Assembly: GCF_024139115.2 (NCBI RefSeq)
Contig: NC_085139.1
Coordinates: forward strand, 9,147,533 to 9,211,532
From: Armigeres subalbatus
Taxonomy: Eukaryota; Arthropoda; Insecta; Diptera; Culicidae
Direction: 5' to 3'
Length of the DNA: 64,000 nt
Shown: in pieces, positions 1 through 64,000 of the stretch
How positions within the stretch are numbered: the first letter of the stretch is position 1
Layout of the letters: each line of letters opens with the position of its first letter
Made by a program: the position numbers and the translations under genes
Notes under the pieces: model-generated
What the model saw: the letters and a program-made list of their open reading frames with translations, nothing else
Database searches by the model: none
What the model was told of the DNA's origin: nothing

Positions 1-262
1 GTTAGTGGTTCTTAGCAGAGCTGGAGCGCTGCAACTGCGCTACAGGGGACACACCTTCAACAAGCACGTAGCCCGTGGAGTGAAGGTTTATTGGAGATGC
101 ACGCAGCATTTGGTATACAAGTGCAAAGTACGAATCAAAACCGTGGAGGATTCATTCTCTGTCAGCAAGAACGAACATAATCATCCCATAGTGAACGGAC
201 CTCGGGCGTACGGAACGTTAAAACTGTTGAAGCAACAACTAGGACATATACAATTTTTTTAA
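1..262 (+). CDS. mod(mdg4): mod(mdg4)-type 3' terminal exon, FLYWCH finger (unit 1, partial)
   Basis: The frame opens at the window edge and ends at TAA 260-262. It encodes one FLYWCH finger: VLSRAGALQLRY, then YWRC, KCKVR and the closing HNH (NEHNHP). An AG at 4-5 would give the phase shared by the other units, but its pyrimidine tract would lie outside the window, so the true start is not certain. The product would be the isoform-specific C-terminus of a BTB protein; FLYWCH fingers are zinc-binding and mediate protein or DNA contacts. Assignment to mod(mdg4) rests on the array, not on this exon alone. Confidence 0.8.
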   Translation, partial: LVVLSRAGALQLRYRGHTFNKHVARGVKVYWRCTQHLVYKCKVRIKTVEDSFSVSKNEHNHPIVNGPRAYGTLKLLKQQLGHIQFF

Positions 263-599
263 TAAGCAAATAAGACGAATGTATTCGTTATAACGAAAAT
301 TAGTCATAATTAGCGAACACGATTTGCAGTCATTGTCAAGTGTCAAAATTGCATCAGCTCACAAACTACAAACTGTTGGTAACCGACTAACCGATTTATT
401 GTAATTCCAGTCACAAAAAACTAGTCAGACGTCGAAAAAAAAGTGAATGTCTGAAAAATCGGACAGATTTTTTACGGTGCATAATGGAGTAAAGTTTTTC
501 AACTGAACTGAACTGGAAATACCATCCTTGCACGGATATGGTCACGAAACTGCACCCAACGTCGATGAAATACAGCCAAAACCTGTTGGTCCATCAGAT

Positions 600-610
600 C
601 TAGTACTGCA
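600..610 (+). promoter_or_regulatory. CTAGTACTGCA array motif, forward
   Basis: An 11-of-13 match to the recurring TTCTAGTACTGCA element, lying 134 bp before the acceptor of unit 2 and about 340 bp after the unit 1 stop. Function unknown. Confidence 0.55.
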
Positions 611-744
611 TATGTTCGACTGTATCATAACAAAGACACTAAATATAAAAAAATATACCAAATTAAAAAATATTCACTTTGTATGCTACATAATAAATTT
701 ATGCTGAACAGTTTTTTTAATCAACAACCCTATTTACATTCCAG

Positions 745-1007
745 AAATATATTTCACCAAATCGAGCCGTGGTCGTCCGGCGATCATCATCGATGGTATC
801 AAGTACTTGTTCATGTCGGAGAATCACAAACGGGTGGTTTGGCGGTGCTCATCGATGGCCACCAGCAAACTCAAGTGTCCGGCCCGGATATTGCAGTACA
901 AGAACCCCGAACGGTTTGTCATCCATCGCGAAAAGCACGTCCATGCACCGCTGAAGCGCCACAAGGTGGCGTTCTACGCGCAGGAAATGTTCGAAGTTGT
1001 GGAATGA
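745..1007 (+). CDS. mod(mdg4): mod(mdg4)-type 3' exon, FLYWCH finger (unit 2)
   Basis: The acceptor is TTTACATTCCAG (AG at 743-744). The first two bases complete an upstream codon and the frame runs open to TGA at 1005-1007. The finger reads SSRGRPAIIIDG, then VVWRC (Trp about residue 32), KLKCPAR (Cys about residue 44) and HVH (about 64-66), followed by a 20-residue tail. AATAAA at 1039-1044 lies about 30 bp after the stop, so the unit is a complete terminal exon. It is shorter and more divergent than its neighbours but keeps every presumed zinc ligand. Confidence 0.85.
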
Positions 1008-1143
1008 GATGCATGTGTAAATATCACAACATTTTGATAATAAATTCTTCTATTTTAAAAATATATTTTTGTATTTTTCCAATTCTTTTGTCGAAACTAG
1101 ATAAGCTTTGCACATTTCACTAATAATGTTATTTCTTTCGTAG

Positions 1144-1520
1144 ACTACCAGCAACAACCCACTGTGACTAACATTAACGGACAGGTGCTCACCTACCGGA
1201 GCAGCCAGAAGGGTCGCCTCCAGTTGGCCTGCGATGGGTTCTACTACGTCAAGGAGAAAACTGTGAAACAGAAGGAATACTGGCGCTGCATCTACTACAC
1301 CACCAAGATAAAGTGCCATGGGCGGTTGCACACCTTGAACGGAGAAGTTGACCACAGCACGCCCCATAACCATGCGGCCAAAGTTTTCAAACGATCGGAC
1401 TATGGCCGTCTATCGGAAATTATCATACCGCCGAATACGTCAGCATCATCAACCGCGCAGGAATCGTTTTCTTCAATTCACATAGAAAGTGTAGCAAAAA
1501 TAGAGCCATTTTATAAATAA
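1144..1520 (+). CDS. mod(mdg4): mod(mdg4)-type 3' exon, FLYWCH finger (unit 3)
   Basis: The acceptor TTTCTTTCGTAG (AG 1142-1143) opens the shared phase. About 125 codons follow: a short Gln/Thr leader, the FLYWCH finger (SSQKGRLQLACDG, YWRC, IKCHGR, HNH), then a tail of about 45 residues rich in Ser/Pro/Thr. The TAA stop (1518-1520) sits inside the polyadenylation hexamer AATAAA (1516-1521), leaving essentially no 3' UTR before the signal. This is the last unit before an 11-kb repeat block. Confidence 0.88.
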
Positions 1521-1859
1521 AATTCAGACTATATCTAATCTTTTATGTTACAGAGTATGTCGTCGAAAACTATGAGATCATTCGTTACTAACATTTATTT
1601 TTAAACATATTCTATTTGCATTTGTGTGGCCAGGAGTGGTAATCATCATGCTTTTGTTATTATTATTGAAATCATTGCATCTACCGAAACTATGCTAATC
1701 TGCTCATCCATGTCTGTCTCATGTAGATAGGCAATCAAGCGCACATGGGACATGGGCAGTTGATGATGAAGCATGTATGTAGATGCCTGGCAATATTAAA
1801 TACTCATCCTACTTGGTTGGAATTGTACAAACAATACGTGAGAGAGTCGATTCTAAAAA

Positions 1860-2060
1860 TAGATTTCGAGAGTTCGACTATGTGCCTGGTGTTGGGAATT
1901 TGATCTTATCACTAATCACTTAGCTGCGGAGGTCCCTCGTAGCTTAGTAGGGAAAGCACCTGTTTATGGGGTCGTGGGAATAAACCGCACTGAAGGAAGT
2001 AGTTACCTCCAATTTTACTTTTTTTTCTAACTAAATCTTTCACATGCTGTACATAAGCAC
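1860..2060 (+). repeat. tRNA-like mobile repeat, partial copy
   Basis: Contains GTAGCTTAGTAGGGAAAGCA (A-box region) and a degenerate B-box region (GGGAATAAACC), with the flanking GTTACCTCCAAT shared with the copies at 48563-48869, 53225-53545 and 63625-64000. Mutated relative to those copies. Confidence 0.6.
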
Positions 2061-2940
2061 ACATCCAGCTTCAGACATAGTCATATTTTCTTTGGCTTTT
2101 TGTCAGCATGGAGGACCTCACTAGAGTTAGCACGCAGTACTTTTCTTTCCTTGCACTTCTTACAAAATAAATGGCAAATTCATTCATTTGAGGCTTGAAC
2201 TACAAAAATAGATTCAGTGGTTCTTAAAAAAATTGAGATAAATATATAACAACCAGTCTAATGACAAAATATAAAGCTAATTTAATATTCTTAGTAGTGC
2301 TTTGGATCATTTGGAAAAAAGCAATATGGTTCGATGTCACATGACATAAAGTCATAAAGTCATATACGTATCCTATTTTTGTCTTAAACTAATCGAACAA
2401 TGATGTATAGCATTGCAAGCTATCGCTTAACCTGTAACGGTTTCGCTGAAGTAAAACCGCCTTAAAATTTGGGCTTTTGCACCAATCCTCAGAAAGGGAT
2501 TGTCAAATTTAATTTATGGTTGCCCGCTAGCTAGTTGGCCAAATTGTGGTCCGAAAACCGTTCCACCACATAGTGGGATTTGTGATCTACCACGTGAATA
2601 ATTTTTTTTTTATATTATATATGATTGTCCACGCTGGGGGAAGGGGTATCGAAGACTGACCAGAACCTGTCCGCGTGGTAAATGGACAGCCAAAAACAAT
2701 TCTCACATTTCTAGCGATTTGGCCCCGCAACTTCCAAAACCACCGACCGCATGGCGCTGCAAAACAAGTATCAACAGTAACGGTTGCATTAAAAAAAAAG
2801 AACAAAAATTGACGATGTTTAACTCGCACTGACGAAACTACCCATGCAGCATCAATCATAGTAACCCATGAGTCAGCAGACAAAATTTGATAGCTCTATC
2901 AGTCAAACTATAACCGTGATGGCAAAAACATTGAAGCAAC
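2061..2940. other. No gene recognised
   Basis: AT-rich DNA with no splice-phase-compatible finger, no recognisable protein similarity in either strand and no motif copy. Confidence 0.5.
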
Positions 2941-2944
2941 TCCG

Positions 2945-3062
2945 TTCAAAGAACGGCTCAAAGTTGTTCCCGTCCTGCTTGTTCTTTTTTGTCAACAAAT
3001 GGGCATGAGCAGGACAGGGAGAAACTTCGAGCTACTTCAAGCTCTCATTGGACAGCACTATT
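2945..3062. mobile_element. Fold-back MITE, diverged copy
   Basis: Related to the copy at 24651-24783: both contain GTTCCCGTCCTGCTTGTTCT-like sequence, TTTTTTGTCAACAAA, and end near ATTGGACAGCA. The arms are imperfect here. Confidence 0.55.
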
Positions 3063-3443
3063 ATTTGTCTTCAGCTTGAAATTAATAGCAGAAAAGGCCT
3101 ATTTACAAAACAAGTTTTGTAAACTAACAAATAACCTCATCATTCTACCACAATAAAATTATGTTCATCTTCTTTTTTCTCTCTAATTTATTTCTTTCTC
3201 CTGCATGTTACTTTCTGCATCCCATATGGTTTTCTATCGTTTAATATATCTTCTCTTTCATGCGCAGAAGAAGGGTGGAATTTGATTCTGGTGTACTTGA
3301 ACACTGGCGGAGTTGAACTGAGGCTCGATGGGACACGTTATCTAACAAATTAACTATTTTTCCATAAATTTGAGTTTATCCAGGTTTTTACGCTAAGACA
3401 TAAATGTTGTGTACAGAGTTTAAAAGCTCAATCCTAATACCGT

Positions 3444-3620
3444 CGTCGGTGGTGACAATGGGTCAAATGAGGGTGAGAATGGTCACTGTTTCAACTACAT
3501 ACATAGAATACTTGTGGAATAGATTCAATGTATCTGACTTTAAGAGAACTTTTCGAGCGATTTTATAATCCGATCTTCCGGCTGTCGATGAAGGCGCTGA
3601 CCCATTGTCACCGCCGACGG
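3444..3620. mobile_element. Short MITE with inverted ends
   Basis: The left end reads CGTCGGTGGTGACAATGGGT and the right end CCCATTGTCACCGCCGACGG, near-perfect inverted copies about 175 bp apart, with no coding sequence between them. Confidence 0.5.
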
Positions 3621-3884
3621 CGCGAAGTTAGTTAACAGTTTTCGCATTGTTTTGAGGTCCAAAACTAATCTACATAATTTTCAATACTTTAATCGTATTA
3701 AAATTTATCCTAGTTTCAAATATATGGTCAATATCTGCTAACTTGTTGTAGAATAATTTATTTCGTATTATTATACAAAATTTTCCACAAATTGAATATT
3801 TATTCTCCATAAAAAATCAATATTTTCAACAAAATAATCAATGCAGAGCAATTGTAAAATAAAAAAATTCCATGAAAGATTACA

Positions 3885-4588
3885 AAAAAACCCAAATCAA
3901 TCCACCTAGCGTTGGTGGTGCCTTTCTCGCGCATTAAAAAAATACGAAAAACACATAAGAGAGGTCGAAATAGCACTTTAGGTAGATATATTTTACTTTT
4001 TCCATCAATTCATATTCATTTGCGGTCATTTGAATGCATTGCTGCGATTTTTGAAAAAAAAAAAATTTTTTTTTCGTTCTTGAATTTTTTCTCTCAATGT
4101 TTTTTTTTAATAACTTTTGAACGCAATAACCGATCGGGCCAATTTTCAATATGAAACAACTAGAACGCAATCCGTGTCGATTGTTGCGAGCAAAAATGCT
4201 AAGTACCAAAAAGTGTGTCTCACATTTTTGAACACACATACACATACATACACACATACAGACATCACCTTAATTCGTCGAGCTGAGTCGATTGGTATAT
4301 AACACTATGGGTCTCCGAGCCTTTTATTAAAAGTTCGGTTTTAGAGTGATCCTATAGCTTTTACGTATACTGTGTATACGAGAAAGGCAAAAAGCAATGA
4401 AATTGATAACATTTAGACAATAGACATAAATATGACGATAGACAATAGACGCAAATAGACATAAATTGACGGAAAAAAGTAAAATCTATAACCGTGAGTG
4501 CAAATTTGACCTCTCTTTTATGTTTTTCTCATTTTTATAATGCATGAGAAAGGCACCACCAACGCTGGGTGGATTAATCTGGGTTTTT
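3885..4588. mobile_element. Terminal-inverted-repeat element (about 0.7 kb)
   Basis: The left end reads through CCACCTAGCGTTGGTGGTGC and CTTTCTCGCGCATT; the right end is its inverse (AATGCATGAGAAAGGCACCA, CCAACGCTGGGTGG). The arms are about 45 bp and the interior is AT-rich with (CACATA)n. The reading frames inside have no recognisable domain, so it is probably non-autonomous. Confidence 0.65.
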
Positions 4589-6487
4589 TATTATGTATTT
4601 GGGACACTTCACACCACAAGGGTGCATTCGTGTCTGATCTTCTGCATTGTAGGTATTATGATGATCTTGTCTATCCTTGTTCTCCTATTCCATTATTGTA
4701 CTTTTTTTGCTTGTACTTCATTTTGCGTTTCCTTGAATTTTTTCATCTGTTCTTATACTAGCGCTGGCGGTACCTCATCAGCCGACGGAGTGTCCCGTAG
4801 GACAGGGCCAACTACAAAGCTCTCCTCCAGTATTGTGGATTACCTGAAAAGAGATTATGCACGGCAGTATTTGCTTGGATTAAGGAACACCAGTTTTCTG
4901 ACCTGTGGGACGTCTTGCCCCACAGTGCCAGCCATTGCCGAGACTACTACACTATCGCTTCCAGAATTACCGGCAACAGCCGGCAGTGGAAAAAGACTTT
5001 GTGCAGTATTGTCGATTCCTGCGCCATCGCTTCGCTCCTTGCAAATTTTCTACAGTTTGTTGTATAGATCAGTTTTACGTAAAAAGTTTATCATTCTCGT
5101 CGATGTTTCTTCGCTGTTATCCAAAGCGTCACGTAAACTTGTACCGATGTCGTATTTCCTTCGTGCTTCGTCAAACTTTCTGCACTCAAGGCTTCACGTC
5201 CAATACTGAGCCCCAACAGTCACAACTCGGCGGAAGCTTTTTCTTTAATAAAAAAGTGTGGGTCAACCGTGTATAACCTATCGTCAAACGTGTAAGCGCA
5301 CGCTGATCGGCGGCACTCCCACGCTCAGTCCGCCTGATTGTATCGCACTTCACTTCCCTCAGCTTCGATTCTCTGCTCTCAATCCATTGGTTATCCCATT
5401 GACGGCGTATTGCTTTTTTAATGGCTTTAACTTTTTCTTAATTGTTCATTGAAAGTTTGCATTATTTGTGGATTTCTTAAATATTGCTCATACCCTGAAT
5501 TGGCAATTTCCTAGTTTTTTACGAAAAAATTCTATTATTAAATTATTTCAAAATTTTCCTTGCTAATTGCCGGTAACGTTGTATTTCTAAGGCTTATTGG
5601 GAATTACAAAGATACCTGACATACGTCCGTCTTGTGTTATTTACTCGCTCCAGGAGTGATAAACGATCTTTATGGACTTCCGGAAATACCTACAAATTTT
5701 ATGGATTTTCTGTTTGTAACACATTATGACATTAATTGATTCTGTTGGACTTCGAGGAATTTATAAATACAGACAAGTTCCCAGCCATCCTAATAAACTA
5801 AAAGGTTGCCTTAGAACTTCCTATTTTACATGCGGACCCGCAAATTTTGATCAATTCTTACCGGCTTCTAGAAAACTTTTTCCTACAGATTTCCAACAAT
5901 TCATCCATCTTTGAAAATCTGGAAAGCATTTCCTGGAATGCTATCGGCCTGTCAGTAGCTGTTAGGAAAATAATTATTCTTTTGGAATCCCAAAAACCTC
6001 GTCGATTATCAGTTTTGCATCTGATTAATTTTGAAATCCTTTTTTCACTAATATACAGATTTTGTCGGCTAGTGACTTCATACATAATTGCATGAGCTAA
6101 TCTGCTTAAGTTTGAATAAGTGGGACTATGATTTGAATTACCTAAACAGTATGGCTACAAATGTTAGCTGGTTGAAATGGATTTACCATAATCATTGACA
6201 GTCACACTCAGATACTTTCATACAAAAAACATGCTTTACTTGTCCCACCAACTCCCAGACGCCACCACGATAAATACAAACAGGTATTGCAGTATGCCAG
6301 TTTAATGATTCAGCTATCTTGGATTTTTGTATGGTACAGCCACCGAGTTTGTTTACGTTTTGGGTTGTGCACTGAAAAAGAATTTTTCAAACCCGCGTTA
6401 ACCTCTCCCATCTACTGTCGAAGTGAACCCTGATATAAAAACCCTCTACGCCGCTTAGTGTAGGCGCAGTAGGGTGTAGGCGGTGTC
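4589..6487. other. No gene recognised
   Basis: Holds open frames of up to 221 codons (4544-5209, +) without a recognisable domain or plausible start context. The composition is low-complexity AT-rich and no unit of the 3' exon array can be read here. Confidence 0.4.
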
Positions 6488-7008
6488 CAGGGCTGACAAT
6501 AGTCATCGTCGCAGTACGAAATGCCACAGTACAGAAGAGTTGTATTGTCTTCATTGCTACTCCACGCATCGTCAATGACGCGCACAACATTAGCTTTCGT
6601 AGTGCAACCAAATCGTCATGACGACATCGGAGAACGAAGACTTCGTAACATTATTCTTCAAGCGGCAGCTGCCATGCGAACATTTTTATTAATACTTTGT
6701 AATAATGAATTTAAAGTAACGTATGAAGGCGTTATAAATGTTACCGATTCATTTATATTATCAAAGATCGTACTATTTCTTTATTTGAGACGCCATTATG
6801 ATTTTAACCAATCCGTTTATAATGACGTGCAGTCAATTGTGTGAAGAAGTGACGACAGAAATCGTCATAACTTTTGGCTGCACGACTGTCGTCGTGGTAG
6901 GCATGCGGTGAGAAGAAACCGAATAGGCGTTGCGTCGTGCAACGCTATGACGAAGACTAAATTTTTTTCGCTCCCGTCATGCGACGAGAATGACTATTGT
7001 CAGCCCTG
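6488..7008. mobile_element. hAT-like non-autonomous element (0.5 kb)
   Basis: Begins CAGGGCTGACAATAGTCAT and ends ATGACTATTGTCAGCCCTG, exact 19-bp inverted termini. GGTGT occurs next to both ends, possibly part of an 8-bp target duplication. No transposase frame. Confidence 0.65.
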
Positions 7009-7049
7009 GGTGTAGGGTTCGATAAACGTGTTTGTTGTTTTTGACGAAA

Positions 7050-8060
7050 GATATTTAAGTTTATAAAACGGGGTGACTATATCCTGAAATAATCTTCGAA
7101 GGAATTTCTTAAAGAATTTCCAAATTAATTCCCAAAGAAATTATTTAAAAAAAAAATCGATATGATTCCTAAAGGAATTTCCGAAGGTATTTCCGATTTT
7201 TAAGTAGCTTTTGAAGGAATTCCTTAAAGAATTTCCGAAAGAACTCTTGATTCGTAGGAGAATTTCTGAAGAAATTTAAAAATGTCAGACATTTCTTTTA
7301 GAATTCTTTCTGAAATTTTTCTCGAGAATTTATTCGGAAATTCCTAAAATTTCGTTATAGAATTTTTGTAGGAATTTCTGATGGAGAAGAATTTCCCAAA
7401 GAATTGGAGTACGAATTTCTGGAAGAATTCCAGAAATAATTTCCTAATGAATTTTTGAAATAATTTCTAAAGGAATTCCATGAAGTTTTTTTATAAGGAA
7501 TTCCTTCAGGGATTTTTGAAGGAATTTCAAAGGAAATTTCCGGAAGAATTACTTGATCTTTCGGGACTCGCACCGTTGTGAAAAGTACAACACCTTTGAA
7601 AAAAGCTCCCTTGTCGTTCACAGCAGAGGCGGGACTGTATGAGTGATCCAGGACCATGCAAGGAATAACAAAGTGAATTTTCGAAGAAATTTTTGGATTC
7701 ATTTCCGAAGAAACTTTTTGAGGAATTTTAATACGATTTCCTGGAGTTAATTCAATTGAAATTCCTGAAGGTATTTTTGAAATAATTTCTGATACAATTC
7801 TTAAAAAAAATCTGAATAATTCGAATATTTCTGAATAATTCGATAGAATTTCTGATATATTTCCTAAAGAATTTCTTGAAGTATTTACGGAAAAATATCT
7901 GAAGCATTTCAAGTTGGAATTTCTGGACGAATTTCGTATATAACACCTTGATGAATATTTCAAAAAATTTCTTTAGGAAATACCCAAGGAATTTCAAATA
8001 TTGGAAGATGTTTTAAGAGATATTTCAAAAAATTCTTAAAGGATTTCCCAGTAAATTACT
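7050..8060. repeat. Degenerate GGAATTTC-type array (1 kb)
   Basis: Dense irregular repetition of GGAATTTC/GAAATTCC words spaced about 12-18 bp apart. The 202-codon minus frame over it is an artefact of the repeat. About 160 bp of unrelated sequence (7545-7680) interrupts it. Confidence 0.7.
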
Positions 8061-8950
8061 TAACAATATCCAGGCGATAAAACACAATTAATATTTTGTA
8101 ATGTTTGAAACTGTCTAAAGTGAGCCAAGTATGAATTTAAGCATGCTATGAAATCTTCATAGTTTCAGGATATTGTAACAGTCGTCTTTTTTGAAAACAA
8201 CGTTTTTATTGGTTATTTGCTTGAAAATAGCTAAAAATTGAAGCGATGAGCTAAACTTTACTAAGGTGGCGCCGATCAGCCATGCGTGCTACTAGTTGCT
8301 CTTTTATAGTCACGTAGCAGACGTCCACGGCCGCACTTTGGTGATCACTGATCCTGAAGTTTGTCGGTAATACATGGTCAATATGAATTTGCTATTATAA
8401 TGGTGGCTAGAAGTGGTATTGATTTCCTATTTGTCGTTCAGAATTATTTATACCCTATTTCGAAAATAAAATAACGGCTTTGGCAGGTTTTTTTTCTATT
8501 ATTGGCAGGGGGGTTTTTGTCGATCAAATTTTATGAAATTTAGCCACAATATTCTTTGATATGCAAAGAATGTTTAGGCCAAATTTGAGCATAATCAGTC
8601 ATAAAAAACCTCCCTGACAAGAACAAAACCTGCCACAGCCGTCATTCCCCCTACTATAACTCAAAACCTTGAAAGCTGCTTCTAAATGTTATGTGTGTAT
8701 TTAACGTATTTTTAAAATCCTGGAAATTTATTGCAAACCCAAAAAAAATCTATAAAATTAGGGATTTTTATTATTTTTATTTTGAAGATGATTTGCCATC
8801 CTGTATAACCTTAAGACAGAGAATATGTGAGCCAAATTTGGTTGAAATCGGTTGAGGGGTTTGGAAGTTGCACAAAATTGATCGTTTTCCAAATAACATC
8901 ACTCCCTCACCCTCCCTATTTTTTTAATTCACACTTGTGGGCCCTCCAGA
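8061..8950. other. No gene recognised
   Basis: AT-rich sequence without a coding frame or a recognisable repeat boundary. Confidence 0.4.
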
Positions 8951-9079
8951 AAATATTTTGTACATAACTTTTTAAATATTTTCATTTTTTTTCATTTTCT
9001 AGAAAAACTAATCACGATTTAATTGCGTTGAAATAACCTTTTTTGTTTATTTTGTTTTCGTCGTTGCATTAGAGATCCA

Positions 9080-10554
9080 TTTGGGACATTAAATTAATCT
9101 ATACCGGATGTTGAAAATGGAAATTTCTCTACTTTTCCAGCATATTGAATAGATTTGCATGAACTGTTTTCAACAGGATGAGAGAAATGTATCAGATTTC
9201 AAGTCATTGAGATGTTTCATGATATCTGCTAGAAAAGCCAAGTCACTCATCTATTTAGGATCGTTCAGCCTCGGCAATGGTTTTCTTTATCGTAGAAATA
9301 GTGCCATTTTCTGTTAGAAAACAATAAAATCTGTCAAGTATGGTACCAAGGCTTAGTCAATGAAATTCGTAATAATACAGCAAGTCTCGGGATTCAGCTT
9401 ACATTTCCGTCAACATCATTTGGAGATTAAGTTCCCTAACGTTGATGAAGTCTTAATAACGATCGTCAATAATTGAGGAATCTTTCGCATATCGATTCTT
9501 TTGGTAAATGTGGGAAATATCGCCATACCTATGTGATTACTTTTGCTTGCTTAGAATTGTCACAACGCCACTGTTCTTTCCTTTCATTGCTGGTGTTCTA
9601 TCAATCGTAAGGTCACTTAAGTTTTCGAAGGAAAAAAGTTCTTTACACAGGTCTTAACAGCCCTTAGGTTTCCCCGTTAGTTGTTCCCCTGCATTGGGAA
9701 TTAAGCTGCCAATTTATCTGTCATTCAAAAATGATCATGAAGACAGACACCTTTGCCACGTTTTTCTTGACGGTATTTTCATCGCTTGCGAGAGGGTAGA
9801 ATATGAAGCTGACGGCTTTTTCACGTTACGTAGCTTTCAAATCTTCTGGGAAAACTTTTACTCTTCACCGTGTTCCGCACAAACTATGCTACAGGAAGAG
9901 GCTGTTTCCTTACGACGCAATGTCAACATCAAACGAATTGCATTCCTTAAAAAGTTCTCCGCCCTGGAAAAAAAATCATCCGTTTTTTCCAAAATCTTAC
10001 TAACAGCAAAACTGGCCTGTACTGCATTTTCTGACTTCGTATTAACTCGAGTGAAAAGAGTTTGTTGCTTCTATAATTCATTGTACAAATAATTTGAATC
10101 AATAAATGGAAATATAAATTGAAACCTTTGTAATTCTATCACCTTTTTTCCTACCTGTGCCCTTTCAAATAGCATATTTCATAGACTACTTGGATTCAGA
10201 TTTTATACCTCCAATAAAGACCAATCCTCATTGAAAACGCGATGTTTCACATTAACCCTTGTACCTTGGGTTAGCGACCCCAGGATACAAAGGGTTAATG
10301 TGAAACATCGCGTTTTCCTTTCAAAATAAGAAAAATATTATTTTTTGTTTCAAATTCAAATGAATGGTTTTGTAGTGCGAGCTTTGATTTAAATCTTCCA
10401 TATTGAATAATGAATAATAATTTTAAAAAACTTCTGTAGCCGGATAGAAAAGCTGGCAGGCCGATTATGAGGTTATTTTTTCTTACATGCCGCGGGCCAC
10501 AAAAATGGAGCTGAGGGCCGCATCCGGCCGCGTTCCGTACGTTGGGCAGCCCTG
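9080..10554 (-). pseudogene. Decayed hAT transposase (ZBED/SCAND3-like)
   Basis: On the minus strand, fragments read LSDLTIDRTPAMKGKNSGVV (around 9570-9625) and LAFLADIMKHLNDLKSD (around 9200-9245), typical of the hAT transposases whose DNA-binding relatives gave rise to ZBED/SCAND3 proteins. Stops and frameshifts interrupt them. The 5' end of the element is visible as an inverted CAGGGCTGCCCAACGT terminus ending at 10554; the other end was not located. The plus-strand frame at 9694-10092 is a shadow of this fossil. Confidence 0.6.
10233..10316. repeat. Near-perfect 84-bp hairpin
   Basis: GAAAACGCGATGTTTCACAT and TTAACCCTTGTA are mirrored by ACAAAGGGTTAATGTG and AAACATCGCGTTTTC around a loop of about 20 bp. 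It lies inside the decayed hAT element and is probably a later fold-back insertion. Confidence 0.7.
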
Positions 10555-12240
10555 AAGTAGATAGTGTTAGGATGGCAGCAAAAATTAATTTTGCTGCTAC
10601 ACACCTATTCTGATATTAATTTTTCCTTGTTGCTGGGACTAGGGAAAAAAGTGTGAATTTAGCTCAAAACTGAAGCCCTAATTCTGTAGCTAAATTGAAA
10701 CCATGAAACTCTTCAAAACATCAAGCCCTCGAAAAATAAATCATCTCTATCACGGGATATACTTTGCTTGGAGCAGATCAACCAATTTGGTGAATCGTGG
10801 ATATCCCAAAGTTACGATCCCCCGGTGAAATAATTCTGCTACGAAAAATCGGTGAGCCCTTTCCGATTGTACCTATGTATCTTTTTGACTACGATCCCAT
10901 ACTATAATTTAAAAAATAACAGATACTTTCATTTAAATTAATCATGGTCACCCGATGATAATGAGGAAAACCAAATTACATATTGATTTTCAAACAAAAT
11001 CATTCATGTTGTAATGTTTGATGCTGCCTTCTTTCTTTTCGTCTCATCTTTATGTTTTTCAATATTTGAACACTTCCTACTTTCAAATGCTCAAAGATAT
11101 TGAATACTGTGAACGCACTAGAACCAATTGCAATGCAGTAGCCATGACAGTAATAGCGACCAGAACTTCAAAAGGCACTAACCCCACGAGAACTTTCGCA
11201 GCAGCCAAATCAGCCACAGTTGGGCCAGAGACTAAATAGAAGCATTTGCTCCACCAATATATGGATTAAAAAAAAGAACACTAAATACGTACAGGGTACC
11301 GTTTGCTGCTATTGCCGCGGATATTGTGGGAGTCTCAGGTATTTGGTTCAAGCTTTAGTTCTCGACCTTCTGCTCCCTGAGTAGTTAGTGAGAATAAGGG
11401 CGTCCTTGTGAAGTCTTACTGTACCTGTTATGATCAACTAGTACATCCCATACCCTACACTTCTGAAGAAACTTTTCTTGCTTCAGAAGTGATTCCTTTT
11501 TGTAGTCTTCGTAACAAAAAGGGCACCATAACGGAGTATGAGATCTGATCAAATTCTTCGTAGTACTACTTGATCAACACCCCCGGCTAGGTGAGGGATA
11601 GGATGAAGCACACACACACATGTGCTCAAAATGTCTTTTAACTCTTATATTTTAACGGGTAGTGATACATTGCGAATTTTTAAATTTTTGCCTAAAATGC
11701 CTAAAATTTTGAGCGAAAACAAAAATTTGGGTGTTAGAGGGTTAAATATAAGGCATAACTCGTAAGCACAGCCTATGCTTAATGGAATGAAACCTACAAT
11801 CTCTGTCTATAGGACTAGATGGTCTGTCGACCTTTTATTTTTTGAATCTTTTGTTCTTTAGACCTTTTGATCCAGTTATTTTGTTTAACCTTCTTTTCCT
11901 TCAATCTTTTCGACCTTCTTTTCCTTCGACCTTGTGACCTCCAAACTTTCGTCTTTTCGACCTTTTGACACAGATTCTGAAGGAGGGTGTTAAGTGTACA
12001 ACACTGCTGTCTAATGCCCTCTTCTATGACTGACACCAATTTGTTTTTACTGTTTGCTTTTTACCATTGTCCACAACAATCCAAACTATGTTACTTAAAA
12101 TAAAAAATCTACAATTAGTGTTCAATCGGTTTTTTACATTGAGATACGGATTACCTTACAACAGTTTACCTTACAAAAAAATTAACGAGTAAGGAAAAAA
12201 AAAATTAAAACAACCTTAGAAATTATTAGAACGAACGAAA
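10555..12240. other. No gene recognised; simple-sequence patches
   Basis: Includes (CA)n near 11611-11622 and a degenerate TCGACCTTTT repeat at about 11820-11970, which produces a lysine-rich minus-strand frame. No splice-phase-compatible exon was found. Confidence 0.4.
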
Positions 12241-12249
12241 CAGAGGAGA

Positions 12250-12800
12250 AAAAGTGTTCACGCGCCTTCAAGCTAGTTGCAGTAGAGGATTTGTAAGGGA
12301 GAAGCAGCTTATGCGAAATTTCGGCATCAGTCTTAAACACCAATCTTCATCATCCTCTATCATTTCGATTGCTGCTAGTTGATGCACTTCAACTGTTGGG
12401 CGAGAGGGTTGCAAGTTTGGGATCATTCTGAGAAGCCGGTTTTGTTTCACTTGGATGTTTTTCCGATGGGTACGAGAACAGTCATGCCACGCAGGAAATT
12501 CGTAAGTATTCATAGGCCTGAAAAACGATGTTGTACAGCAATATTTTAGCAACTTAACAACTTGCGCTGGTTGGAGTTGGTCCACGACTAGCTTAGCATC
12601 ACGATGGAAAGAAAGAATTCCGGTGTCATCAGCAAAAGAGTAGTACTAGACACCGTTGATTCTGGTGAGATCGGCAGAGAAGATGTTATACAGTGTTGGG
12701 ATCAGTACCGATCCTTGAGGAATCCCGTAGGGAACACCCAAGGGATCAGAGGTGCAACCGTTCGTCCTGACATAAACTCTGTTACTTATTATCTCATTAT
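12250..12800 (-). mobile_element. Jockey-like non-LTR retrotransposon fragment
   Basis: Read on the minus strand: NRVYVRTNGCTSDPLGVPYG, IPQGSVLIPTLYNI, then FADDT, the reverse-transcriptase palm with its catalytic Asp pair, followed by a thumb/C-terminal region (PAWHDCSRTHRKNIQVKQN, RLLRMI). There is a stop just before the FADD block. The fragment ends about 25 bp upstream of the pyrimidine tract of unit 4 and appears to replace the position where its sister unit 6 carries the CTAGTACT motif. Confidence 0.75.
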
Positions 12801-12828
12801 CTGATGCAAGCAAATTTTTGTTTTTCAG

Positions 12829-13157
12829 GCGACAAATATGGTTTCTCCGATAACCATGGATTCTCTGAGCGAGCCATGTACGATTTCTCGTCCCGGGGAA
12901 CGCAATGTTTAGTGTACGATGGATTCTACTACAGTAAGAATAAAACCAGCGAGGGCGGTATTCGGGTCAACTGGAAATGTCGTTACTACCAGCGATTCAA
13001 GTGCAAAGCCAGAGCTCTCACCAAAACCATCCACGGATGTGACTTTGTGCGGGTGTCCAGTACGGAGCATACGCACTTGCGCGAGATGTTCTGCAAGGAT
13101 TTGCGAAGAAAACGCCGCAAAGTCAATACATTTGATTCTGCAGTTTTTAATTACTAG
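12829..13157 (+). CDS. mod(mdg4): mod(mdg4)-type 3' exon, FLYWCH finger (unit 4)
   Basis: The acceptor TTTTTGTTTTTCAG (AG 12827-12828) gives the shared phase and the stop is TAG 13155-13157. The leader DKYGFSDNHGFSERAMYDF is followed by a canonical finger: SSRGTQCLVYDGFYY, VNWKC, RFKCKAR, HTH. The tail is basic (KDLRRKRRKV). It is a close paralogue of unit 6, including the intron sequence just upstream, and a more distant paralogue of unit 25. Confidence 0.9.
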
Positions 13158-13257
13158 AAGCAAGGAAGACAGAACCACCCGATTGAAGTTACTGAAATTA
13201 CGATGCCATTATTTTTGGAAAATTAAAACAGGTTAAACAAAATGTAGCGTATTATTA

Positions 13258-13270
13258 TTCTAGTACTGCA
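13258..13270 (+). promoter_or_regulatory. TTCTAGTACTGCA array motif, exact, forward
   Basis: Exact 13-mer, 101 bp after the unit 4 stop and 48 bp before the unit 5 acceptor. Confidence 0.6.
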
Positions 13271-13318
13271 CCTAAACTGCAGGTGTTCTTACACACGATT
13301 TCATTGTGTCTTTAACAG

Positions 13319-13578
13319 GTAACGTTATCTACGTGCTATCGAAACGTGGTAGCAAGCATCTATTTCACGATGGAAATACGTATACTCCGAACGAGCGGCC
13401 CTACCCGGGACAACGTTCCAGAACGTGGAAGTGTACATTGTATTATCGACTGAAATGTAAAGCACGCATAGTCACCAGCGAAGGTGGCAGTCTACCCAAG
13501 TTGCGTGTGGTGGTTGCTGAACACACCCACGAGAAACCGTTTCCCCATTTGAGTGCGAAGTTTCGAAGTCTATTCTGA
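13319..13578 (+). CDS. mod(mdg4): mod(mdg4)-type 3' exon, FLYWCH finger (unit 5)
   Basis: The acceptor is ATTGTGTCTTTAACAG (AG 13317-13318) and the stop TGA 13576-13578. The finger starts almost at the splice site: VIYVLSKRGSKHLFHDG, TWKC, RLKCKAR, HTH. A short basic tail ends SAKFRSLF. AATAAA lies at 13637-13642. The leader is minimal, so the finger would sit close to the common part of the protein. Confidence 0.9.
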
Positions 13579-13812
13579 TCCAAAGAACACATCTAGTCAG
13601 TCATTGTCAAATGATATTTATTGAAGTCTTTTGAAAAATAAATGTTCGAGTGATTGAAGGATTTGGTACTGCTATTTCTCCATGAATAAAAAAAAAACAA
13701 ACGCAATATGTTTCCAAATTACTTGCAGGTTAGTACAAGTTAGAATCGTACGATTTTTTCTACAGTAGAAACAAAGAATGACCTATCAGGAATAGTTGTA
13801 TAGCATATAACT

Positions 13813-13822
13813 CTAGTACTTC
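13813..13822 (+). promoter_or_regulatory. CTAGTACTTC array motif, forward
   Basis: The core is intact but the 3' flank is TTC instead of GCA. It is 39 bp before the unit 6 exon, overlapping the zone where the branch point would lie. Confidence 0.5.
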
Positions 13823-13861
13823 ATCATTTGACGCAAGCATTTTTTGTTTTTTTTTCTTCAG

Positions 13862-14157
13862 CTGTCAACTACAGTTTCTCCGATAACTTTGGCTTCTCTG
13901 AGCGAGCGGTTTATGAATTCACGCCCCGGGGAACTCAAAGTCTGGTCTACGATGGATTCTATTTCAGCAAAAATAAAACTAGTGAAGGCGGTATACGGGT
14001 TAACTGGCAATGTCGTCACTATCAGCGATTTAAATGCAAAGCAAGAGCCCTCACTAAAACTATTGATGGGTGTGATTTTGTGAGGGTTTCCAGTACGAAA
14101 CATACGCACTCGCGTGAGATGTTTCTCAAAGATGTGTGGCAAAAACGTCGCAAGTGA
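13862..14157 (+). CDS. mod(mdg4): mod(mdg4)-type 3' exon, FLYWCH finger (unit 6)
   Basis: The acceptor TTTTTTTTTCTTCAG (AG 13860-13861) opens the shared phase; stop TGA 14155-14157; AATAAA 14169-14174, only 12 bp later. Leader NYSFSDNFGFSERAVYEF, finger TPRGTQSLVYDGFYF, VNWQC, RFKCKAR, HTH, tail ending WQKRRK. It differs from unit 4 by scattered substitutions and lacks the Asn/Phe-rich tail, which fits a tandem duplication followed by divergence. Confidence 0.9.
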
Positions 14158-14419
14158 AACATTCCCAAAATAAATACATCCATGCATCAATGAAAGATAG
14201 TAAGATTATGAGTGTAGCAACACTTAAAATGCCATTCAGAGTGATTCTCGCAAGAAGGGGAACCATTAGAATTATCCGGAATGGAAGCAAACGAATCATT
14301 AGCTTTTTGGAAAATAAATATTCTGCGGTCTTAGAGAATTTGGTATTTTTCACAATTATTTTTTCCAATTCATTAACACAAATTGCATATAAGTTCTGAT
14401 ATTTTCGTTTCACTTTCAG

Positions 14420-14676
14420 GTTCGTACGACTGGGGCTCGACGAGTGAGATTCGGTTCGTTCATTATACGGTCAAAAACAAAATGATCACAAAGCTCTACC
14501 ATCGGGGATACACGTATTACCGCAGTAAGCAGGTTAATCAGGCCTCCTATTGGGTGTGCGACAGTACAAAGCGATACAACTGCCGGGCGAAGATCACGAT
14601 CTTCGGCGATAAAAGCTTGTACAAAGTGACAAATTCGTGGCATACGCATGGCCCGATCTTCTCGAGGCATCGGTGA
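14420..14676 (+). CDS. mod(mdg4): mod(mdg4)-type 3' exon, FLYWCH finger (unit 7)
   Basis: The acceptor is TTTCGTTTCACTTTCAG (AG 14418-14419) and the stop TGA 14674-14676. The finger is divergent: FVHYTVKNKMITKLYHRG replaces the usual S-x-RG start, but YWVC, YNCRAK and HTH are kept. Almost no tail follows (GPIFSRHR). Confidence 0.85.
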
Positions 14677-14702
14677 CAATGAATTCGTGTGAAAGCGCAA
14701 AA

Positions 14703-14712
14703 CTAGTACTTC
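14703..14712 (+). promoter_or_regulatory. CTAGTACTTC array motif, forward
   Basis: Lies 27 bp past the unit 7 stop and 461 bp before unit 8; a second copy (14991) is nearer to unit 8. Confidence 0.45.
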
Positions 14713-14990
14713 TTTATTCGAGTATTGACATTCAGATGTTGCCTATGTGATGCCACCTTGTTGTAACGGAACTGGAAAAGAGCATTCACATTTTCACCGA
14801 GGTTGATCATCGAGTCAACCGATCAAGTTGTTAATCGAAGATACATTAACAAAATTAATCAATGCAAACTATTCGTGGATGTGCAAATACTGTGTCATTT
14901 CGTAGTCGTTCTTGTTTAAAATATCTGCTGAGAGACGTTTGAAATGCAAGCAAAAGCAAAATTATGAACATGCATGTTTTTTATTTTTTG

Positions 14991-15003
14991 TGCAGTACTA
15001 GAA
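14991..15003 (-). promoter_or_regulatory. TGCAGTACTAGAA array motif, exact, reverse
   Basis: Exact reverse complement of the 13-mer, 170 bp upstream of the unit 8 acceptor. Confidence 0.6.
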
Positions 15004-15173
15004 TATAAGACATATTTTTGCAATGGAAAAGTTGAACGACGAGTTTTAGATTTTTTTCAACATGTTAAATAAATTTGTTTTTTTTTATGAAAGTCTTTTT
15101 CTCACTACATGCAAATATCGTAAAATAAATACTGCGGTAAACAATTATAATGTAAATATGCGTGTTCCCACAG

Positions 15174-15607
15174 CACCAACTCTCGACGCACAATTCGTTT
15201 TGAGCACTAGAGGATCACTGCAGCTGTGTATCGATGGATACACATTCACTCGACACATTGTGAAGGAGGACACCATCTATTGGCGCTGCACGCAAGCCCG
15301 GGCCTTATGGTATGTGTTTATTGATCCAACCAACCTGAGATTCAATCACACTGAGGCACTTTGTTTCACCTACAGTTGTCAGGCGCGCCACCGTCAGCGA
15401 CGGTCTACCGGAGTGCTGGAAGTGGTTTGGGCACAGCACAACCATGGCATTTTGAAGCGCAGAAAACGAGGCATACTGCGGGATATTCTTCTCAAACGTG
15501 AACAGAGGAATCAGCAGTCAGCGATGATCAATATACCTAAGCTATCGGAAGTAAAATATCCTCCCGTGAACATTCCAGTTCCAGAAGCAATCTTTGGCAT
15601 GGACTAA
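15174..15607 (+). CDS. mod(mdg4): mod(mdg4)-type 3' exons, FLYWCH finger with internal intron (unit 8)
   Basis: The acceptor TGTTCCCACAG (AG 15172-15173) opens the shared phase. The first exon (15174-15309) carries FVLSTRGSLQLCIDGYTF and YWRC. A 66-nt intron (15310-15375; GTATGT...CTACAG) interrupts just before the second zinc Cys, and the second exon (15376-15607) continues CQAR ... HNH and a basic KRRKRG linker with a Pro-rich end. The intron has no in-frame stop and is a multiple of three, so an unspliced transcript stays open. AATAAA 15664-15669. Confidence 0.87.
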
Positions 15608-15702
15608 CTTAATTATTTAATGATTCATCACAATATTAGCTGTCTGATAAAAATCCAATGTCCAATAAAAATCATTCGTGTTGTGTAGCTGTGTTCGATG
15701 TA

Positions 15703-15715
15703 TGCAGTACTAGAA
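15703..15715 (-). promoter_or_regulatory. TGCAGTACTAGAA array motif, exact, reverse
   Basis: Exact 13-mer in reverse, 56 bp before the unit 9 exon and about 35 bp after the unit 8 AATAAA. Confidence 0.6.
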
Positions 15716-15771
15716 TACTATATCAGAGTACACCGGGAGGTGAACTATATTTGATTTCTTATTCTCCACAG

Positions 15772-16180
15772 TTTTGTTCAAATCTGAGGAACCGGAAGTG
15801 CACGCCATACTGAGCAATAAAGGAAACGTTCAGCTGATGATCGATGGGTTTTCGTTCTCCCGCGAAAAGGTTCGACCGAAATCCGTTAGATGGATTTGCA
15901 ACCAAGCATGGGTTATGAGGTAATCAGTCGATGCGATTTCGTTATGTTTCAAAATAATTAATCGTTTCCTCCTTGTAGCTGCAAAGTTCGTGCCACTAGC
16001 GATAAACTAACTGGCAAATTGATATCGGTCCGGGGATCACACAACCATGGCGTGATCAACAACCGACGGAAATGGGGTCAATGTAAATACATCAAACAAC
16101 AATACGAACGGATCTCGAATGTTACGGAGGAGCCTCCAAGGAAAGGAGGCCGACCCAGAAAGCAGTCGCCATTAGAATAA
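15772..16180 (+). CDS. mod(mdg4): mod(mdg4)-type 3' exons, FLYWCH finger plus AT-hook-like tail (unit 9)
   Basis: The acceptor is CTTATTCTCCACAG (AG 15770-15771). Exon a (15772-15919) encodes AILSNKGNVQLMIDGFSF and RWIC; intron 15920-15978 (GTAATC...TTGTAG, 59 nt); exon b (15979-16180) encodes CKVRATSDKLTG, HNHG and a tail ending KGGRPRKQSPLE. The GGRPRK core resembles an AT-hook, which binds the minor groove of AT-rich DNA; this is inference from the short motif. Two exons in different frames, so the unit is visible only after splicing. Confidence 0.85.
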
Positions 16181-16301
16181 CTACAGTTTTTTATCAAGAT
16201 AAATACAACAAAATTTCATGCTCTACTAGTGTTCTATTACTACAATTTTAATTTAGCCTTGATAGATTCGACAAATATTTTCAACTTGCGATCATTTGCA
16301 G

Positions 16302-16671
16302 ATGGCGTTACATATGTGATAAGCAATCGAGGAACAGTGCAGCTGTGCATAAATGGTTACATTTTCACTAAATCACAAGTGCGTGAAAGAATAATTATTT
16401 GGATTTGCAATCAACGGAGAGCTCACGGGTATTTTTTTTATTTCGTGTATTTATCTTCCATCATAAATCTGCTGTGTACACTTTCAGTTGCAAAGCTCGA
16501 GCTACCACTGGTCGGGAGCCAGGAAGTGCGGTTATTTCAATCCGGGAGGACCATTCCCACGACATCATCATCGGGCGTAATCGTAGCCGTAGAAAACCGA
16601 ATCGCCAGACTGATATCATTTGCTCCGCCACCGAATCAGAGCTGGATCATGATGAGTTTGATATCTTGTAG
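16302..16671 (+). CDS. mod(mdg4): mod(mdg4)-type 3' exons, FLYWCH finger with internal intron (unit 10)
   Basis: The acceptor is CGATCATTTGCAG (AG 16300-16301). Exon a 16302-16428 (YVISNRGTVQLCINGYIF, IWIC); intron 16429-16487 (GTATTT...TTTCAG); exon b 16488-16671 (CKARATTGREPGS, HSH, then a tail with RNRSRRKPNR and an acidic end). A degenerate motif (CTACTAGTGTTC) lies at about 16223-16234. Stop TAG 16669-16671. Confidence 0.85.
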
Positions 16672-16881
16672 TAAACGATGAACTGTAAATGATTTTTTTA
16701 TGCCAACTAATGCAAGAGTTATATATGGTTGAACACAATTGTCTTTCACATAAGTGAAAATGCTCCTATGTCTTCCTGAGCAAGAAAGGTAAAAAATAAC
16801 GGGTGGCAACAACCATAAGTAACACGAGCTAAGTTAATAGAGATACCAAAATATATCTTCATGTTGATGGTGCCCTGCACT

Positions 16882-16891
16882 CTAGTACTTC
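16882..16891 (+). promoter_or_regulatory. CTAGTACTTC array motif, forward
   Basis: Intact core with the TTC-type flank, 136 bp before the unit 11 exon. Confidence 0.5.
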
Positions 16892-17027
16892 AATGAATTG
16901 CATAATAAACTAAATACTGTGTGTTTTTTTCTAGAACAAAAAACATATAAGAGATTACATTTTCAATTATTATTCATTATTATTCATTCTAATTCAATAA
17001 ATCTAAAATATTTGAAATTTTTCCCAG

Positions 17028-17469
17028 ATATTTCATTTGTAATAAGCAAACGCGGAAAAACCCAACTGTGTGTGGATGGATTCCTCTACATGCGTGTGAA
17101 AGCAACAGAAGAGGTGCAATATTGGTCGTGCAATCAGTTCAGAGTATTGGGGTTAGTAAATGCATTTTATTTTCAATTAAATAGTAAGCTGATTTTAATA
17201 TTTCCCATCTTTACAGTTGTACGGCTCGTGCTACTACTGGGCGAGCAAAGAAAAATGAACAGCCGACCATCAAACTGCGTGGTTTTCACAATCATAGAAT
17301 TATTCTGAAACGCCGCAAGCCCGGAGAGTGCACGAAATTGAAAGAATTGTACGCTCGTCGACGGCTATCGCAAGCTGATTTGAAACCTGCTGTACCAGAA
17401 CAACAGTGGCCCACATATCCATCAAAACCACCCCTAATGGAACCATGTTTTATGAAGACAGAAAAATAA
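17028..17469 (+). CDS. mod(mdg4): mod(mdg4)-type 3' exons, FLYWCH finger with long tail (unit 11)
   Basis: The acceptor is AATTTTTCCCAG (AG 17026-17027). Exon a 17028-17151 (FVISKRGKTQLCVDGFLY, YWSC); intron 17152-17216 (GTTAGT...TTACAG); exon b 17217-17469 (CTARATTGR, HNH, then about 50 residues: a charged KLKELYARRRL helix-like stretch and a Pro-rich end). AATAAA 17533-17538. The similarity to units 9 and 10, including the ARATTG after the second Cys, suggests local duplication. Confidence 0.86.
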
Positions 17470-17703
17470 TGATTCGTGCTTCAAAAAAATACTTCACATA
17501 GACAAATCGAGTCCTAAAACGTACGTGCGTACAATAAAAAATGACAAATTTAGAATATGCTTCGTTTGGGTGAATAGATATCAATGTTTTACTCGCATTT
17601 GGGCCGATTTTTCATATTCTTACACAAACTTATCACAATCGTTTTATTGGAAAACATTATTGAGTTGAATATTACCATCTGAACTCCATTCTGCTTATTT
17701 CAG

Positions 17704-18017
17704 CTGCCGGTATGATGCTTCCGCATCAAGACTTTCACTACGTGGAAACCAATAAGTCACTGAAACTAATGATACACGGTTACAGCTTCACCCGGAAGCA
17801 GATACGCGAACGGTACACGATCTGGGAGTGTTGCCAGTCGAGGCCACTTGGCTGCAAAGCGGCCGCCACCAGCTATTTTGAGGATAACCGTGTGAGCTTT
17901 CGCGGAGCGCACAACCACGCGATCGTGACGGAGCGGCGGAAACTCGGTCAACGGAAGCGCCTGATGGAGAAACGTCAACTGGAGCGAATAGGGCGGAAAA
18001 TCAAACGTGACAATTGA
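17704..18017 (+). CDS. mod(mdg4): mod(mdg4)-type 3' exon, FLYWCH finger, intronless (unit 12)
   Basis: The acceptor TTCTGCTTATTTCAG (AG 17702-17703) opens the shared phase; stop TGA 18015-18017. Finger: YVETNKSLKLMIHGYSF, IWEC, LGCKAAA, HNH, followed by a strongly basic tail of about 30 residues (RRKLGQRKRLMEKRQ). It belongs to the unit 8-15 subgroup by sequence but has no intron before the second Cys, so the intron was lost here or gained in the others. No canonical AATAAA is evident. Confidence 0.88.
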
Positions 18018-18303
18018 TTTAATATAGATAAAAAATATATAAATTTCTAGCATTTGTTCAAAGTTCAGCATTATATGCACAGCTCAATGCACACTAATTT
18101 TTTAGATGACTTATAAAGACACAGCTTGTGCAAAGTACAAGTTGGAAGTATTTGAATAGTATCAGTTAGAGAGATGATAAAAATGAAACAAAATATCTAT
18201 TACATGTTATTTTCCTACAAATTTAATTAAATTTTCAAAAATATTACAAATGTTTATAACTTGGTAGTTGTAAGTATTTCATTGGGCGTTGGTTCAATTT
18301 CAG

Positions 18304-18688
18304 ATCTGCCGAAATCGTTTTTTGTTCTAAGTGGCCAAGGAGCTCTGCACCTATCGATCGACGGATTTGTTTTCGCGCAACAGGTGACAAAACACGACTC
18401 CATAGATTGGGCTTGCTCTCAGTCGCAAACATTACAGTGAGTAACCATCTTCCAGGTGATAGTTGAAATATTGATTTAATTCCAGATTCCACTTCCAGAT
18501 GCAACGCTCAGGCAACAACAGCGCGGGGAAAAGATCGCAAGGTGCTTTCGATTAGAGGCGAACACAACCACGGCGTAATCACCGAACGTCGCAGAAATGA
18601 TTCCCTGAAGGATCTTGTTAAACAACGGAAGAAAGAGCGTGATGTGAGGCGAATGAGGCTGGCTGGATCTCGCCAGCAATCGAATTAG
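18304..18688 (+). CDS. mod(mdg4): mod(mdg4)-type 3' exons, FLYWCH finger with internal intron (unit 13)
   Basis: The acceptor is TTGGTTCAATTTCAG (AG 18302-18303). Exon a 18304-18436 (FVLSGQGALHLSIDGFVF, DWAC); intron 18437-18498 (GTGAGT...TTCCAG); exon b 18499-18688 (CNAQATTARGKDR, HNH, basic tail KQRKKERDVRRMR). Stop TAG 18686-18688, AATAAA 18706-18711. The usual Lys/Arg after the second Cys is Asn-Ala-Gln here. Confidence 0.85.
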
Positions 18689-18820
18689 ATGTTGCAAGAG
18701 ACTTGAATAAATCGAATTTCATATTACAAATGTTGCGATCGTTCCAGAAAATCAGTCCCATACTTGGAAAAAATCGGCACTGATTTGCTGTTTCGTGTTA
18801 GATGTACATAATCTTATTGT

Positions 18821-18829
18821 AGTACTAGA
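18821..18829 (-). promoter_or_regulatory. AGTACTAGA array motif, reverse
   Basis: Core intact, with TGT rather than TGC upstream; 116 bp before unit 14. Confidence 0.5.
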
Positions 18830-18945
18830 TTGAATATCCGTTAATTTAAATGGTCCATTTCTTTCAGTACATGTTACTGTGAACTAATGTTTGACATACA
18901 ATTTGTTTCGTTTATCATTACTTGCTGCTCTTATTACGGTTGTAG

Positions 18946-19270
18946 AAGAAAATGAAAACGAACCTTACGTCCAGTATACGATTAGCAGTCGTGGCACGCC
19001 ACTGCTGTTGCTCGATGGGTTCACCTTCACCAGGGATAAAGTACGCAACAGTGTTACCTCATGGAGATGCTCTCAATATCGCACTCTCAGGTATAGACGT
19101 TTGTGATTTGCATTCTGGCTGTTAGACTGTAATTTTTTTTTTATTCTTTCAGCTGCAAAGCACGCGCCAATGCCGTCCGAGATCGCAGCGGTCAGAAGAA
19201 AATTGTTATCAAACATTCGCACAATCATCCGCTCGTAACCGAGCGCCGGAAGAAAAGTTCCTCTAAATAA
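18946..19270 (+). CDS. mod(mdg4): mod(mdg4)-type 3' exons, FLYWCH finger with internal intron (unit 14)
   Basis: The acceptor is TTATTACGGTTGTAG (AG 18944-18945). Exon a 18946-19090 (YTISSRGTPLLLLDGFTF, SWRC); intron 19091-19152 (GTATAG...TTTCAG); exon b 19153-19270 (CKARANAV, HSHNH, short basic end RRKKSSSK). The TAA stop (19268-19270) lies inside AATAAA (19266-19271). Confidence 0.86.
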
Positions 19271-19282
19271 ACATATGCGCTT

Positions 19283-19295
19283 CTACTAGTACCTC
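19283..19295 (+). promoter_or_regulatory. Variant array motif CTACTAGTACCTC
   Basis: Keeps CTAGTAC but has C in place of the following T; 119 bp upstream of unit 15. A weaker call than the exact copies. Confidence 0.35.
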
Positions 19296-19414
19296 ATTAA
19301 ACATAGCCTGAAACTGCACAAGTCTTGTTTGCTCTTTATTATAATTGATTTTTATTTTCAAATCGTCAAATTTGGATAAAGCCTCAATGAATAAGAACGC
19401 TCAACTACTTCTAG

Positions 19415-19774
19415 GGACAGTAATGTATGCCGTTAGTCGTCGGGGTCGTCGTCAAGTCTGCTACTTGGGATACTCGTTCGAGATGGAGAAGGAACGAACT
19501 GGGTCTACCAGTTGGCGTTGCAATCAAGCAAAGCCGCTCAAGTAAGCTTATCCTCGAACAGAAGACAAACCATACCTAATGATGCGTTTACCTTCTTCTG
19601 TTTTTGATTTCTTTCAGGTGCAAAGCTAGAATAATCGAGCGGTTCGACATGTGCGGTGATCCGATATACGAAATCGTACGTTCAGAACATAATCACGAGA
19701 TCATCACCGAACGACGGCCTCGAGGATCGTTGAAACGGTGTGGTGTTAAAAGTTTATTGCATGTGATTGAATAA
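19415..19774 (+). CDS. mod(mdg4): mod(mdg4)-type 3' exons, FLYWCH finger with internal intron (unit 15)
   Basis: The best acceptor is CAACTACTTCTAG (AG 19413-19414), which gives the shared phase. Exon a 19415-19541 (YAVSRRGRRQVCYLGYSF, SWRC); intron 19542-19617 (GTAAGC...TTTCAG); exon b 19618-19774 (CKARIIERFDMC, HNH, ERRPRGSLKR, hydrophobic end). The TAA stop (19772-19774) is embedded in AATAAA (19770-19775). Confidence 0.84.
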
Positions 19775-19793
19775 ATATTAATTTGACTTGACT

Positions 19794-19804
19794 CTAGTAC
19801 TGCA
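19794..19804 (+). promoter_or_regulatory. CTAGTACTGCA array motif, forward
   Basis: 20 bp after the unit 15 stop. The next acceptor (unit 16) is 2.2 kb away because the low-complexity block at 20088-21828 lies between them. Confidence 0.55.
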
Positions 19805-20087
19805 GTTTGGATAGCTTTAAACGTGTTGGGGTTCTGATTTTGAGGTATTTAATATCGTCACATAACAGTGGGCGGTGGAGAAATATGATAATTTTGTTCA
19901 TAATTCATTTCATTCCAGGTTAAAAGTGCGTTCAAGTACATGCATTTGACCTTTTTTTTGTCTATTGAGGGTCCAGCTTATTTTTTCCCTTCATTAACGG
20001 AATTTTTATTCAAAAATAAGTTCATCACCTATTTAAAGAGTGTACACGATAAAAATAAAACACAAAAAATTGTTCCCAAAAATTCAT

Positions 20088-21828
20088 AAGCTAAGCTAAG
20101 CTAAAGCTAAGCTAAAGCTAAGCTAAAGCTAAGCTAAAGCTAAGCTAAAGCTAAGCTAAAGCTAAGCTAAAGCTAAGCTAAAGTTGCTTAAAGCTGTTTA
20201 AAGCTGTTAAAGCTAAGCTAAAGCTAAGCTAAAGCTGTTAAAGTTAAGCTAAGTTAAGTTAAAGCTGTTTAAAGCTAAGCTAAAGCTAAGCTAAGCTGTG
20301 TTGCTTAAAGCTAGCCCAGCTGTTAAAGCTAAGCTAAAGGCCCCCAGTTGCTAAAGCTAAGCTAAAGCCCGTAAGCCCGGCTGAAGCTAAGCTGCCCCAG
20401 CCTAAGCTTAAGCCTAAAGCCCCAGTTAAGCTGCTCCCAGCTAAGCTAAAGCTAAGCCTGCCAGCCCTGCTGCTAAGCCTCAGCTGTTCCAAAGCTAAGC
20501 TGGCTAAGCCTGGCTCCAGCCTCAGCTGGGCCCGGCCTGGCTCAGCCCGCTCAGCCTCGGCCTGCCCAGCCAGTCAGCTCAGCCAGCCTGGCCCAGCCTG
20601 GCCCCAAAGCCTGCTCAGCTGCTCAGCCTGCCTGCCTGCTGCCTGCCTCAGCCTGCTCTCAGCCAGCTCCCAGCCTGTTGCCTGCCTGCTCAGCTCAGCT
20701 CAGCCTGGCTCAGCCTGCCAGCTGGCTCAGCCCCACCCCAGCCCCGTCAGCCCAGCCCCGCCCCTGCCCGCCCCAGCCCACCAGCTCCGCCTCAGCCTTG
20801 CCCGCCCCAGCCCTGGCTTCAGCCCGCTTAAGCTCAGCCTGCTCAGCTGCCCGCCTTGCTCAGCCTGCTCCCAGCCCGCTTGGCTCAGCCCGCTCAGCCC
20901 GCCTGCCCAGCTGCCCTGCCCGTGCCCTGGCTCAGCTCCCAGTTCAGCCCCGGCTAAGCCTGCCCAGCCCGCCTCAGCTCCAGCTCCGCCCAGCTGTTTT
21001 GCCCGCCTCAGCCCTGGGCTCAGCCTGGCCCTCAGCCTGGGCTCAGCCTCACCAGCCTCCAGCTCAGCCCGCTCAGCTCAGCTCAGCCTGGGCTCAGCCT
21101 GCTCAGCTCAGCCCAGCCTGGGCTCAGCCTGCCCAGCCTCTGCCCCAGCCTGCCTCAGCCCGGCTCAGCCTGGCTCAGCCTGCCTGGCTCAGCCTGCTCA
21201 GCCTGCTCAGCCTGGCTCAGCCCTGGCTCAGCCTGGGCTCAGCCCTGGCCCCAGCCCGCCTCCAGCCCAGCCTGGGCTCAGCTCAGCTCAGCCCAGCCTG
21301 CTCAGCCTGCTCAGCTTTGGCTCAGCCGTGCTTCAGTGCTCAGCTTCAGTGCTTGCTCCAGCCTGCTCAGCTGCCAGCTGCTTCAAAGCTGCTCGCTTCG
21401 TCAGCCCTCCAGCCCGGGTTTCAGCCTGCTCAGGCTCAAAGCTCCAGCTCAGCTGCTTGTGCTCTCAGCTCAGCTGCTCAGCCCGCTCAGCCTGGGCTTC
21501 AGCCCAGTTGCCCAGCTTCAAAGCTGGGTCAGCCGCCTGCTTAAAAGCCTTCAGCCTGCTCAGTGCCTGCTGCCTGCTTCAGCTGCCAGCCTGCCTCAGC
21601 TGCTCAAGCTCAGCTCATGCCTGCTTCAGTTGCTAAGTGCCTGCAGCTGTGTTTAAAGCTAAGCTAAAGCTAAGCTTGCTGCTTAAAGCTGCTAAAGCTA
21701 AGTTTAAAGCTGTTGTGCTGTTTAAAGCTTGTTAAAGCTAAGCTAAAGCTAAGCTAGCTTAAAGCTAAAGTTGCTAAGCAAGCTAAGCTGTTTAAAGCTG
21801 TTTAAAGCTAAGCTAAAGCTAAGCTATA
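20088..21828. repeat. 1.7-kb AAGCTAAGCTA / CAGCCTGCTCAG low-complexity block
   Basis: Both edges are AAGCTAAGCTAA-type tandem repeats with a period of about 11. Moving inwards, A and T are progressively replaced by C and G, until the centre (about 20500-21600) is a GC-rich CAGCCTGGCTCAGCC-type sequence; the right side returns to the edge pattern. Frames of up to 288 Ala/Ser/Pro/Leu codons result from the repeat and are not genes. The symmetric gradient suggests either an evolving satellite or a mis-called long tandem array. Confidence 0.85.
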
Positions 21829-21969
21829 GTTAGGTAAGTCTCAAAACTCTAACGATTTCTCCCCCTTACGGTACATTATTGATATGAGTTTAAAAACTCG
21901 TCTCGTTTATTCATGACTTAAAACTTTTCGACATTGTGTGCCGATTTTTTTGATTTACGGCTATTGCAG

Positions 21970-22295
21970 GACATAGCAACAGGGCGGCGGAATACACCAT
22001 CAGTACCAAAGGCTCACTGCAGCTTTCGGTGCAGGGCTTTCGGTACACCCGTCACAGCTGCAAAGCTGGCAAGGTTTACTGGCGCTGTGTGCAGTTCAAG
22101 TCGCTTGGCTGTCGGTCACGGGTGCGGACCCATCAGGAGCTGATCGAACTGGTAGAGCATGAGCATAACCACGAACTGCTGCGAGGCAGACGAAGGAGAG
22201 GTGCTCTGAAGCAGTTGATGCAAAAAAGAAAGCGAGAAAAGGCCCGGATTGTAGAAGGCCAACCTGACTGCGTTGAGAACGATAGGGTTCAATAA
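21970..22295 (+). CDS. mod(mdg4): mod(mdg4)-type 3' exon, FLYWCH finger, intronless (unit 16)
   Basis: The acceptor TTTACGGCTATTGCAG (AG 21968-21969) opens the shared phase. Finger: YTISTKGSLQLSVQGFRY, YWRC, LGCRSR, HNH, then a basic tail (RGRRRRGALKQLMQKRKRE). Stop TAA 22293-22295 lies inside AATAAA 22291-22296. It follows the low-complexity block by 140 bp and has no motif copy just upstream. Confidence 0.9.
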
Positions 22296-22412
22296 ATATG
22301 AATGCTTTTTTCCTTAAAAAAATCGTTTCGAAACAATGCACATTTTAATTTAAACTATAATTAAGGAATAATTCATAAACAGTTTGCTCACACGCACGTT
22401 TCCTATTTTCAG

Positions 22413-22795
22413 TGAAAACATCTTTGACTGAAGTCATAACTCTTGTGCCAAACCACGAAGTGCATCCTTACAGCTATAACTACCGTGGAAATTTGGTATA
22501 CGATAATTACACATTCTGCAGAGCGGCAGTACGAGGCATAGACAACGTTGTCTACTGGAGGTGCACTGGCCAGCGGAAGCATAAGTGTAAGGCCTCTTTG
22601 AAAACGCAAGGCAAGCAGCTTATTGTGGTTCGTCAAGAACATAATCATGGTTCCCTTGTGAGAGGAAGTATTTACGGTGATTTACCAGTTTGGGTGGTAA
22701 GTAAGTTCAAGTCATTTAGTGCGAAAATTTACTAATTTAATTTAAATTTATAGGAAACGGATGATTCGAAAAAGCTGTCTTCTACATCGCAATAA
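22413..22795 (+). CDS. mod(mdg4): mod(mdg4)-type 3' exons, FLYWCH finger, two possible C-termini (unit 17)
   Basis: The acceptor is TTCCTATTTTCAG (AG 22411-22412). The finger starts unusually (YSYNYRGNLVYDNYTF), then YWRC, HKCKAS, HNH. After PVWV a good donor, GTAAGT (22697), can be joined to TTTATAG (AG 22752-22753), giving a second exon 22754-22795 that adds ETDDSKKLSSTSQ. Without splicing the frame continues 13 codons to 22735. Both endings are short and polar. Confidence 0.85.
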
Positions 22796-22935
22796 CTCAG
22801 CTACTTATATCCAACAATTTTTAATACATTTTTATTCCAAATCTTTGAGAACAAATAAATGATACGCCGTGAAAGAATTGTGTAACTTGTTTCGCGTCTA
22901 TTGTTTGGCTTCAACACAATCTATGTGTTGTTATA

Positions 22936-22947
22936 TTCTAGTACTGC
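22936..22947 (+). promoter_or_regulatory. TTCTAGTACTGC array motif, forward
   Basis: 12 of 13 bases; only 32 bp before the unit 18 exon. Confidence 0.55.
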
Positions 22948-22979
22948 GATATCTGTAATTTGCAATATATTCTTCACAG

Positions 22980-23395
22980 GAAAATTACTGGAAATCTCAA
23001 CAATGCCGCTTATTCTGAAGAAAGTCAAAATTAAACGTTCAAAGCCGATATTATCTCCGAAACCAGCCCAACAACAGATGCCTCCGCCTGATAGCCCACG
23101 TGTGGTGAAAGCCAACCCGGATCGACTGCTCAGTCACGACAACAGTAAGATTATTAAGGACAACATCGTTAAGCAACTATCCAACGGGCATGCGCTGGTA
23201 CTGCTCAAACGAACACGCGTCAAAGGCTTTTGTGTGAGCTGCATACGCTCGATACAGGATCCGGATTACAAATCAAAATTGAGTAAAATTATAACATACT
23301 GCTCGGGATGTCCCGGAGGTCAGTGGACCTGTGAGAAATGTTTTGACGCTCATCATGGATTGCACAAATCAACGATTAATAATAAAGATATTTAG
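22980..23395 (+). CDS. mod(mdg4): 3' terminal exon with transposase-type zinc ribbon (unit 18)
   Basis: The acceptor ATATTCTTCACAG (AG 22978-22979) opens the same phase as the FLYWCH units, but no FLYWCH finger is present. About 138 codons: a basic/Pro-rich N-part (KVKIKRSKPILSPKP), then GFCVSC (CxxC), about 17 residues, YCSGC (CxxC), TCEKCFDAHH (CxxC plus HH). This layout matches the C-terminal cysteine-rich zinc ribbon of piggyBac transposases (Pfam Tnp_zf-ribbon family; from memory). I infer a captured transposase domain used as an alternative C-terminus. Stop TAG 23393-23395; AATAAA lies just upstream of the stop. Confidence 0.75.
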
Positions 23396-23579
23396 GAAGA
23401 TATGCTATATTTAATTATTTTATTTTATTACTTTTGTTATTTTAGGTGTTTTATAATTTCAGTCAATGTTTTAAGGCTTACTTCATCTCCATAATTTTAA
23501 TTTTTTAGTGACGTTTCATATCAACGGTATCAAGGGTAGCAATGGGGATTGAACTTACTCGTCCGATCCTTCATTTCAG

Positions 23580-24066
23580 CATACAAGATTTTACAGCTTC
23601 AGAATCAAAATACTATAGCTCAAACATATTTTCAAAGGGTGCGAAATGAAACCAACAGCTTGAAGACTGAAACCAACAACGATCTGTACAATCGGTTGTT
23701 TAAATGTAGGTTCCATAGATTCTTAACATATTACTTTCTTTAACACTTTTTTATTGTTCCAGGTAAACTATGTTTTGAACAAAAACCATTGCCCAAAACA
23801 TGTACTTTGTCAAATTTTTGCCAACGCTGTTGTCCGGTAAAATCCTTAATTTATACAACAAATTTGAATTTCTTCGGACAATCCACGTTTTCTATGAAAG
23901 GTTAGATATAGATGATTCATCCAGTACTAGAAGAAATAGCTTAACTGCATTTTATTCTTTGTTGTTTACAAAAGTTTTCAAGACGGAAGGATTGGATATG
24001 GTTGAGTGCCTTGCGAATAAAACGTCTAAGCGGATTCGCCCTTTGTGTTATGAATGGTGTGGTTGA
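23580..24066 (+). CDS. mod(mdg4): 3' terminal exons, divergent DUF4806-like (unit 19)
   Basis: The acceptor is CGATCCTTCATTTCAG (AG 23578-23579), shared phase. Exon a 23580-23705 (coiled-coil-like KILQLQNQNTIAQ ... NNDLYNRLFK), intron 23706-23762 (GTAGGT...TTCCAG), exon b 23763-23900 (KLCFEQKPLPKTC ... FFGQSTFSMK), intron 23901-23974 (GTTAGA...CAAAAG), exon c 23975-24066 (VFKTEGLDMVECLANKTSKR, TGA). The spliced frame is open throughout although each exon alone is unremarkable. Order and spacing parallel the DUF4806 units 20 and 29, but the similarity is weak; it may be a decaying copy. Confidence 0.5.
23921..23933 (-). promoter_or_regulatory. CCAGTACTAGAAG array motif, reverse
   Basis: Sits inside the last 74-nt intron of unit 19, 41 bp before its final exon, and about 340 bp before unit 20. 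Confidence 0.5.
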
Positions 24067-24273
24067 ATTTCAAGCTTGTGGATTACAGAAGTTTATTTGA
24101 AACTAATAAAAATGGACATTTGGAAAATGGCGGATCAGACTCATCGTTTTTATAGAAAGTGAACTGCTTTCTGCGGGTACCAGGTTGTCATTGAAACGAT
24201 AGTTCTCGGAAGAAGAATTATCTTACCATTTGTCACAACTGCATTCTACTAATAGTTTTCTTCTCTATTCCAG

Positions 24274-27200
24274 CGAAGACAATAGCCAAGGTGCGTAATC
24301 GGTTGCAAACGCTGAATAAAATGCTCACCACATCAGCGAGCAAAACGGAGCAGGCGCAGCTGGAAATTCAAATCGGCGACCTCAAGCGGGAACTGAATGG
24401 GCTGATCGTGAGCGCCGACCAACGATGTTCTACGGCTCAGGTTCGTGGATTTCATTTTCCGCTGGTTTCCATGGGCGAGATCGAACGGTTGGAGGAAGCC
24501 GTGCGAGGCAATTTCGACGTGAGAAAGGAGTATGTGAGTATCGGGCGAAATAACTGTGGGTTGAGGGCCCGAGCAATCCGGTTGTGTCGTAGTTTGTTGA
24601 TGGCGGGCAATGGATTGGATAATCATAATTAAATTGGAAGCAAATATTAGTGCTGTCCAATGAGCAGCTCGAAGTAGCTCGAAGTTGTTCCCGTCCTGCT
24701 CGTTCTTTTTTGTCAACAAACGGGCCTGAGCGTGACAGGAACAACTTCGAGCTACTTCGAGCTGCTCATTGGACAGCATTATTAAGCATCGATAATTGAA
24801 AATTTTCATAGGCATATGAACTCAGCATAACTTTGCATAAAATAATTCGATTTTGAAAAAAATGGGACCCTCGAACGCAGAAACTTCAAACATATTCTTA
24901 TCTTCTTATCTTAAAACTCAAATCGCTTCGCGGGTACCGGATATGTTCCAGTTTTTTCGAGGGTGTGTTTAAATGCATTTTTTCTTCTGTTTGTCTTTTT
25001 GTGTTTACTTTCATCCTGTTCTTTCCCCATCAACTACCTAGAGCTGATTTACCGACAAATGCTGGCTGCAGATTGAGAATACGTAAGGAATACGCAGAGA
25101 TATGGCCAAGAACGTTCTCGTGCGTAACTGCATTGATCACCTAATCATAATAAGGGATCAGTTGTCTCCAATTAATTTCAACACGTTGTAATCTTTACAG
25201 ACAGGTATTTCGACCTCAACTGCATCTTGCATCAATCAAGGTTGTAGCTTTTAAAATAGTGGAGTTATTTACAAAACATGAAATCCATGAGAACAAATCT
25301 ATCAATGCAGATATGATACTAGTAAAATCAGCAGTGATTCAAATCGTTCGGGGCTGTCAGTTTGAATATGAATCTAGAACATTCATTTTCCCAGCAGCTG
25401 TTCTAGATTCATTTTTTATACCAGTCAAATGTCAAAAAAATAAAACTGGTATAACGCTCCGTTCTATTTTCTGCAGATTTGAACCACGACTGAATCACGA
25501 GATTCAAATATTTTTCAATTGTTTTGGTGTATGAATGCGTCATTTCATCTACGGATCAATCCACTTTGCAATTAAGGCGTCTTTCTTTTCAGCAACATTT
25601 ATTTATTTATCATCAGACTAAGGCCGGAGTGGCCTGTGCTGCACATAAAAGACTTCTCCATTCAGCTCGGTTCAAGGCTGCACTTCGCCAACCACGCAGT
25701 CTGCGGAGGGTCCGCAAGTCGTCCTCCACCTGATCGATCCACCTTGCCCGCTGTGCACCTCGCCTTCTTGTTCCCGTCGGATCGTTGTCGAGAACCATTT
25801 TCACCGGATTACTGTCCGACATTCTGGCTACGTGCCCGGCCCACCGCAGTCTTCCGATTTTTGCGGTGTGAACGATGGATGGTTCTCCCAACAGCTGATG
25901 CAACTCGTGGTTCATTCGCCTCCTCCACGTACCGTCCGCCATCTGCACCCCACCATAGATGGTACGCAACACTTTCCTTTCGAAAACTCCCAGTGCGCGT
26001 TGGTCCTCCACGAGCATCGTCCAGGTCTCGTGTCCGTAGAGAACTACCGGTCTTATAAGCGTTTTGTAGATAGTCAGTTTGGTACGGCGGCGAACTCTAT
26101 TCGATCGGAGCGTCTTGCGGAGTCCAAAGTACGTACGATTTCCAGCCACTATGCGTCTCAGAATTTCTCTGCTGGTATCGTTATCGGCGGTCACCAGTGA
26201 GCCCAAGTACACGAATTCTTCAACCACCTCGATTTCGTCACCACCGATAGAAACTCGTGGTGGGTGGCTCACATTGACCTCTCTTGAGCCTCTTCCTATC
26301 ATGTACTTCGTCTTCGACGTGTTGATGACTAGTCCAATCCGTTTAGCTTCGCTTTTCAGTCTGATGTAGGCTTCCTGCATCCTTCCAAAGCTACGTGCCA
26401 TGATCAATGTCGTCGGCGAAACCAAATAACTGGACGGACTTCGTGAAAATCGTACCACTCGTGTCAATCCCAGCCCTTCGTATTACTCCCTCCAAAGTTA
26501 TGTTGAAAAGCAGACACGAAAGACCATCACCTTACCGTAACCCTCTGCGGGTTTCGAAGGGACTCGAGAATGCCCCTGAAACTCGAACTACGCACATCAC
26601 CCGATCCATCGTCGCTTTGATCAACCGTGTCAGTTTATCCGGAAAACCGTGTTCGTGCATTAGCTGCCATAGCTGGTTCCGATCGATTGTATCATATGCG
26701 GCTTTGAAGTCGATGAATAGATGATGTGTGGGCACGTTGTATTCGCGGCATTTCTGCAGTACTTGGCGAATGGCGAACACCTGGTCCGTGGTGGAGCGTT
26801 CGCCCATAAAACCCGCCTGGTACTGCCCCACGAACTCCCTTGCAGTTGGTGCTAGTCGACGGCATAAAATTTGGGAGAGTACCTTGTAGGCGGCGTTCAG
26901 CAATGTGATTGCGCGGTAGTTGCTACCTGTTGCTACAATCCAGCTTATCGCCCTTTTTGTAGATGGGACACACGACACCTTCCATCCACTCCTGCGGCAA
27001 AACTTCCTCCTCCCAAATCTTGGTAATGACCCAGTGCAGCGCTCTAGCCAGTGCCTCACCACCGTGTTTAAATAGCTCTCCTGGTAGTTGGTCAACCCCA
27101 GGGGCTTTGTTGTTCTTCAGCCGGCCAATCTCCTCCTGGATTTCCTGGAGATCCGGAGCCGGTAGAATTATGTCCTGCGCGCGTTCTCCCAGGTCCATCA

Positions 27201-30200
27201 CCATACCGCCATCTTCGTCTGCCACATCGCCATTCAGGTGTTCTTCGTAGTGCTGCCGCCACCTTTGGATCACCTCACGCTCGTTCGTAAGAAGGTTCCC
27301 GTTTATGTCCTTACACATATCAGGCTGTGGCACGTGGCCCTTACGTGAACGGTTTAACTTCTCATAGAACTTTCGTGTGTTATTAGCGCGGTACAGTTGC
27401 TCCGTTTCTTCACGGTCTCGATCTTCCTGCTGGCGCTTTTTCCTCCGGAAAATCGAGTTTTGTCTGTTCCGCGCCTGTTTATATCGTGCCTCGTTCGCCC
27501 TCGTGCGGTGTTGCAGCAATCTCGCCCATGCTGCATTCTTCTCTTCCACTAACTGCTCACATTCGCCGTCATACCAGTCGTTTTTCTGATCCGGGGTCAC
27601 CGTGCGAAGTGCAGCGGTTGCGGTGCTCTACCGATGGCGGATCGAATATCTCTCCAGACATCTTCAAGAGACGCTGCGCCTAGCTGCTCTTCCGTTGGAA
27701 GTGCCACTTCCAGCTGCTGCGCGTATTCTTGGGCTAGTCTTGTAGCCGCCCAATGTTAAGCCGCGGCGTCCGACTTCGACGCGTGTTGTACACCGTCGAG
27801 AGTTTTGAGCGCAGGCATACTGCAACGAGGTAGTGGTCGGATTCAATATTCGCACTGCGGTATGTGCGGACGTTCGTGATGTCGGAGAAGAAGTTACCGT
27901 CGATTAGAACGTGGTCGATTTGGTTTTCCGTTTCTTGGTTAGGTGATCTCCATGTGGCCTTGTGGATATTTTTGCGGGGAAAGAAGGTGCTTCGGACTAC
28001 CATTCCGCGGGAGGCTGCGAAGTTTATGCATCGTTGGCCGTTGTCATTCGATACGGTGTGCAGACTATCCGGTCCGATGACCGGTCTATACATTTCCTCC
28101 CTTCCTACCTGTGCGTTCATGTCACCGATGACGATTTTAACGTCCCGCAGTGGGCATCCATCGTATGTCTGCTCCAGCTGTGCGTAGAACGCTTCTTTCT
28201 CGTCGTCGGGTCTCCATTCGTGTGGGCAGTGCACGTTGATGATGCTATAGTTGAAGAAACGGCCTTTAATCCTCAGCTTGCACATCCTTGCGTTGATTGG
28301 CTGCCACCCAATCACGCGTTGGCGCATCTTACCCAGCACTATGAAGCCGGTTCCCAGCTCGTTGGTGGTGCCACAGCTTTGGTAGAAGGTAGCCGCTCGA
28401 TACCCGCTTTTCCACACTTTCTGTCCTGTCCAGCAAATCTCCTGCAGCGCCACGACGTCGAAGTTGCGGGGATGTAATTCATCGTAGATCATCCTGTCGC
28501 AACCTGCGAAACCTAGCGACTTGCAATTCCATGTTCCAGGCTTCCAATCGTGATCCTGTATTCGTCGCCTAGGTCTTTGCCGATTATATCGAGTCGCATT
28601 ATCTCTTATATTGTTCGTAATGGTTGGTTTTCTAGGCGGCTTATTGGGCCAGCGCAAACCTCCTGTCTCGTCGGAGGGCCGTCGTGTCAGGGCTGTTTAG
28701 CGTCCCACCTAACACCAGGACTTGGGCTTGTGCGCTTTGAGCGGCACAGGGTCGCTTTGGTGGGGCCTACTTGCGGATACATGCAGCTTTTTATAGAGGT
28801 TTAACAGGGCCCACTGTCAAACCCCACCACATCCTAGGCAAGCCCCACAACTCGCAGATGGCCTGGGGAGGGATCGTCAAGCCCTTGGACATAGTCCCTG
28901 CTGCGAATTTCTAGTGATGGTATAAAAAAGACTGAATGCTCTGCTTCCCAATTGGTGGACCAATCAGCTAGTGTCTTGTATCCCGCTTCTTTGCCAGCCA
29001 AAGCGTCATCATCATCAACGCGTTCGAGAAGGGCTTCTTCTTTTTTACGCTTGTTGCTCGCTGCTGGCGTCTATTTCCTAACGGGCAAAGCCGGGCAAGC
29101 GAGCTTAGAATTGCAGTTCAGGTGGGAAGTACGTGTTCTTTTCTGAGACATTGTTAGTAGTAGAAGATTTCGGGTGATAAGATTTAGAATTGGTAACATG
29201 CCAATCAAAAAAATGCCAATGCCAAAAAATCCAACATTTGATGAAAAATCGATTGATAGTTTATTAATGTTTGAGCTGTTATTGGGGTTTTTTTTTCATC
29301 CAAATAAGATTATGTGAAATATTTGGACATCTTATGAATCTTTAAAAGCATGGTCAAGTGAAGTCCTTCGTCCACTTCGCGGTTAAGTCAGAAAAATTAT
29401 CCACTGTTAGTTTTGACGCTATTTATGAAAATCACGCATAAAATTTTATCTCTAGAATATTGGATTTGGCACCCAAGTACAATTTCAGGGTTGTTACGAC
29501 TAAGCGGATTTCGCGGTTTTCGCGGATTCGGCGCGGATTTACATAACGATTTTAGGATTTTGTGTGGATTTAGTTTTAGGAGTATTTAAACAAATGAAAT
29601 TCTATATCTAAGAACGTTTATTTAAAAATTAGTTTTATGTCTATCTAGATGGGCTTTATTCTCGTTAGCAAATGTTTTCGAGAACAAAATTAACGTTTGT
29701 AGTTATTTACTAACATCAATTTTCGGATATTAACAAACCCTGTTTGAATTCCATGGTTATACTCTTGAGCATTGATTTAACACTTTTTAAACCATTCTGA
29801 AGCATGGCGCATTCAAAACATGTCTGTTGAAGGACATGAACACCCGTCTTTTAAGTTCTTCCGCAGAAATTTGTTCAAACATTGAAATGTGATTTTTAAA
29901 AGGTGTTTCTGAAAAACCGCAATTATTTCAGGAGCACTTTTCGTGAAACTTTTTTGAAACATTTTGGAGGAATTTCCACGGAAATTCTTGGAGAGCTGAC
30001 CAAAGAGATTACTGTAAAAAAAGTCCGCAGGAATGCCACCTTGAATTTACAAAAGAATTTCCGAAAGATTATCCAAAATAATTCACCACAGAATGTCTGC
30101 AGATATTTCCAAAAGAATTCAAGGAGAAATTTTTTGATGTTTTCCCGGAAGAGTTTTTGCAGAGATTCCCGAGAAATTCCCGCAAGAATTCACGTTGCGA

Positions 30201-33200
30201 TTTCCTCGAAGTTTATTTAGCTATGATCACAAGAATTTCTGTGAAAAATCCTGAAAATTTAACAAAAGATTTTCCGGAAGTTTTTCAGCAGGAAGTCACC
30301 AACCAATTTTCTGTTAGAATTTCCCAAGCAATTTCCGTAGGAATTAATTAGGGTGTCCACATACAGTTTCCGAAAATTTCCAGCATGTTGTTTTTGAGGA
30401 ATTCACAAAAATTTATGAAAAAATGAAATTCCGACTTCTTCAGAAATTCCAAGAAGGACCATCTAGATGAGTTGTTATATCAACTGCTATTTTTTACAAA
30501 CATGTGTAACGTTGAAGTTAAAACATATACTTAAAATCAGTAATATTATAAAAACGAACTCGAAAAAGGACGTTCACTAATTGTGATAAACAACATTGAT
30601 TTTTAACGTGTATTTGCTTAGAATTTAGTTTTGGGACGCGCGGATTTTTGCACGGAATGGATTTTCATGTCGCGCGGAAATGGCGTGGATTTGATTTTAG
30701 TCGGCGCGGATTTGGCGCGGAAAATATTTCAGGATCTCCGTAACAACCCTGCAATTTCTATCCCGAAGGTTATTGAAAGCTTTGATATTGATCTCTATTA
30801 TTGGCTCTCTGAAGAACCGTTTGTTTTTTGGACATACATGCTGCATCATGTGGCTTTTCTTCAGCCTGTCTCGGCTCATCACCGATGCCGGCCGGTCTCG
30901 GCTCGACTCTGCTGCTGCTGCCGGTATCTGCTCAGCATTGCTGCTTTGTCGGGTCTGTAGGGTGGACTGCTGCTGTACTGGCTAGGTTTCAGCTGATGAT
31001 GGTGGCTTCGATGGTGTCGAGCCGAAAAAGCGGTCGGTGCAGACTTCATTCCCTGCTAAAAGGTGTGAGTGCTGTTCAATCGATGATGCGGTTGCTTCGC
31101 TTGTCCCGGTCAGAATGAAAGGAAGAAATCGTGTTGCGCTTATTTTATGGCTTCTCGGCAGACCTAGCGGCTGCTCATTCGCTGGTGTCTGCACCAATCA
31201 GAACGTGGTAATGGAATGATGCAAGAATTACGCAGTACCCATATTTATAGGTTCCCTTGATCTCAATGTTTTTCATTGAAAACAGTTTCATGCCTATTGA
31301 AACAAGTTTTTCGGGTCTTATCAAGCATGGACATGAAAGGCATACTTGAAATCTGTCGATTGAGGGGCTTACCGCAGAAATTTGTTCACTGAGATGAACG
31401 CTATTAACGTTTAAAATCTTTCAACACAGCGTAACGCAGTCGATTTGAATATTTTGAAATGACACCCGGTATAGTAAAGAGAGACGTAAGTCCTACGTCA
31501 AAAGGCTTAAAAGAGTATTGGCTAGGGGAATATCAAAAAATGGGATCAAGTCTCCCCAAATTGTAAGACAGTACTGTTGAATTCCATAATACAACTTGCA
31601 CAGTCGGATAGTCTATGTATTTCGGAAATGAAAAATCGGAGAGCTTTATACTTTTACTAAAGCTTGAAGAAAGCTCAATTCGCCGCGAATGTTCTTAAAT
31701 TAGATTTTATTAATATTTCAAAACAGTCGACTGTGTATCAACAACAATTTACATACCGCATATCAGTGAGTCTGTGTTAAAATCTCGTAAATATGTTTAG
31801 TTTTGATTGTGATATGGCGTTAGAGATACGAGCGGTCCAAGTTTCCTTAGTATCCCCTACAGTAAGTCTAGAAACCTTAGCATTGATATGAGATTCCCTT
31901 TGATAAAGCAAAGTAACTAACATTGTTATCAAACTACACCGAGATGTAAAAGCACCATACACGAATAGAGCATAACAATACGTTCTAAAGATTTTGTGAT
32001 AAGCTTTCTGTCCTTCCTGGTGAGTCCGCATCTGATCGTGTTTCTTTCAATCGCACGATCTTTGAAATAATTTGTTCTACTTTGTGCGGATGAGTAAATT
32101 AATCAGTAAGTTTTTCTTATATCACGCAAATCAATCGCGCGATTATCCAAATTATTTGTTCTGCGCTATGCGGTCAGTAATTTAATTAACTAGTCGGTCA
32201 GGCGGCGGTCAGTAATTTAATTAACGTTCGATTATGAGTTTATTTAACTTCGATCAAAATACACGCTACACCCGGGATACCGTTTACCAAAACGAACCCT
32301 GCTACACTCCCTACCCCATATATCCAACATCCCTGTGATTTCTCGTGGAAGTGCAGATGACTCGTCGGCTTCCATTAAAGCGAGTATCACGTCAACATTT
32401 TCCTACCTATTCCCTAATTGACCTGCATTCGGACACGGCCGGCGTCGGTATTGCCTTATTTTTTGGTTACCAGTTTTTACACATTGAGGATGATGTTAGT
32501 CCCAAACATCATCTGTTGGTTCTCTGTGTAATTACAGCTGACCTGGCAATAACGGAGGAGCAACCGTGGGCGGTCAATCACAATAAAAAAAAAAAAAAAA
32601 AAATCAAATCACAATCAAAAATCTATGATTTCCAAATTGATTGAAATATGATTCTGGAAAAAATTTGAATTCTGACGTCCCATAGATTTATTTCAACTCA
32701 AAAGTAATGCCAACTCCATTACCAACGTTGTCTCAATAATACAGATCTTCAAGATCCGAATTCAAGAAAAGTTAGTATTTTGAGAATACTGTGATATGTT
32801 TTTAATAGCTAAACGGTGTCAATGAAGCGATTCAAATTCATAAGTATAGTCAAGATCTCGTAGAACGCATTGTTGACCATATAGCAGTTTGAGTGACGAA
32901 AATACAACTAAAACAAGTCACATATGAGTTGCTGTGACTAGATTGAACTTGATTGTGCTATTAGGGATTGATAGTGAAGTGATGTTGTAGCTGATGATGA
33001 GCTGTTTCAACTCAAAAGTGTGGCCAGAACGCTTTGTTGAACATAAATACCTTATATACCTTCAATATCAATATCTATACTCAAGAATAGTTTTCAACAC
33101 GATAAATGTTCTAGGAATAATGGGCAATGTTTAAAATAACGAAAAGATGTCCAATGAGGCTATTCCACTTTAAAAGAAATTCCGCTATACCGCAGATCGC

Positions 33201-36200
33201 TTTGTTGATCATACAGACCTTCAAGATCTGAACTTCTGAACAGTTTGTATCGTAGATGCCCTGCGAGTACTGTGATATGTTCGTAATACAAAAGTGATGC
33301 CCCACAGAGCTATTCTAACTCAAAAGTATGACCGAGACTCTGCTTTGTTGATCATACAGAAAACCACGATCAGAGCTCAAGGATAGTTTGGAGTATTTGT
33401 TGGATTTGAATTGGAATTTGTATTGGATTTGCATTGAATTATGATAAGATTCAGGATAAATTTAGATTGGATGAAGATTAGATTTTAATGAGTAATTGAA
33501 TTGGCTAGATTTGTATTGGATTTGTATTGAATTTGGATTGTACTTGTATTGGATTTGCAATAGATTCAGATTAACTCAAGACAAAATTTTCAAAACGACT
33601 TATCTGCTTTTGTTAACAAAGATTTAAACGTCGATTTGACGAATATGATAGCACTCCCACGCAAACCAACACCACCAACAGGTAGCAGAAACCTTCAGCT
33701 ACCTGTTGGTGGTGTTGGTTTGCGTGGGGGTGCTATCATATTCGTCAAATCGACGTTTGAATCTTTGCTTACAAAAGCAGATAAGTCGTTTTGAAAATTT
33801 TGTCTTGAACTTTAGTTTGGATTTAAATTCAATTTGAATGAGTATCTCAGTGGATTTGGCTAGATTTGGATTGGAATTGAATTGTACTTGAATTTGGATT
33901 GAATTTGATTAGGACCAATTTTGGATTGAATTTGATTTGGACTAAATTTGGATTGAATTTGAATTGGATTTGAGTTGGAATTGGATTGAATTGGGATAAG
34001 ATTTCGATTGGACTTGGACTTGAATTGGAATTTTGATTGACTTTGGATTTGGAATGGATTCAGATTAAATTTGTATTGGATTAAGAGACATGAATAAGTA
34101 TTTATTTCATTCGAACTGGATTTGGATTGAATTTTGATTGGATTGAGTTGGATTCGGATTATATTGGATTTGAATTGGATTTGGATTGACTATGAACGTG
34201 AAAAAAGATTAGATTTGAATGAGTAATTGAATTTGGATTGGATTGGACTTGAATTGGATGTTCAATGATTTCAGATTAAATTTGCAATAGATTCAGATTA
34301 AAATTGGATTGGATTTAAATTAAATTTGAATATGTATTTCATTGGTTATGGATAGATTTTATTTATTTCATTGGATTTGGCTAGTTTTGGATTGCGTTTG
34401 AATTTTATTTGGATTTGGATTAGGTTTGATTTGGACTAAATTTGGATTTGGGTTAAATTAGGATCGGGTAAAGATTAAATTTACATTGAATAAAGATTAG
34501 ACTTGAATAAGAAATTGGATTTTGCTGGATTGGGATTGGATTGGATTTAGATGTGAATGAGCATTTTATTAAATTTGGCTTGGATTTGGATGAAGTTTAA
34601 TTTGAATTGGATATGGATGCGATTGGAATTAATTTTCGACTTGCTTAGGTGTTTGATTTCAGTTGGATTTGGATTGCATTAGGATTAGATTGGATTAAAA
34701 TTGAATTTGATGATCTGAAGCTTTTTCGGCGTATTGTGTTACATTTCGAATAATTTATTACATTCCTGTAGAGTAGAGGAAGAGAAGAATGCTGTAGATA
34801 AGATCAAGTCTATAGTGCCGAAAAAAAAAATTCACTTCACTACATTGTGTTATTGGCATTCAATTATTGTCCAATATTTTGTAGTGTATTTCATTTGAAC
34901 GTGTAGCGACCTTATGTCGTTTTCGGTTATTGCTAGGTCGAACCTGGTTCTGCACCGGATCCGCTCTAACAGCTGTCAAAACGTTCGGTTATTCGTTCAG
35001 GTTGGATCGCGATCCGCACCAGATCCGACCCAAAATGAATGAGGTTCGCTCTGCCGATTTATCGAGATCCAACCTAGGTTCACCAATACATTCAAACACA
35101 AACTGTCAAACTGGTGTTTATCTTTACGCTAAAGGAAAATGAAAACGTAAAAGACACGGATGGGTATTTGATTTTGTTTGTTTCATTTGTTAAATTTATC
35201 AATTTTGTTGCTGTCTTCCACGCAAAATGGATTCTTTTAATTGTGTGCTGTCTTCAAGTTTCTCTGATGGTGAATCGGATTCAGATATCGACATTTTTTT
35301 CTTATGATTATTTATAAATAAATTCAAATGTTTATTTAGGAACAGTTTTTATACGAATTGAGCATAATTTTTTAGTGGAAGAAAGGTTTTTAGTAGTAAT
35401 TCGTTAAAAAAGCGACAAAGACATATTTTCTCCCATTGATATTGATTATGTTGAATCTCCTGTTTAGATTATGTAGTGAAAAATTATTTGCCTCTCTTGT
35501 ATATTTGGTTTTTGCAGTTTTGACGAAATCGCAATTTATCCCAAAGGGTCCCCTCTTCTTGGGAGAAAAATAGCAAAAAAAAATGCTAATAGCAAAAAAT
35601 AATGCTGTTCAGCTCTTGTATGATTTGATTCTTTGTTTTAAAATAAAAGGCCCCGAATCTCAATAAATGTTGTATTGGATTTTTTACAAAGTGTTTCCAT
35701 ATTTTCTAGTTCTGTTCCTTTTCAATGACATAATTGATAATTCAAATTTACTGTAACACAATCACTGTTACCCAAAAAGCCATATAGAATCAGCATAACA
35801 GTTTATCGGGAAAGACGGATTGGCATAAATTCTTTCACGGCTATCCACATTGCCGTCGTCATTCATCACAAGCTCCTAATCACATTAATTTATTGATGAA
35901 ATAATAGTCATTTTACCATTAAACAATTAACAGAAGAAACGTCTGATTTCCCCCATAATTCATAAAACAAGAAAAAATAACACTAATTAAACAAAATTCA
36001 ATAGATAAAATATGTGTGCTTCTGCTAGCTGATAAAAATGCGAATTGAAAACAAAACAGATGATAGGGATTGAGTTCTCACTAATACCATCATACTGACT
36101 CGATCCCGATTCGTTTTTCGTTCGGTTATTCAGAGTCGGGGTCGGACCTGACCCAGGTTTAAAACCGAAAACGACATTAGATTGTGAGATATTTCGATTC

Positions 36201-37010
36201 CATCCAACAAGAAACTTTTCGGGATCATTATGTGAGAACGAAATGAGAATCTGTTTGCTGAGTATTGTTGCGACGAACGGTCGAGATCGGGCACGACATT
36301 TATTTTCACAAATGAACATGGACAGAGGTCATGCGAGGATTGGCACTTGCATGTCCCAAATGGGTAGTATACTTAAGAATGCGTGCTACTGTGTTATAGG
36401 ACGAAAGCTTGACTGTTGGCTCTTCCACCGTTTCAAGTAGCCTTTACGAAGAGAGTAGTAGAATGGCTCAGCTATTAGCTATCGTTTTCACACGTAGGTG
36501 AACAGCATAATCCTTTCTACATGGTACTATTTCGCCTAAGGATAGTATTTTTGATGTAATGATGTTTAGTCAGTACGTTACACAATTGGATCGCTCGGGT
36601 ATTCTATCGTTCATTGTTTTACTTATCGTCCTTATTCTAATTTTTTTCGAATAGGTCCGCTATCTAACGGTTAAAAAGCCACCGTCGATGGACGTGACTA
36701 ATTTCTTCTCTTACCTCTTCACGGACGATGCCCTGATAGGCTACAACTACTCAGGAACGAACAACATTGGCGAACAGAAAATGCCGATGCGGAATTATGA
36801 AATTTTCATCGATTGTATGATTGGTTAGTAGTTTTGTTTTGTGAGGATGCCAGAAAGAATTACAACTGAAGTATTTGCATTTCAGAAGCGTGGGCTGATC
36901 ATGGCCTGGACCATACGATGCTGGAGGAGAAAATCAAAATTGTTGTGAGGAAGCTAACAGCTAGACGACGGATGCAAAAGTTCAGAAAGAGAAAATCAAT
37001 AAAATCTTAA
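24274..37010 (+). CDS. mod(mdg4): DUF4806-type 3' terminal unit split by a 12.1-kb intron (unit 20)
   Basis: Exon a 24274-24533 (acceptor TTCTCTATTCCAG, shared phase) encodes a coiled-coil-like leader (AQLEIQIGDLKRELNGL) and FHFPLVSMGEIERLEEAV ... RKEY, ending in phase 0 at the donor GTGAGT. Exon b 36655-36823 starts VRYLTVKKPPSMD and contains FFSYLFTDDALIGYNYSG and MRNYEIFIDCMI; exon c 36886-37010 completes EAWADHGLDHTMLEEKIK and a basic tail (TARRRMQKFRKRKS). The parts in order match DUF4806 (Pfam, recalled), common in insects and of unknown function. Unit 29 has the same phase-0 break before V, which supports joining across 12 kb of transposon-filled intron. AATAAA 36998-37003 precedes the stop. 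Confidence 0.75.
24651..24783. mobile_element. Fold-back MITE
   Basis: Arms GCTGTCCAATGAGCAGCTCG and CGAGCTGCTCATTGGACAGC are perfect inverted copies, continuing through AAGTAGCTCGAAGTTGTTCC. ATTA flanks both sides. It lies within the long intron of unit 20. Confidence 0.75.
24850..25600. other. Intron 1 of unit 20, no gene recognised
   Basis: The segment around 25195-25215 (ACAGGTATTTCGACCTCAAC) resembles a sequence near 60210-60235 at the 3' end of the Jockey-like element, so part may be a LINE remnant. Nothing else is recognisable. Confidence 0.35.
25613..27600 (-). pseudogene. RTE-type reverse transcriptase, disrupted
   Basis: Minus strand, three overlapping frames. 27600 to 26923: a linker and start of RT (LKNNKAPGVDQLPGELFK). 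27095 to 26532: YRAITLLNAAYKVLSQILCR, QAGFMGERSTTDQVF, LFIDFKAAYDTIDR, then GLR followed by a stop where the invariant Gln of R-Q-G-D is expected. 26500 to 25613: GDGLSCLLFNITLEGVIRR, FGFADDID (catalytic Asp pair), and the C-terminal region (RRTKLTIYKTLIRPVVLYGH, GRLRWAGHVARM). The conserved residues are largely intact, so the copy is fairly young, but a frameshift and the Gln-to-stop change abolish the product. Confidence 0.8.
27734..28657 (-). CDS. RTE apurinic endonuclease domain (intact 307-codon frame)
   Basis: Minus strand. EEP-fold motifs in order: GTWNCKSLGF (Asn near the start), VVALQEICW (Glu), IINVHCPH, VIGDMNAQVG (Asp/Asn), NQIDHVLID and ESDHYLVAV (Asp-His). This nuclease nicks the target for target-primed reverse transcription. 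The frame is open for its whole length but is shifted relative to the downstream RT, so the polyprotein is broken. Confidence 0.8.
   Translation of the reverse strand: MRWPNKPPRKPTITNNIRDNATRYNRQRPRRRIQDHDWKPGTWNCKSLGFAGCDRMIYDELHPRNFDVVALQEICWTGQKVWKSGYRAATFYQSCGTTNELGTGFIVLGKMRQRVIGWQPINARMCKLRIKGRFFNYSIINVHCPHEWRPDDEKEAFYAQLEQTYDGCPLRDVKIVIGDMNAQVGREEMYRPVIGPDSLHTVSNDNGQRCINFAASRGMVVRSTFFPRKNIHKATWRSPNQETENQIDHVLIDGNFFSDITNVRTYRSANIESDHYLVAVCLRSKLSTVYNTRRSRTPRLNIGRLQD
28936..29485. other. Intron sequence, no gene recognised
   Basis: No feature beyond scattered simple sequence; not clearly part of the flanking RTE or hAT-like elements. Confidence 0.35.
29486..30751. mobile_element. hAT-like non-autonomous element (1.27 kb)
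   Basis: Termini CAGGGTTGTTACG and CGTAACAACCCTG are exact inverse; CAATTT flanks both ends (29480-29485 and 30752-30757). The subterminal regions are rich in GCGGATTT in both orientations. The interior carries GAATTTCC-type repeats (29880-30450) and no transposase. Confidence 0.7.
31230..32270. other. Intron sequence, no gene recognised
   Basis: AT-rich; short frames only, none recognisable. Confidence 0.35.
32275..32602 (+). mobile_element. Probable retroposed 3' fragment with poly(A)
   Basis: A moderately GC-rich segment (GACACGGCCGGCGTCGGTAT at 32434-32453) runs into an 18-A tract at about 32583-32602, the hallmark of a LINE or mRNA 3' end. The 99-codon frame over it has no recognisable domain. 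Confidence 0.4.
33400..34720. repeat. Degenerate TTGGATT/GAATTGGATT array (1.3 kb)
   Basis: Irregular tandem repetition of words such as TTGGATTTGGATTGAATTTG over more than 1 kb, interrupted by the fold-back insertion at 33579-33807. No coding capacity. Confidence 0.8.
33579..33807. mobile_element. Fold-back MITE with arms of about 105 bp
   Basis: AAGACAAAATTTTCAAAACG at the left is mirrored by CGTTTTGAAAATTTTGTCTT at the right. The arms continue through ACGAATATGATAGCACTCCC and CAACACCACCAACAGGTAGC almost perfectly to a loop of about 10 bp. Confidence 0.85.
34912..36174. mobile_element. Terminal-inverted-repeat element (about 1.26 kb)
   Basis: The left end TATGTCGTTTTCGGTTATTG and the right end (inverse) TAATGTCGTTTTCGGTTTTA are related over about 40 bp; subterminal GGATCGCGATCCG and AGGTTGGATC-type palindromes are present. 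No transposase recognised. Confidence 0.5.
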
Positions 37011-37108
37011 GTGTTAACATTAACATGTTTTCATAATTCATTCATTTTAGAAAAGTGCATCTCTGAACTGTTAAAACAAATTTAATAATTTTTAAATGCG
37101 TTTTTCAG

Positions 37109-37537
37109 ACCCTTTGAAATCGAACAGAAGAAAGTTCAAGCCCACTGCTAAGCAAGATGAATGTGAGGCAACTGATGACGAAAATCAACGGTACATGTTT
37201 ATCGTGAGCCGCAAGGGAGGCATTCTTCTGGTGCACGACAATCACATCTATCGGTCCAATATGCGCCGCCAGGGACCGCAGAAGAATATACTCTACTGGG
37301 AATGCGTCCGCAATCGTACGGAGAAATGCCGCGGCAGACTCAAAAGCGAAGCAAACAGTTTGTATGTTTCGAATACACATGGTATGAATGATGTGTAATG
37401 AATTGCTGGTAATAGATCAATTGAACTATCGTTTACTTGCAGTGTCTCATAATCATCGTTCAGAAGTGGATCGCATCTCTCGTGCCAAAGATGAAGGGTC
37501 GATTACATACCGCACGTTTTACTCGATTTTCAAATAA
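37109..37537 (+). CDS. mod(mdg4): mod(mdg4)-type 3' exons, FLYWCH finger split before HNH (unit 21)
   Basis: The acceptor AAATGCGTTTTTCAG (AG 37107-37108), shared phase, lies 98 bp after the unit 20 stop. Exon a 37109-37381: a charged leader of about 30 residues ([20 protein letters not shown]), then [27 protein letters not shown]. Intron 37382-37442 (GTATGA...TTGCAG). Exon b 37443-37537: [13 protein letters not shown], stop TAA. The intron here separates the two Cys from the two His, a different position from units 8-15. Confidence 0.86.
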
Positions 37538-37575
37538 CTCATTCCAGATGTTATTTCTCATTTTTTCAATTTAAT

Positions 37576-37583
37576 CTAGTACT
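37576..37583 (+). promoter_or_regulatory. CTAGTACT array motif core, forward
   Basis: Followed by a T9 run instead of GCA; 39 bp past the unit 21 stop and 174 bp before unit 22. Confidence 0.4.
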
Positions 37584-37757
37584 TTTTTTTTGTTTTGTTA
37601 TTGAACGAATAAATTCAATAATAACAAATTGATATAAAATGTTTTTATTAGTAAGTTTCGTTCTAAATTAACATTAGATGATGATGTCTACTGACAGTTT
37701 GAATAGACATGTGCTGCATTAGTTGCATTTTCTAACACATTTTAACCTGATTTTTAG

Positions 37758-37978
37758 ATTTCTACGTGCGGTACGTGTCCGGATTCAGGGGTAGCCGAAA
37801 GCTGAAAGTGGGTCAGTTTAGTTTCACCAAAAACAAGGAAAGCGTGAACAAAACGTACTGGTCCTGTGCGAGAGCGGGCATGAACAAATGCAAGGCACGG
37901 GTGTTAACATACACTTTGCAGAATGGGGAAGAGAATCTGGTTGTACGGTATCCGACCCACAATCATGAACCGTTCTAG
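37758..37978 (+). CDS. mod(mdg4): mod(mdg4)-type 3' exon, FLYWCH finger, shortest unit (unit 22)
   Basis: The acceptor is AACCTGATTTTTAG (AG 37756-37757), shared phase. About 73 codons that are almost only the finger: YVSGFRGSRKLKVGQFSF, YWSC, NKCKAR, HNHEPF, stop. The stop codon TAG (37976-37978) is itself part of a TTCTAGTACTGCA motif copy. AATAAA 38004-38009. Confidence 0.9.
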
Positions 37979-37985
37979 TACTGCA
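37973..37985 (+). promoter_or_regulatory. TTCTAGTACTGCA array motif, exact, overlapping a stop codon
   Basis: Exact 13-mer whose first six bases are the last Phe codon and stop of unit 22; 116 bp before unit 23. Confidence 0.6.
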
Positions 37986-38101
37986 AGCTAATATGGTGTT
38001 AGAAATAAATGTATTCGAGTGAAATAAATTGTATTCAATTCTTTTCAACGATTGATGGAAACTATTCTAGACTGTAATCATTGTATTCAACTTCATTCTA
38101 G

Positions 38102-38509
38102 AACATGATATGCTAGAGGATGGATCTTCCAAGGACGTATTTTTTACGGTCGGGCAACGAGGCTGTGTACTTTTGCACGTGGATGGCTACAAGTTTGTGA
38201 AAAATCGTAAAGGACCTTACAAAACTTATTGGATTTGCGCTAAAAAGGTAACGAAAAATCGTAGAGCTACTTACGTTGGAATTCAAAACGTTCCGAATGC
38301 ATCGAATTGATCGTTAATTTCAGGGCAGCACGTCATGTCGAGCTAGAGTTATTACTCCGGCAAATAGCGAAGAGAAAAAAGTGGCCAAACTGATATCCTC
38401 TAGCGGTGCACACAACCATCCTGTAAACGTTGAACGAAAACCCCGGAATTGTATGATGCCGAAACTCGAATTGCCCGAAGACATACCGACATACGACATA
38501 CTGGATTGA
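38102..38509 (+). CDS. mod(mdg4): mod(mdg4)-type 3' exons, FLYWCH finger with phase-0 intron (unit 23)
   Basis: The acceptor is TTCAACTTCATTCTAG (AG 38100-38101), shared phase. Exon a 38102-38247 (FFTVGQRGCVLLHVDGYKF, YWICAKK); intron 38248-38323 (GTAACG...TTTCAG); exon b 38324-38509 (GSTSCRARVITP, HNH, a Pro/acidic end PEDIPTYDILD). The internal intron falls between the first and second Cys as in units 8-15 but in phase 0 and six codons earlier, so it looks like an independent gain. Confidence 0.86.
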
Positions 38510-39293
38510 ATGAATATTTTCCAACTGGACCGTTGTTTGTGATATAAATTTAATTTCGCAGGTGTCTAAAGTTTTTCTATTGTGTTGATATTCTCATATT
38601 CGAAATTATTACGCATACACAATTTCCTTTTCCTCACATCAAATGAAAATATCTACTTCTTAGATAAAATAAATTTTGTTAGAATTTCGGAAATATTGAT
38701 TTTACAATTAGGTTATTTTTTCGTGTATTGAACAGTAAATGCAATAAATTATGCATAACGCAGCTACAAACAAGACATAGTGTGATTAAATTATTACGTT
38801 GTAACATTTGCGCTTATTTATAACGATTATATCAAATACAATTCACGCACCACGCCTAGATTAAACTTTTTCGCTTTTTATTTAAAAAAAAAATGGAAAT
38901 GAGTATTATAGATCAAATCTAATCTATTTTAATTAACATTTGAATTTTATTTGTTTTAGTGCCTTTGATTACTACATTTTCCCGTCAGTTGCGATTCAAC
39001 CATTCTGCTCATCGCCGATGTTTATTTTCCAAAACATTCCAACTGTTGGACGATCGGGCGACGTAGTAATAGAGTCAGATTGTTTGCTGGTTATTAACTT
39101 TTGGAGTACTAAATCATAAACGATGCACTGTTCGGTCTTGGTGTTGCAGCTTCTTCCGCCCAATATTTGCAAATAATAAATGATCTTTGAATAAACAACG
39201 AGAATAGAATTGATTTTGGCCCCAAATATGTATCATTCTACTACTTCACTGTTATTCATTTTCTAGATTATTAACAATATAAATTCTCCACAG
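38510..39293. other. Gap in the array, two weak exon candidates
   Basis: AG at 38959-38960 and AG at 39148-39149 would open the shared phase for about 35 and 14 codons respectively, the latter followed by AATAAA at 39190-39195. Neither shows a known domain. A motif-like TTGGAGTACTAAA lies at 39111-39123. Confidence 0.25.
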
Positions 39294-39613
39294 ACTCATA
39301 CGAGAAACCAGCAATAATTCTGACGAAATTTTTGAGACCCACATCGGAGATGGAGTTGGCCCATTTCGGACTAAGCCAACGGGGAGCCAAGAAGTTGATC
39401 TGCCGTGGCTACGAGTACGTCAAGGATCGGGACTTTCCCGACTCAACGAATTGGCGCTGTGCATTGTTCCGTCGCCAGAAGTGCCGAGCCCGCGCCATAA
39501 CCAAAGTGATCGAGGGCTTCACCTACGTGAGATTGACGAACGATGCCCACAACCATGACGGCCGAATGTATCGAAGGAATCCAGTTTTAATTACGGAAGT
39601 GGAGCAGATGTAG
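39294..39613 (+). CDS. mod(mdg4): mod(mdg4)-type 3' exon, FLYWCH finger (unit 24)
   Basis: The acceptor is TAAATTCTCCACAG (AG 39292-39293), shared phase; stop TAG 39611-39613. Leader of about 25 residues, finger [31 protein letters not shown], tail ending ITEVEQM. The RAITKV ... YVRL segment between second Cys and His resembles units 4, 6 and 25. Confidence 0.9.
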
Positions 39614-39741
39614 CTTGTCCTAGAGATGGAGAAGTATTTCCATTGTTGATTCATTACTTTATAAAGTATCAAATACAAACGAGTTTCAACTGATGTGAAG
39701 ATCTTAGAACATTTTTTGTATTCTTCAAAAATGTGGAGATC

Positions 39742-39750
39742 GTACTAGAA
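39742..39750 (-). promoter_or_regulatory. GTACTAGAA array motif, partial, reverse
   Basis: Lacks the leading A of the core; 129 bp past the unit 24 stop. Confidence 0.35.
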
Positions 39751-39914
39751 TACCATTGAACTTATATCACATTGTTTTTAGTTATTATTTAACAAGCTTA
39801 ATTATGTACTGTTTGTCGTGAACTCAATTATTTTTGAAGTTGATATATTCAAAACAACGCAGTAGAAATAATCGGATTAGCTACATTTTTTAAATCGTTA
39901 TAAAATATTTGGGA

Positions 39915-39924
39915 AGTACTAGAA
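39915..39924 (-). promoter_or_regulatory. AGTACTAGAA array motif, reverse
   Basis: 10 of 13 bases; 205 bp before unit 25. With the partial copy at 39742 the gap between units 24 and 25 holds two. Confidence 0.5.
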
Positions 39925-40129
39925 TATAATAGGACAGTACAATGCTAAAGCAGTAACAGATTTAGATACAGTAAAACAGAGCTTGTGAAAACGTTTATTT
40001 TTTCGATAGTTGAATATAGATTTGTCTATTATTATTTACTGGTAGATCATCGTTGAACTACTGCACGGTTGAATAATTCTTCACTTAGAAAGTTCATCAC
40101 CCTAATATTGAATTGTCTCTTTCTTTCAG

Positions 40130-40419
40130 ACGACAAATTGGATTTCACAGAGCGCGCCCTGTACGAGTACACCTCCCGAGGAACGCAGCGCTTGTTGTAC
40201 GGCGGTTACTACTTCAGTAAAAACAAAACCAACGAATCCAGCGGACGGGTGAACTGGAAGTGTCAATTCTACCAACGACTGCGCTGCAAAGCAAGAGCCA
40301 TTACCAAAAACATCAATGGGTATGACTACGTGCGTATCACCCACGATGAGCACACCCATGGCAGTGATCTTACGGAGGCTGAATTTCGTCGTCCGAGGCG
40401 TAGGAAAGATGCGTCGTGA
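40130..40419 (+). CDS. mod(mdg4): mod(mdg4)-type 3' exon, FLYWCH finger (unit 25)
   Basis: The acceptor ATTGTCTCTTTCTTTCAG (AG 40128-40129) has the best pyrimidine tract of the set; shared phase; stop TGA 40417-40419. Leader DKLDFTERALYEY, finger TSRGTQRLLYGGYYFSKN, VNWKC, RLRCKAR, HTH, basic tail RRPRRRKDAS. It is the third member of the FSERA/FTERA family with units 4 and 6, now 26 kb away from them. Confidence 0.9.
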
Positions 40420-40939
40420 AGCTCTGTGAAACACTCTTGAGTGGGAGTAAAATGCCCGCGCTAGAGTATTTTTACTGATTGTGTAACATGTTGCGGTAAA
40501 ACATTTCGCGGTTGTTCAACATTGTTTCTCTTTTTCTTCGTTTAATTGCATTGCATCCTTAAACATTGACTAAGCCAACATGCTGTTTATTAGGTACTTC
40601 CACAGTTATTAGCTAAGAGTTTGAAAACCAAGTACACCATTCATGGTTCGAATATTACACAAATCACACAAATCAGCTTATAAGAGATTGGATCGAAAAC
40701 TAATTCTAAGCAGCCGTATGTATTAAATATATTATTTGCCCATTCCGCGTACATTTGAAAGTAGGCGAACACACTGTTTTACTGTTAGTATGCCGGTGTT
40801 AAAAAATATAAAATAATAGGGAACGGGGGTCTTCAGTTAGCCTTGCAAGCAAAGGCATAGGATTGTCAATCGAGAAATGGAGAGTTCGATTCTCGGTCCG
40901 GTCTAGGGGTGGACATAATTGTGACATAGACCAAAATAC

Positions 40940-43090
40940 TCGTGGTGGCTCAAGGTTAGAATATTGCCTCAGAATTTCCTCCACAAAAAAAACCTCCAGA
41001 AATCGTTCGAGAAGTTGCTCCCTTAGTTGTTGCCTCAAAAATTTGCTCCAAAAACTTCTTTGGAGATTTCGCAAGAAATTGCTTCGAAAATTCCTCCAGA
41101 TGTTGCTTATGAATTTCTCTTAGAAATTGCTTCAGAAACTCCTCCCGGAATCTTTTCCGAAGTTTCTCAGGAAGTTACTTCGGAAATTCCTCCAGGAAAT
41201 AATTCAAGAAACTCCATCCGGAATTTATTCCTTTTTCCGGAATTTCCTCAAGGAGTTCTTGAATTCTTCAAAAAATCATTTTAAAATTTATCTAAAAATT
41301 CTTTTGAAAACGCGATTTCTTAGAATATTGTTCCAGAAACTCCTGTGGGATTTTTTTTTAAACAATTCGTTATGATATGTATCTTCTTCTTCTTATTGGC
41401 ATTACATCCACACACTGGGACAGAGCCGCCTCGCAGCTTAGTGTTCATTAAGCACTTCAACAGTTATTAACTGCGAGGTTTCTAAGCCAGGTTACTATTT
41501 TTGCATTCGTATATCATGAGGCTAGCACGATGATACTTTTATGCCCAGGGAAGTCGAGACAATTTCCAATCCGAAAATTGCCTAGACCGGCACCGGGAAT
41601 CGAACCCATCCACCCTCAGCATGGTCTTGCTTTGTAGCCGCGCGTCTTACCGCACGGATAAGGAGGGTGATATGTATAATCGAATAAATTCCTCTCGGAG
41701 TTCTGTCAGAAATGCCTCTGGAAATTCTTTTAAAATCTCCTCTAGAAAATTCTTTAAAGAAAATTCCGGAATTTTTCGGGAGAAATATCCCACGGATTTT
41801 TAGGAGGAATATCCGAAGAAACTGCGGAACTTCTTTTGGAATTCCTGGAGAAAATTCAATAGAAATTACTGGAATAATTTTTAAAAGAGAACTTTCCGAA
41901 AGCTAATATTTGGAGCAATTTTTGAGACAATACCTGAGCGAATTTCATAAGCAACATCTGGAACAATTCCTGGAGGTGTTTCTGAAAGAATTTTTGGAAC
42001 TCATAAGCATATGACTGGAGAAATTTTCAAATATTTTTTAAAATAATTTTTGAAGGAATTCCTGAAAGGATTTCAAAAGGAGTTTTTGGTGGAATTTCTA
42101 AAGTAACTCCTAAAGGAACATCAAGATTTCCCAAATTGGAAATCTTGGAGTTATTTCTTATGGTTTGAAGGAATTTTGAATGGAATTTCCGAAGAAATTT
42201 TTGGAGTAATTTCCGAAGGAGTTCTTAGAGGAATTTCCCAAGTAATTCCCTGAGGAACTCCCTAAAAGTTTCTGTGGCAATTCCTGAGGAATGTTCATCC
42301 GGAGGAATTTTCGAAAGAATGTTTGGAAGAATTTTCGAAGCAATTTCAGGAGAAATTATCGAAGCAGTTTCAGGAGGAAATTCCGGTGGAATTCCTGGAG
42401 GAATTTACGTAGGAAATTTATGAAGATTTGCCGATATAGATTCTGTAACAATTTTTGAAAGAATTCCTGGAAGAATTTCAGAAGGAATTTCTGAAGGTAC
42501 TCTTTAAGAAACTCCTAAGAATGTCTTGGAAGAATTCCTTATGGAACTTTTACAGTAATGCCAGAAGGAATATCGGGAGGAATTTTCGATGAACTTCCTG
42601 GAGGACCTTTTTGAATTTCTGGAATGATTTTTTGAAGGAATTTCGGGAGGAATTCCGGAAGAAATAGTTTCTGTTTCTGTGGCAATTCCTGAGGAATGTT
42701 CATCCGGAGGAACTTTCGAATGAATGTTTGGAAGAATTTTCGAAGCAATTTCAGGAGAAATTATCGAAGCAGTTTCAGGAGGAAATTTCGGTGGAATTCC
42801 TGAAGGAATTTCCAAAGTAATTTTTGAAGAAATTTCCGGAGCTCCTGGAGGTATTTCCGAAGTAACTCCACGAGGAACTTCCGAAATAATTCATGGAGGA
42901 ATTTCTGAGGCAATTCCAGAGGAAAGTCCATAAGCGACATCTGGAATAAATACTTAAGATTGTTTGGAGGAAGTCTGGACGGAAATTGAAAAGGAAATTT
43001 TTAAACGGAATATCCAGAGGAATTTCCCAAAAAAAAAAACTCCTGGAGGAATATCCATTGGAGTTGCTGGAGAAGTTTCCGAATCAGATC
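40940..43090. repeat. Degenerate GGAATTTC-type array (2.1 kb)
   Basis: The same word family as 7050-8060 (GGAATTTCCGAAGAAATTTC and variants), with partly duplicated internal blocks (about 42280-42370 and 42670-42790 share CCGGAGGAACTTTCGAA and GCAATTTCAGGAGAAATTAT). Split by the Feilai insertion. Frames of 60-100 codons over it (Ser-Glu-Ile-Pro-Pro-like) are repeat artefacts. Confidence 0.8.
41383..41668 (-). mobile_element. Feilai-type tRNA-related SINE with target duplication
   Basis: Matches the recalled Feilai SINE layout on the minus strand: GGCACCGGGAATCGAACCCA is an inverted B box, and GGGACAGAGCCGCCTCGCAG and AGTTATTAACTGCGAGG are its characteristic body. It is flanked by GATATGTAT on both sides (41374-41382 and 41669-41677), a clean 9-bp target duplication, and interrupts the GGAATTTC array. 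Confidence 0.85.
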
Positions 43091-45245
43091 ATGCATTGTC
43101 CATCGTACATATAAATAACTGAAGCCCAACTCTATTTTGGTACCAGAAATCTGGCGCCGGGAGTGCTGAGGATCGCCTTCAAATTAAAAAAAAAATTGAA
43201 GGGTTGTGTAGAAGACACGACCGTAGGACGTAAACTATGTAGAAGAAATGGGTGAATTCAAATTTGAAGTGTCATCAGTCTGATATCAACTAATAACGTC
43301 GTGTATTTGAGTGTTTTGGATGTATAACAATCAGCGGAGATGCAGAACTTGTTATTAGATACTGTGCATAATTAGATACTATACTATAAGGGGTCAACTT
43401 TTGGGTATTTTACCCTATATCATGTCATATCAAATTTCCATGCTTCTACTTTTTCTTGGGTTTTATCTAGGGGCAGCACTGATGAAGGAAGTAAGAAGTA
43501 AGGAAGCATAATTCAATAATACAAAATAGCCGAAAAGTAGGAAATTACCAATGATTGAAACGCGCTTTCCAATAGTTCAGCGTTGATAATCAATAGTTGG
43601 AATGGAATGGAATTGGCAAATTGCTGGAGAGTTTCCGAATCGATTGATAAGAAAATCTCAAAAATCCATGGAAAGATAAAGACGCATTACCACTTGAAAT
43701 CCGGTGTTGAACTTAATCTAGAATTAAAAAAACACCTAAAGAAAGATTAAAAAAAAATTACCACTTGAAATCTCTTCTGATTTCGTGACGGTCTCGAATT
43801 TGGAAATTTCCGTTTTACTTCCTGTATCCTAGTCTTTCCCTTAGACGTAGTTTACGTCAAAAATAAATCTAAATTCGATTCGTACCAGCGACGTTGTGAA
43901 TGAGAAGCCTCAATCAAGACCTCGGATCTACGAACGCTTCGTTATGCATTGTGCTAAAAGTGCGCGTAACATGTTGCTGTTTTTCAATCACACCATCATT
44001 GAAATTCAATTGATTTTCATGATTGAGTCAGAATCGTAAACAACAAGGCCAGAAAGACGTCAAGACTCAAGAGAAAAATTTCCTCTTGAAACGCGTTCGG
44101 AGCCCTATCATTACTGGGCACTCACGCTTCATATGACCGGGTTTGTGGGATTTATGACATACAATGAACTTCTTGTCTCTAACATTTCCACCAGCACCAC
44201 GGTATACAGACAACAAGGTAGGCTCGTAAGAAAAATGACACTTCAAGAGTAACGCATATTTTATCGCCACATGTTGGAGTACTCTCTGAAAAATCTTCAC
44301 GTCATATTTACCTGAAAACAAATGTGGTTCTCATCCACCATACTTTTCACGTAAGAGTGACCTGAATGACAAGTAATCTGAACAAAATTTAGTTTCCTTG
44401 AGTTACGTGATTTATCCGGTGACTCTGATGACTGAATCATCCAGTACTAATGACGTGAAGCTTGAAAGCAGTTACGTGTTTGATCAGGTGAACCTGACGT
44501 GATTAGTACGTACTGGTTACGTGAAATTTTAGTGAAAGCTACAAGACAGGGTAACCACTATATGTTTTGAAATGTATTGCAATATAGTGATTTTGGAAGA
44601 ATGCAAAAATTAACAGGGACAGCCCATAAAAGGGAATCTTTTTCGCGTTGTTGATGCATTGATACAGGAAATGCCGTCATTTGTTCTATGCGCTTTGGAG
44701 TTATCGCAGAAACACTGTTGAAGAAAAAACGAAGTTATCGGCGGATGTTGAATGAACTTTATCAGATTTGTTAAGAAATGATGTCAATGAGAATCGCTGA
44801 GAATTTTAAAACCAGTTTCTTGCTCGAAAATTGCTAATATTGCCGCTGTTAATTAACCAAAAAGTAGTGGAACCTAGACTATAAATTTTATACAAATGCG
44901 ACCGGAAAACTGTACCTCTAGACATCCATGCAGCTTCCTTTTCTTTCACATTATTTTTCAACGAATCTAATAAATTTTATCCAACCTCCGTTGATTTTTT
45001 TCCAAGGAGGAAAAATACAGGCACGGAAAATATCCACCTAGATGCACCTAAAATATCACTTACCTCCGCGAAGCCTCATTATGTTTAGGTTAAGTATCAT
45101 TCATTCTTCTTTACAATGCAGGTCTTCCGCAAATTCCGAAGCTGCAATCACACTAACACAATCTCACTCAAATTGTTTACGTGGATATACAGTCATATCC
45201 ACCGAGATTTTTAGTAAAAGTGTCTGCTATTCAACATCGCTTTGG
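43091..45245. other. Repeat-derived spacer with a gag zinc-knuckle remnant
   Basis: The minus frame at 44067-44321 contains CHKSHKPGHMKRECP, a CCHC zinc knuckle of retroviral-type gag with its second Cys changed to Ser; GAAATCTGGCGCCGGGAGTG at about 43147-43166 looks like a primer-binding or leader remnant. No intact gene. Confidence 0.45.
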
Positions 45246-46115
45246 AAGGGGTAATACGAAGAGCAGGGATTAACACGAGTGGTACAATTTTCAATAGATA
45301 TCATAGATATTATGGCACGTAACTTTGAGAAGATGGAGGAAGCATACGAGGAAGCCGACTGAAAAGGGAAGCTAAGCGGATCGGACTAGTCATCAACACG
45401 TCGAAGACAAAGTACCTGATAGGAAGAGGTTCAAGAGACGACAATGTGAGCCACCCACCGCGAGTTTGCATCGGTGGTGACGAAATCGAGGTGGTAGAAG
45501 AATTTGTGTACTTGGGCTCACTGGTGACTGCCGAAAATGACACCAGCAGAGAAATTCGGAGACGCATAGTGGCTGGAAATCGTACATACTTTGGACTCCG
45601 CAAGACGCTCCGATCGAATAGAGTTCGCCGCCGTACCAAACTGACAATCTACAAAACGCTCATTAGACCGGTAGTCCTCTACGGACACGAGACCTGGACG
45701 ATGCTCGTGGAGGACCAACGCGCACTTGGAGTTTTCGAAAGGAAAGTACTGCGTACCATCTATGGTGGGGTGCAGATGGCGGACGGTACGTGGAGGAGGC
45801 GAATGAACCACGAGTTGCATCAGCTGTTGGGAGAACCATCCATCGTTCACACCGCGAAAATCGGACGACTGCGGTGGGCCGGGCACGTAGCCAGAATGTC
45901 GGACAGTAACCCGGTGAAAATGGTTCTCGACAACGATCCGACGGGCACAAGAAGGCGAGGTGCGCAGCGGGCAAGGTGGATCGATCAGGTGGAAGATGAC
46001 TTGCGGACCCTCCGGAGACTGCGTGGTTGGCGACGTGTAGCCATGGACCGAGCTGAATGGAGAAGACTCTTATATACCGCACAGGCCACTTCGGCCTTAG
46101 TCTGAATAAATAAAT
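45246..46115 (+). pseudogene. RTE/JAM1-like retrotransposon, 5'-truncated copy
   Basis: The plus strand begins in the RT region (VIRRAGINTSGTIF) with the FADD block deleted, then an open frame 45446-46105 for the C-terminal part (RRRTKLTIYKTLIRPVVLYG ... GRLRWAGHVARM), ending in AATAAATAAATAA. Very similar to 25613-26467, so a recent insertion of the same family. Confidence 0.8.
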
Positions 46116-46239
46116 AAATTCTTCCATTCAGCAGGCTCTTCATTAGCTCTCGGAACAAAACCATTGCCTTTTTCAGACTAGGCTCCTGATCCTGTACAGT
46201 ATGTATTCAGCACTCTTTCACGGAAAATAACTGTCTGAA

Positions 46240-46400
46240 ATTGAAAACGAAAACTACGAAGGTACTATGTCTGAAACTCGATTAATGCATATGCAATACA
46301 TGTGACAGATTTAGTTCAGAAAAAAGTATTGAAGGGTAACCACCTTTCTTCGGTGAGGTTTGATCTTACGGAACCACGGAACACGAAATCAGCCTACTGA
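46240..46400. repeat. tRNA-like repeat, fragment
   Basis: Shares CTATGTCTGAAACTCGATTA and GGGTAACCACCTTTCTTCGG with the copies at 52590 and 63660, but lacks the A box. Confidence 0.5.
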
Positions 46401-46419
46401 GGTTTAATATTAAAATTTG

Positions 46420-47090
46420 TTCTATTTGCTTTCTTGTTTGCTGGCGTTCCACATGCTTACTTACTTGGTGGGCTACAGCTCTTCGATGAACCTACGCCGA
46501 ATGAAGTATCCTTCTCTACTGGACTCGATCCTGGGCCAATCGCTTCCAGTCGCCCTGAACATTGAGCGCCCTCAGGGCCTCTTCAACTGCAAAAAGCCAT
46601 CGTGTATGCGGCCTTCCACTAAGCCTGCGGCCTCTTCCGGGTTCTCTAGTAAATATGATCTTAGCTTGACGTTCTTCCGGCATACGAAAAACGTGACCAG
46701 CTCACCGTAGTCTGCCGTGTTGAATAAGTTTAATAATATCCAGCTTTTTATACACCTGGTTCAACTTGTGATTCATGCAAAAGCTCTCCGATCAGCCTCC
46801 TTTAACGTCCATGTTTTATGGCCGTATAAAGCCACCGGAAGAATCAGAGTAGTATACAGCGCGAGTTTTGTTTTCGTTTGCAGTCTACGGGACTTAAGCT
46901 GGTTACGAAGTCCGTAATAAGCCCTATTTGCAGCTGCAATACGCCTTTTCACCTCGCGGGTAAACATCATTATCGCACGTCACTAATGTTCCAAGATACA
47001 CAAATTCTTCTACCACGTAAAATTTTTCACCATCCAGCACCATTTCGCTACCACCACCACTAATGAACCCACGTTGATTGCCAGCGACCA
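46420..47090 (-). pseudogene. RTE-clade reverse transcriptase C-terminus, second family
   Basis: Minus strand: EVKRRIAAANRAYYGLRNQL, TKTKLALYTTLILPVALYGH, then after frame breaks ALNVQGDWKRLAQDRVQWRR. It is related to, but clearly a different family from, the JAM1-like copies at 25.6 and 45.2 kb. Confidence 0.7.
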
Positions 47091-47321
47091 TGTAGGGGTA
47101 ATCGGGGCAGTATGGGCCACCTAAGGAACTCGTTCGAAAAGCGCTGAAAAGCTCAAAAAATCATCATTCAAATGTAGTTCAATCAAAGTTAATTGCCTAT
47201 ATTCCGGGGATTAAACCACCCGACTTGGACATTAATTTACAATGTTATGAAAACTCATATGTGAATATGTACATTATGTGGAAGATAATGATTTGAAAAA
47301 TGTATTGGAGGTAACCACTTT

Positions 47322-47395
47322 CCCTTCGATGGGACTCGAACCCACGACCCTACAGTACGCTAGACTGGTGCTTTAACCAACTAAGCTACTAAGGA
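47322..47395 (-). repeat. tRNA-like sequence in left arm
   Basis: Inverse of the 48647 copy with few differences: A box (inverted) CCAACTAAGCTA and B box (inverted) GGGACTCGAACCC. Confidence 0.6.
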
Positions 47396-48646
47396 TCTCC
47401 GTCGGCCTTCGCAACCTAGCGGCTACTGAATGAGCTCGAATGAGCTATGATATGCGTCCAATTTGGGAATCTTATCTAACATGTAGACTAGAACGCGAAT
47501 TTCAAAAAGAACGATAAGGGAAGATCCATTAATTACGTAACGCAAATATTGACCATTGTCGACCCCCCTCCCCCTATGTCACACTTTTTGTATGAAGGAT
47601 CCAAAATTTGTTTATGGATTGCCACACTTCGGGCAACCTCCCTCCCCCTCTGAACGTTACGTAATTTATGGACGCTCCCTGTGTGACAACAAAAATTCTG
47701 TTTTTGACTGGTACAAACATACTACGGGGCAAGATGAGTATTCCTAAGGGACAAGACTGGCACCCTTCTAAAAATCTTTTTTTTTCTAAATGAAATGTAT
47801 TAGAGCGCCAACATAAACAAAAAATAATAGCTTTTAATGCGCATTGGCCATATTAAAACAATAAAACTGTTTTTGGGATCGATAAGTTATTATTTTCTAT
47901 TGATACCATCAAAATCACATTGAACAACAAAAATCAATTCAAAATTTCAGTAAATTTGATAATCTACGTTACTCAACAGATGCAGCGCATAGTAAAATCA
48001 TAATTGTAGGTTGTCCAAAAGAGTTTTATTGTTTTGTATATCATTTGATTGTTTCAAAATGCCCCATTTGAAATAAATTATTCAAATCTTATTAAGCATG
48101 ATCAAACATTTCACTGTGAATATTTTAAGTAAATAGCACTTAAATATTCTTTTAAGTCATATAAAATGTGTAGTTAGTCAAGATTTTAATTGAAAAATGC
48201 TTATGTTTTATAAAATTGGTTGTGGTTACCTCCAATACATTTTTCAAATCAATATCTTCCACATAACGTACATATTCACATATGAGTTTCCATAACATTG
48301 TAAATTAACGTCCAAGTCGGGTGGTTTAATCCCCGGAAATAGGCAATTAACTTTGATTGAACTGAACCTGAGTTGCGTGCTCTTGCCTACGCAATGCGGT
48401 CGGGTCTGAGCTTGACGACCGACTGGCAAATGCTTACACAACCTCACTTGATCAGTACAGTTGCTGATGAAGAATGTGTATAGCCGCCAGACATTCTAAA
48501 TACTCACGCTCCTCTAATGTGGACGTGTACAATACACATGTGGAAGTATTGGTTTGAGAAATGGATTGCGAGTGATTTGACTATGCGTCCAATTTGGGAA
48601 TCTCGAGCTCGTTCAGTAGCCTCTAGGTTGCGAAGTCCGACGGAGG

Positions 48647-48720
48647 TCCTTCGTAGCTTAGTTGGTTAAAGCACCAGTCTAGCGTACTGTAGGGTCATGG
48701 GTTCGAGTCCCATCGAAGGG
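48647..48720 (+). repeat. tRNA-like sequence with intact cloverleaf in right arm
   Basis: TCCTTCG pairs with CGAAGGG as acceptor stem; D arm TAGCTTAGTTGGTTAAAGCA (A box); CAGT/ACTG anticodon stem around loop CTAGCGT; T arm ATGGG-TTCGAGT-CCCAT (B box). It repeats in inverted orientation in the other arm and in related copies elsewhere, so I call it part of a mobile repeat and not a cellular tRNA gene. Confidence 0.65.
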
Positions 48721-49108
48721 AAAGTGGTTACCTCCAATACATTTTTCAAATCAATATCTTCCACATAACGTACATATTCACATATGAGTTTCCATAACAT
48801 TGTAAATTAACGTCCAAGTCGGGTGGTTTAATCCCCGGAAATAAGCAATTAACTTTGATTGAACCGAAATTTTATTTTTTAATGCTGATTTCTCATAAGA
48901 AACCCCAAGTTTTCATTAATTTTTGCTAATTCATCTGTATTTCAGATTCATTTTTTTTAAATAATATTTTTTCAGTATCAAGTGTTTTGTTGGGCTATAG
49001 TTTAACAGTGTGCGGAGTTATTCAAAGAGAAAATAGCATATTAGCGGACAATTAAGGGGTGCTCTTCTTGCCCCGTCCTCCCATACACAATAATGAATAA
49101 TTATTTAG

Positions 49109-49252
49109 GAGCGTTTTAGTGGAAATGTTAAACAGTTATAAGATTTTATATTTTTTTCATTTACTTTCACTATAATCCTATTATAGTGGAAGTAAATGAA
49201 AGAATTGTAACGTCTTATAACTATCTAACATTTCCACTAAAACACTCCTAAA
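49109..49252. repeat. Long hairpin (fold-back)
   Basis: TAGGAGCGTTTTAGTGGAAA and TTTCCACTAAAACACTCCTA mirror each other, as do CATTTACTTTCACTATAAT and ATTATAGTGGAAGTAAATG near the centre, giving an almost continuous stem over about 140 bp. Confidence 0.75.
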
Positions 49253-49259
49253 GTGATAC

Positions 49260-50007
49260 TATCTACCACGATAAGGTAATAACCGCAAAATGTTTTACCG
49301 CAAAACGGCTGACCATGGAATAGTTTTGTACTTATGCACATTTATTTTATTTTTTGATGGTTACCTAATACAGAAATTATACGTTTTTTCTTATGACGTT
49401 TCAATTGTAGGCATTTGTACAAGATATATTGAAAAACGTGACCATGTAATTCATTATCAATTAGTTTTCTTCGGTTTTGTGACACACATTGAAATACAAT
49501 TAGCTTTTCCAGCTTTTTGAGATATAAATGTAACAACAACTCTAGTTATAAGCGAAAAAAAAGTAAACAGAGAAAAACACTAGCTAGCGTTTATTTTATT
49601 TTATTTTATAGGTAGGAAGAAGCTCCGGAATTTATTGTTGAATCCATTTGGATCCATTTCAATGGATTTTCTTGGTGATATGTGATTAGTATCAGCCGAT
49701 TTTGAAATTTAATAAAGGATGCTGCCCAAGTAGATTTTCTTCCGGCATTTTCTTTTTCTTTCGGACCATTGGAAGGATGATTCAAATAATATTGTTCTAA
49801 TATGAAATTGTCATAGATGATATCTTAATTGATAACAGTTGTTATTGGAATAATGAATGATACAATAAAATGACTAATACAGGAGAAGCAGAAAGTGTAT
49901 CGAAGCTGTTTCGATAATTGATGATCATGTTGTGTTTTAATTTCATTCTATCAATTTTAGCTCATTCAACTCTAACGTATTTCCTTTCATTGAATTTTCA
50001 TTCACAG
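49260..50007. other. Spacer before unit 26, no gene recognised
   Basis: AT-rich; contains the upstream intron of unit 26. No CTAGTACT core is present. Confidence 0.35.
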
Positions 50008-50312
50008 TGAAGCTGGAAATCATCCAAGTCGGGGAGTCGAACAGTAAGTACCTCGACACCGATGATGACGATGAAGGCGATGATGCCCGAACGCAGTTTC
50101 CGTTGGATCTGAAGATGGTACAGGGCCGCAAAGGACGTCCCATGCTGCTGATGGGTGGGTACGCCTTCTTCCGCAACAACACGCACAAAAGCAAAACGTA
50201 CTGGCTGTGCGCCAAGAGTCGTTCGCTAAAGTGTCGTGCCCGGGTCATCACGCTGGACGGCAGTGCGGGGTTGATTCTCAAGAACCAGATTCATAATCAC
50301 CCGCCGCATTAG
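50008..50312 (+). CDS. mod(mdg4): mod(mdg4)-type 3' exon, FLYWCH finger with acidic leader (unit 26)
   Basis: The acceptor is GAATTTTCATTCACAG (AG 50006-50007), shared phase; stop TAG 50310-50312; AATAAA about 50383. An acidic leader (LDTDDDDEGDDA) precedes the finger VQGRKGRPMLLMGGYAFF, YWLC, LKCRAR, HNHPPH, which ends the protein. The R-K-G-R-P start resembles unit 2. Confidence 0.9.
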
Positions 50313-50611
50313 ACATGCTCCGCATGTCAATATGTGGTTAAAATTCTTTTTTTCTTAGTGTGCTCAATTGTGCGAATTCGAGAATAAAATTGTAACTTAA
50401 ATAATATTCAGATTTGATTATTATTTTAATTAACCAAATTTAATCATCTAATCATCAGTACGACATTAATAAAATGTGAGGTAGGTTTAAATGTAATTTT
50501 CCTTGTGAAGTTTCATATTTTTGATCAGGTGTTTTGATTTCGAAAATATAATATTTTTTGATTTAGTTTAATATAAATAACACTAATTCTAATGTGTATT
50601 TTATTTTTCAG

Positions 50612-51018
50612 CTGATCATTATGTCATAACAGATGCATCGATGACAATCAAGGCCACAAATAGAGTAAAAATTCAGCCACTATCAAAGCCTAATAATGCA
50701 CGATCCTCGAAAAACATGCTGATGCGTAACGCGGTACAGATTGAGAGCGGAACTTCGGGGACCCCGGTAGTGTACCAGAACACACGTTTCGGAGCGGCCC
50801 AGGTTTTGCTTGATGGCGTGACGTACTCATTTTTCTGCACGAAGGATCGAATGAGTCATTATCGATGTAGCCAGTTCAAAGGCCAAAAGTGCCCGGCCCA
50901 GGTGTTCGTCAGCAAAGGACTTGTGTACTATCTCTGTAAGAAGCACAACCACGACGTGACCACCGGTTCGCAGTTGGAAGGCGTTTGTCAGACGTATGAA
51001 CGCAGAAAGACGAAGTGA
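50612..51018 (+). CDS. mod(mdg4): mod(mdg4)-type 3' exon, atypical FLYWCH finger (unit 27)
   Basis: The acceptor GTATTTTATTTTTCAG (AG 50610-50611) opens the shared phase; stop TGA 51016-51018. A long basic leader (about 50 residues; NRVKIQPLSKPNNARSSKN) precedes the finger: TRFGAAQVLLDGVTYSFF, SHYRC, QKCPAQ, HNH. The usual Trp before the first Cys is Tyr, and G-A replaces the R-G turn, so the fold is probably kept but modified. The basic end is TYERRKTK. Confidence 0.82.
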
Positions 51019-52071
51019 ATTGCTGAAAAGATATTCAGTGATTTTTAAAAAAAGATTTTTAGTATTCATTGTTCCGTTTAGAATATGGTTAGTCTGTAAA
51101 ATGCTATTGAGCCTATGTTAAACGATGGATATTCCTTCCATTAGTACATAAGTTCCAAGTGCCTTAAAATTCATAGCATGCAATCGTGATCGTGAGTGAG
51201 ACAATATTTTTTATAATATTAGTTTTTACTTTGATACAAAATACTTTTTAAATTTTTTAAAGATACAGTGAAATCTGCTGAGGAAATCAATAACGGTAAC
51301 AAAAACGCAGTGAGCATCGGATCACGGAGAATATTCCTTTCAATTTGGAAGATTTGGCAGCGGATATACACAGCAAACGTTTTTAATTTAATAAATTGAT
51401 AATGATATTACATTTGCGAAAAAACCACGGATAATGGTAGAACTCAAAACTAATGCTTCCCGTTCTCTAGATAGACGTTATAGTTTCTCGAAGGATTTGT
51501 TAAGTTTTGGAAACAGTAGGTTCTGGACCTAAGGTCCACTAGAATAGAGCTGCCATCTTAGATATTACTTCCGTGGAGTAACATTTCGTATTCAGCCGCT
51601 GGATGCCAGGACAAACGGAGTGGTGAACAGACGCTCGATCAGTCTGGTCAGATTTGTTTAGTGTTTCACCCCACATCAGAACTGCGCTTTGTAAGGGCCT
51701 GTTTGCGGATACATGCAGCTTTTTATAGAAGTTTAACAGAATTCACTGTCAATCCTCACTCGCGCTGTTGTATTTTGTACAACGCCAACGAAAATACATC
51801 GCATGCGGTACACAGCACGAGTGAACCTGCATGAGGACCGTGGGCGTCTCGAACGGTTAAGTCTCACGTGTATTCATTTTCGCAAATGCAATATCCATTT
51901 GTCATTTGTAGTTCATAGGATTATAGTTTTTATTTTTATTTCTCGAATTATTTGTATTTCAAACGCCTCAATAAATCGTTTATTCGATAAACGATGTGCA
52001 TTGTTTTATTATTGTTGCTCATTGATTGCCGTCAACATTGTAACTATAGTAATAAATATTCTATCTTCCAG
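51019..52071. other. Spacer with a possible dead exon and an RTE scrap
   Basis: TTTTTTAAAG followed by a phase-compatible frame of about 47 codons (51264-51405) contains AVSIGSRR, faintly like the start of a FLYWCH finger, but no W-x-C or H-x-H. At 51700-51765, TTGCGGATACATGCAGCTTT matches the 5' region of the RTE element at 28768-28787. Confidence 0.35.
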
Positions 52072-52431
52072 ATGACCGCGAAATCAGTTTCATCGTTGGC
52101 CGACTTGGCAATATGCAATTGATAATCGATGGTCACCTGTACACTCGTTCCCAGATACGGGAGCGCATCATAATTTGGCATTGTTCGCGTCAACGATCTG
52201 GGTATGTATTTGCTTTTCATATGCGGAGCCGTGAATTAAACTATCGAACTAATCTGGATTATTATTTTTTTTGGCAGATGCAAAAGTCGCATCAGTACTC
52301 TTCGCGGGGAACCGGGATATGCGTACTCGTTCCGCGAGGACCACAACCACGATAGCAAATTCAACTTCAAGAATAGTGATATTAAAATTCTGAAGGTGGC
52401 CAAACTGAAAGTTGTTGGCAAAAATCGTTGA
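52072..52431 (+). CDS. mod(mdg4): mod(mdg4)-type 3' exons, FLYWCH finger with internal intron (unit 28)
   Basis: The acceptor is TATTCTATCTTCCAG (AG 52070-52071), shared phase. Exon a 52072-52201 (FIVGRLGNMQLIIDGHLY, IWHC); intron 52202-52277 (GTATGT...TGGCAG); exon b 52278-52431 (CKSRISTLRGEPG, HNH, Lys-rich end KVAKLKVVGKNR). The intron position and the RSQIRERIIIW stretch place it with units 10 and 12, about 34 kb away. Confidence 0.86.
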
Positions 52432-52585
52432 ACTTTAACAATTATTCAAGTGTGTTAAGAAATAGAAAACAAATGTGTGACGTATATGTACTTGAATACA
52501 TTCGAAAAATAAGAGAACGGCAAAAATCAGCCTTGTTTCCCATGAATCGTCTTTGTACTGCTCATAACACCAACTAATTCGGTAC

Positions 52586-53545
52586 ATTCAAAGTTAATTG
52601 CCTATATGCCGGGTATTAAGCCACCCGGAGTGGAAATTAATTACTATGTCTGAAACTTGATTATGCATATGTACAACATGTGATAGATTTAGTTCGGAAA
52701 AGATATTGGAGGGTAACCGCCCCTTCGGTGGGGTTTGTTCCAAGACCCCAGTTCGCATGACAGGTGCTTTCCCTACTAAGCTACGAAGGACCTCCGTCGT
52801 CCACCGCAGCTTAGCGGGTACTGATGAAACCAAATTCCCAGCACCAGGTACCAGCCGATCTCTCGCAATACATTTTCAGAACTAACTCTCTCAAATGTAT
52901 TTTTGTACACTATGTCAACCAAGTAGGATGAGTATTTAATATTGTCCGGCTCCTACACACCCTACCCTACACTCCTACCCTCCAATACCTTTTCCGAACT
53001 AAATCTATCACATGTTGTACATATGCATAATCAAGTTTCAGACATAGTAATTAGTTTCCACTCCGGGTGGCTTAATACCCGGCATATAGGCAATTAACTT
53101 TGAATGTACTGATCTCGAGTGGCGATCTCTCTTCGCTTGTGTGGTCGTGTTGGGATCTGAAGACCAAACTGGCACAACCTCACACAACCCTACTTCATTG
53201 AGCGCCGTTGCTGATGAAGCAAGTGTGTAGGAGCCGGACAATATTAAATACTCATCCTACTTGGTTGACATTGTGTACAAAAATACATTTGAGAGAGTTA
53301 GTTCTGAAAATGTATTGCGAGAGATCGGCTGGTACCTGGTGCTGGGAATTTGGTTTCATCAGTACCCGCTAAGCTGCGGTGGACGACGGAGGTCCTTCGT
53401 AGCTTAGTAGGGAAAGCACCTGTCATGCGAACTGGGGTCGTGGGATCAAACCCCACCGAAGGGGCGGTTACCCTCCAATACCTTTTCCGAACTAAATCTA
53501 TCACATGTTGTACATATGCTTAATCAAGTTTCAGACATAGTAACC
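52586..53545. repeat. tRNA-like repeats in inverted arrangement
   Basis: The left arm (52586-52995, minus orientation) and right arm (53225-53545, plus) share GTACCTGGTGCTGGGAATTT, the tRNA-like core with GTAGCTTAGTAGGGAAAGCA and GGGATCAAACCCC, and CTATCACATGTTGTACATAT. They lie in the gap between units 28 and 29 and end about 30 bp before the unit 29 exon, so they reach into its upstream intron. Confidence 0.65.
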
Positions 53546-53575
53546 AACTAATTGTTCCATTCTACGCAATTGCAG

Positions 53576-54207
53576 ATAACGACTCGGAACAAATATCGGC
53601 CGACGATGACTACTATGTTGTTTGTACCGAAGAGGGGAGCTACAAGATTCAGGAGAAGCCAACGGTTGCTCAGCCGAGAACGCCCAAACCACGGAACACG
53701 GCACCGTCACCGGTTCGAGTGAGTCGCATACGAGGCGGATTCGTATTCCCGATCACCAGTGGAAGTGATTTGGAGCGCTTGGAACAAGCTGTAACGAATA
53801 GAAAAGACATTCGCCAGGAATATGTATGTCTAGCGGAAGGATGCAGTACTAGAAGAGTAACATTATACTTATACTTTGCAGGTTGCGCTTTTGAGTCGCA
53901 AACCGAAAAATTATCACATTGCCAATTACATGCAGTGTATTTTTTCCGACGAAGCTCTTGACGATTACAACTACCATGGAGTGCATGTGCTTGGAAGGTG
54001 CAAAATTGCTATGAAGGGTTATGACATATTCAGCAATTGTTTCTTGGGTGAGTATTTTTTTTGTTCATTCCCTATCTTGAATTGTTTTACAATTGTTATT
54101 TTTTTCGTTCATTTTTTATTGTTCATGAAGGCTTGAGCACAAAACATACACAAGAACTGCAATCAAAAGCTTTCATGTTGCTCTGTTGTTTGCGCTATTC
54201 AAATTAA
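53576..54207 (+). CDS. mod(mdg4): DUF4806-type 3' terminal unit (unit 29)
   Basis: The acceptor TTCTACGCAATTGCAG (AG 53574-53575) opens the shared phase. Exon a 53576-53823: leader with DDDYYVVCTEEGSYKIQEK and a Pro/Arg linker, then GGFVFPITSGSDLERLEQAV ... RQEY. Intron 53824-53881 (58 nt). Exon b 53882-54047: VALLSRKPKNYHIANYMQCI, FSDEALDDYNYHGV, KGYDIFSNCFL. Intron 54048-54130. Exon c 54131-54207: GLSTKHTQELQSKAFMLLCC and stop. The layout and both intron positions match unit 20; exon c is shorter and the least certain part. Confidence 0.72.
53842..53855 (-). promoter_or_regulatory. TGCAGTACTAGAAG array motif, exact, reverse
   Basis: Exact 13-mer located inside the 58-nt first intron of unit 29, 26 bp before exon b. 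As in unit 19, the DUF4806-type unit carries the motif in an internal intron. Confidence 0.55.
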
Positions 54208-54679
54208 TTCATGAAAAAATGTTACCTAGGTCCTTTTGAAAAGTTAAGCGAGAATTTATTCTTTTCGCTAGAACCTCGAACTGGTTATGGGCCTAGCGGA
54301 AAGGTTCTGATCAAAAAATTGAAGAGTGAAGATTTTTAACTTCCCGAAACGATTCCAAGAATGGTTGTTCTCCGTGAAAGCGTTGCAGCTCTGGAAGCAC
54401 GTAGCCAAGGTACTGCTCCGCAACCGATAACGGACGATTGGAGACACGGAGATGAGAAAACGTTGGCCAAGCTCCCGTAAGCTTCCACACTGATACTCTT
54501 GCCTTCCTCTTCATATAGGAGCTTGGCAGAAGGAAGGTCGTGAGATTTATACCATCACAAATATTGTCCTCCGCTCGCTTTCAAATCGACTTCTATAAAA
54601 CATTCTTCATGCCTGCCGTATCCTAACGGAACTAACAAATCTATATTTTCGCCTCTAATTATATCATGAACATGTACGT

Positions 54680-54782
54680 CTAAGTTTGAAAGATGATATT
54701 AGCATTTGCATATCATTTCATCAGATATTCCTTAAAAAGTTTCAAAAGTCTGGCTCAGTTGTTTAATAAAAAAAACCTAATT
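54680..54782 (-). pseudogene. Possible decayed second half of an antisense DUF4806 unit
   Basis: On the minus strand, after CTTCTGAATTAG, one frame reads VFFIKQLSQTFETF, stop, GISDEMICKC, stop, YHLSNLDVHVHDIIRG, with a loose resemblance to the F-x-D-x-L-I-x-x-Y segment of DUF4806 exon b. Two stops break it. It would follow the antisense exon at 59965-60107 across the copia insertion. Tentative. Confidence 0.25.
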
Positions 54783-54843
54783 CAGAAGATGTTTCTGAAG
54801 GATTCCAACATGAAGTCTTATTCGGTGGTGAGCAATCTGATTC

Positions 54844-55068
54844 TGTGGGAAGTTGTCACGGAGGCTTCCCACGGTGCACAGCGGAACCGATCTACACTAC
54901 CGGCGGGGTATTTTGGACGCGAAGAGTGGAAGTAAACACAAGCGGTTACTCTCTTCGCGGTGGTCATTTATAACTACATATTATTTACATACATTCAACA
55001 TACATTCACAGGGCAGGTCACGGATTATAAACATGGACAACATATAGTAGACTGGCCCAAAGTCAACA
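54844..55068 (-). repeat. Copia-like LTR, 3' copy (225 bp)
   Basis: Intact single LTR; the purine-rich CCTCGAGGAGGAG just inside it (minus strand) is the polypurine tract. Confidence 0.8.
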
Positions 55069-55294
55069 CTCCTCCTCGAGGTTTATCATCACGTAGTTCT
55101 CACAAAGTTTTACAAAAACAAAGTCAACACATAGTTCTACATGGGCACTTCTCGATCTACTATCTACATTACCAGTTCCTGGGCCGTTTTATTCACCGCT
55201 TCGGCTTTGTCAACCGATTCCGGCACTCAGCATCGGATTTCTTTCTTAGTATTCCATTCCTTAATAAAGTTTTCCACACAGTCATAAAATTTGT

Positions 55295-55975
55295 TCACGT
55301 CCTTCGTCTCCTCCTCGAAGAAACGCCTGACACCAGCTTGGCTATGCACTTCCTTGCTCTCTTGCCATTTTCCACAACATCGGAGTTCCAGCGTGGATCC
55401 CTTGCTCGGACCCGATCCAGTCCTACTGAAAACTTTCGCTTTTCTTCTCCCTTGGCACTTGTCTTCAAGCTCTTCGATATTTGCACAGCATACAGGTCCC
55501 CACGAAGTTCTTCAACGGCTTCTACTTTTCCTCTGTTATTGATAATTTTGCACTTAGACTCCACCAAGTTCACTTTAAGTCCATTCTGTGCTAACAGAAC
55601 AGAAATAAGTGCACTGTCCAGTTCCGGGACATACAGCACATCTCGCACTAAAACTTCGTTCAATCTGCCGTAACCATCCACACATTTTAGCGAGCCTTCA
55701 CCAACACCGGCGGATTTCACGGCGGAACCATTCGCCAACGTAACATCCAGCTTTACGCTCTCGTCAATCTCGCTAAAGAACTTCCGGTCGCTGGTCATGT
55801 GGCTGGAGCAGCCACTGTCCACGTACCAGCTCCCCTGCTGCCGGTCTCCTCCTACGCCAAAACATATTCGGGAATTCTTCTTTGCTGCCGTCTTCGCCTG
55901 AAGCACATTCTCCCTTCACAGCACCTGGCAATTTATCCGGATGTGTCCCGGTTTTCGGCATCCATAGCAAATGCG
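55295..55975 (-). pseudogene. Copia-like zinc knuckle and protease region, truncated pol
   Basis: Minus strand. A CCHC knuckle (RICYGCRKPGHIRINC, about 55925-55975) is followed after a stop by WYVDSGCSSHMTSD with the D-S-G protease active site, then the pre-integrase region (VRDVLYVPELDSALISV). Integrase and reverse transcriptase are missing, so the element depends on others. Confidence 0.8.
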
Positions 55976-56042
55976 GTCCTTTACTCTCCCCTAGCCTCTG
56001 TTCTGCGCTTTAAGCGCACGGTCTTCTCACTCACTGGACCCT

Positions 56043-56579
56043 TCATTTTGTTTCTCGGTCCTCCGCTGCGAATTCAACCGTCTGGTCTGCACCTGGTCGG
56101 CTCTCCAGAGCAGTCACCAATCCATTATACGACTCTGGTAGGCTTTGGTAAATCATTGCCACTTGCAACGAAGCTTCTATCTTCTGTCCCGCGCACGAAA
56201 ATCGGTCGAATAACTCTTCGATCCGGAACAGGTGCTGTTCCATATCAGCACCTTCGTCATAGTTCAGGCTACACAATTTCTTCAGTAGTGACACTCGCGA
56301 CGTAACTGTAGCTTTTTCGTGGTAGTTTTTCAATTTTCTCCACACATCGACCGCCGATTTGGCATCTTTTACCAAAGGCAACTGATTGTCCTCGACATTC
56401 AAAATTATTGTTGCCTTGGCCTTTTGATCGTCTTTCGACCACTTTGCCGTCACTGGCTTCAGTTTCAGATCACTCACTGTGTGCCACAGATCGACTCTAA
56501 TTAACAACATTTCGATCTTTATTTTATACGTTTGATAGTTCTTGTTGTTCAAAGATGCGATCAGAACTTTCTCTGCCAT
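56043..56579 (-). CDS. Copia-like Gag (UBN2-type), 178 codons
   Basis: Minus strand from an ATG at 56579 to about 56043: LNNKNYQTYKIKIEMLLIR, DAKSAVDVWRKLKNYHE, VSLLKKLCSLNYDEGADMEQ, IYQSLPESYNGLVTALES. This order is standard for Ty1/copia Gag, which builds the particle around the element RNA. The frame is intact, unlike pol downstream. Confidence 0.8.
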   Translation of the reverse strand: MAEKVLIASLNNKNYQTYKIKIEMLLIRVDLWHTVSDLKLKPVTAKWSKDDQKAKATIILNVEDNQLPLVKDAKSAVDVWRKLKNYHEKATVTSRVSLLKKLCSLNYDEGADMEQHLFRIEELFDRFSCAGQKIEASLQVAMIYQSLPESYNGLVTALESRPGADQTVEFAAEDRETK

Positions 56580-57081
56580 TTCTATTTTCTTTCGCTAATT
56601 TTAGCGCACCCTGTACTCGATCAAAACACAACCGAAAGTACAGCACGTACCTACACACCGACGGCAGGCACAAGAACGGCAGAGTCACTATCGATCACCA
56701 CTACCAATAGGCTACAGCTACAACAATCGTGACACAAAATGGCACTCTGATTATTAGTTCACAGAACATGAAAAATACTGAACTAACAGCCCACCAGTCC
56801 AACCAGAATGGTTTCATACAGACCCAAACGATTGTCGCGAATCACTGCACCACTCAGAAATTGGCCATCCCAAGGCAGAAAACGAGCAAAACAAATTTGC
56901 TTCTGCCGAACGGCAAACTTTTTCACATTCCGCGGCCGATTTTCGAGGAACTTCCACGCCGATTTTAACGGTTTCTTCCACCTAAACTAGGCCCATAACC
57001 TGTGGGAAGTTGTCACGGAGGCTTCCCACCGTACCCAGCGGAACAGATCTACACTCCCGGCGGGGTATTTCGGACGTGAAC

Positions 57082-58805
57082 CAGGGTGGCCACTCATCCG
57101 GGAATCCGGGAAAACCGGGAAAAACACGGGAATTTGAAATCACCAGGAGAAATCCGGGAAAAACCCGGGAATTTGAACATGTTACCGGGAATTTAATTTA
57201 TATTATTATAAATTTATATTATCTTGGGTTTTTGGAGCACTAGGTCGACACACATCACTAAAGCAGGTATCGGGTTGTGTAACGGCTTTCCCAGAATGGC
57301 GTTTATGGGAAACCACAAGGGGGTTTTTAAAACAAAAACCGCGAGGTCCTAGATGTCCAGTCTTTTACACTAACTCCTTTTAACTTTCTCTTCTACCAAC
57401 TTCTTCAATTTTCCAATTTCTCTAACTTTTCTCTGCTAGCTTAATAACTTTTTCAGCCTCTCAATTCAACCTTTCCTTTCGACAATCACCAGGCTAATGA
57501 TTTGTCGTTCTTGTGACCGTTGACCCCAAGCCTCTGACCGTTGACCCGTTGTCGCCCATGAATTCCGCCACATGCTGACCACCCAATTCGCCACCCCCAT
57601 GGCCGCCCATTCGATGTCTTTCTAGGCGTCCCTGGTGGTGAGTAGCGGTATCACTGTCGTCCTTTCATGGGACAGTGTAGTGTTGGCTGCGTTCGTAAGG
57701 TTCATGGGAGCAGGGACATTTTACACTTAACTACTTACCACGATTATTTTCCTTTTTTTTTGCAATTTACACGAATACAAAACGCGTAAAATCTCACCAA
57801 TCTTGGACAACACACTAGCACTGTCTACAATCGCTAGAACAGGAAATGGACTTCCATACCGTTTCCATTTCTATCCTACATCTTCAAATTGACTATTTTA
57901 GTAGTAACTACTAGAATTCAAAATGATCGGAATGCTAGCTTCCTATATCCAATTAGAATTTCATCAGTAGCTTTCTCCTACCACACTGGCAACTCGTGGA
58001 CCAAGACGAACCTCTGCCCGCCAACCTCACCCAAAAAAATCTATAAAATTCCGCATGAACTGGTGGCAATTGCAGAGGTATATTCGGTTTTCAGTGAATA
58101 CAACATCAATTCCTCCCCTTCCCTAGCAAAACATCTGTTGTTCTTTGCGCAAGAACAGCTGAACTGATCATGATCAGTCATGGTCAGTCAATAAAGCTCA
58201 AGAAGCTCTAGCTTAAGGTTGATTGAAAATGAAGTCCTCGCTTGCCTTTTTACAGCAAAAGACTGGTAAAGCAAACAGGCTGTTGGTACTGTTTGACTAT
58301 CAATGCGAGAAGGCAGAGAGACAATTAGGCATATGAACATTATTTAGATAAAAATGGTTAAATGACTCATCAATAAACCATGTAGAAATATTTTTATATT
58401 TCTTCCTACATGTGCAGTTTTTGTTATTTTCATAGAGCATGGCCAGAGATGGATAGAGGCTACCTCAGAGCTAGCCACATAGGTTCTAGACCACAATCAA
58501 TACCTCAAAAAGGTTTTTGGACGAAACAGCAGTTAGAACTTAAAGTCTTTTGCAGCAGTCTGTTGGAAAGTTAGAGCGCAATGCTTATTATAAAATAACT
58601 TAATCGATACTTACAAAAGATGCTGAACATTGTATATGCATACCAAGAAACTATTCTCTTCGTTCAAATAAAATACATTTTTCACGTAACATGGACTAAA
58701 GTGCTCAAAACATTATCAGGTTTTTCCGGGAAAATTTTGGAAAACCTACCGGGAAAACCGGGAAAAACCCGGGAATTTATTTTGTCGGCTAGAGTGGCCA
58801 CCCTG
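57082..58805. mobile_element. hAT-like non-autonomous element inside the copia LTR (1.7 kb)
   Basis: Termini CAGGGTGGCCACT and AGTGGCCACCCTG are exact inverse; GTGAAC is found on both sides (57076-57081 and 58807-58812). Subterminal GGGAAAACCGGGAAAAAC repeats occur at both ends. No transposase seen. It splits the LTR, so it is younger than the copia insertion. Confidence 0.75.
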
Positions 58806-58864
58806 AGTGAACAGTGGAAGTAAACACAAGCGGTTACTCTCTACATGGTGGTCATTTATTACTA

Positions 58865-59793
58865 AAGCTATGTCCATTTAGAATCCAGAATAATAAAATC
58901 ATCTGTATTTCGGTAACGGATTGACGTACAAATAAGGTTAATACATCAAAACAAGTGTAATTCACTGTACTTTAAGGAAAAAATATTGATACAAATCTTT
59001 TTTTCTTGTTTCTAGTGAAAATTCGCACCTTCTTCTTTCTTCCTCTCATCAAAAGTTGCACACCTCCGGAGTCAACTTCCTTGGTACATTTGTTCCACAT
59101 TTTGGGCATCTGAGTCGCGTCCCGAGCTGTTTTTCCACTTTTCTTAAGCTTCCGCTTCATTACTGTCCAAAATGTATCGATATGCCGGAGCTGTGGACAG
59201 TTGCGTGGATTTATGTTTTTATCGATGAAATCTTCGCTATTATCGCGGTGCCACTGGATGACTTCCCAGCTGTAGTGGAAACTCGCCATATCTGGCCAAA
59301 ACTTCACGGGACCTTTATGGGCTTTATGGAATGTAGACCGCGGTTTTTGAGACATTCCTCCTTGTACAACTTCGAGTCCATCGTCTTATTCGTCACAAAC
59401 ACTTAGGTCTTTGTCCAACAGCTGCATATCTCTTGCCAAAATCATCTGTTTTTTTGCAAGTTTGTCCAAAAAGCAAACTTAAACTTCGCAGGAACTACTT
59501 CTCGCACCGTCTTCATGTAGAATTTTTGGCTAGGAAGCTGTCCGAAATCCATTTTGACGTAGGTTCCATCGTCGATGAGCAGGGTTATCAACGTGGGTGT
59601 GCAGATTTTTTAACTCTCCTTTCGGCTTCCATCTGGAATAATTTTTGACTCGCCGCACGAAACATCGTGAAATTTATACCACAGCAAGTGGGCGCCTAGG
59701 TAGACAAGCCGCTGTAAAAGCATTCTTGCAGCGGTCACTTTCCGTGCAGCTGCAATACAATAAATGATTCCGGATTCTAAATGGACATAGCTT
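58865..59793 (-). mobile_element. Tc1/mariner-type transposon inside the copia LTR
   Basis: Termini AAGCTATGTCCATTTAGAAT and ATTCTAAATGGACATAGCTT are exact inverse, with TA on both sides. A second, independent insertion into the same LTR as the hAT-like element. Confidence 0.8.
58972..59355 (-). pseudogene. Tc1/mariner transposase, C-terminal part
   Basis: Minus strand, 127 codons: KFWPDMASFHYSWEVIQWH contains the second catalytic Asp, and NPRNCPQLRHIDTFWTVMKR the third acidic position, which is Asp where most ITmD37E-type relatives have Glu. The N-terminal DNA-binding part and first Asp are not in frame upstream, so the copy is inactive. Confidence 0.75.
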
Positions 59794-59964
59794 TATTATT
59801 AACATACATTCACAGGGCTGGTCACGGATTATATACATCGACAACATATAATAGACTGGCCCAAAGTTAACAGATTCGACCGTCGTGAAATGCAGTTGTC
59901 TTTTTTCCTGTTCCGCTTTCATTTTTGGACCGTGGTATATGTAGCCCACTACTCATTTCTTTAC

Positions 59965-60107
59965 CAACCAGATGCGATCGGTCTTATTTTTAAAGCTCAT
60001 TGTCTCCGCCAGCTTTTCCCGTTCTACCATAGAATCGGGAATGGAAAATATTTCCGTTGGATCACTTCCACTTATCTCGGTGTCTACCTCAACCACATAA
60101 TTTGTTT
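59965..60107 (-). CDS. mod(mdg4): Antisense 3' terminal exon, DUF4806-like N-half (unit 30)
   Basis: On the minus strand the acceptor ATAATTTTCTTCACAG (AG at 60108-60109) opens the same phase as all + strand units. The frame reads NYVVEVDTEISGSDPTEIF, then SIPDSMVEREKLAETM ... DRIWL and reaches a donor, GTAAAG (59964), in phase 0 exactly where units 20 and 29 break before V. The leader YVVEVDTE parallels YYVVCTEE of unit 29. Unspliced, it ends at TGA 59953-59955. Its continuation would lie beyond the copia insertion. Antiparallel exons are a known hallmark of the trans-spliced Drosophila mod(mdg4) locus. Confidence 0.55.
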
Positions 60108-60495
60108 CTGTGAAGAAAATTATTTTGAGATTTTTAGTGGAATGTCTTCACTTGTCATAAGACGAGTTTGTACAATCCCATTGAATTCCACCACTTAATT
60201 GTACCTTGACAGATACGTATTTCGACCTCAACAGTAAGGCCGTCTTCAGTATCTCGTACTTGACTCGAAAGTCGAAAGCCTCCAAGCAATGTACGTCGGT
60301 GAAATTATTCGCCACCCTGAACACAAAGCCAAGCGTTCTGGCCGCTTTATCGACGACAAATGATATGTGCTGGGTAAATGTAAGTTGCGAATCCAGAAGA
60401 ACTCCCAAATCTTTCACGTAATGCACTCGGTTGATGGTCGTGTCGAGAAGAGAGTAACTAAACCGGATCGGCTCCTTCTTTCGTGAAAAGTAATT

Positions 60496-60826
60496 ACACG
60501 CTAAAAATGAACTACTCAAAATTGAGTCGAATCCGACTCATTTTCATTAAAAACGGGACAACTCAAAATTTGAGTAAAAGATACTACTTCAATAAAATGA
60601 TGATTGCACTTAAACTAGGAGTCTGTTTGTCGTAAAATGCACTTAGATAGATAGATAAACTTGATTCGCATCTGTCGTATTAAAAATTGATGGAAGGCCA
60701 AGCTTAACTTTCGCGAAATCATCATTTTATTGAAGTAGTATCTTTTACTCAAATTTTGAGTTGTCCCGTTTTTAATGAAAATGAGTCAGATTCGACTCAA
60801 TTTTGAGTAGTTCATTTTTAGCGTGT
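60496..60826. mobile_element. MITE with inverted arms of about 110 bp
   Basis: Begins ACACGCTAAAAATGAACTAC and ends GTAGTTCATTTTTAGCGTGT (exact inverse); the arms carry repeated ACTCAAAATTGAGT-type palindromes. TA flanks each side. Inserted into the RT part of the Jockey-like element. Confidence 0.85.
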
Positions 60827-61735
60827 ACTGAACATTTCGCCGGATTGACCACAAGTCGGTTCAGAGTACACCAGTTGGAAAACACAGTGATCTGGTTTTG
60901 GAGGGATTCCCAATCGGCTATTGAGCAGATGCGAAGAAATATTTTCAGATCGTCCGCAAAGGATAGCCGTGGTCCATCGATTGCATGGTGAACATCGTTG
61001 AAGTAAAAGCAGGAAAATCAATGGCCCCAAGTGGCTGCCCTGCGGTATACCAGACGAAGGGCGGAAACTATCTGAGCGACAATTGCCTAAAGCAACCACA
61101 AGCTGGCGTCCGGTCAGATATGATCGAAAGCAATCGAGAAGATTTCCACCGACTCCAAGTCTGTCAAGCTTGGCGATTGCAATTTTATGGTTCAGCTATC
61201 GAATGCTACAGAAAGATCCGTGTGAATCACGTCCGTTTGAGTGCGCGCGCTTGCTCACGCTTGCTCCTTTTTTGGTAGACCGGAAACATATCTGCAGTCT
61301 TCCAGCGAGATGGGAATGTGCCGCTGGATAGAGATAGTTGGAATAACAGAAGAAGGGGTTCGAGCAGACAGGTAATATTCTTTTTGAGAATCATCGATGG
61401 AACATCGTCAGGATCAGGCTTAGATGATGTCTTATGCTTAGACATCGCTCTTGAGATGGCTTCGACATTCACCTTGATATCACCGAGCTAATGATTCGCT
61501 AATGGGACGTTGCTGGCAGCGGTGGTCACAACATCAACAGGTGATTGTTCGTCTTCAAACACACTGGCAAATTTAACTGAGAACGGGTTGCATATACCTT
61601 GTTGGGTGCTTGAAGATTCATTATTGAATACCGTGGACGATGGAAATCCAGTCTCTTTGCGATGTTCATTTACGTAGCTCCAAAAGGACTTTGGGTGAGA
61701 TCTTAGTCGTCGCTGTATCCCTCTTTGGTAGCGTA

Positions 61736-62241
61736 CCCGAGCAAAGTTTGAAATCAAATTGAAATCAAAATTTGCTGTCATGATGTCAATTATTTGATTA
61801 CTTCAGTTGATCTCGTTTTGTATGGATTAACGGTTAACACAGCAGAAATGAGAGCATATTTTTACACTGTGAAATCATACTGAAAACCCATTTTGCTATC
61901 AATGAAATCAACATGATTACTAAATTTGATATCATGAGATTTTTGATTTGATAAGAAAATGAGTATTCAATTAGATTATTTTTATGAGTATTCATAACAA
62001 CAACAGCATATTTTGTTTGCAGATTGCTTTTAATCTTCGTAAAACACATTTTAGATAATCGACAGCATAATTTGATGTAAAGCTGCTATAATTATGGTAA
62101 CTGAGGAATGCATATTGAAAACATGTTTCGATATCAATTTGTATTAACTAACAATTGACATCAAATTTTGTTTTCAATATAATTTCAACAGCAGAGCTTA
62201 ATATCAATTTGTTCTCACTTTGTTAACCGACTTTGCTCGGG
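61736..62241. mobile_element. TA-flanked MITE (0.5 kb)
   Basis: Termini CCCGAGCAAAG and CTTTGCTCGGG are exact inverse, with TA duplicated on both sides (61734-61735, 62242-62243). The interior is AT-rich with many TTTGATATCAA-like words. Interrupts the Jockey-like element. Confidence 0.8.
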
Positions 62242-63624
62242 TAGGAAATGATAACGACTGATCCGCTTATACTCGTTGTTGAATCTGACATAGTGGAATT
62301 TGAGTGGCAACGTACGGTGCTTCGTGAAACTTCTGAGTGCAGCACCTTTTCAGCGACCGGAGAGCATTCGTCATCCATGGAATCCGATAGTCTGATCGAA
62401 CGGACTTTTTTGGGACATGCCTGTCGATGATGTACACCATGATGTGAGAAAAAGTTTCTGCAGCAGAATTAATGTCCACTGGATCGAGAATGTGTTCCCA
62501 ATCCAAATTTGATAGCACTCAAGTAATACTGCGATGGTCCGCCTTGTGGAAATCGTACGACACCATCGGCTGGGGGGTTGAAGAAATCACGCATAACATT
62601 ATCTTCGACGACAATCACTAGAGGGCGGTGATGAGCAACATCCTTAACTAAGGGTGCAGGAGCCAAAGAGATGGAAGGTGCCGTGGTACGACCACTAACG
62701 AAGCAGATGTCCAGAGAGCGATTATTCTCGTTAATTGCCATTGATTTGAGATAGCGTTGCGATACTGTAGTTATCCAGAAGTTTAACGGCACCTGCGTGG
62801 AACGTGGAGCTTTCAAGATCCGGACGGAAGAAGCCGCTGTGAATAGGAGTCCATGTAATGCTCGTAAGGTTGAAGTCGCCCAAAATCACAACCTCATCTC
62901 AAGGCGCGGCCATATCTGAAGCACAAGATACAGATCGGCAGTGTGTGTCAATGCGATCCAAGTCGCGAGTCCGATCCGGAGGAATGTACACAGCACAGAG
63001 GAATAGTTGCCTGTCACCAAGCTGAATAGCAACCCATACTTGCTCAACGGTGTTCCAAGAAACATCCTCAACCATTTTTGCTTTCAAGCTGGAGTTAACT
63101 GCAACAAGTACGCCACCTCCGGTAGTTTTTCTGCTATTCTCCGTGTTGCGATCACAGCGAAAAACTTCGTAGCCAGCTCCAAAAACGTAGTTCGAGAATC
63201 AAGCCAGGTTTCAGTAAACACTATGACGTTGTAGTTCTGATTCAGAACAGCTAGTTGATATTCGTCCAGTAGGCCGTTAATTCCTCCAGCGTTCTGGTAG
63301 TAGATGGATATGTCGGACTGCATGTGGCGAGGAGCGGATGAAGCACTGCAAATCGGAACACTATCAGGCAGAGAAGAATTCATTGACTGAGAGTACTTGC
63401 CGACATAAGGAGTTCGGAAGACCCCATTTCCTGATCCAAGCACAGGACCGGGACGTCTGCTGGTCGCTGGCAGGAATGGCACGACTTAGTTGGGAGGATT
63501 AGGGGTTTCCTCAGAACTTGCGGCATGAGTGCGTCCCGGGAGCGTACTGGATGTAGAGGCAAGGTGTGCGATATCATATCTCGGTTGAATTGACGGATAA
63601 TCATGTTCTTCGACGTATTCAAGT

Positions 63625-64000
63625 TCAGCACATTCAAAGTTAATTGCCTATATGCCGGGTATTGAGCCACCCTGTGTGGAAATTAATTACTATGTCTGAA
63701 ACTTGATTATGCATATGTACAACATGTGATGGATTTAGTTCGGAAAAGGTATTGGAGGGTAACCGCCCCTTCGGTGGGGTTTGATCCCACGACCCCAGTT
63801 CGCATGACAGGTGCTTTCCCTACTAAGCTACGAAGGACCTCCGTCGTCCACCGCAGCTTAGCGGGTACTGATGAAACCAAATTCCCATCACCAGGTACCA
63901 GCCGATCTCTCGAAATACATTTTCAGACAAATACATTTGAGAGAGTTAGTTCTGAAAATGTATTGCGAGAGATCTGCTGGTACCTGGTGAATTTGGTTTC
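63625..64000 (-). repeat. tRNA-like repeat, copy at window edge
   Basis: Almost identical to 52586-52880 (same orientation), including GGGTTTGATCCCACGACCCC (inverted B box region) and CCCTACTAAGCTACGAAGGA (inverted A box region), and then starts to fold back (GAGAGAGTTAGTTCTGAAAA at about 63940) as the window ends. Confidence 0.65.

What the first reader, a model, noticed from the sequence alone, without database searches (positions are those of the whole stretch)
600..53855. A 13-bp motif (TTCTAGTACTGCA / TGCAGTACTAGAA) marks the gaps between alternative 3' exons
Seen directly: the exact 13-mer occurs at 13258 and 37973 and its exact reverse complement at 14991, 15703 and 53842. The 8-bp core CTAGTACT/AGTACTAG occurs in total at 600, 13260, 13813, 14703, 14994, 15706, 16882, 18821, 19794, 22938, 23923, 37576, 37975, 39915 and 53845 within the array, and once inside a Jockey fragment (12642). 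Roughly two core hits would be expected by chance in 64 kb. Most array copies lie about 25-210 bp upstream of an acceptor and downstream of the previous unit's stop or AATAAA, in either orientation; the large repeat blocks have none. Inference: since trans-spliced 3' transcripts need their own start sites, this could be a shared internal promoter element, a pausing/termination site, or a site for a protein that recruits the 3' units to the donor transcript. I know of no description of it.
Basis: partly seen in the sequence, partly recalled or inferred. Interest (0 to 1): 0.88.

Follow-up and report, generated by a model that had tools for sequence, protein, structure and literature searches.

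The report
Private DNA tag at trans-splicing exons
A short, almost invariant DNA word is packed about 170 times more densely than elsewhere into one mosquito gene region that builds its proteins by joining separate RNAs, and it sits beside the interchangeable end pieces but was not found at the shared front piece, so it is probably the docking site of a protein that controls those end pieces.

Summary
CTAGTACT occurs 16 times in the window (shuffles 0.72; genome rate 0.82); all five 13-mers are where stated. The locus is mod(mdg4): BTB donor exons lie about 200 kb upstream on the same strand, and donor and acceptor phases match. Flanks extend the motif to A-W-T-CTAGTACT-D-C-A; nothing further out is conserved. 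A window-only profile finds 32 strong sites in 200 kb of held-out flank, controls 0-4. WTCTAGTACTNC has 1,119 genomic matches, 81 of them in 0.61 Mb here, about 170-fold over background; none in the 116 kb holding the donor. Both orientations keep the asymmetric motif, suggesting that double-stranded DNA is read. In acceptor spacers 14 of 29 copies lie 39-73 nt before the splice site; DUF4806 units carry it in short introns. 26 of 40 sampled 13-mers elsewhere belong to one repeat family whose flanks the array copies lack. Best reading: a protein-binding, promoter-proximal element of acceptor units. Function is untested; 54 of 82 acceptors lack an exact nearby copy.

The parts
598..610 (+). motif copy (core 600-607), 145 nt upstream of the FLYWCH acceptor at 745
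12642..12649 (-). core match inside a Jockey-like reverse-transcriptase frame; treated as chance and left out of the profile
13258..13270 (+). exact 13-mer, core 59 nt upstream of the acceptor at 13319
13811..13823 (+). motif copy, core 49 nt upstream of an acceptor
14703..14710 (+). core copy 27 nt after the stop of a FLYWCH unit, 471 nt upstream of the next acceptor
14991..15003 (-). exact 13-mer, core 180 nt upstream of the acceptor at about 15174
15703..15715 (-). exact 13-mer, core 66 nt upstream of an acceptor
16880..16892 (+). motif copy, core 146 nt upstream of the acceptor at 17028 (53 nt if the AG before about 16935 is used, as the script chose)
18818..18830 (-). motif copy, core 125 nt upstream of an acceptor
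19792..19804 (+). motif copy 20 nt after a FLYWCH unit's stop; next FLYWCH domain about 2.2 kb on, beyond repeated sequence
22936..22948 (+). motif copy, core 42 nt upstream of the acceptor of a B-box-like exon
23920..23932 (-). core match inside a DUF4806-like reading frame (S-T-R); left out of the profile
37576..37583 (+). core copy, 182 nt upstream of an acceptor and 32 nt before an AATAAA/ATTAAA match
37973..37985 (+). exact 13-mer containing the TAG stop of a FLYWCH exon, core 127 nt upstream of the next acceptor
39912..39924 (-). motif copy, core 215 nt upstream of the acceptor at about 40130
53842..53854 (-). exact 13-mer inside a 58-nt cis intron (53824-53881) of a DUF4806 unit
1..1520 (+). 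three FLYWCH acceptor units (stops at about 262, 1007, 1520); the first begins outside the window
12829..19775 (+). block of twelve FLYWCH acceptor units, several with a short cis intron
21970..22796 (+). two FLYWCH acceptor units
22980..23395 (+). acceptor unit with a weak B-box-like match (below Pfam's cut-off), no FLYWCH
24275..24632 (+). DUF4806 unit, first exon; exons b and c found about 12 kb downstream at 36655-36825 and 36885-37001
37109..40420 (+). five FLYWCH acceptor units
49961..52432 (+). three FLYWCH acceptor units
53577..54048 (+). DUF4806 unit, exons a and b; a candidate exon c lies outside the window at C1:9212397

Best explanation
The motif A-W-T-CTAGTACT-D-C-A is a binding site, read on double-stranded DNA, for one sequence-specific protein that serves the acceptor (3' alternative exon) transcription units of mod(mdg4). 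It is often placed as close to the acceptor as the branch region and polypyrimidine tract allow (39-73 nt in about half of the spacer copies). It most likely acts as a promoter-proximal element that starts or licenses the acceptor pre-mRNAs, which carry no donor sequence and must be transcribed on their own. Shown here: the motif, its length, its local density, its presence in both orientations, its position peak, and that no extended-motif copy lies in the 116 kb holding the donor. Inferred: the protein, promoter function, and that units without a copy are served by read-through from a neighbour or by another element.
For: Density 132.6 per Mb in 0.61 Mb around mod(mdg4), against 0.78 per Mb elsewhere. 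Held-out validation outside the window. 53 deduplicated copies conserve T at -1 (51 of 53), W at -2 (50), C at +9 (49) and A at -3 (38), with little or nothing beyond. Plus and minus copies keep the same asymmetric flanks (T at -1 in 34 of 35 and 17 of 18; C at +9 in 32 of 35 and 17 of 18), which points to DNA recognition. Pieces of the motif are the top 6-, 7- and 8-mers of the spacers. Peak 39-73 nt before acceptors: 14 of 29, 4.16 expected if uniform in the spacer, 0 of 20,000 simulations reach it. No copy found at the donor, as expected if it serves acceptor transcription. [quoted passage not shown]
Against: No transcription-start or binding data were available. Only 28 of 82 acceptors have an exact core nearby, and the six units at C1:9323851-9327341 have none. 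18 of 47 kept cores in the 264 kb are not in a spacer within 700 nt of a predicted acceptor. TATA and TCAGTY initiators are not enriched beside it. A copy 39 nt from an acceptor leaves room only for a very short outron. Copies in DUF4806 cis introns, two of them before exon b whose phase does not fit the donor, are not obvious promoter positions. The 39-73 range was chosen after seeing the distances. The donor gap is the largest of several: gaps of 91 and 43 kb also occur in the cluster.
Confidence: 0.5

Rival explanations
1. Architectural site: a zinc-finger-like insulator protein binds the copies and folds the acceptor array into a hub, or separates neighbouring units, so that any unit can be chosen; promoter activity comes from other sequence. 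This resembles the CTCF-bound element of clustered protocadherin genes.
For: Long, strict site in both orientations; copies on both sides of the donor over 0.6 Mb, including copies not next to a FLYWCH acceptor. Protocadherin precedent (PMC7811963, passages).
Against: Copies were not found at the donor, which a loop to the donor promoter would most simply use. The position peak right before splice acceptors is not predicted. Orientation is mixed, unlike the oriented protocadherin alpha sites.
Confidence: 0.2
2. RNA element: the transcribed motif lies just upstream of the branch region and recruits a factor that favours trans-splicing at these acceptors.
For: Peak 39-73 nt upstream of acceptors, none closer than 39; copies inside cis introns also lie before an acceptor; more plus than minus copies in the peak, 11 to 3, and 35 to 18 among the 53 profile copies.
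Against: Minus copies keep the full asymmetric motif in reverse complement, which RNA reading would not select. The list downstream of the donor has no clear strand bias (39 to 29 without four coding copies, p 0.27). Seen both sense and antisense in DUF4806 introns. No canonical branch sequence in the motif (by inspection).
Confidence: 0.12
3. Roadblock or termination site: the bound protein stops or pauses polymerase between units to prevent read-through and cis-splicing.
For: Many copies lie between one unit's stop and the next acceptor; several lie 22-35 nt before an AATAAA or ATTAAA (noticed after the fact). A non-canonical terminator is known in the last common intron of Drosophila mod(mdg4) (PMC11727487, part 1 of 4).
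Against: Copies inside DUF4806 introns would truncate their own unit. A peak is seen relative to the following acceptor; no matching test was made for the preceding stop.
Confidence: 0.1
4. Passenger of duplication or of a mobile element: copies spread with tandem unit duplication or come from a repeat.
For: Some copies are in recent segmental duplicates; one repeat family carries the exact 13-mer; four coding copies are paralogous.
Against: Flanks beyond the motif carry almost no information in 53 deduplicated copies and the repeat's flanks are absent. Neutral passengers would not keep 14 bp while their flanks decay, in either orientation.
Confidence: 0.04

Closest known systems
Conserved sequence element (CSE, CGCT box) of clustered protocadherin variable exons, bound by CTCF (PMC7811963, passages)
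   Same: A short shared element repeated beside many alternative exons of one array whose transcripts join common exons.
   Different: No CGCT box here; both orientations; present at a minority of units; in a trans-splicing locus on both sides of the donor; also in cis introns; binding protein unknown.
Drosophila mod(mdg4) intron-4 trans-splicing sequences and the non-canonical terminator (PMC12692577 parts 1-3, PMC11727487 part 1)
   Same: Cis elements of the same trans-spliced gene.
   Different: Those lie in the last common intron on the donor side; this motif is on the acceptor side and was not found at the donor.
Ae. aegypti mod(mdg4) acceptor set (PMC4667647, passages)
   Same: Same gene type: FLYWCH acceptor exons, 34 acceptor combinations reported.
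   Different: The main text has 0 occurrences of 'promoter' and the passages seen describe no shared element. It suggests that the Ae. [quoted passage not shown]
Ur element of C. elegans intercistronic regions (recalled, no call)
   Same: Short element between a poly(A) signal and a trans-splice acceptor.
   Different: The Ur element acts in RNA with one orientation; this one is kept in both.

Membership tests
mod(mdg4) trans-splicing locus | common BTB donor exons near the array | tested here: met
   best of 38 hits C1:8942792-8943004 + (89%), and 8945873-8946019 + (88%); the query was a recalled fly sequence
mod(mdg4) trans-splicing locus | FLYWCH acceptor exons in one splice phase matching the donor | tested here: met
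   76 of 80 predicted acceptor exons have 2 nt before the first full codon; the last common exon leaves 1 nt before GTAGGT (L077:1174)
mod(mdg4) trans-splicing locus | chimeric mRNAs from separate transcripts | not testable with these tools
   no RNA data; reported for Ae. aegypti in PMC4667647 (passages)
Protocadherin-type CSE | one element upstream of nearly every variable exon | tested here: not met
   28 of 82 acceptors with an exact core, 37 of 84 units with a profile match
Protocadherin-type CSE | single orientation and CGCT box (CTCF) | tested here: not met
   35 plus and 18 minus copies, consensus AWTCTAGTACTDCA
Transposable element fragment | flanks shared between copies | tested here: not met
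   almost no information outside about 14 bp; repeat-family flanks absent from the array copies listed
Core or proximal promoter element | concentrated just upstream of acceptor units | tested here: met
   29 of 47 kept cores in spacers within 700 nt, 14 of them at 39-73 nt (the range was chosen after seeing the data); 13 of 47 within 100 nt where 2.7% is the random share
Core or proximal promoter element | transcription starts nearby | not testable with these tools
   no CAGE or PRO-seq
Core or proximal promoter element | accompanied by TATA or Inr | tested here: not met
   TATAWA 1.21 per kb downstream against 1.84 upstream; TCAGTY 0 and 1; the looser TCAKTY is 3.23 against 1.53 per kb (8 and 5 matches)
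Core or proximal promoter element | conserved at orthologous sites in other mosquitoes | not testable with these tools
   the genome has no relatives in the collection

The most novel reading that the evidence does not exclude
mod(mdg4) in this mosquito carries a locus-private cis code: a dedicated DNA-binding protein recognises a 14-bp tag that is concentrated at trans-splicing acceptor units, and by binding it both starts the acceptor pre-mRNA and marks it for joining to the donor transcript. It would be a DNA-level licence for trans-splicing.
Probability: 0.22. Interest if true: 0.92.

Novelty: new variant of a known kind. Interest (0 to 1): 0.76.

Why it matters
How the many acceptor exons of mod(mdg4) are transcribed, kept apart and delivered to the donor transcript is an open question; the Drosophila papers seen here place the known elements on the donor side. 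A strict, countable element on the acceptor side gives a bait for finding the protein and a small sequence whose removal or inversion directly tests promoter, hub, splicing and termination models. It also suggests that one gene region can keep its own nearly private regulatory word: 81 of 1,119 genomic copies in about 0.05% of the genome.

Tried and rejected
Repeat origin: 40 of the 177 non-locus 13-mers were fetched, all on C1 (40 of the 43 listed there; 20, 20). 24 meet a strict repeat-family rule and two more (L035, L036) belong by eye, so 26 of 40; two further pairs are repeats of each other; 10 look unique. Array copies lack these flanks, so this origin is rejected for them.

Coding chance: 12642 (Jockey), 23923 (DUF4806 frame) and four paralogous coding copies (9067725, 9068719, 9079940, 9144633) were dropped before the profile and position tests. 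The four are still among the 81 (77 without them) and were not removed from the held-out DNA, so up to four of its 32 sites may be these; duplicates were not removed there either.

Genome-wide controls that cut the claim down: outside the locus WTCTAGTACTNC has 1,038 matches where the reversed word has 680 in the whole genome, partly because of the repeat family; I claim no function there.

Duplicate-conservation test: four duplicate pairs; two were too recent or cut by a duplication edge; in one the core stayed while an indel changed the 3' flank (8 differences over the motif columns). Not decisive; not used.

TATA, Inr and branch-point words near the motif: no convincing companion. AWTAAA 22-35 nt downstream of several copies was noticed after the fact and not pursued. 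A second word, TAAATGCG, appears before a few acceptors, mostly of related units.

Other genes: L042 and L068 have two cores each; 6 kb downstream of L042 showed no identifiable gene, only retroelement-like and short frames. A homologue search with one FLYWCH exon gave 6 relatives, one named (Anopheles arabiensis), without genomic context.

First version of the position test (14 of 28) dropped one unit by a script filter; one search corrects it (14 of 29). The '52' for the 264-kb count printed and written in two notes should read 53. One search stopped with a script error and was rerun.

Not done: other mosquito genomes, lola, the binding protein, and a cluster search over the rest of the genome (only the first 100 places of a pattern are listed, here C1 up to 26.3 Mb).

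Full report
WHAT WAS CLAIMED AND CHECKED. Every coordinate holds. Sixteen cores in 64 kb compare with 0.72 in dinucleotide shuffles, 0.99 from a second-order Markov model and 0.82 from the true genomic rate (17,137 in 1,335,692,571 bp; arithmetic). In five hand-picked exon-dense blocks (19.7 kb) it is the most over-represented 8-mer, 15 against 0.36 expected; the rest of the window (42.5 kb; a satellite block was left out of both) has 1 against 0.64. Over the whole window satellite words rank higher.

WHICH LOCUS THIS IS. The window lies at C1:9147533-9211532 of a 1.34-Gb assembly; the tools give no species name. It holds FLYWCH exons, a weak B-box-like exon and DUF4806 exons. A recalled fly Mod(mdg4) BTB sequence hits best at C1:8942792-8943004 and also at 8945873-8946019, plus strand, 89% and 88% identity, about 200 kb upstream of the window. 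The last common exon ends one base into a codon before GTAGGT, and 76 of 80 predicted FLYWCH acceptor exons supply the missing two bases. So this is the mod(mdg4) trans-splicing locus. Trans-splicing of mod(mdg4) in Ae. aegypti, with 34 acceptor combinations, is in print (PMC4667647, passages).

THE MOTIF OUTSIDE THE WINDOW. I fetched 200 kb of neighbouring DNA; with the window this is 264 kb and holds 53 cores, where the genomic rate predicts 3.4. A profile from 14 window copies only (12642 and 23923 dropped), applied to the 200 kb held out, gives 32 sites at score 16 or more; the mirrored profile gives 1 and eight column-shuffled profiles 0 to 4 (duplicates and up to four coding copies are included in the 32). 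From 62 cores in the array loci fetched by then I dropped six (four paralogous coding copies, Jockey, DUF4806 frame) and three near-duplicates. The remaining 53 show A (38), W (50) and T (51) before CTAGTACT, then D (52), C (49), A (31), and little information further out. In 52 kb of DNA near units, TCTAGTACTNC occurs 34 times and all one-mismatch variants together 15 times; the reversed word has 0 and 1 there. In the 188 kb further away it occurs 11 times. The site is thus unusually strict.

GENOME-WIDE. WTCTAGTACTNC has 1,119 matches (reversed control 680). The list of the first 100 places shows 3 in C1 before 8.816 Mb, 81 in C1:8816671-9427667 and 16 from there to 26.3 Mb: 132.6 per Mb against 0.78 per Mb, about 170-fold. 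The cluster brackets the donor, and its largest empty stretch, 116 kb from 8863250 to 8979741, contains the donor exons; the three loci around them (10 kb) have no profile score above 6.2. Other empty stretches of 91 and 43 kb exist, so absence at the donor is suggestive, not proof. Whether another cluster exists beyond 26.3 Mb of C1 was not seen.

THE TRANSPOSON QUESTION. The exact 13-mer has 191 genomic matches against 21 for its reversal. Fourteen are in this locus. Of 40 others fetched (of 177; all on C1), 26 lie in one repeat family with the flanks gggaccac...tttggtccctcggtaccc, four in two other repeat pairs, and 10 look unique. The locus copies share none of these flanks.

POSITION AND ORIENTATION. 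Of 47 kept cores in the 264 kb, 29 lie in a spacer within 700 nt upstream of one of 82 predicted acceptors; 18 do not. Fourteen of the 29 are 39-73 nt before the acceptor (11 plus, 3 minus), where uniform placement in the same spacers predicts 4.16, and 0 of 20,000 simulations reach 14; none is closer than 39 (3.4 expected). The range was chosen after looking. 28 of 82 acceptors have an exact core, 37 of 84 units a profile match of 10 or more, and the six units at C1:9323851-9327341 none, so it is not universal. Minus copies keep the same asymmetric flanks as plus copies, which argues for reading of double-stranded DNA. Among the 53 profile copies 35 are plus and 18 minus; in the fuller list downstream of the donor the counts are 39 plus and 29 minus without the coding copies (p 0.27).

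DUF4806 UNITS. Profiles of three DUF4806 exons (a, b, c) find at least 12 complete or partial units, including minus-strand units upstream of the donor. Six copies lie in short introns with both flanking exons found (b-c intron: two in L001, two in L002; a-b intron: window 53845 and C1:9213232), and three more beside one found exon (9276636, 9248826, 9259876; the last two are duplicates). Both orientations relative to the unit occur. From the sequences printed, exon c has the same phase as trans acceptors and exon b does not, so a trans-acceptor role of exon c would be possible but would not explain the a-b copies.

MECHANISM. Shown: a strict 14-bp site, dense at one gene, on the acceptor side, in both orientations, often just upstream of an acceptor. 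Inferred: one DNA-binding protein. My preferred role is promoter-proximal control of acceptor pre-mRNAs, because in Drosophila these come from distinct promoters (PMC12692577) and the site was not found at the donor, which has its own promoter. Rivals are a chromatin hub, an RNA element and a roadblock, ranked in the fields above. No TATA or strict Inr companion was found.

PRINT. Searches for the core as text (643 papers hold either strand, 20 listed; 25 papers with 'motif' and 'insect', 15 listed) and for mod(mdg4) trans-splicing and mosquito core promoters showed no description of this motif in the listings. That is limited to this library and to the rows listed; three key papers are not held. 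What I read: PMC12692577 parts 1-3 of 5 and passages, PMC11727487 part 1 of 4, and passages only of PMC4667647, PMC13342555 and PMC7811963; the rest were seen as listings.

Noticed in passing
C1:9067533-9331532 (window plus L009-L028): About 84 FLYWCH units by a local profile, all reported ones on the plus strand, plus DUF4806 units: many more candidate acceptors than the 34 combinations reported for Ae. aegypti.
   Followed up: partly
L001 (C1:8861158-8862576), L072 (C1:8823597): DUF4806 units on the minus strand upstream of the plus-strand donor (L001 by profile; L072 by eye): an opposite-strand arrangement that the passages seen of PMC4667647 do not report for mosquitoes.
   Followed up: partly
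24447-37001: One DUF4806 unit appears split by about 12 kb: exon a at 24447, exons b and c at 36655-37001.
   Followed up: no
L029, L030, L035-L041, L043, L048-L060, L064, L066, L067: A repeat family carries the exact 13-mer about 45 bp inside its apparent edge, within an inverted repeat GGGACCA...TGGTCCC; whether the same protein binds it is open.
   Followed up: partly
L042 (C1:111658562-111659362): Two motif copies 42 bp apart in a stretch that looks like a promoter and 5' UTR; no gene identified in the next 6 kb.
   Followed up: partly
whole genome: CTAGTACT is under-represented: 17,137 matches against 31,626 for its reversal.
   Followed up: no
C1:9143311, 9164414, 9185108, 9185507, 9214365, 9295105: In several plus copies AATAAA or ATTAAA follows the core start by 22-35 nt.
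   Followed up: no
upstream of acceptors at C1:9067714, 9068708, 9069150, 9079929, 9080369, 9144622, 9184641: A second word, TAAATGCG, lies 16-114 nt before these seven acceptors, mostly of related units.
   Followed up: no
20338-21900: Long satellite-like stretches (GCTCAGCC-type and AGCTAAGC-type words) between two acceptor units.
   Followed up: no
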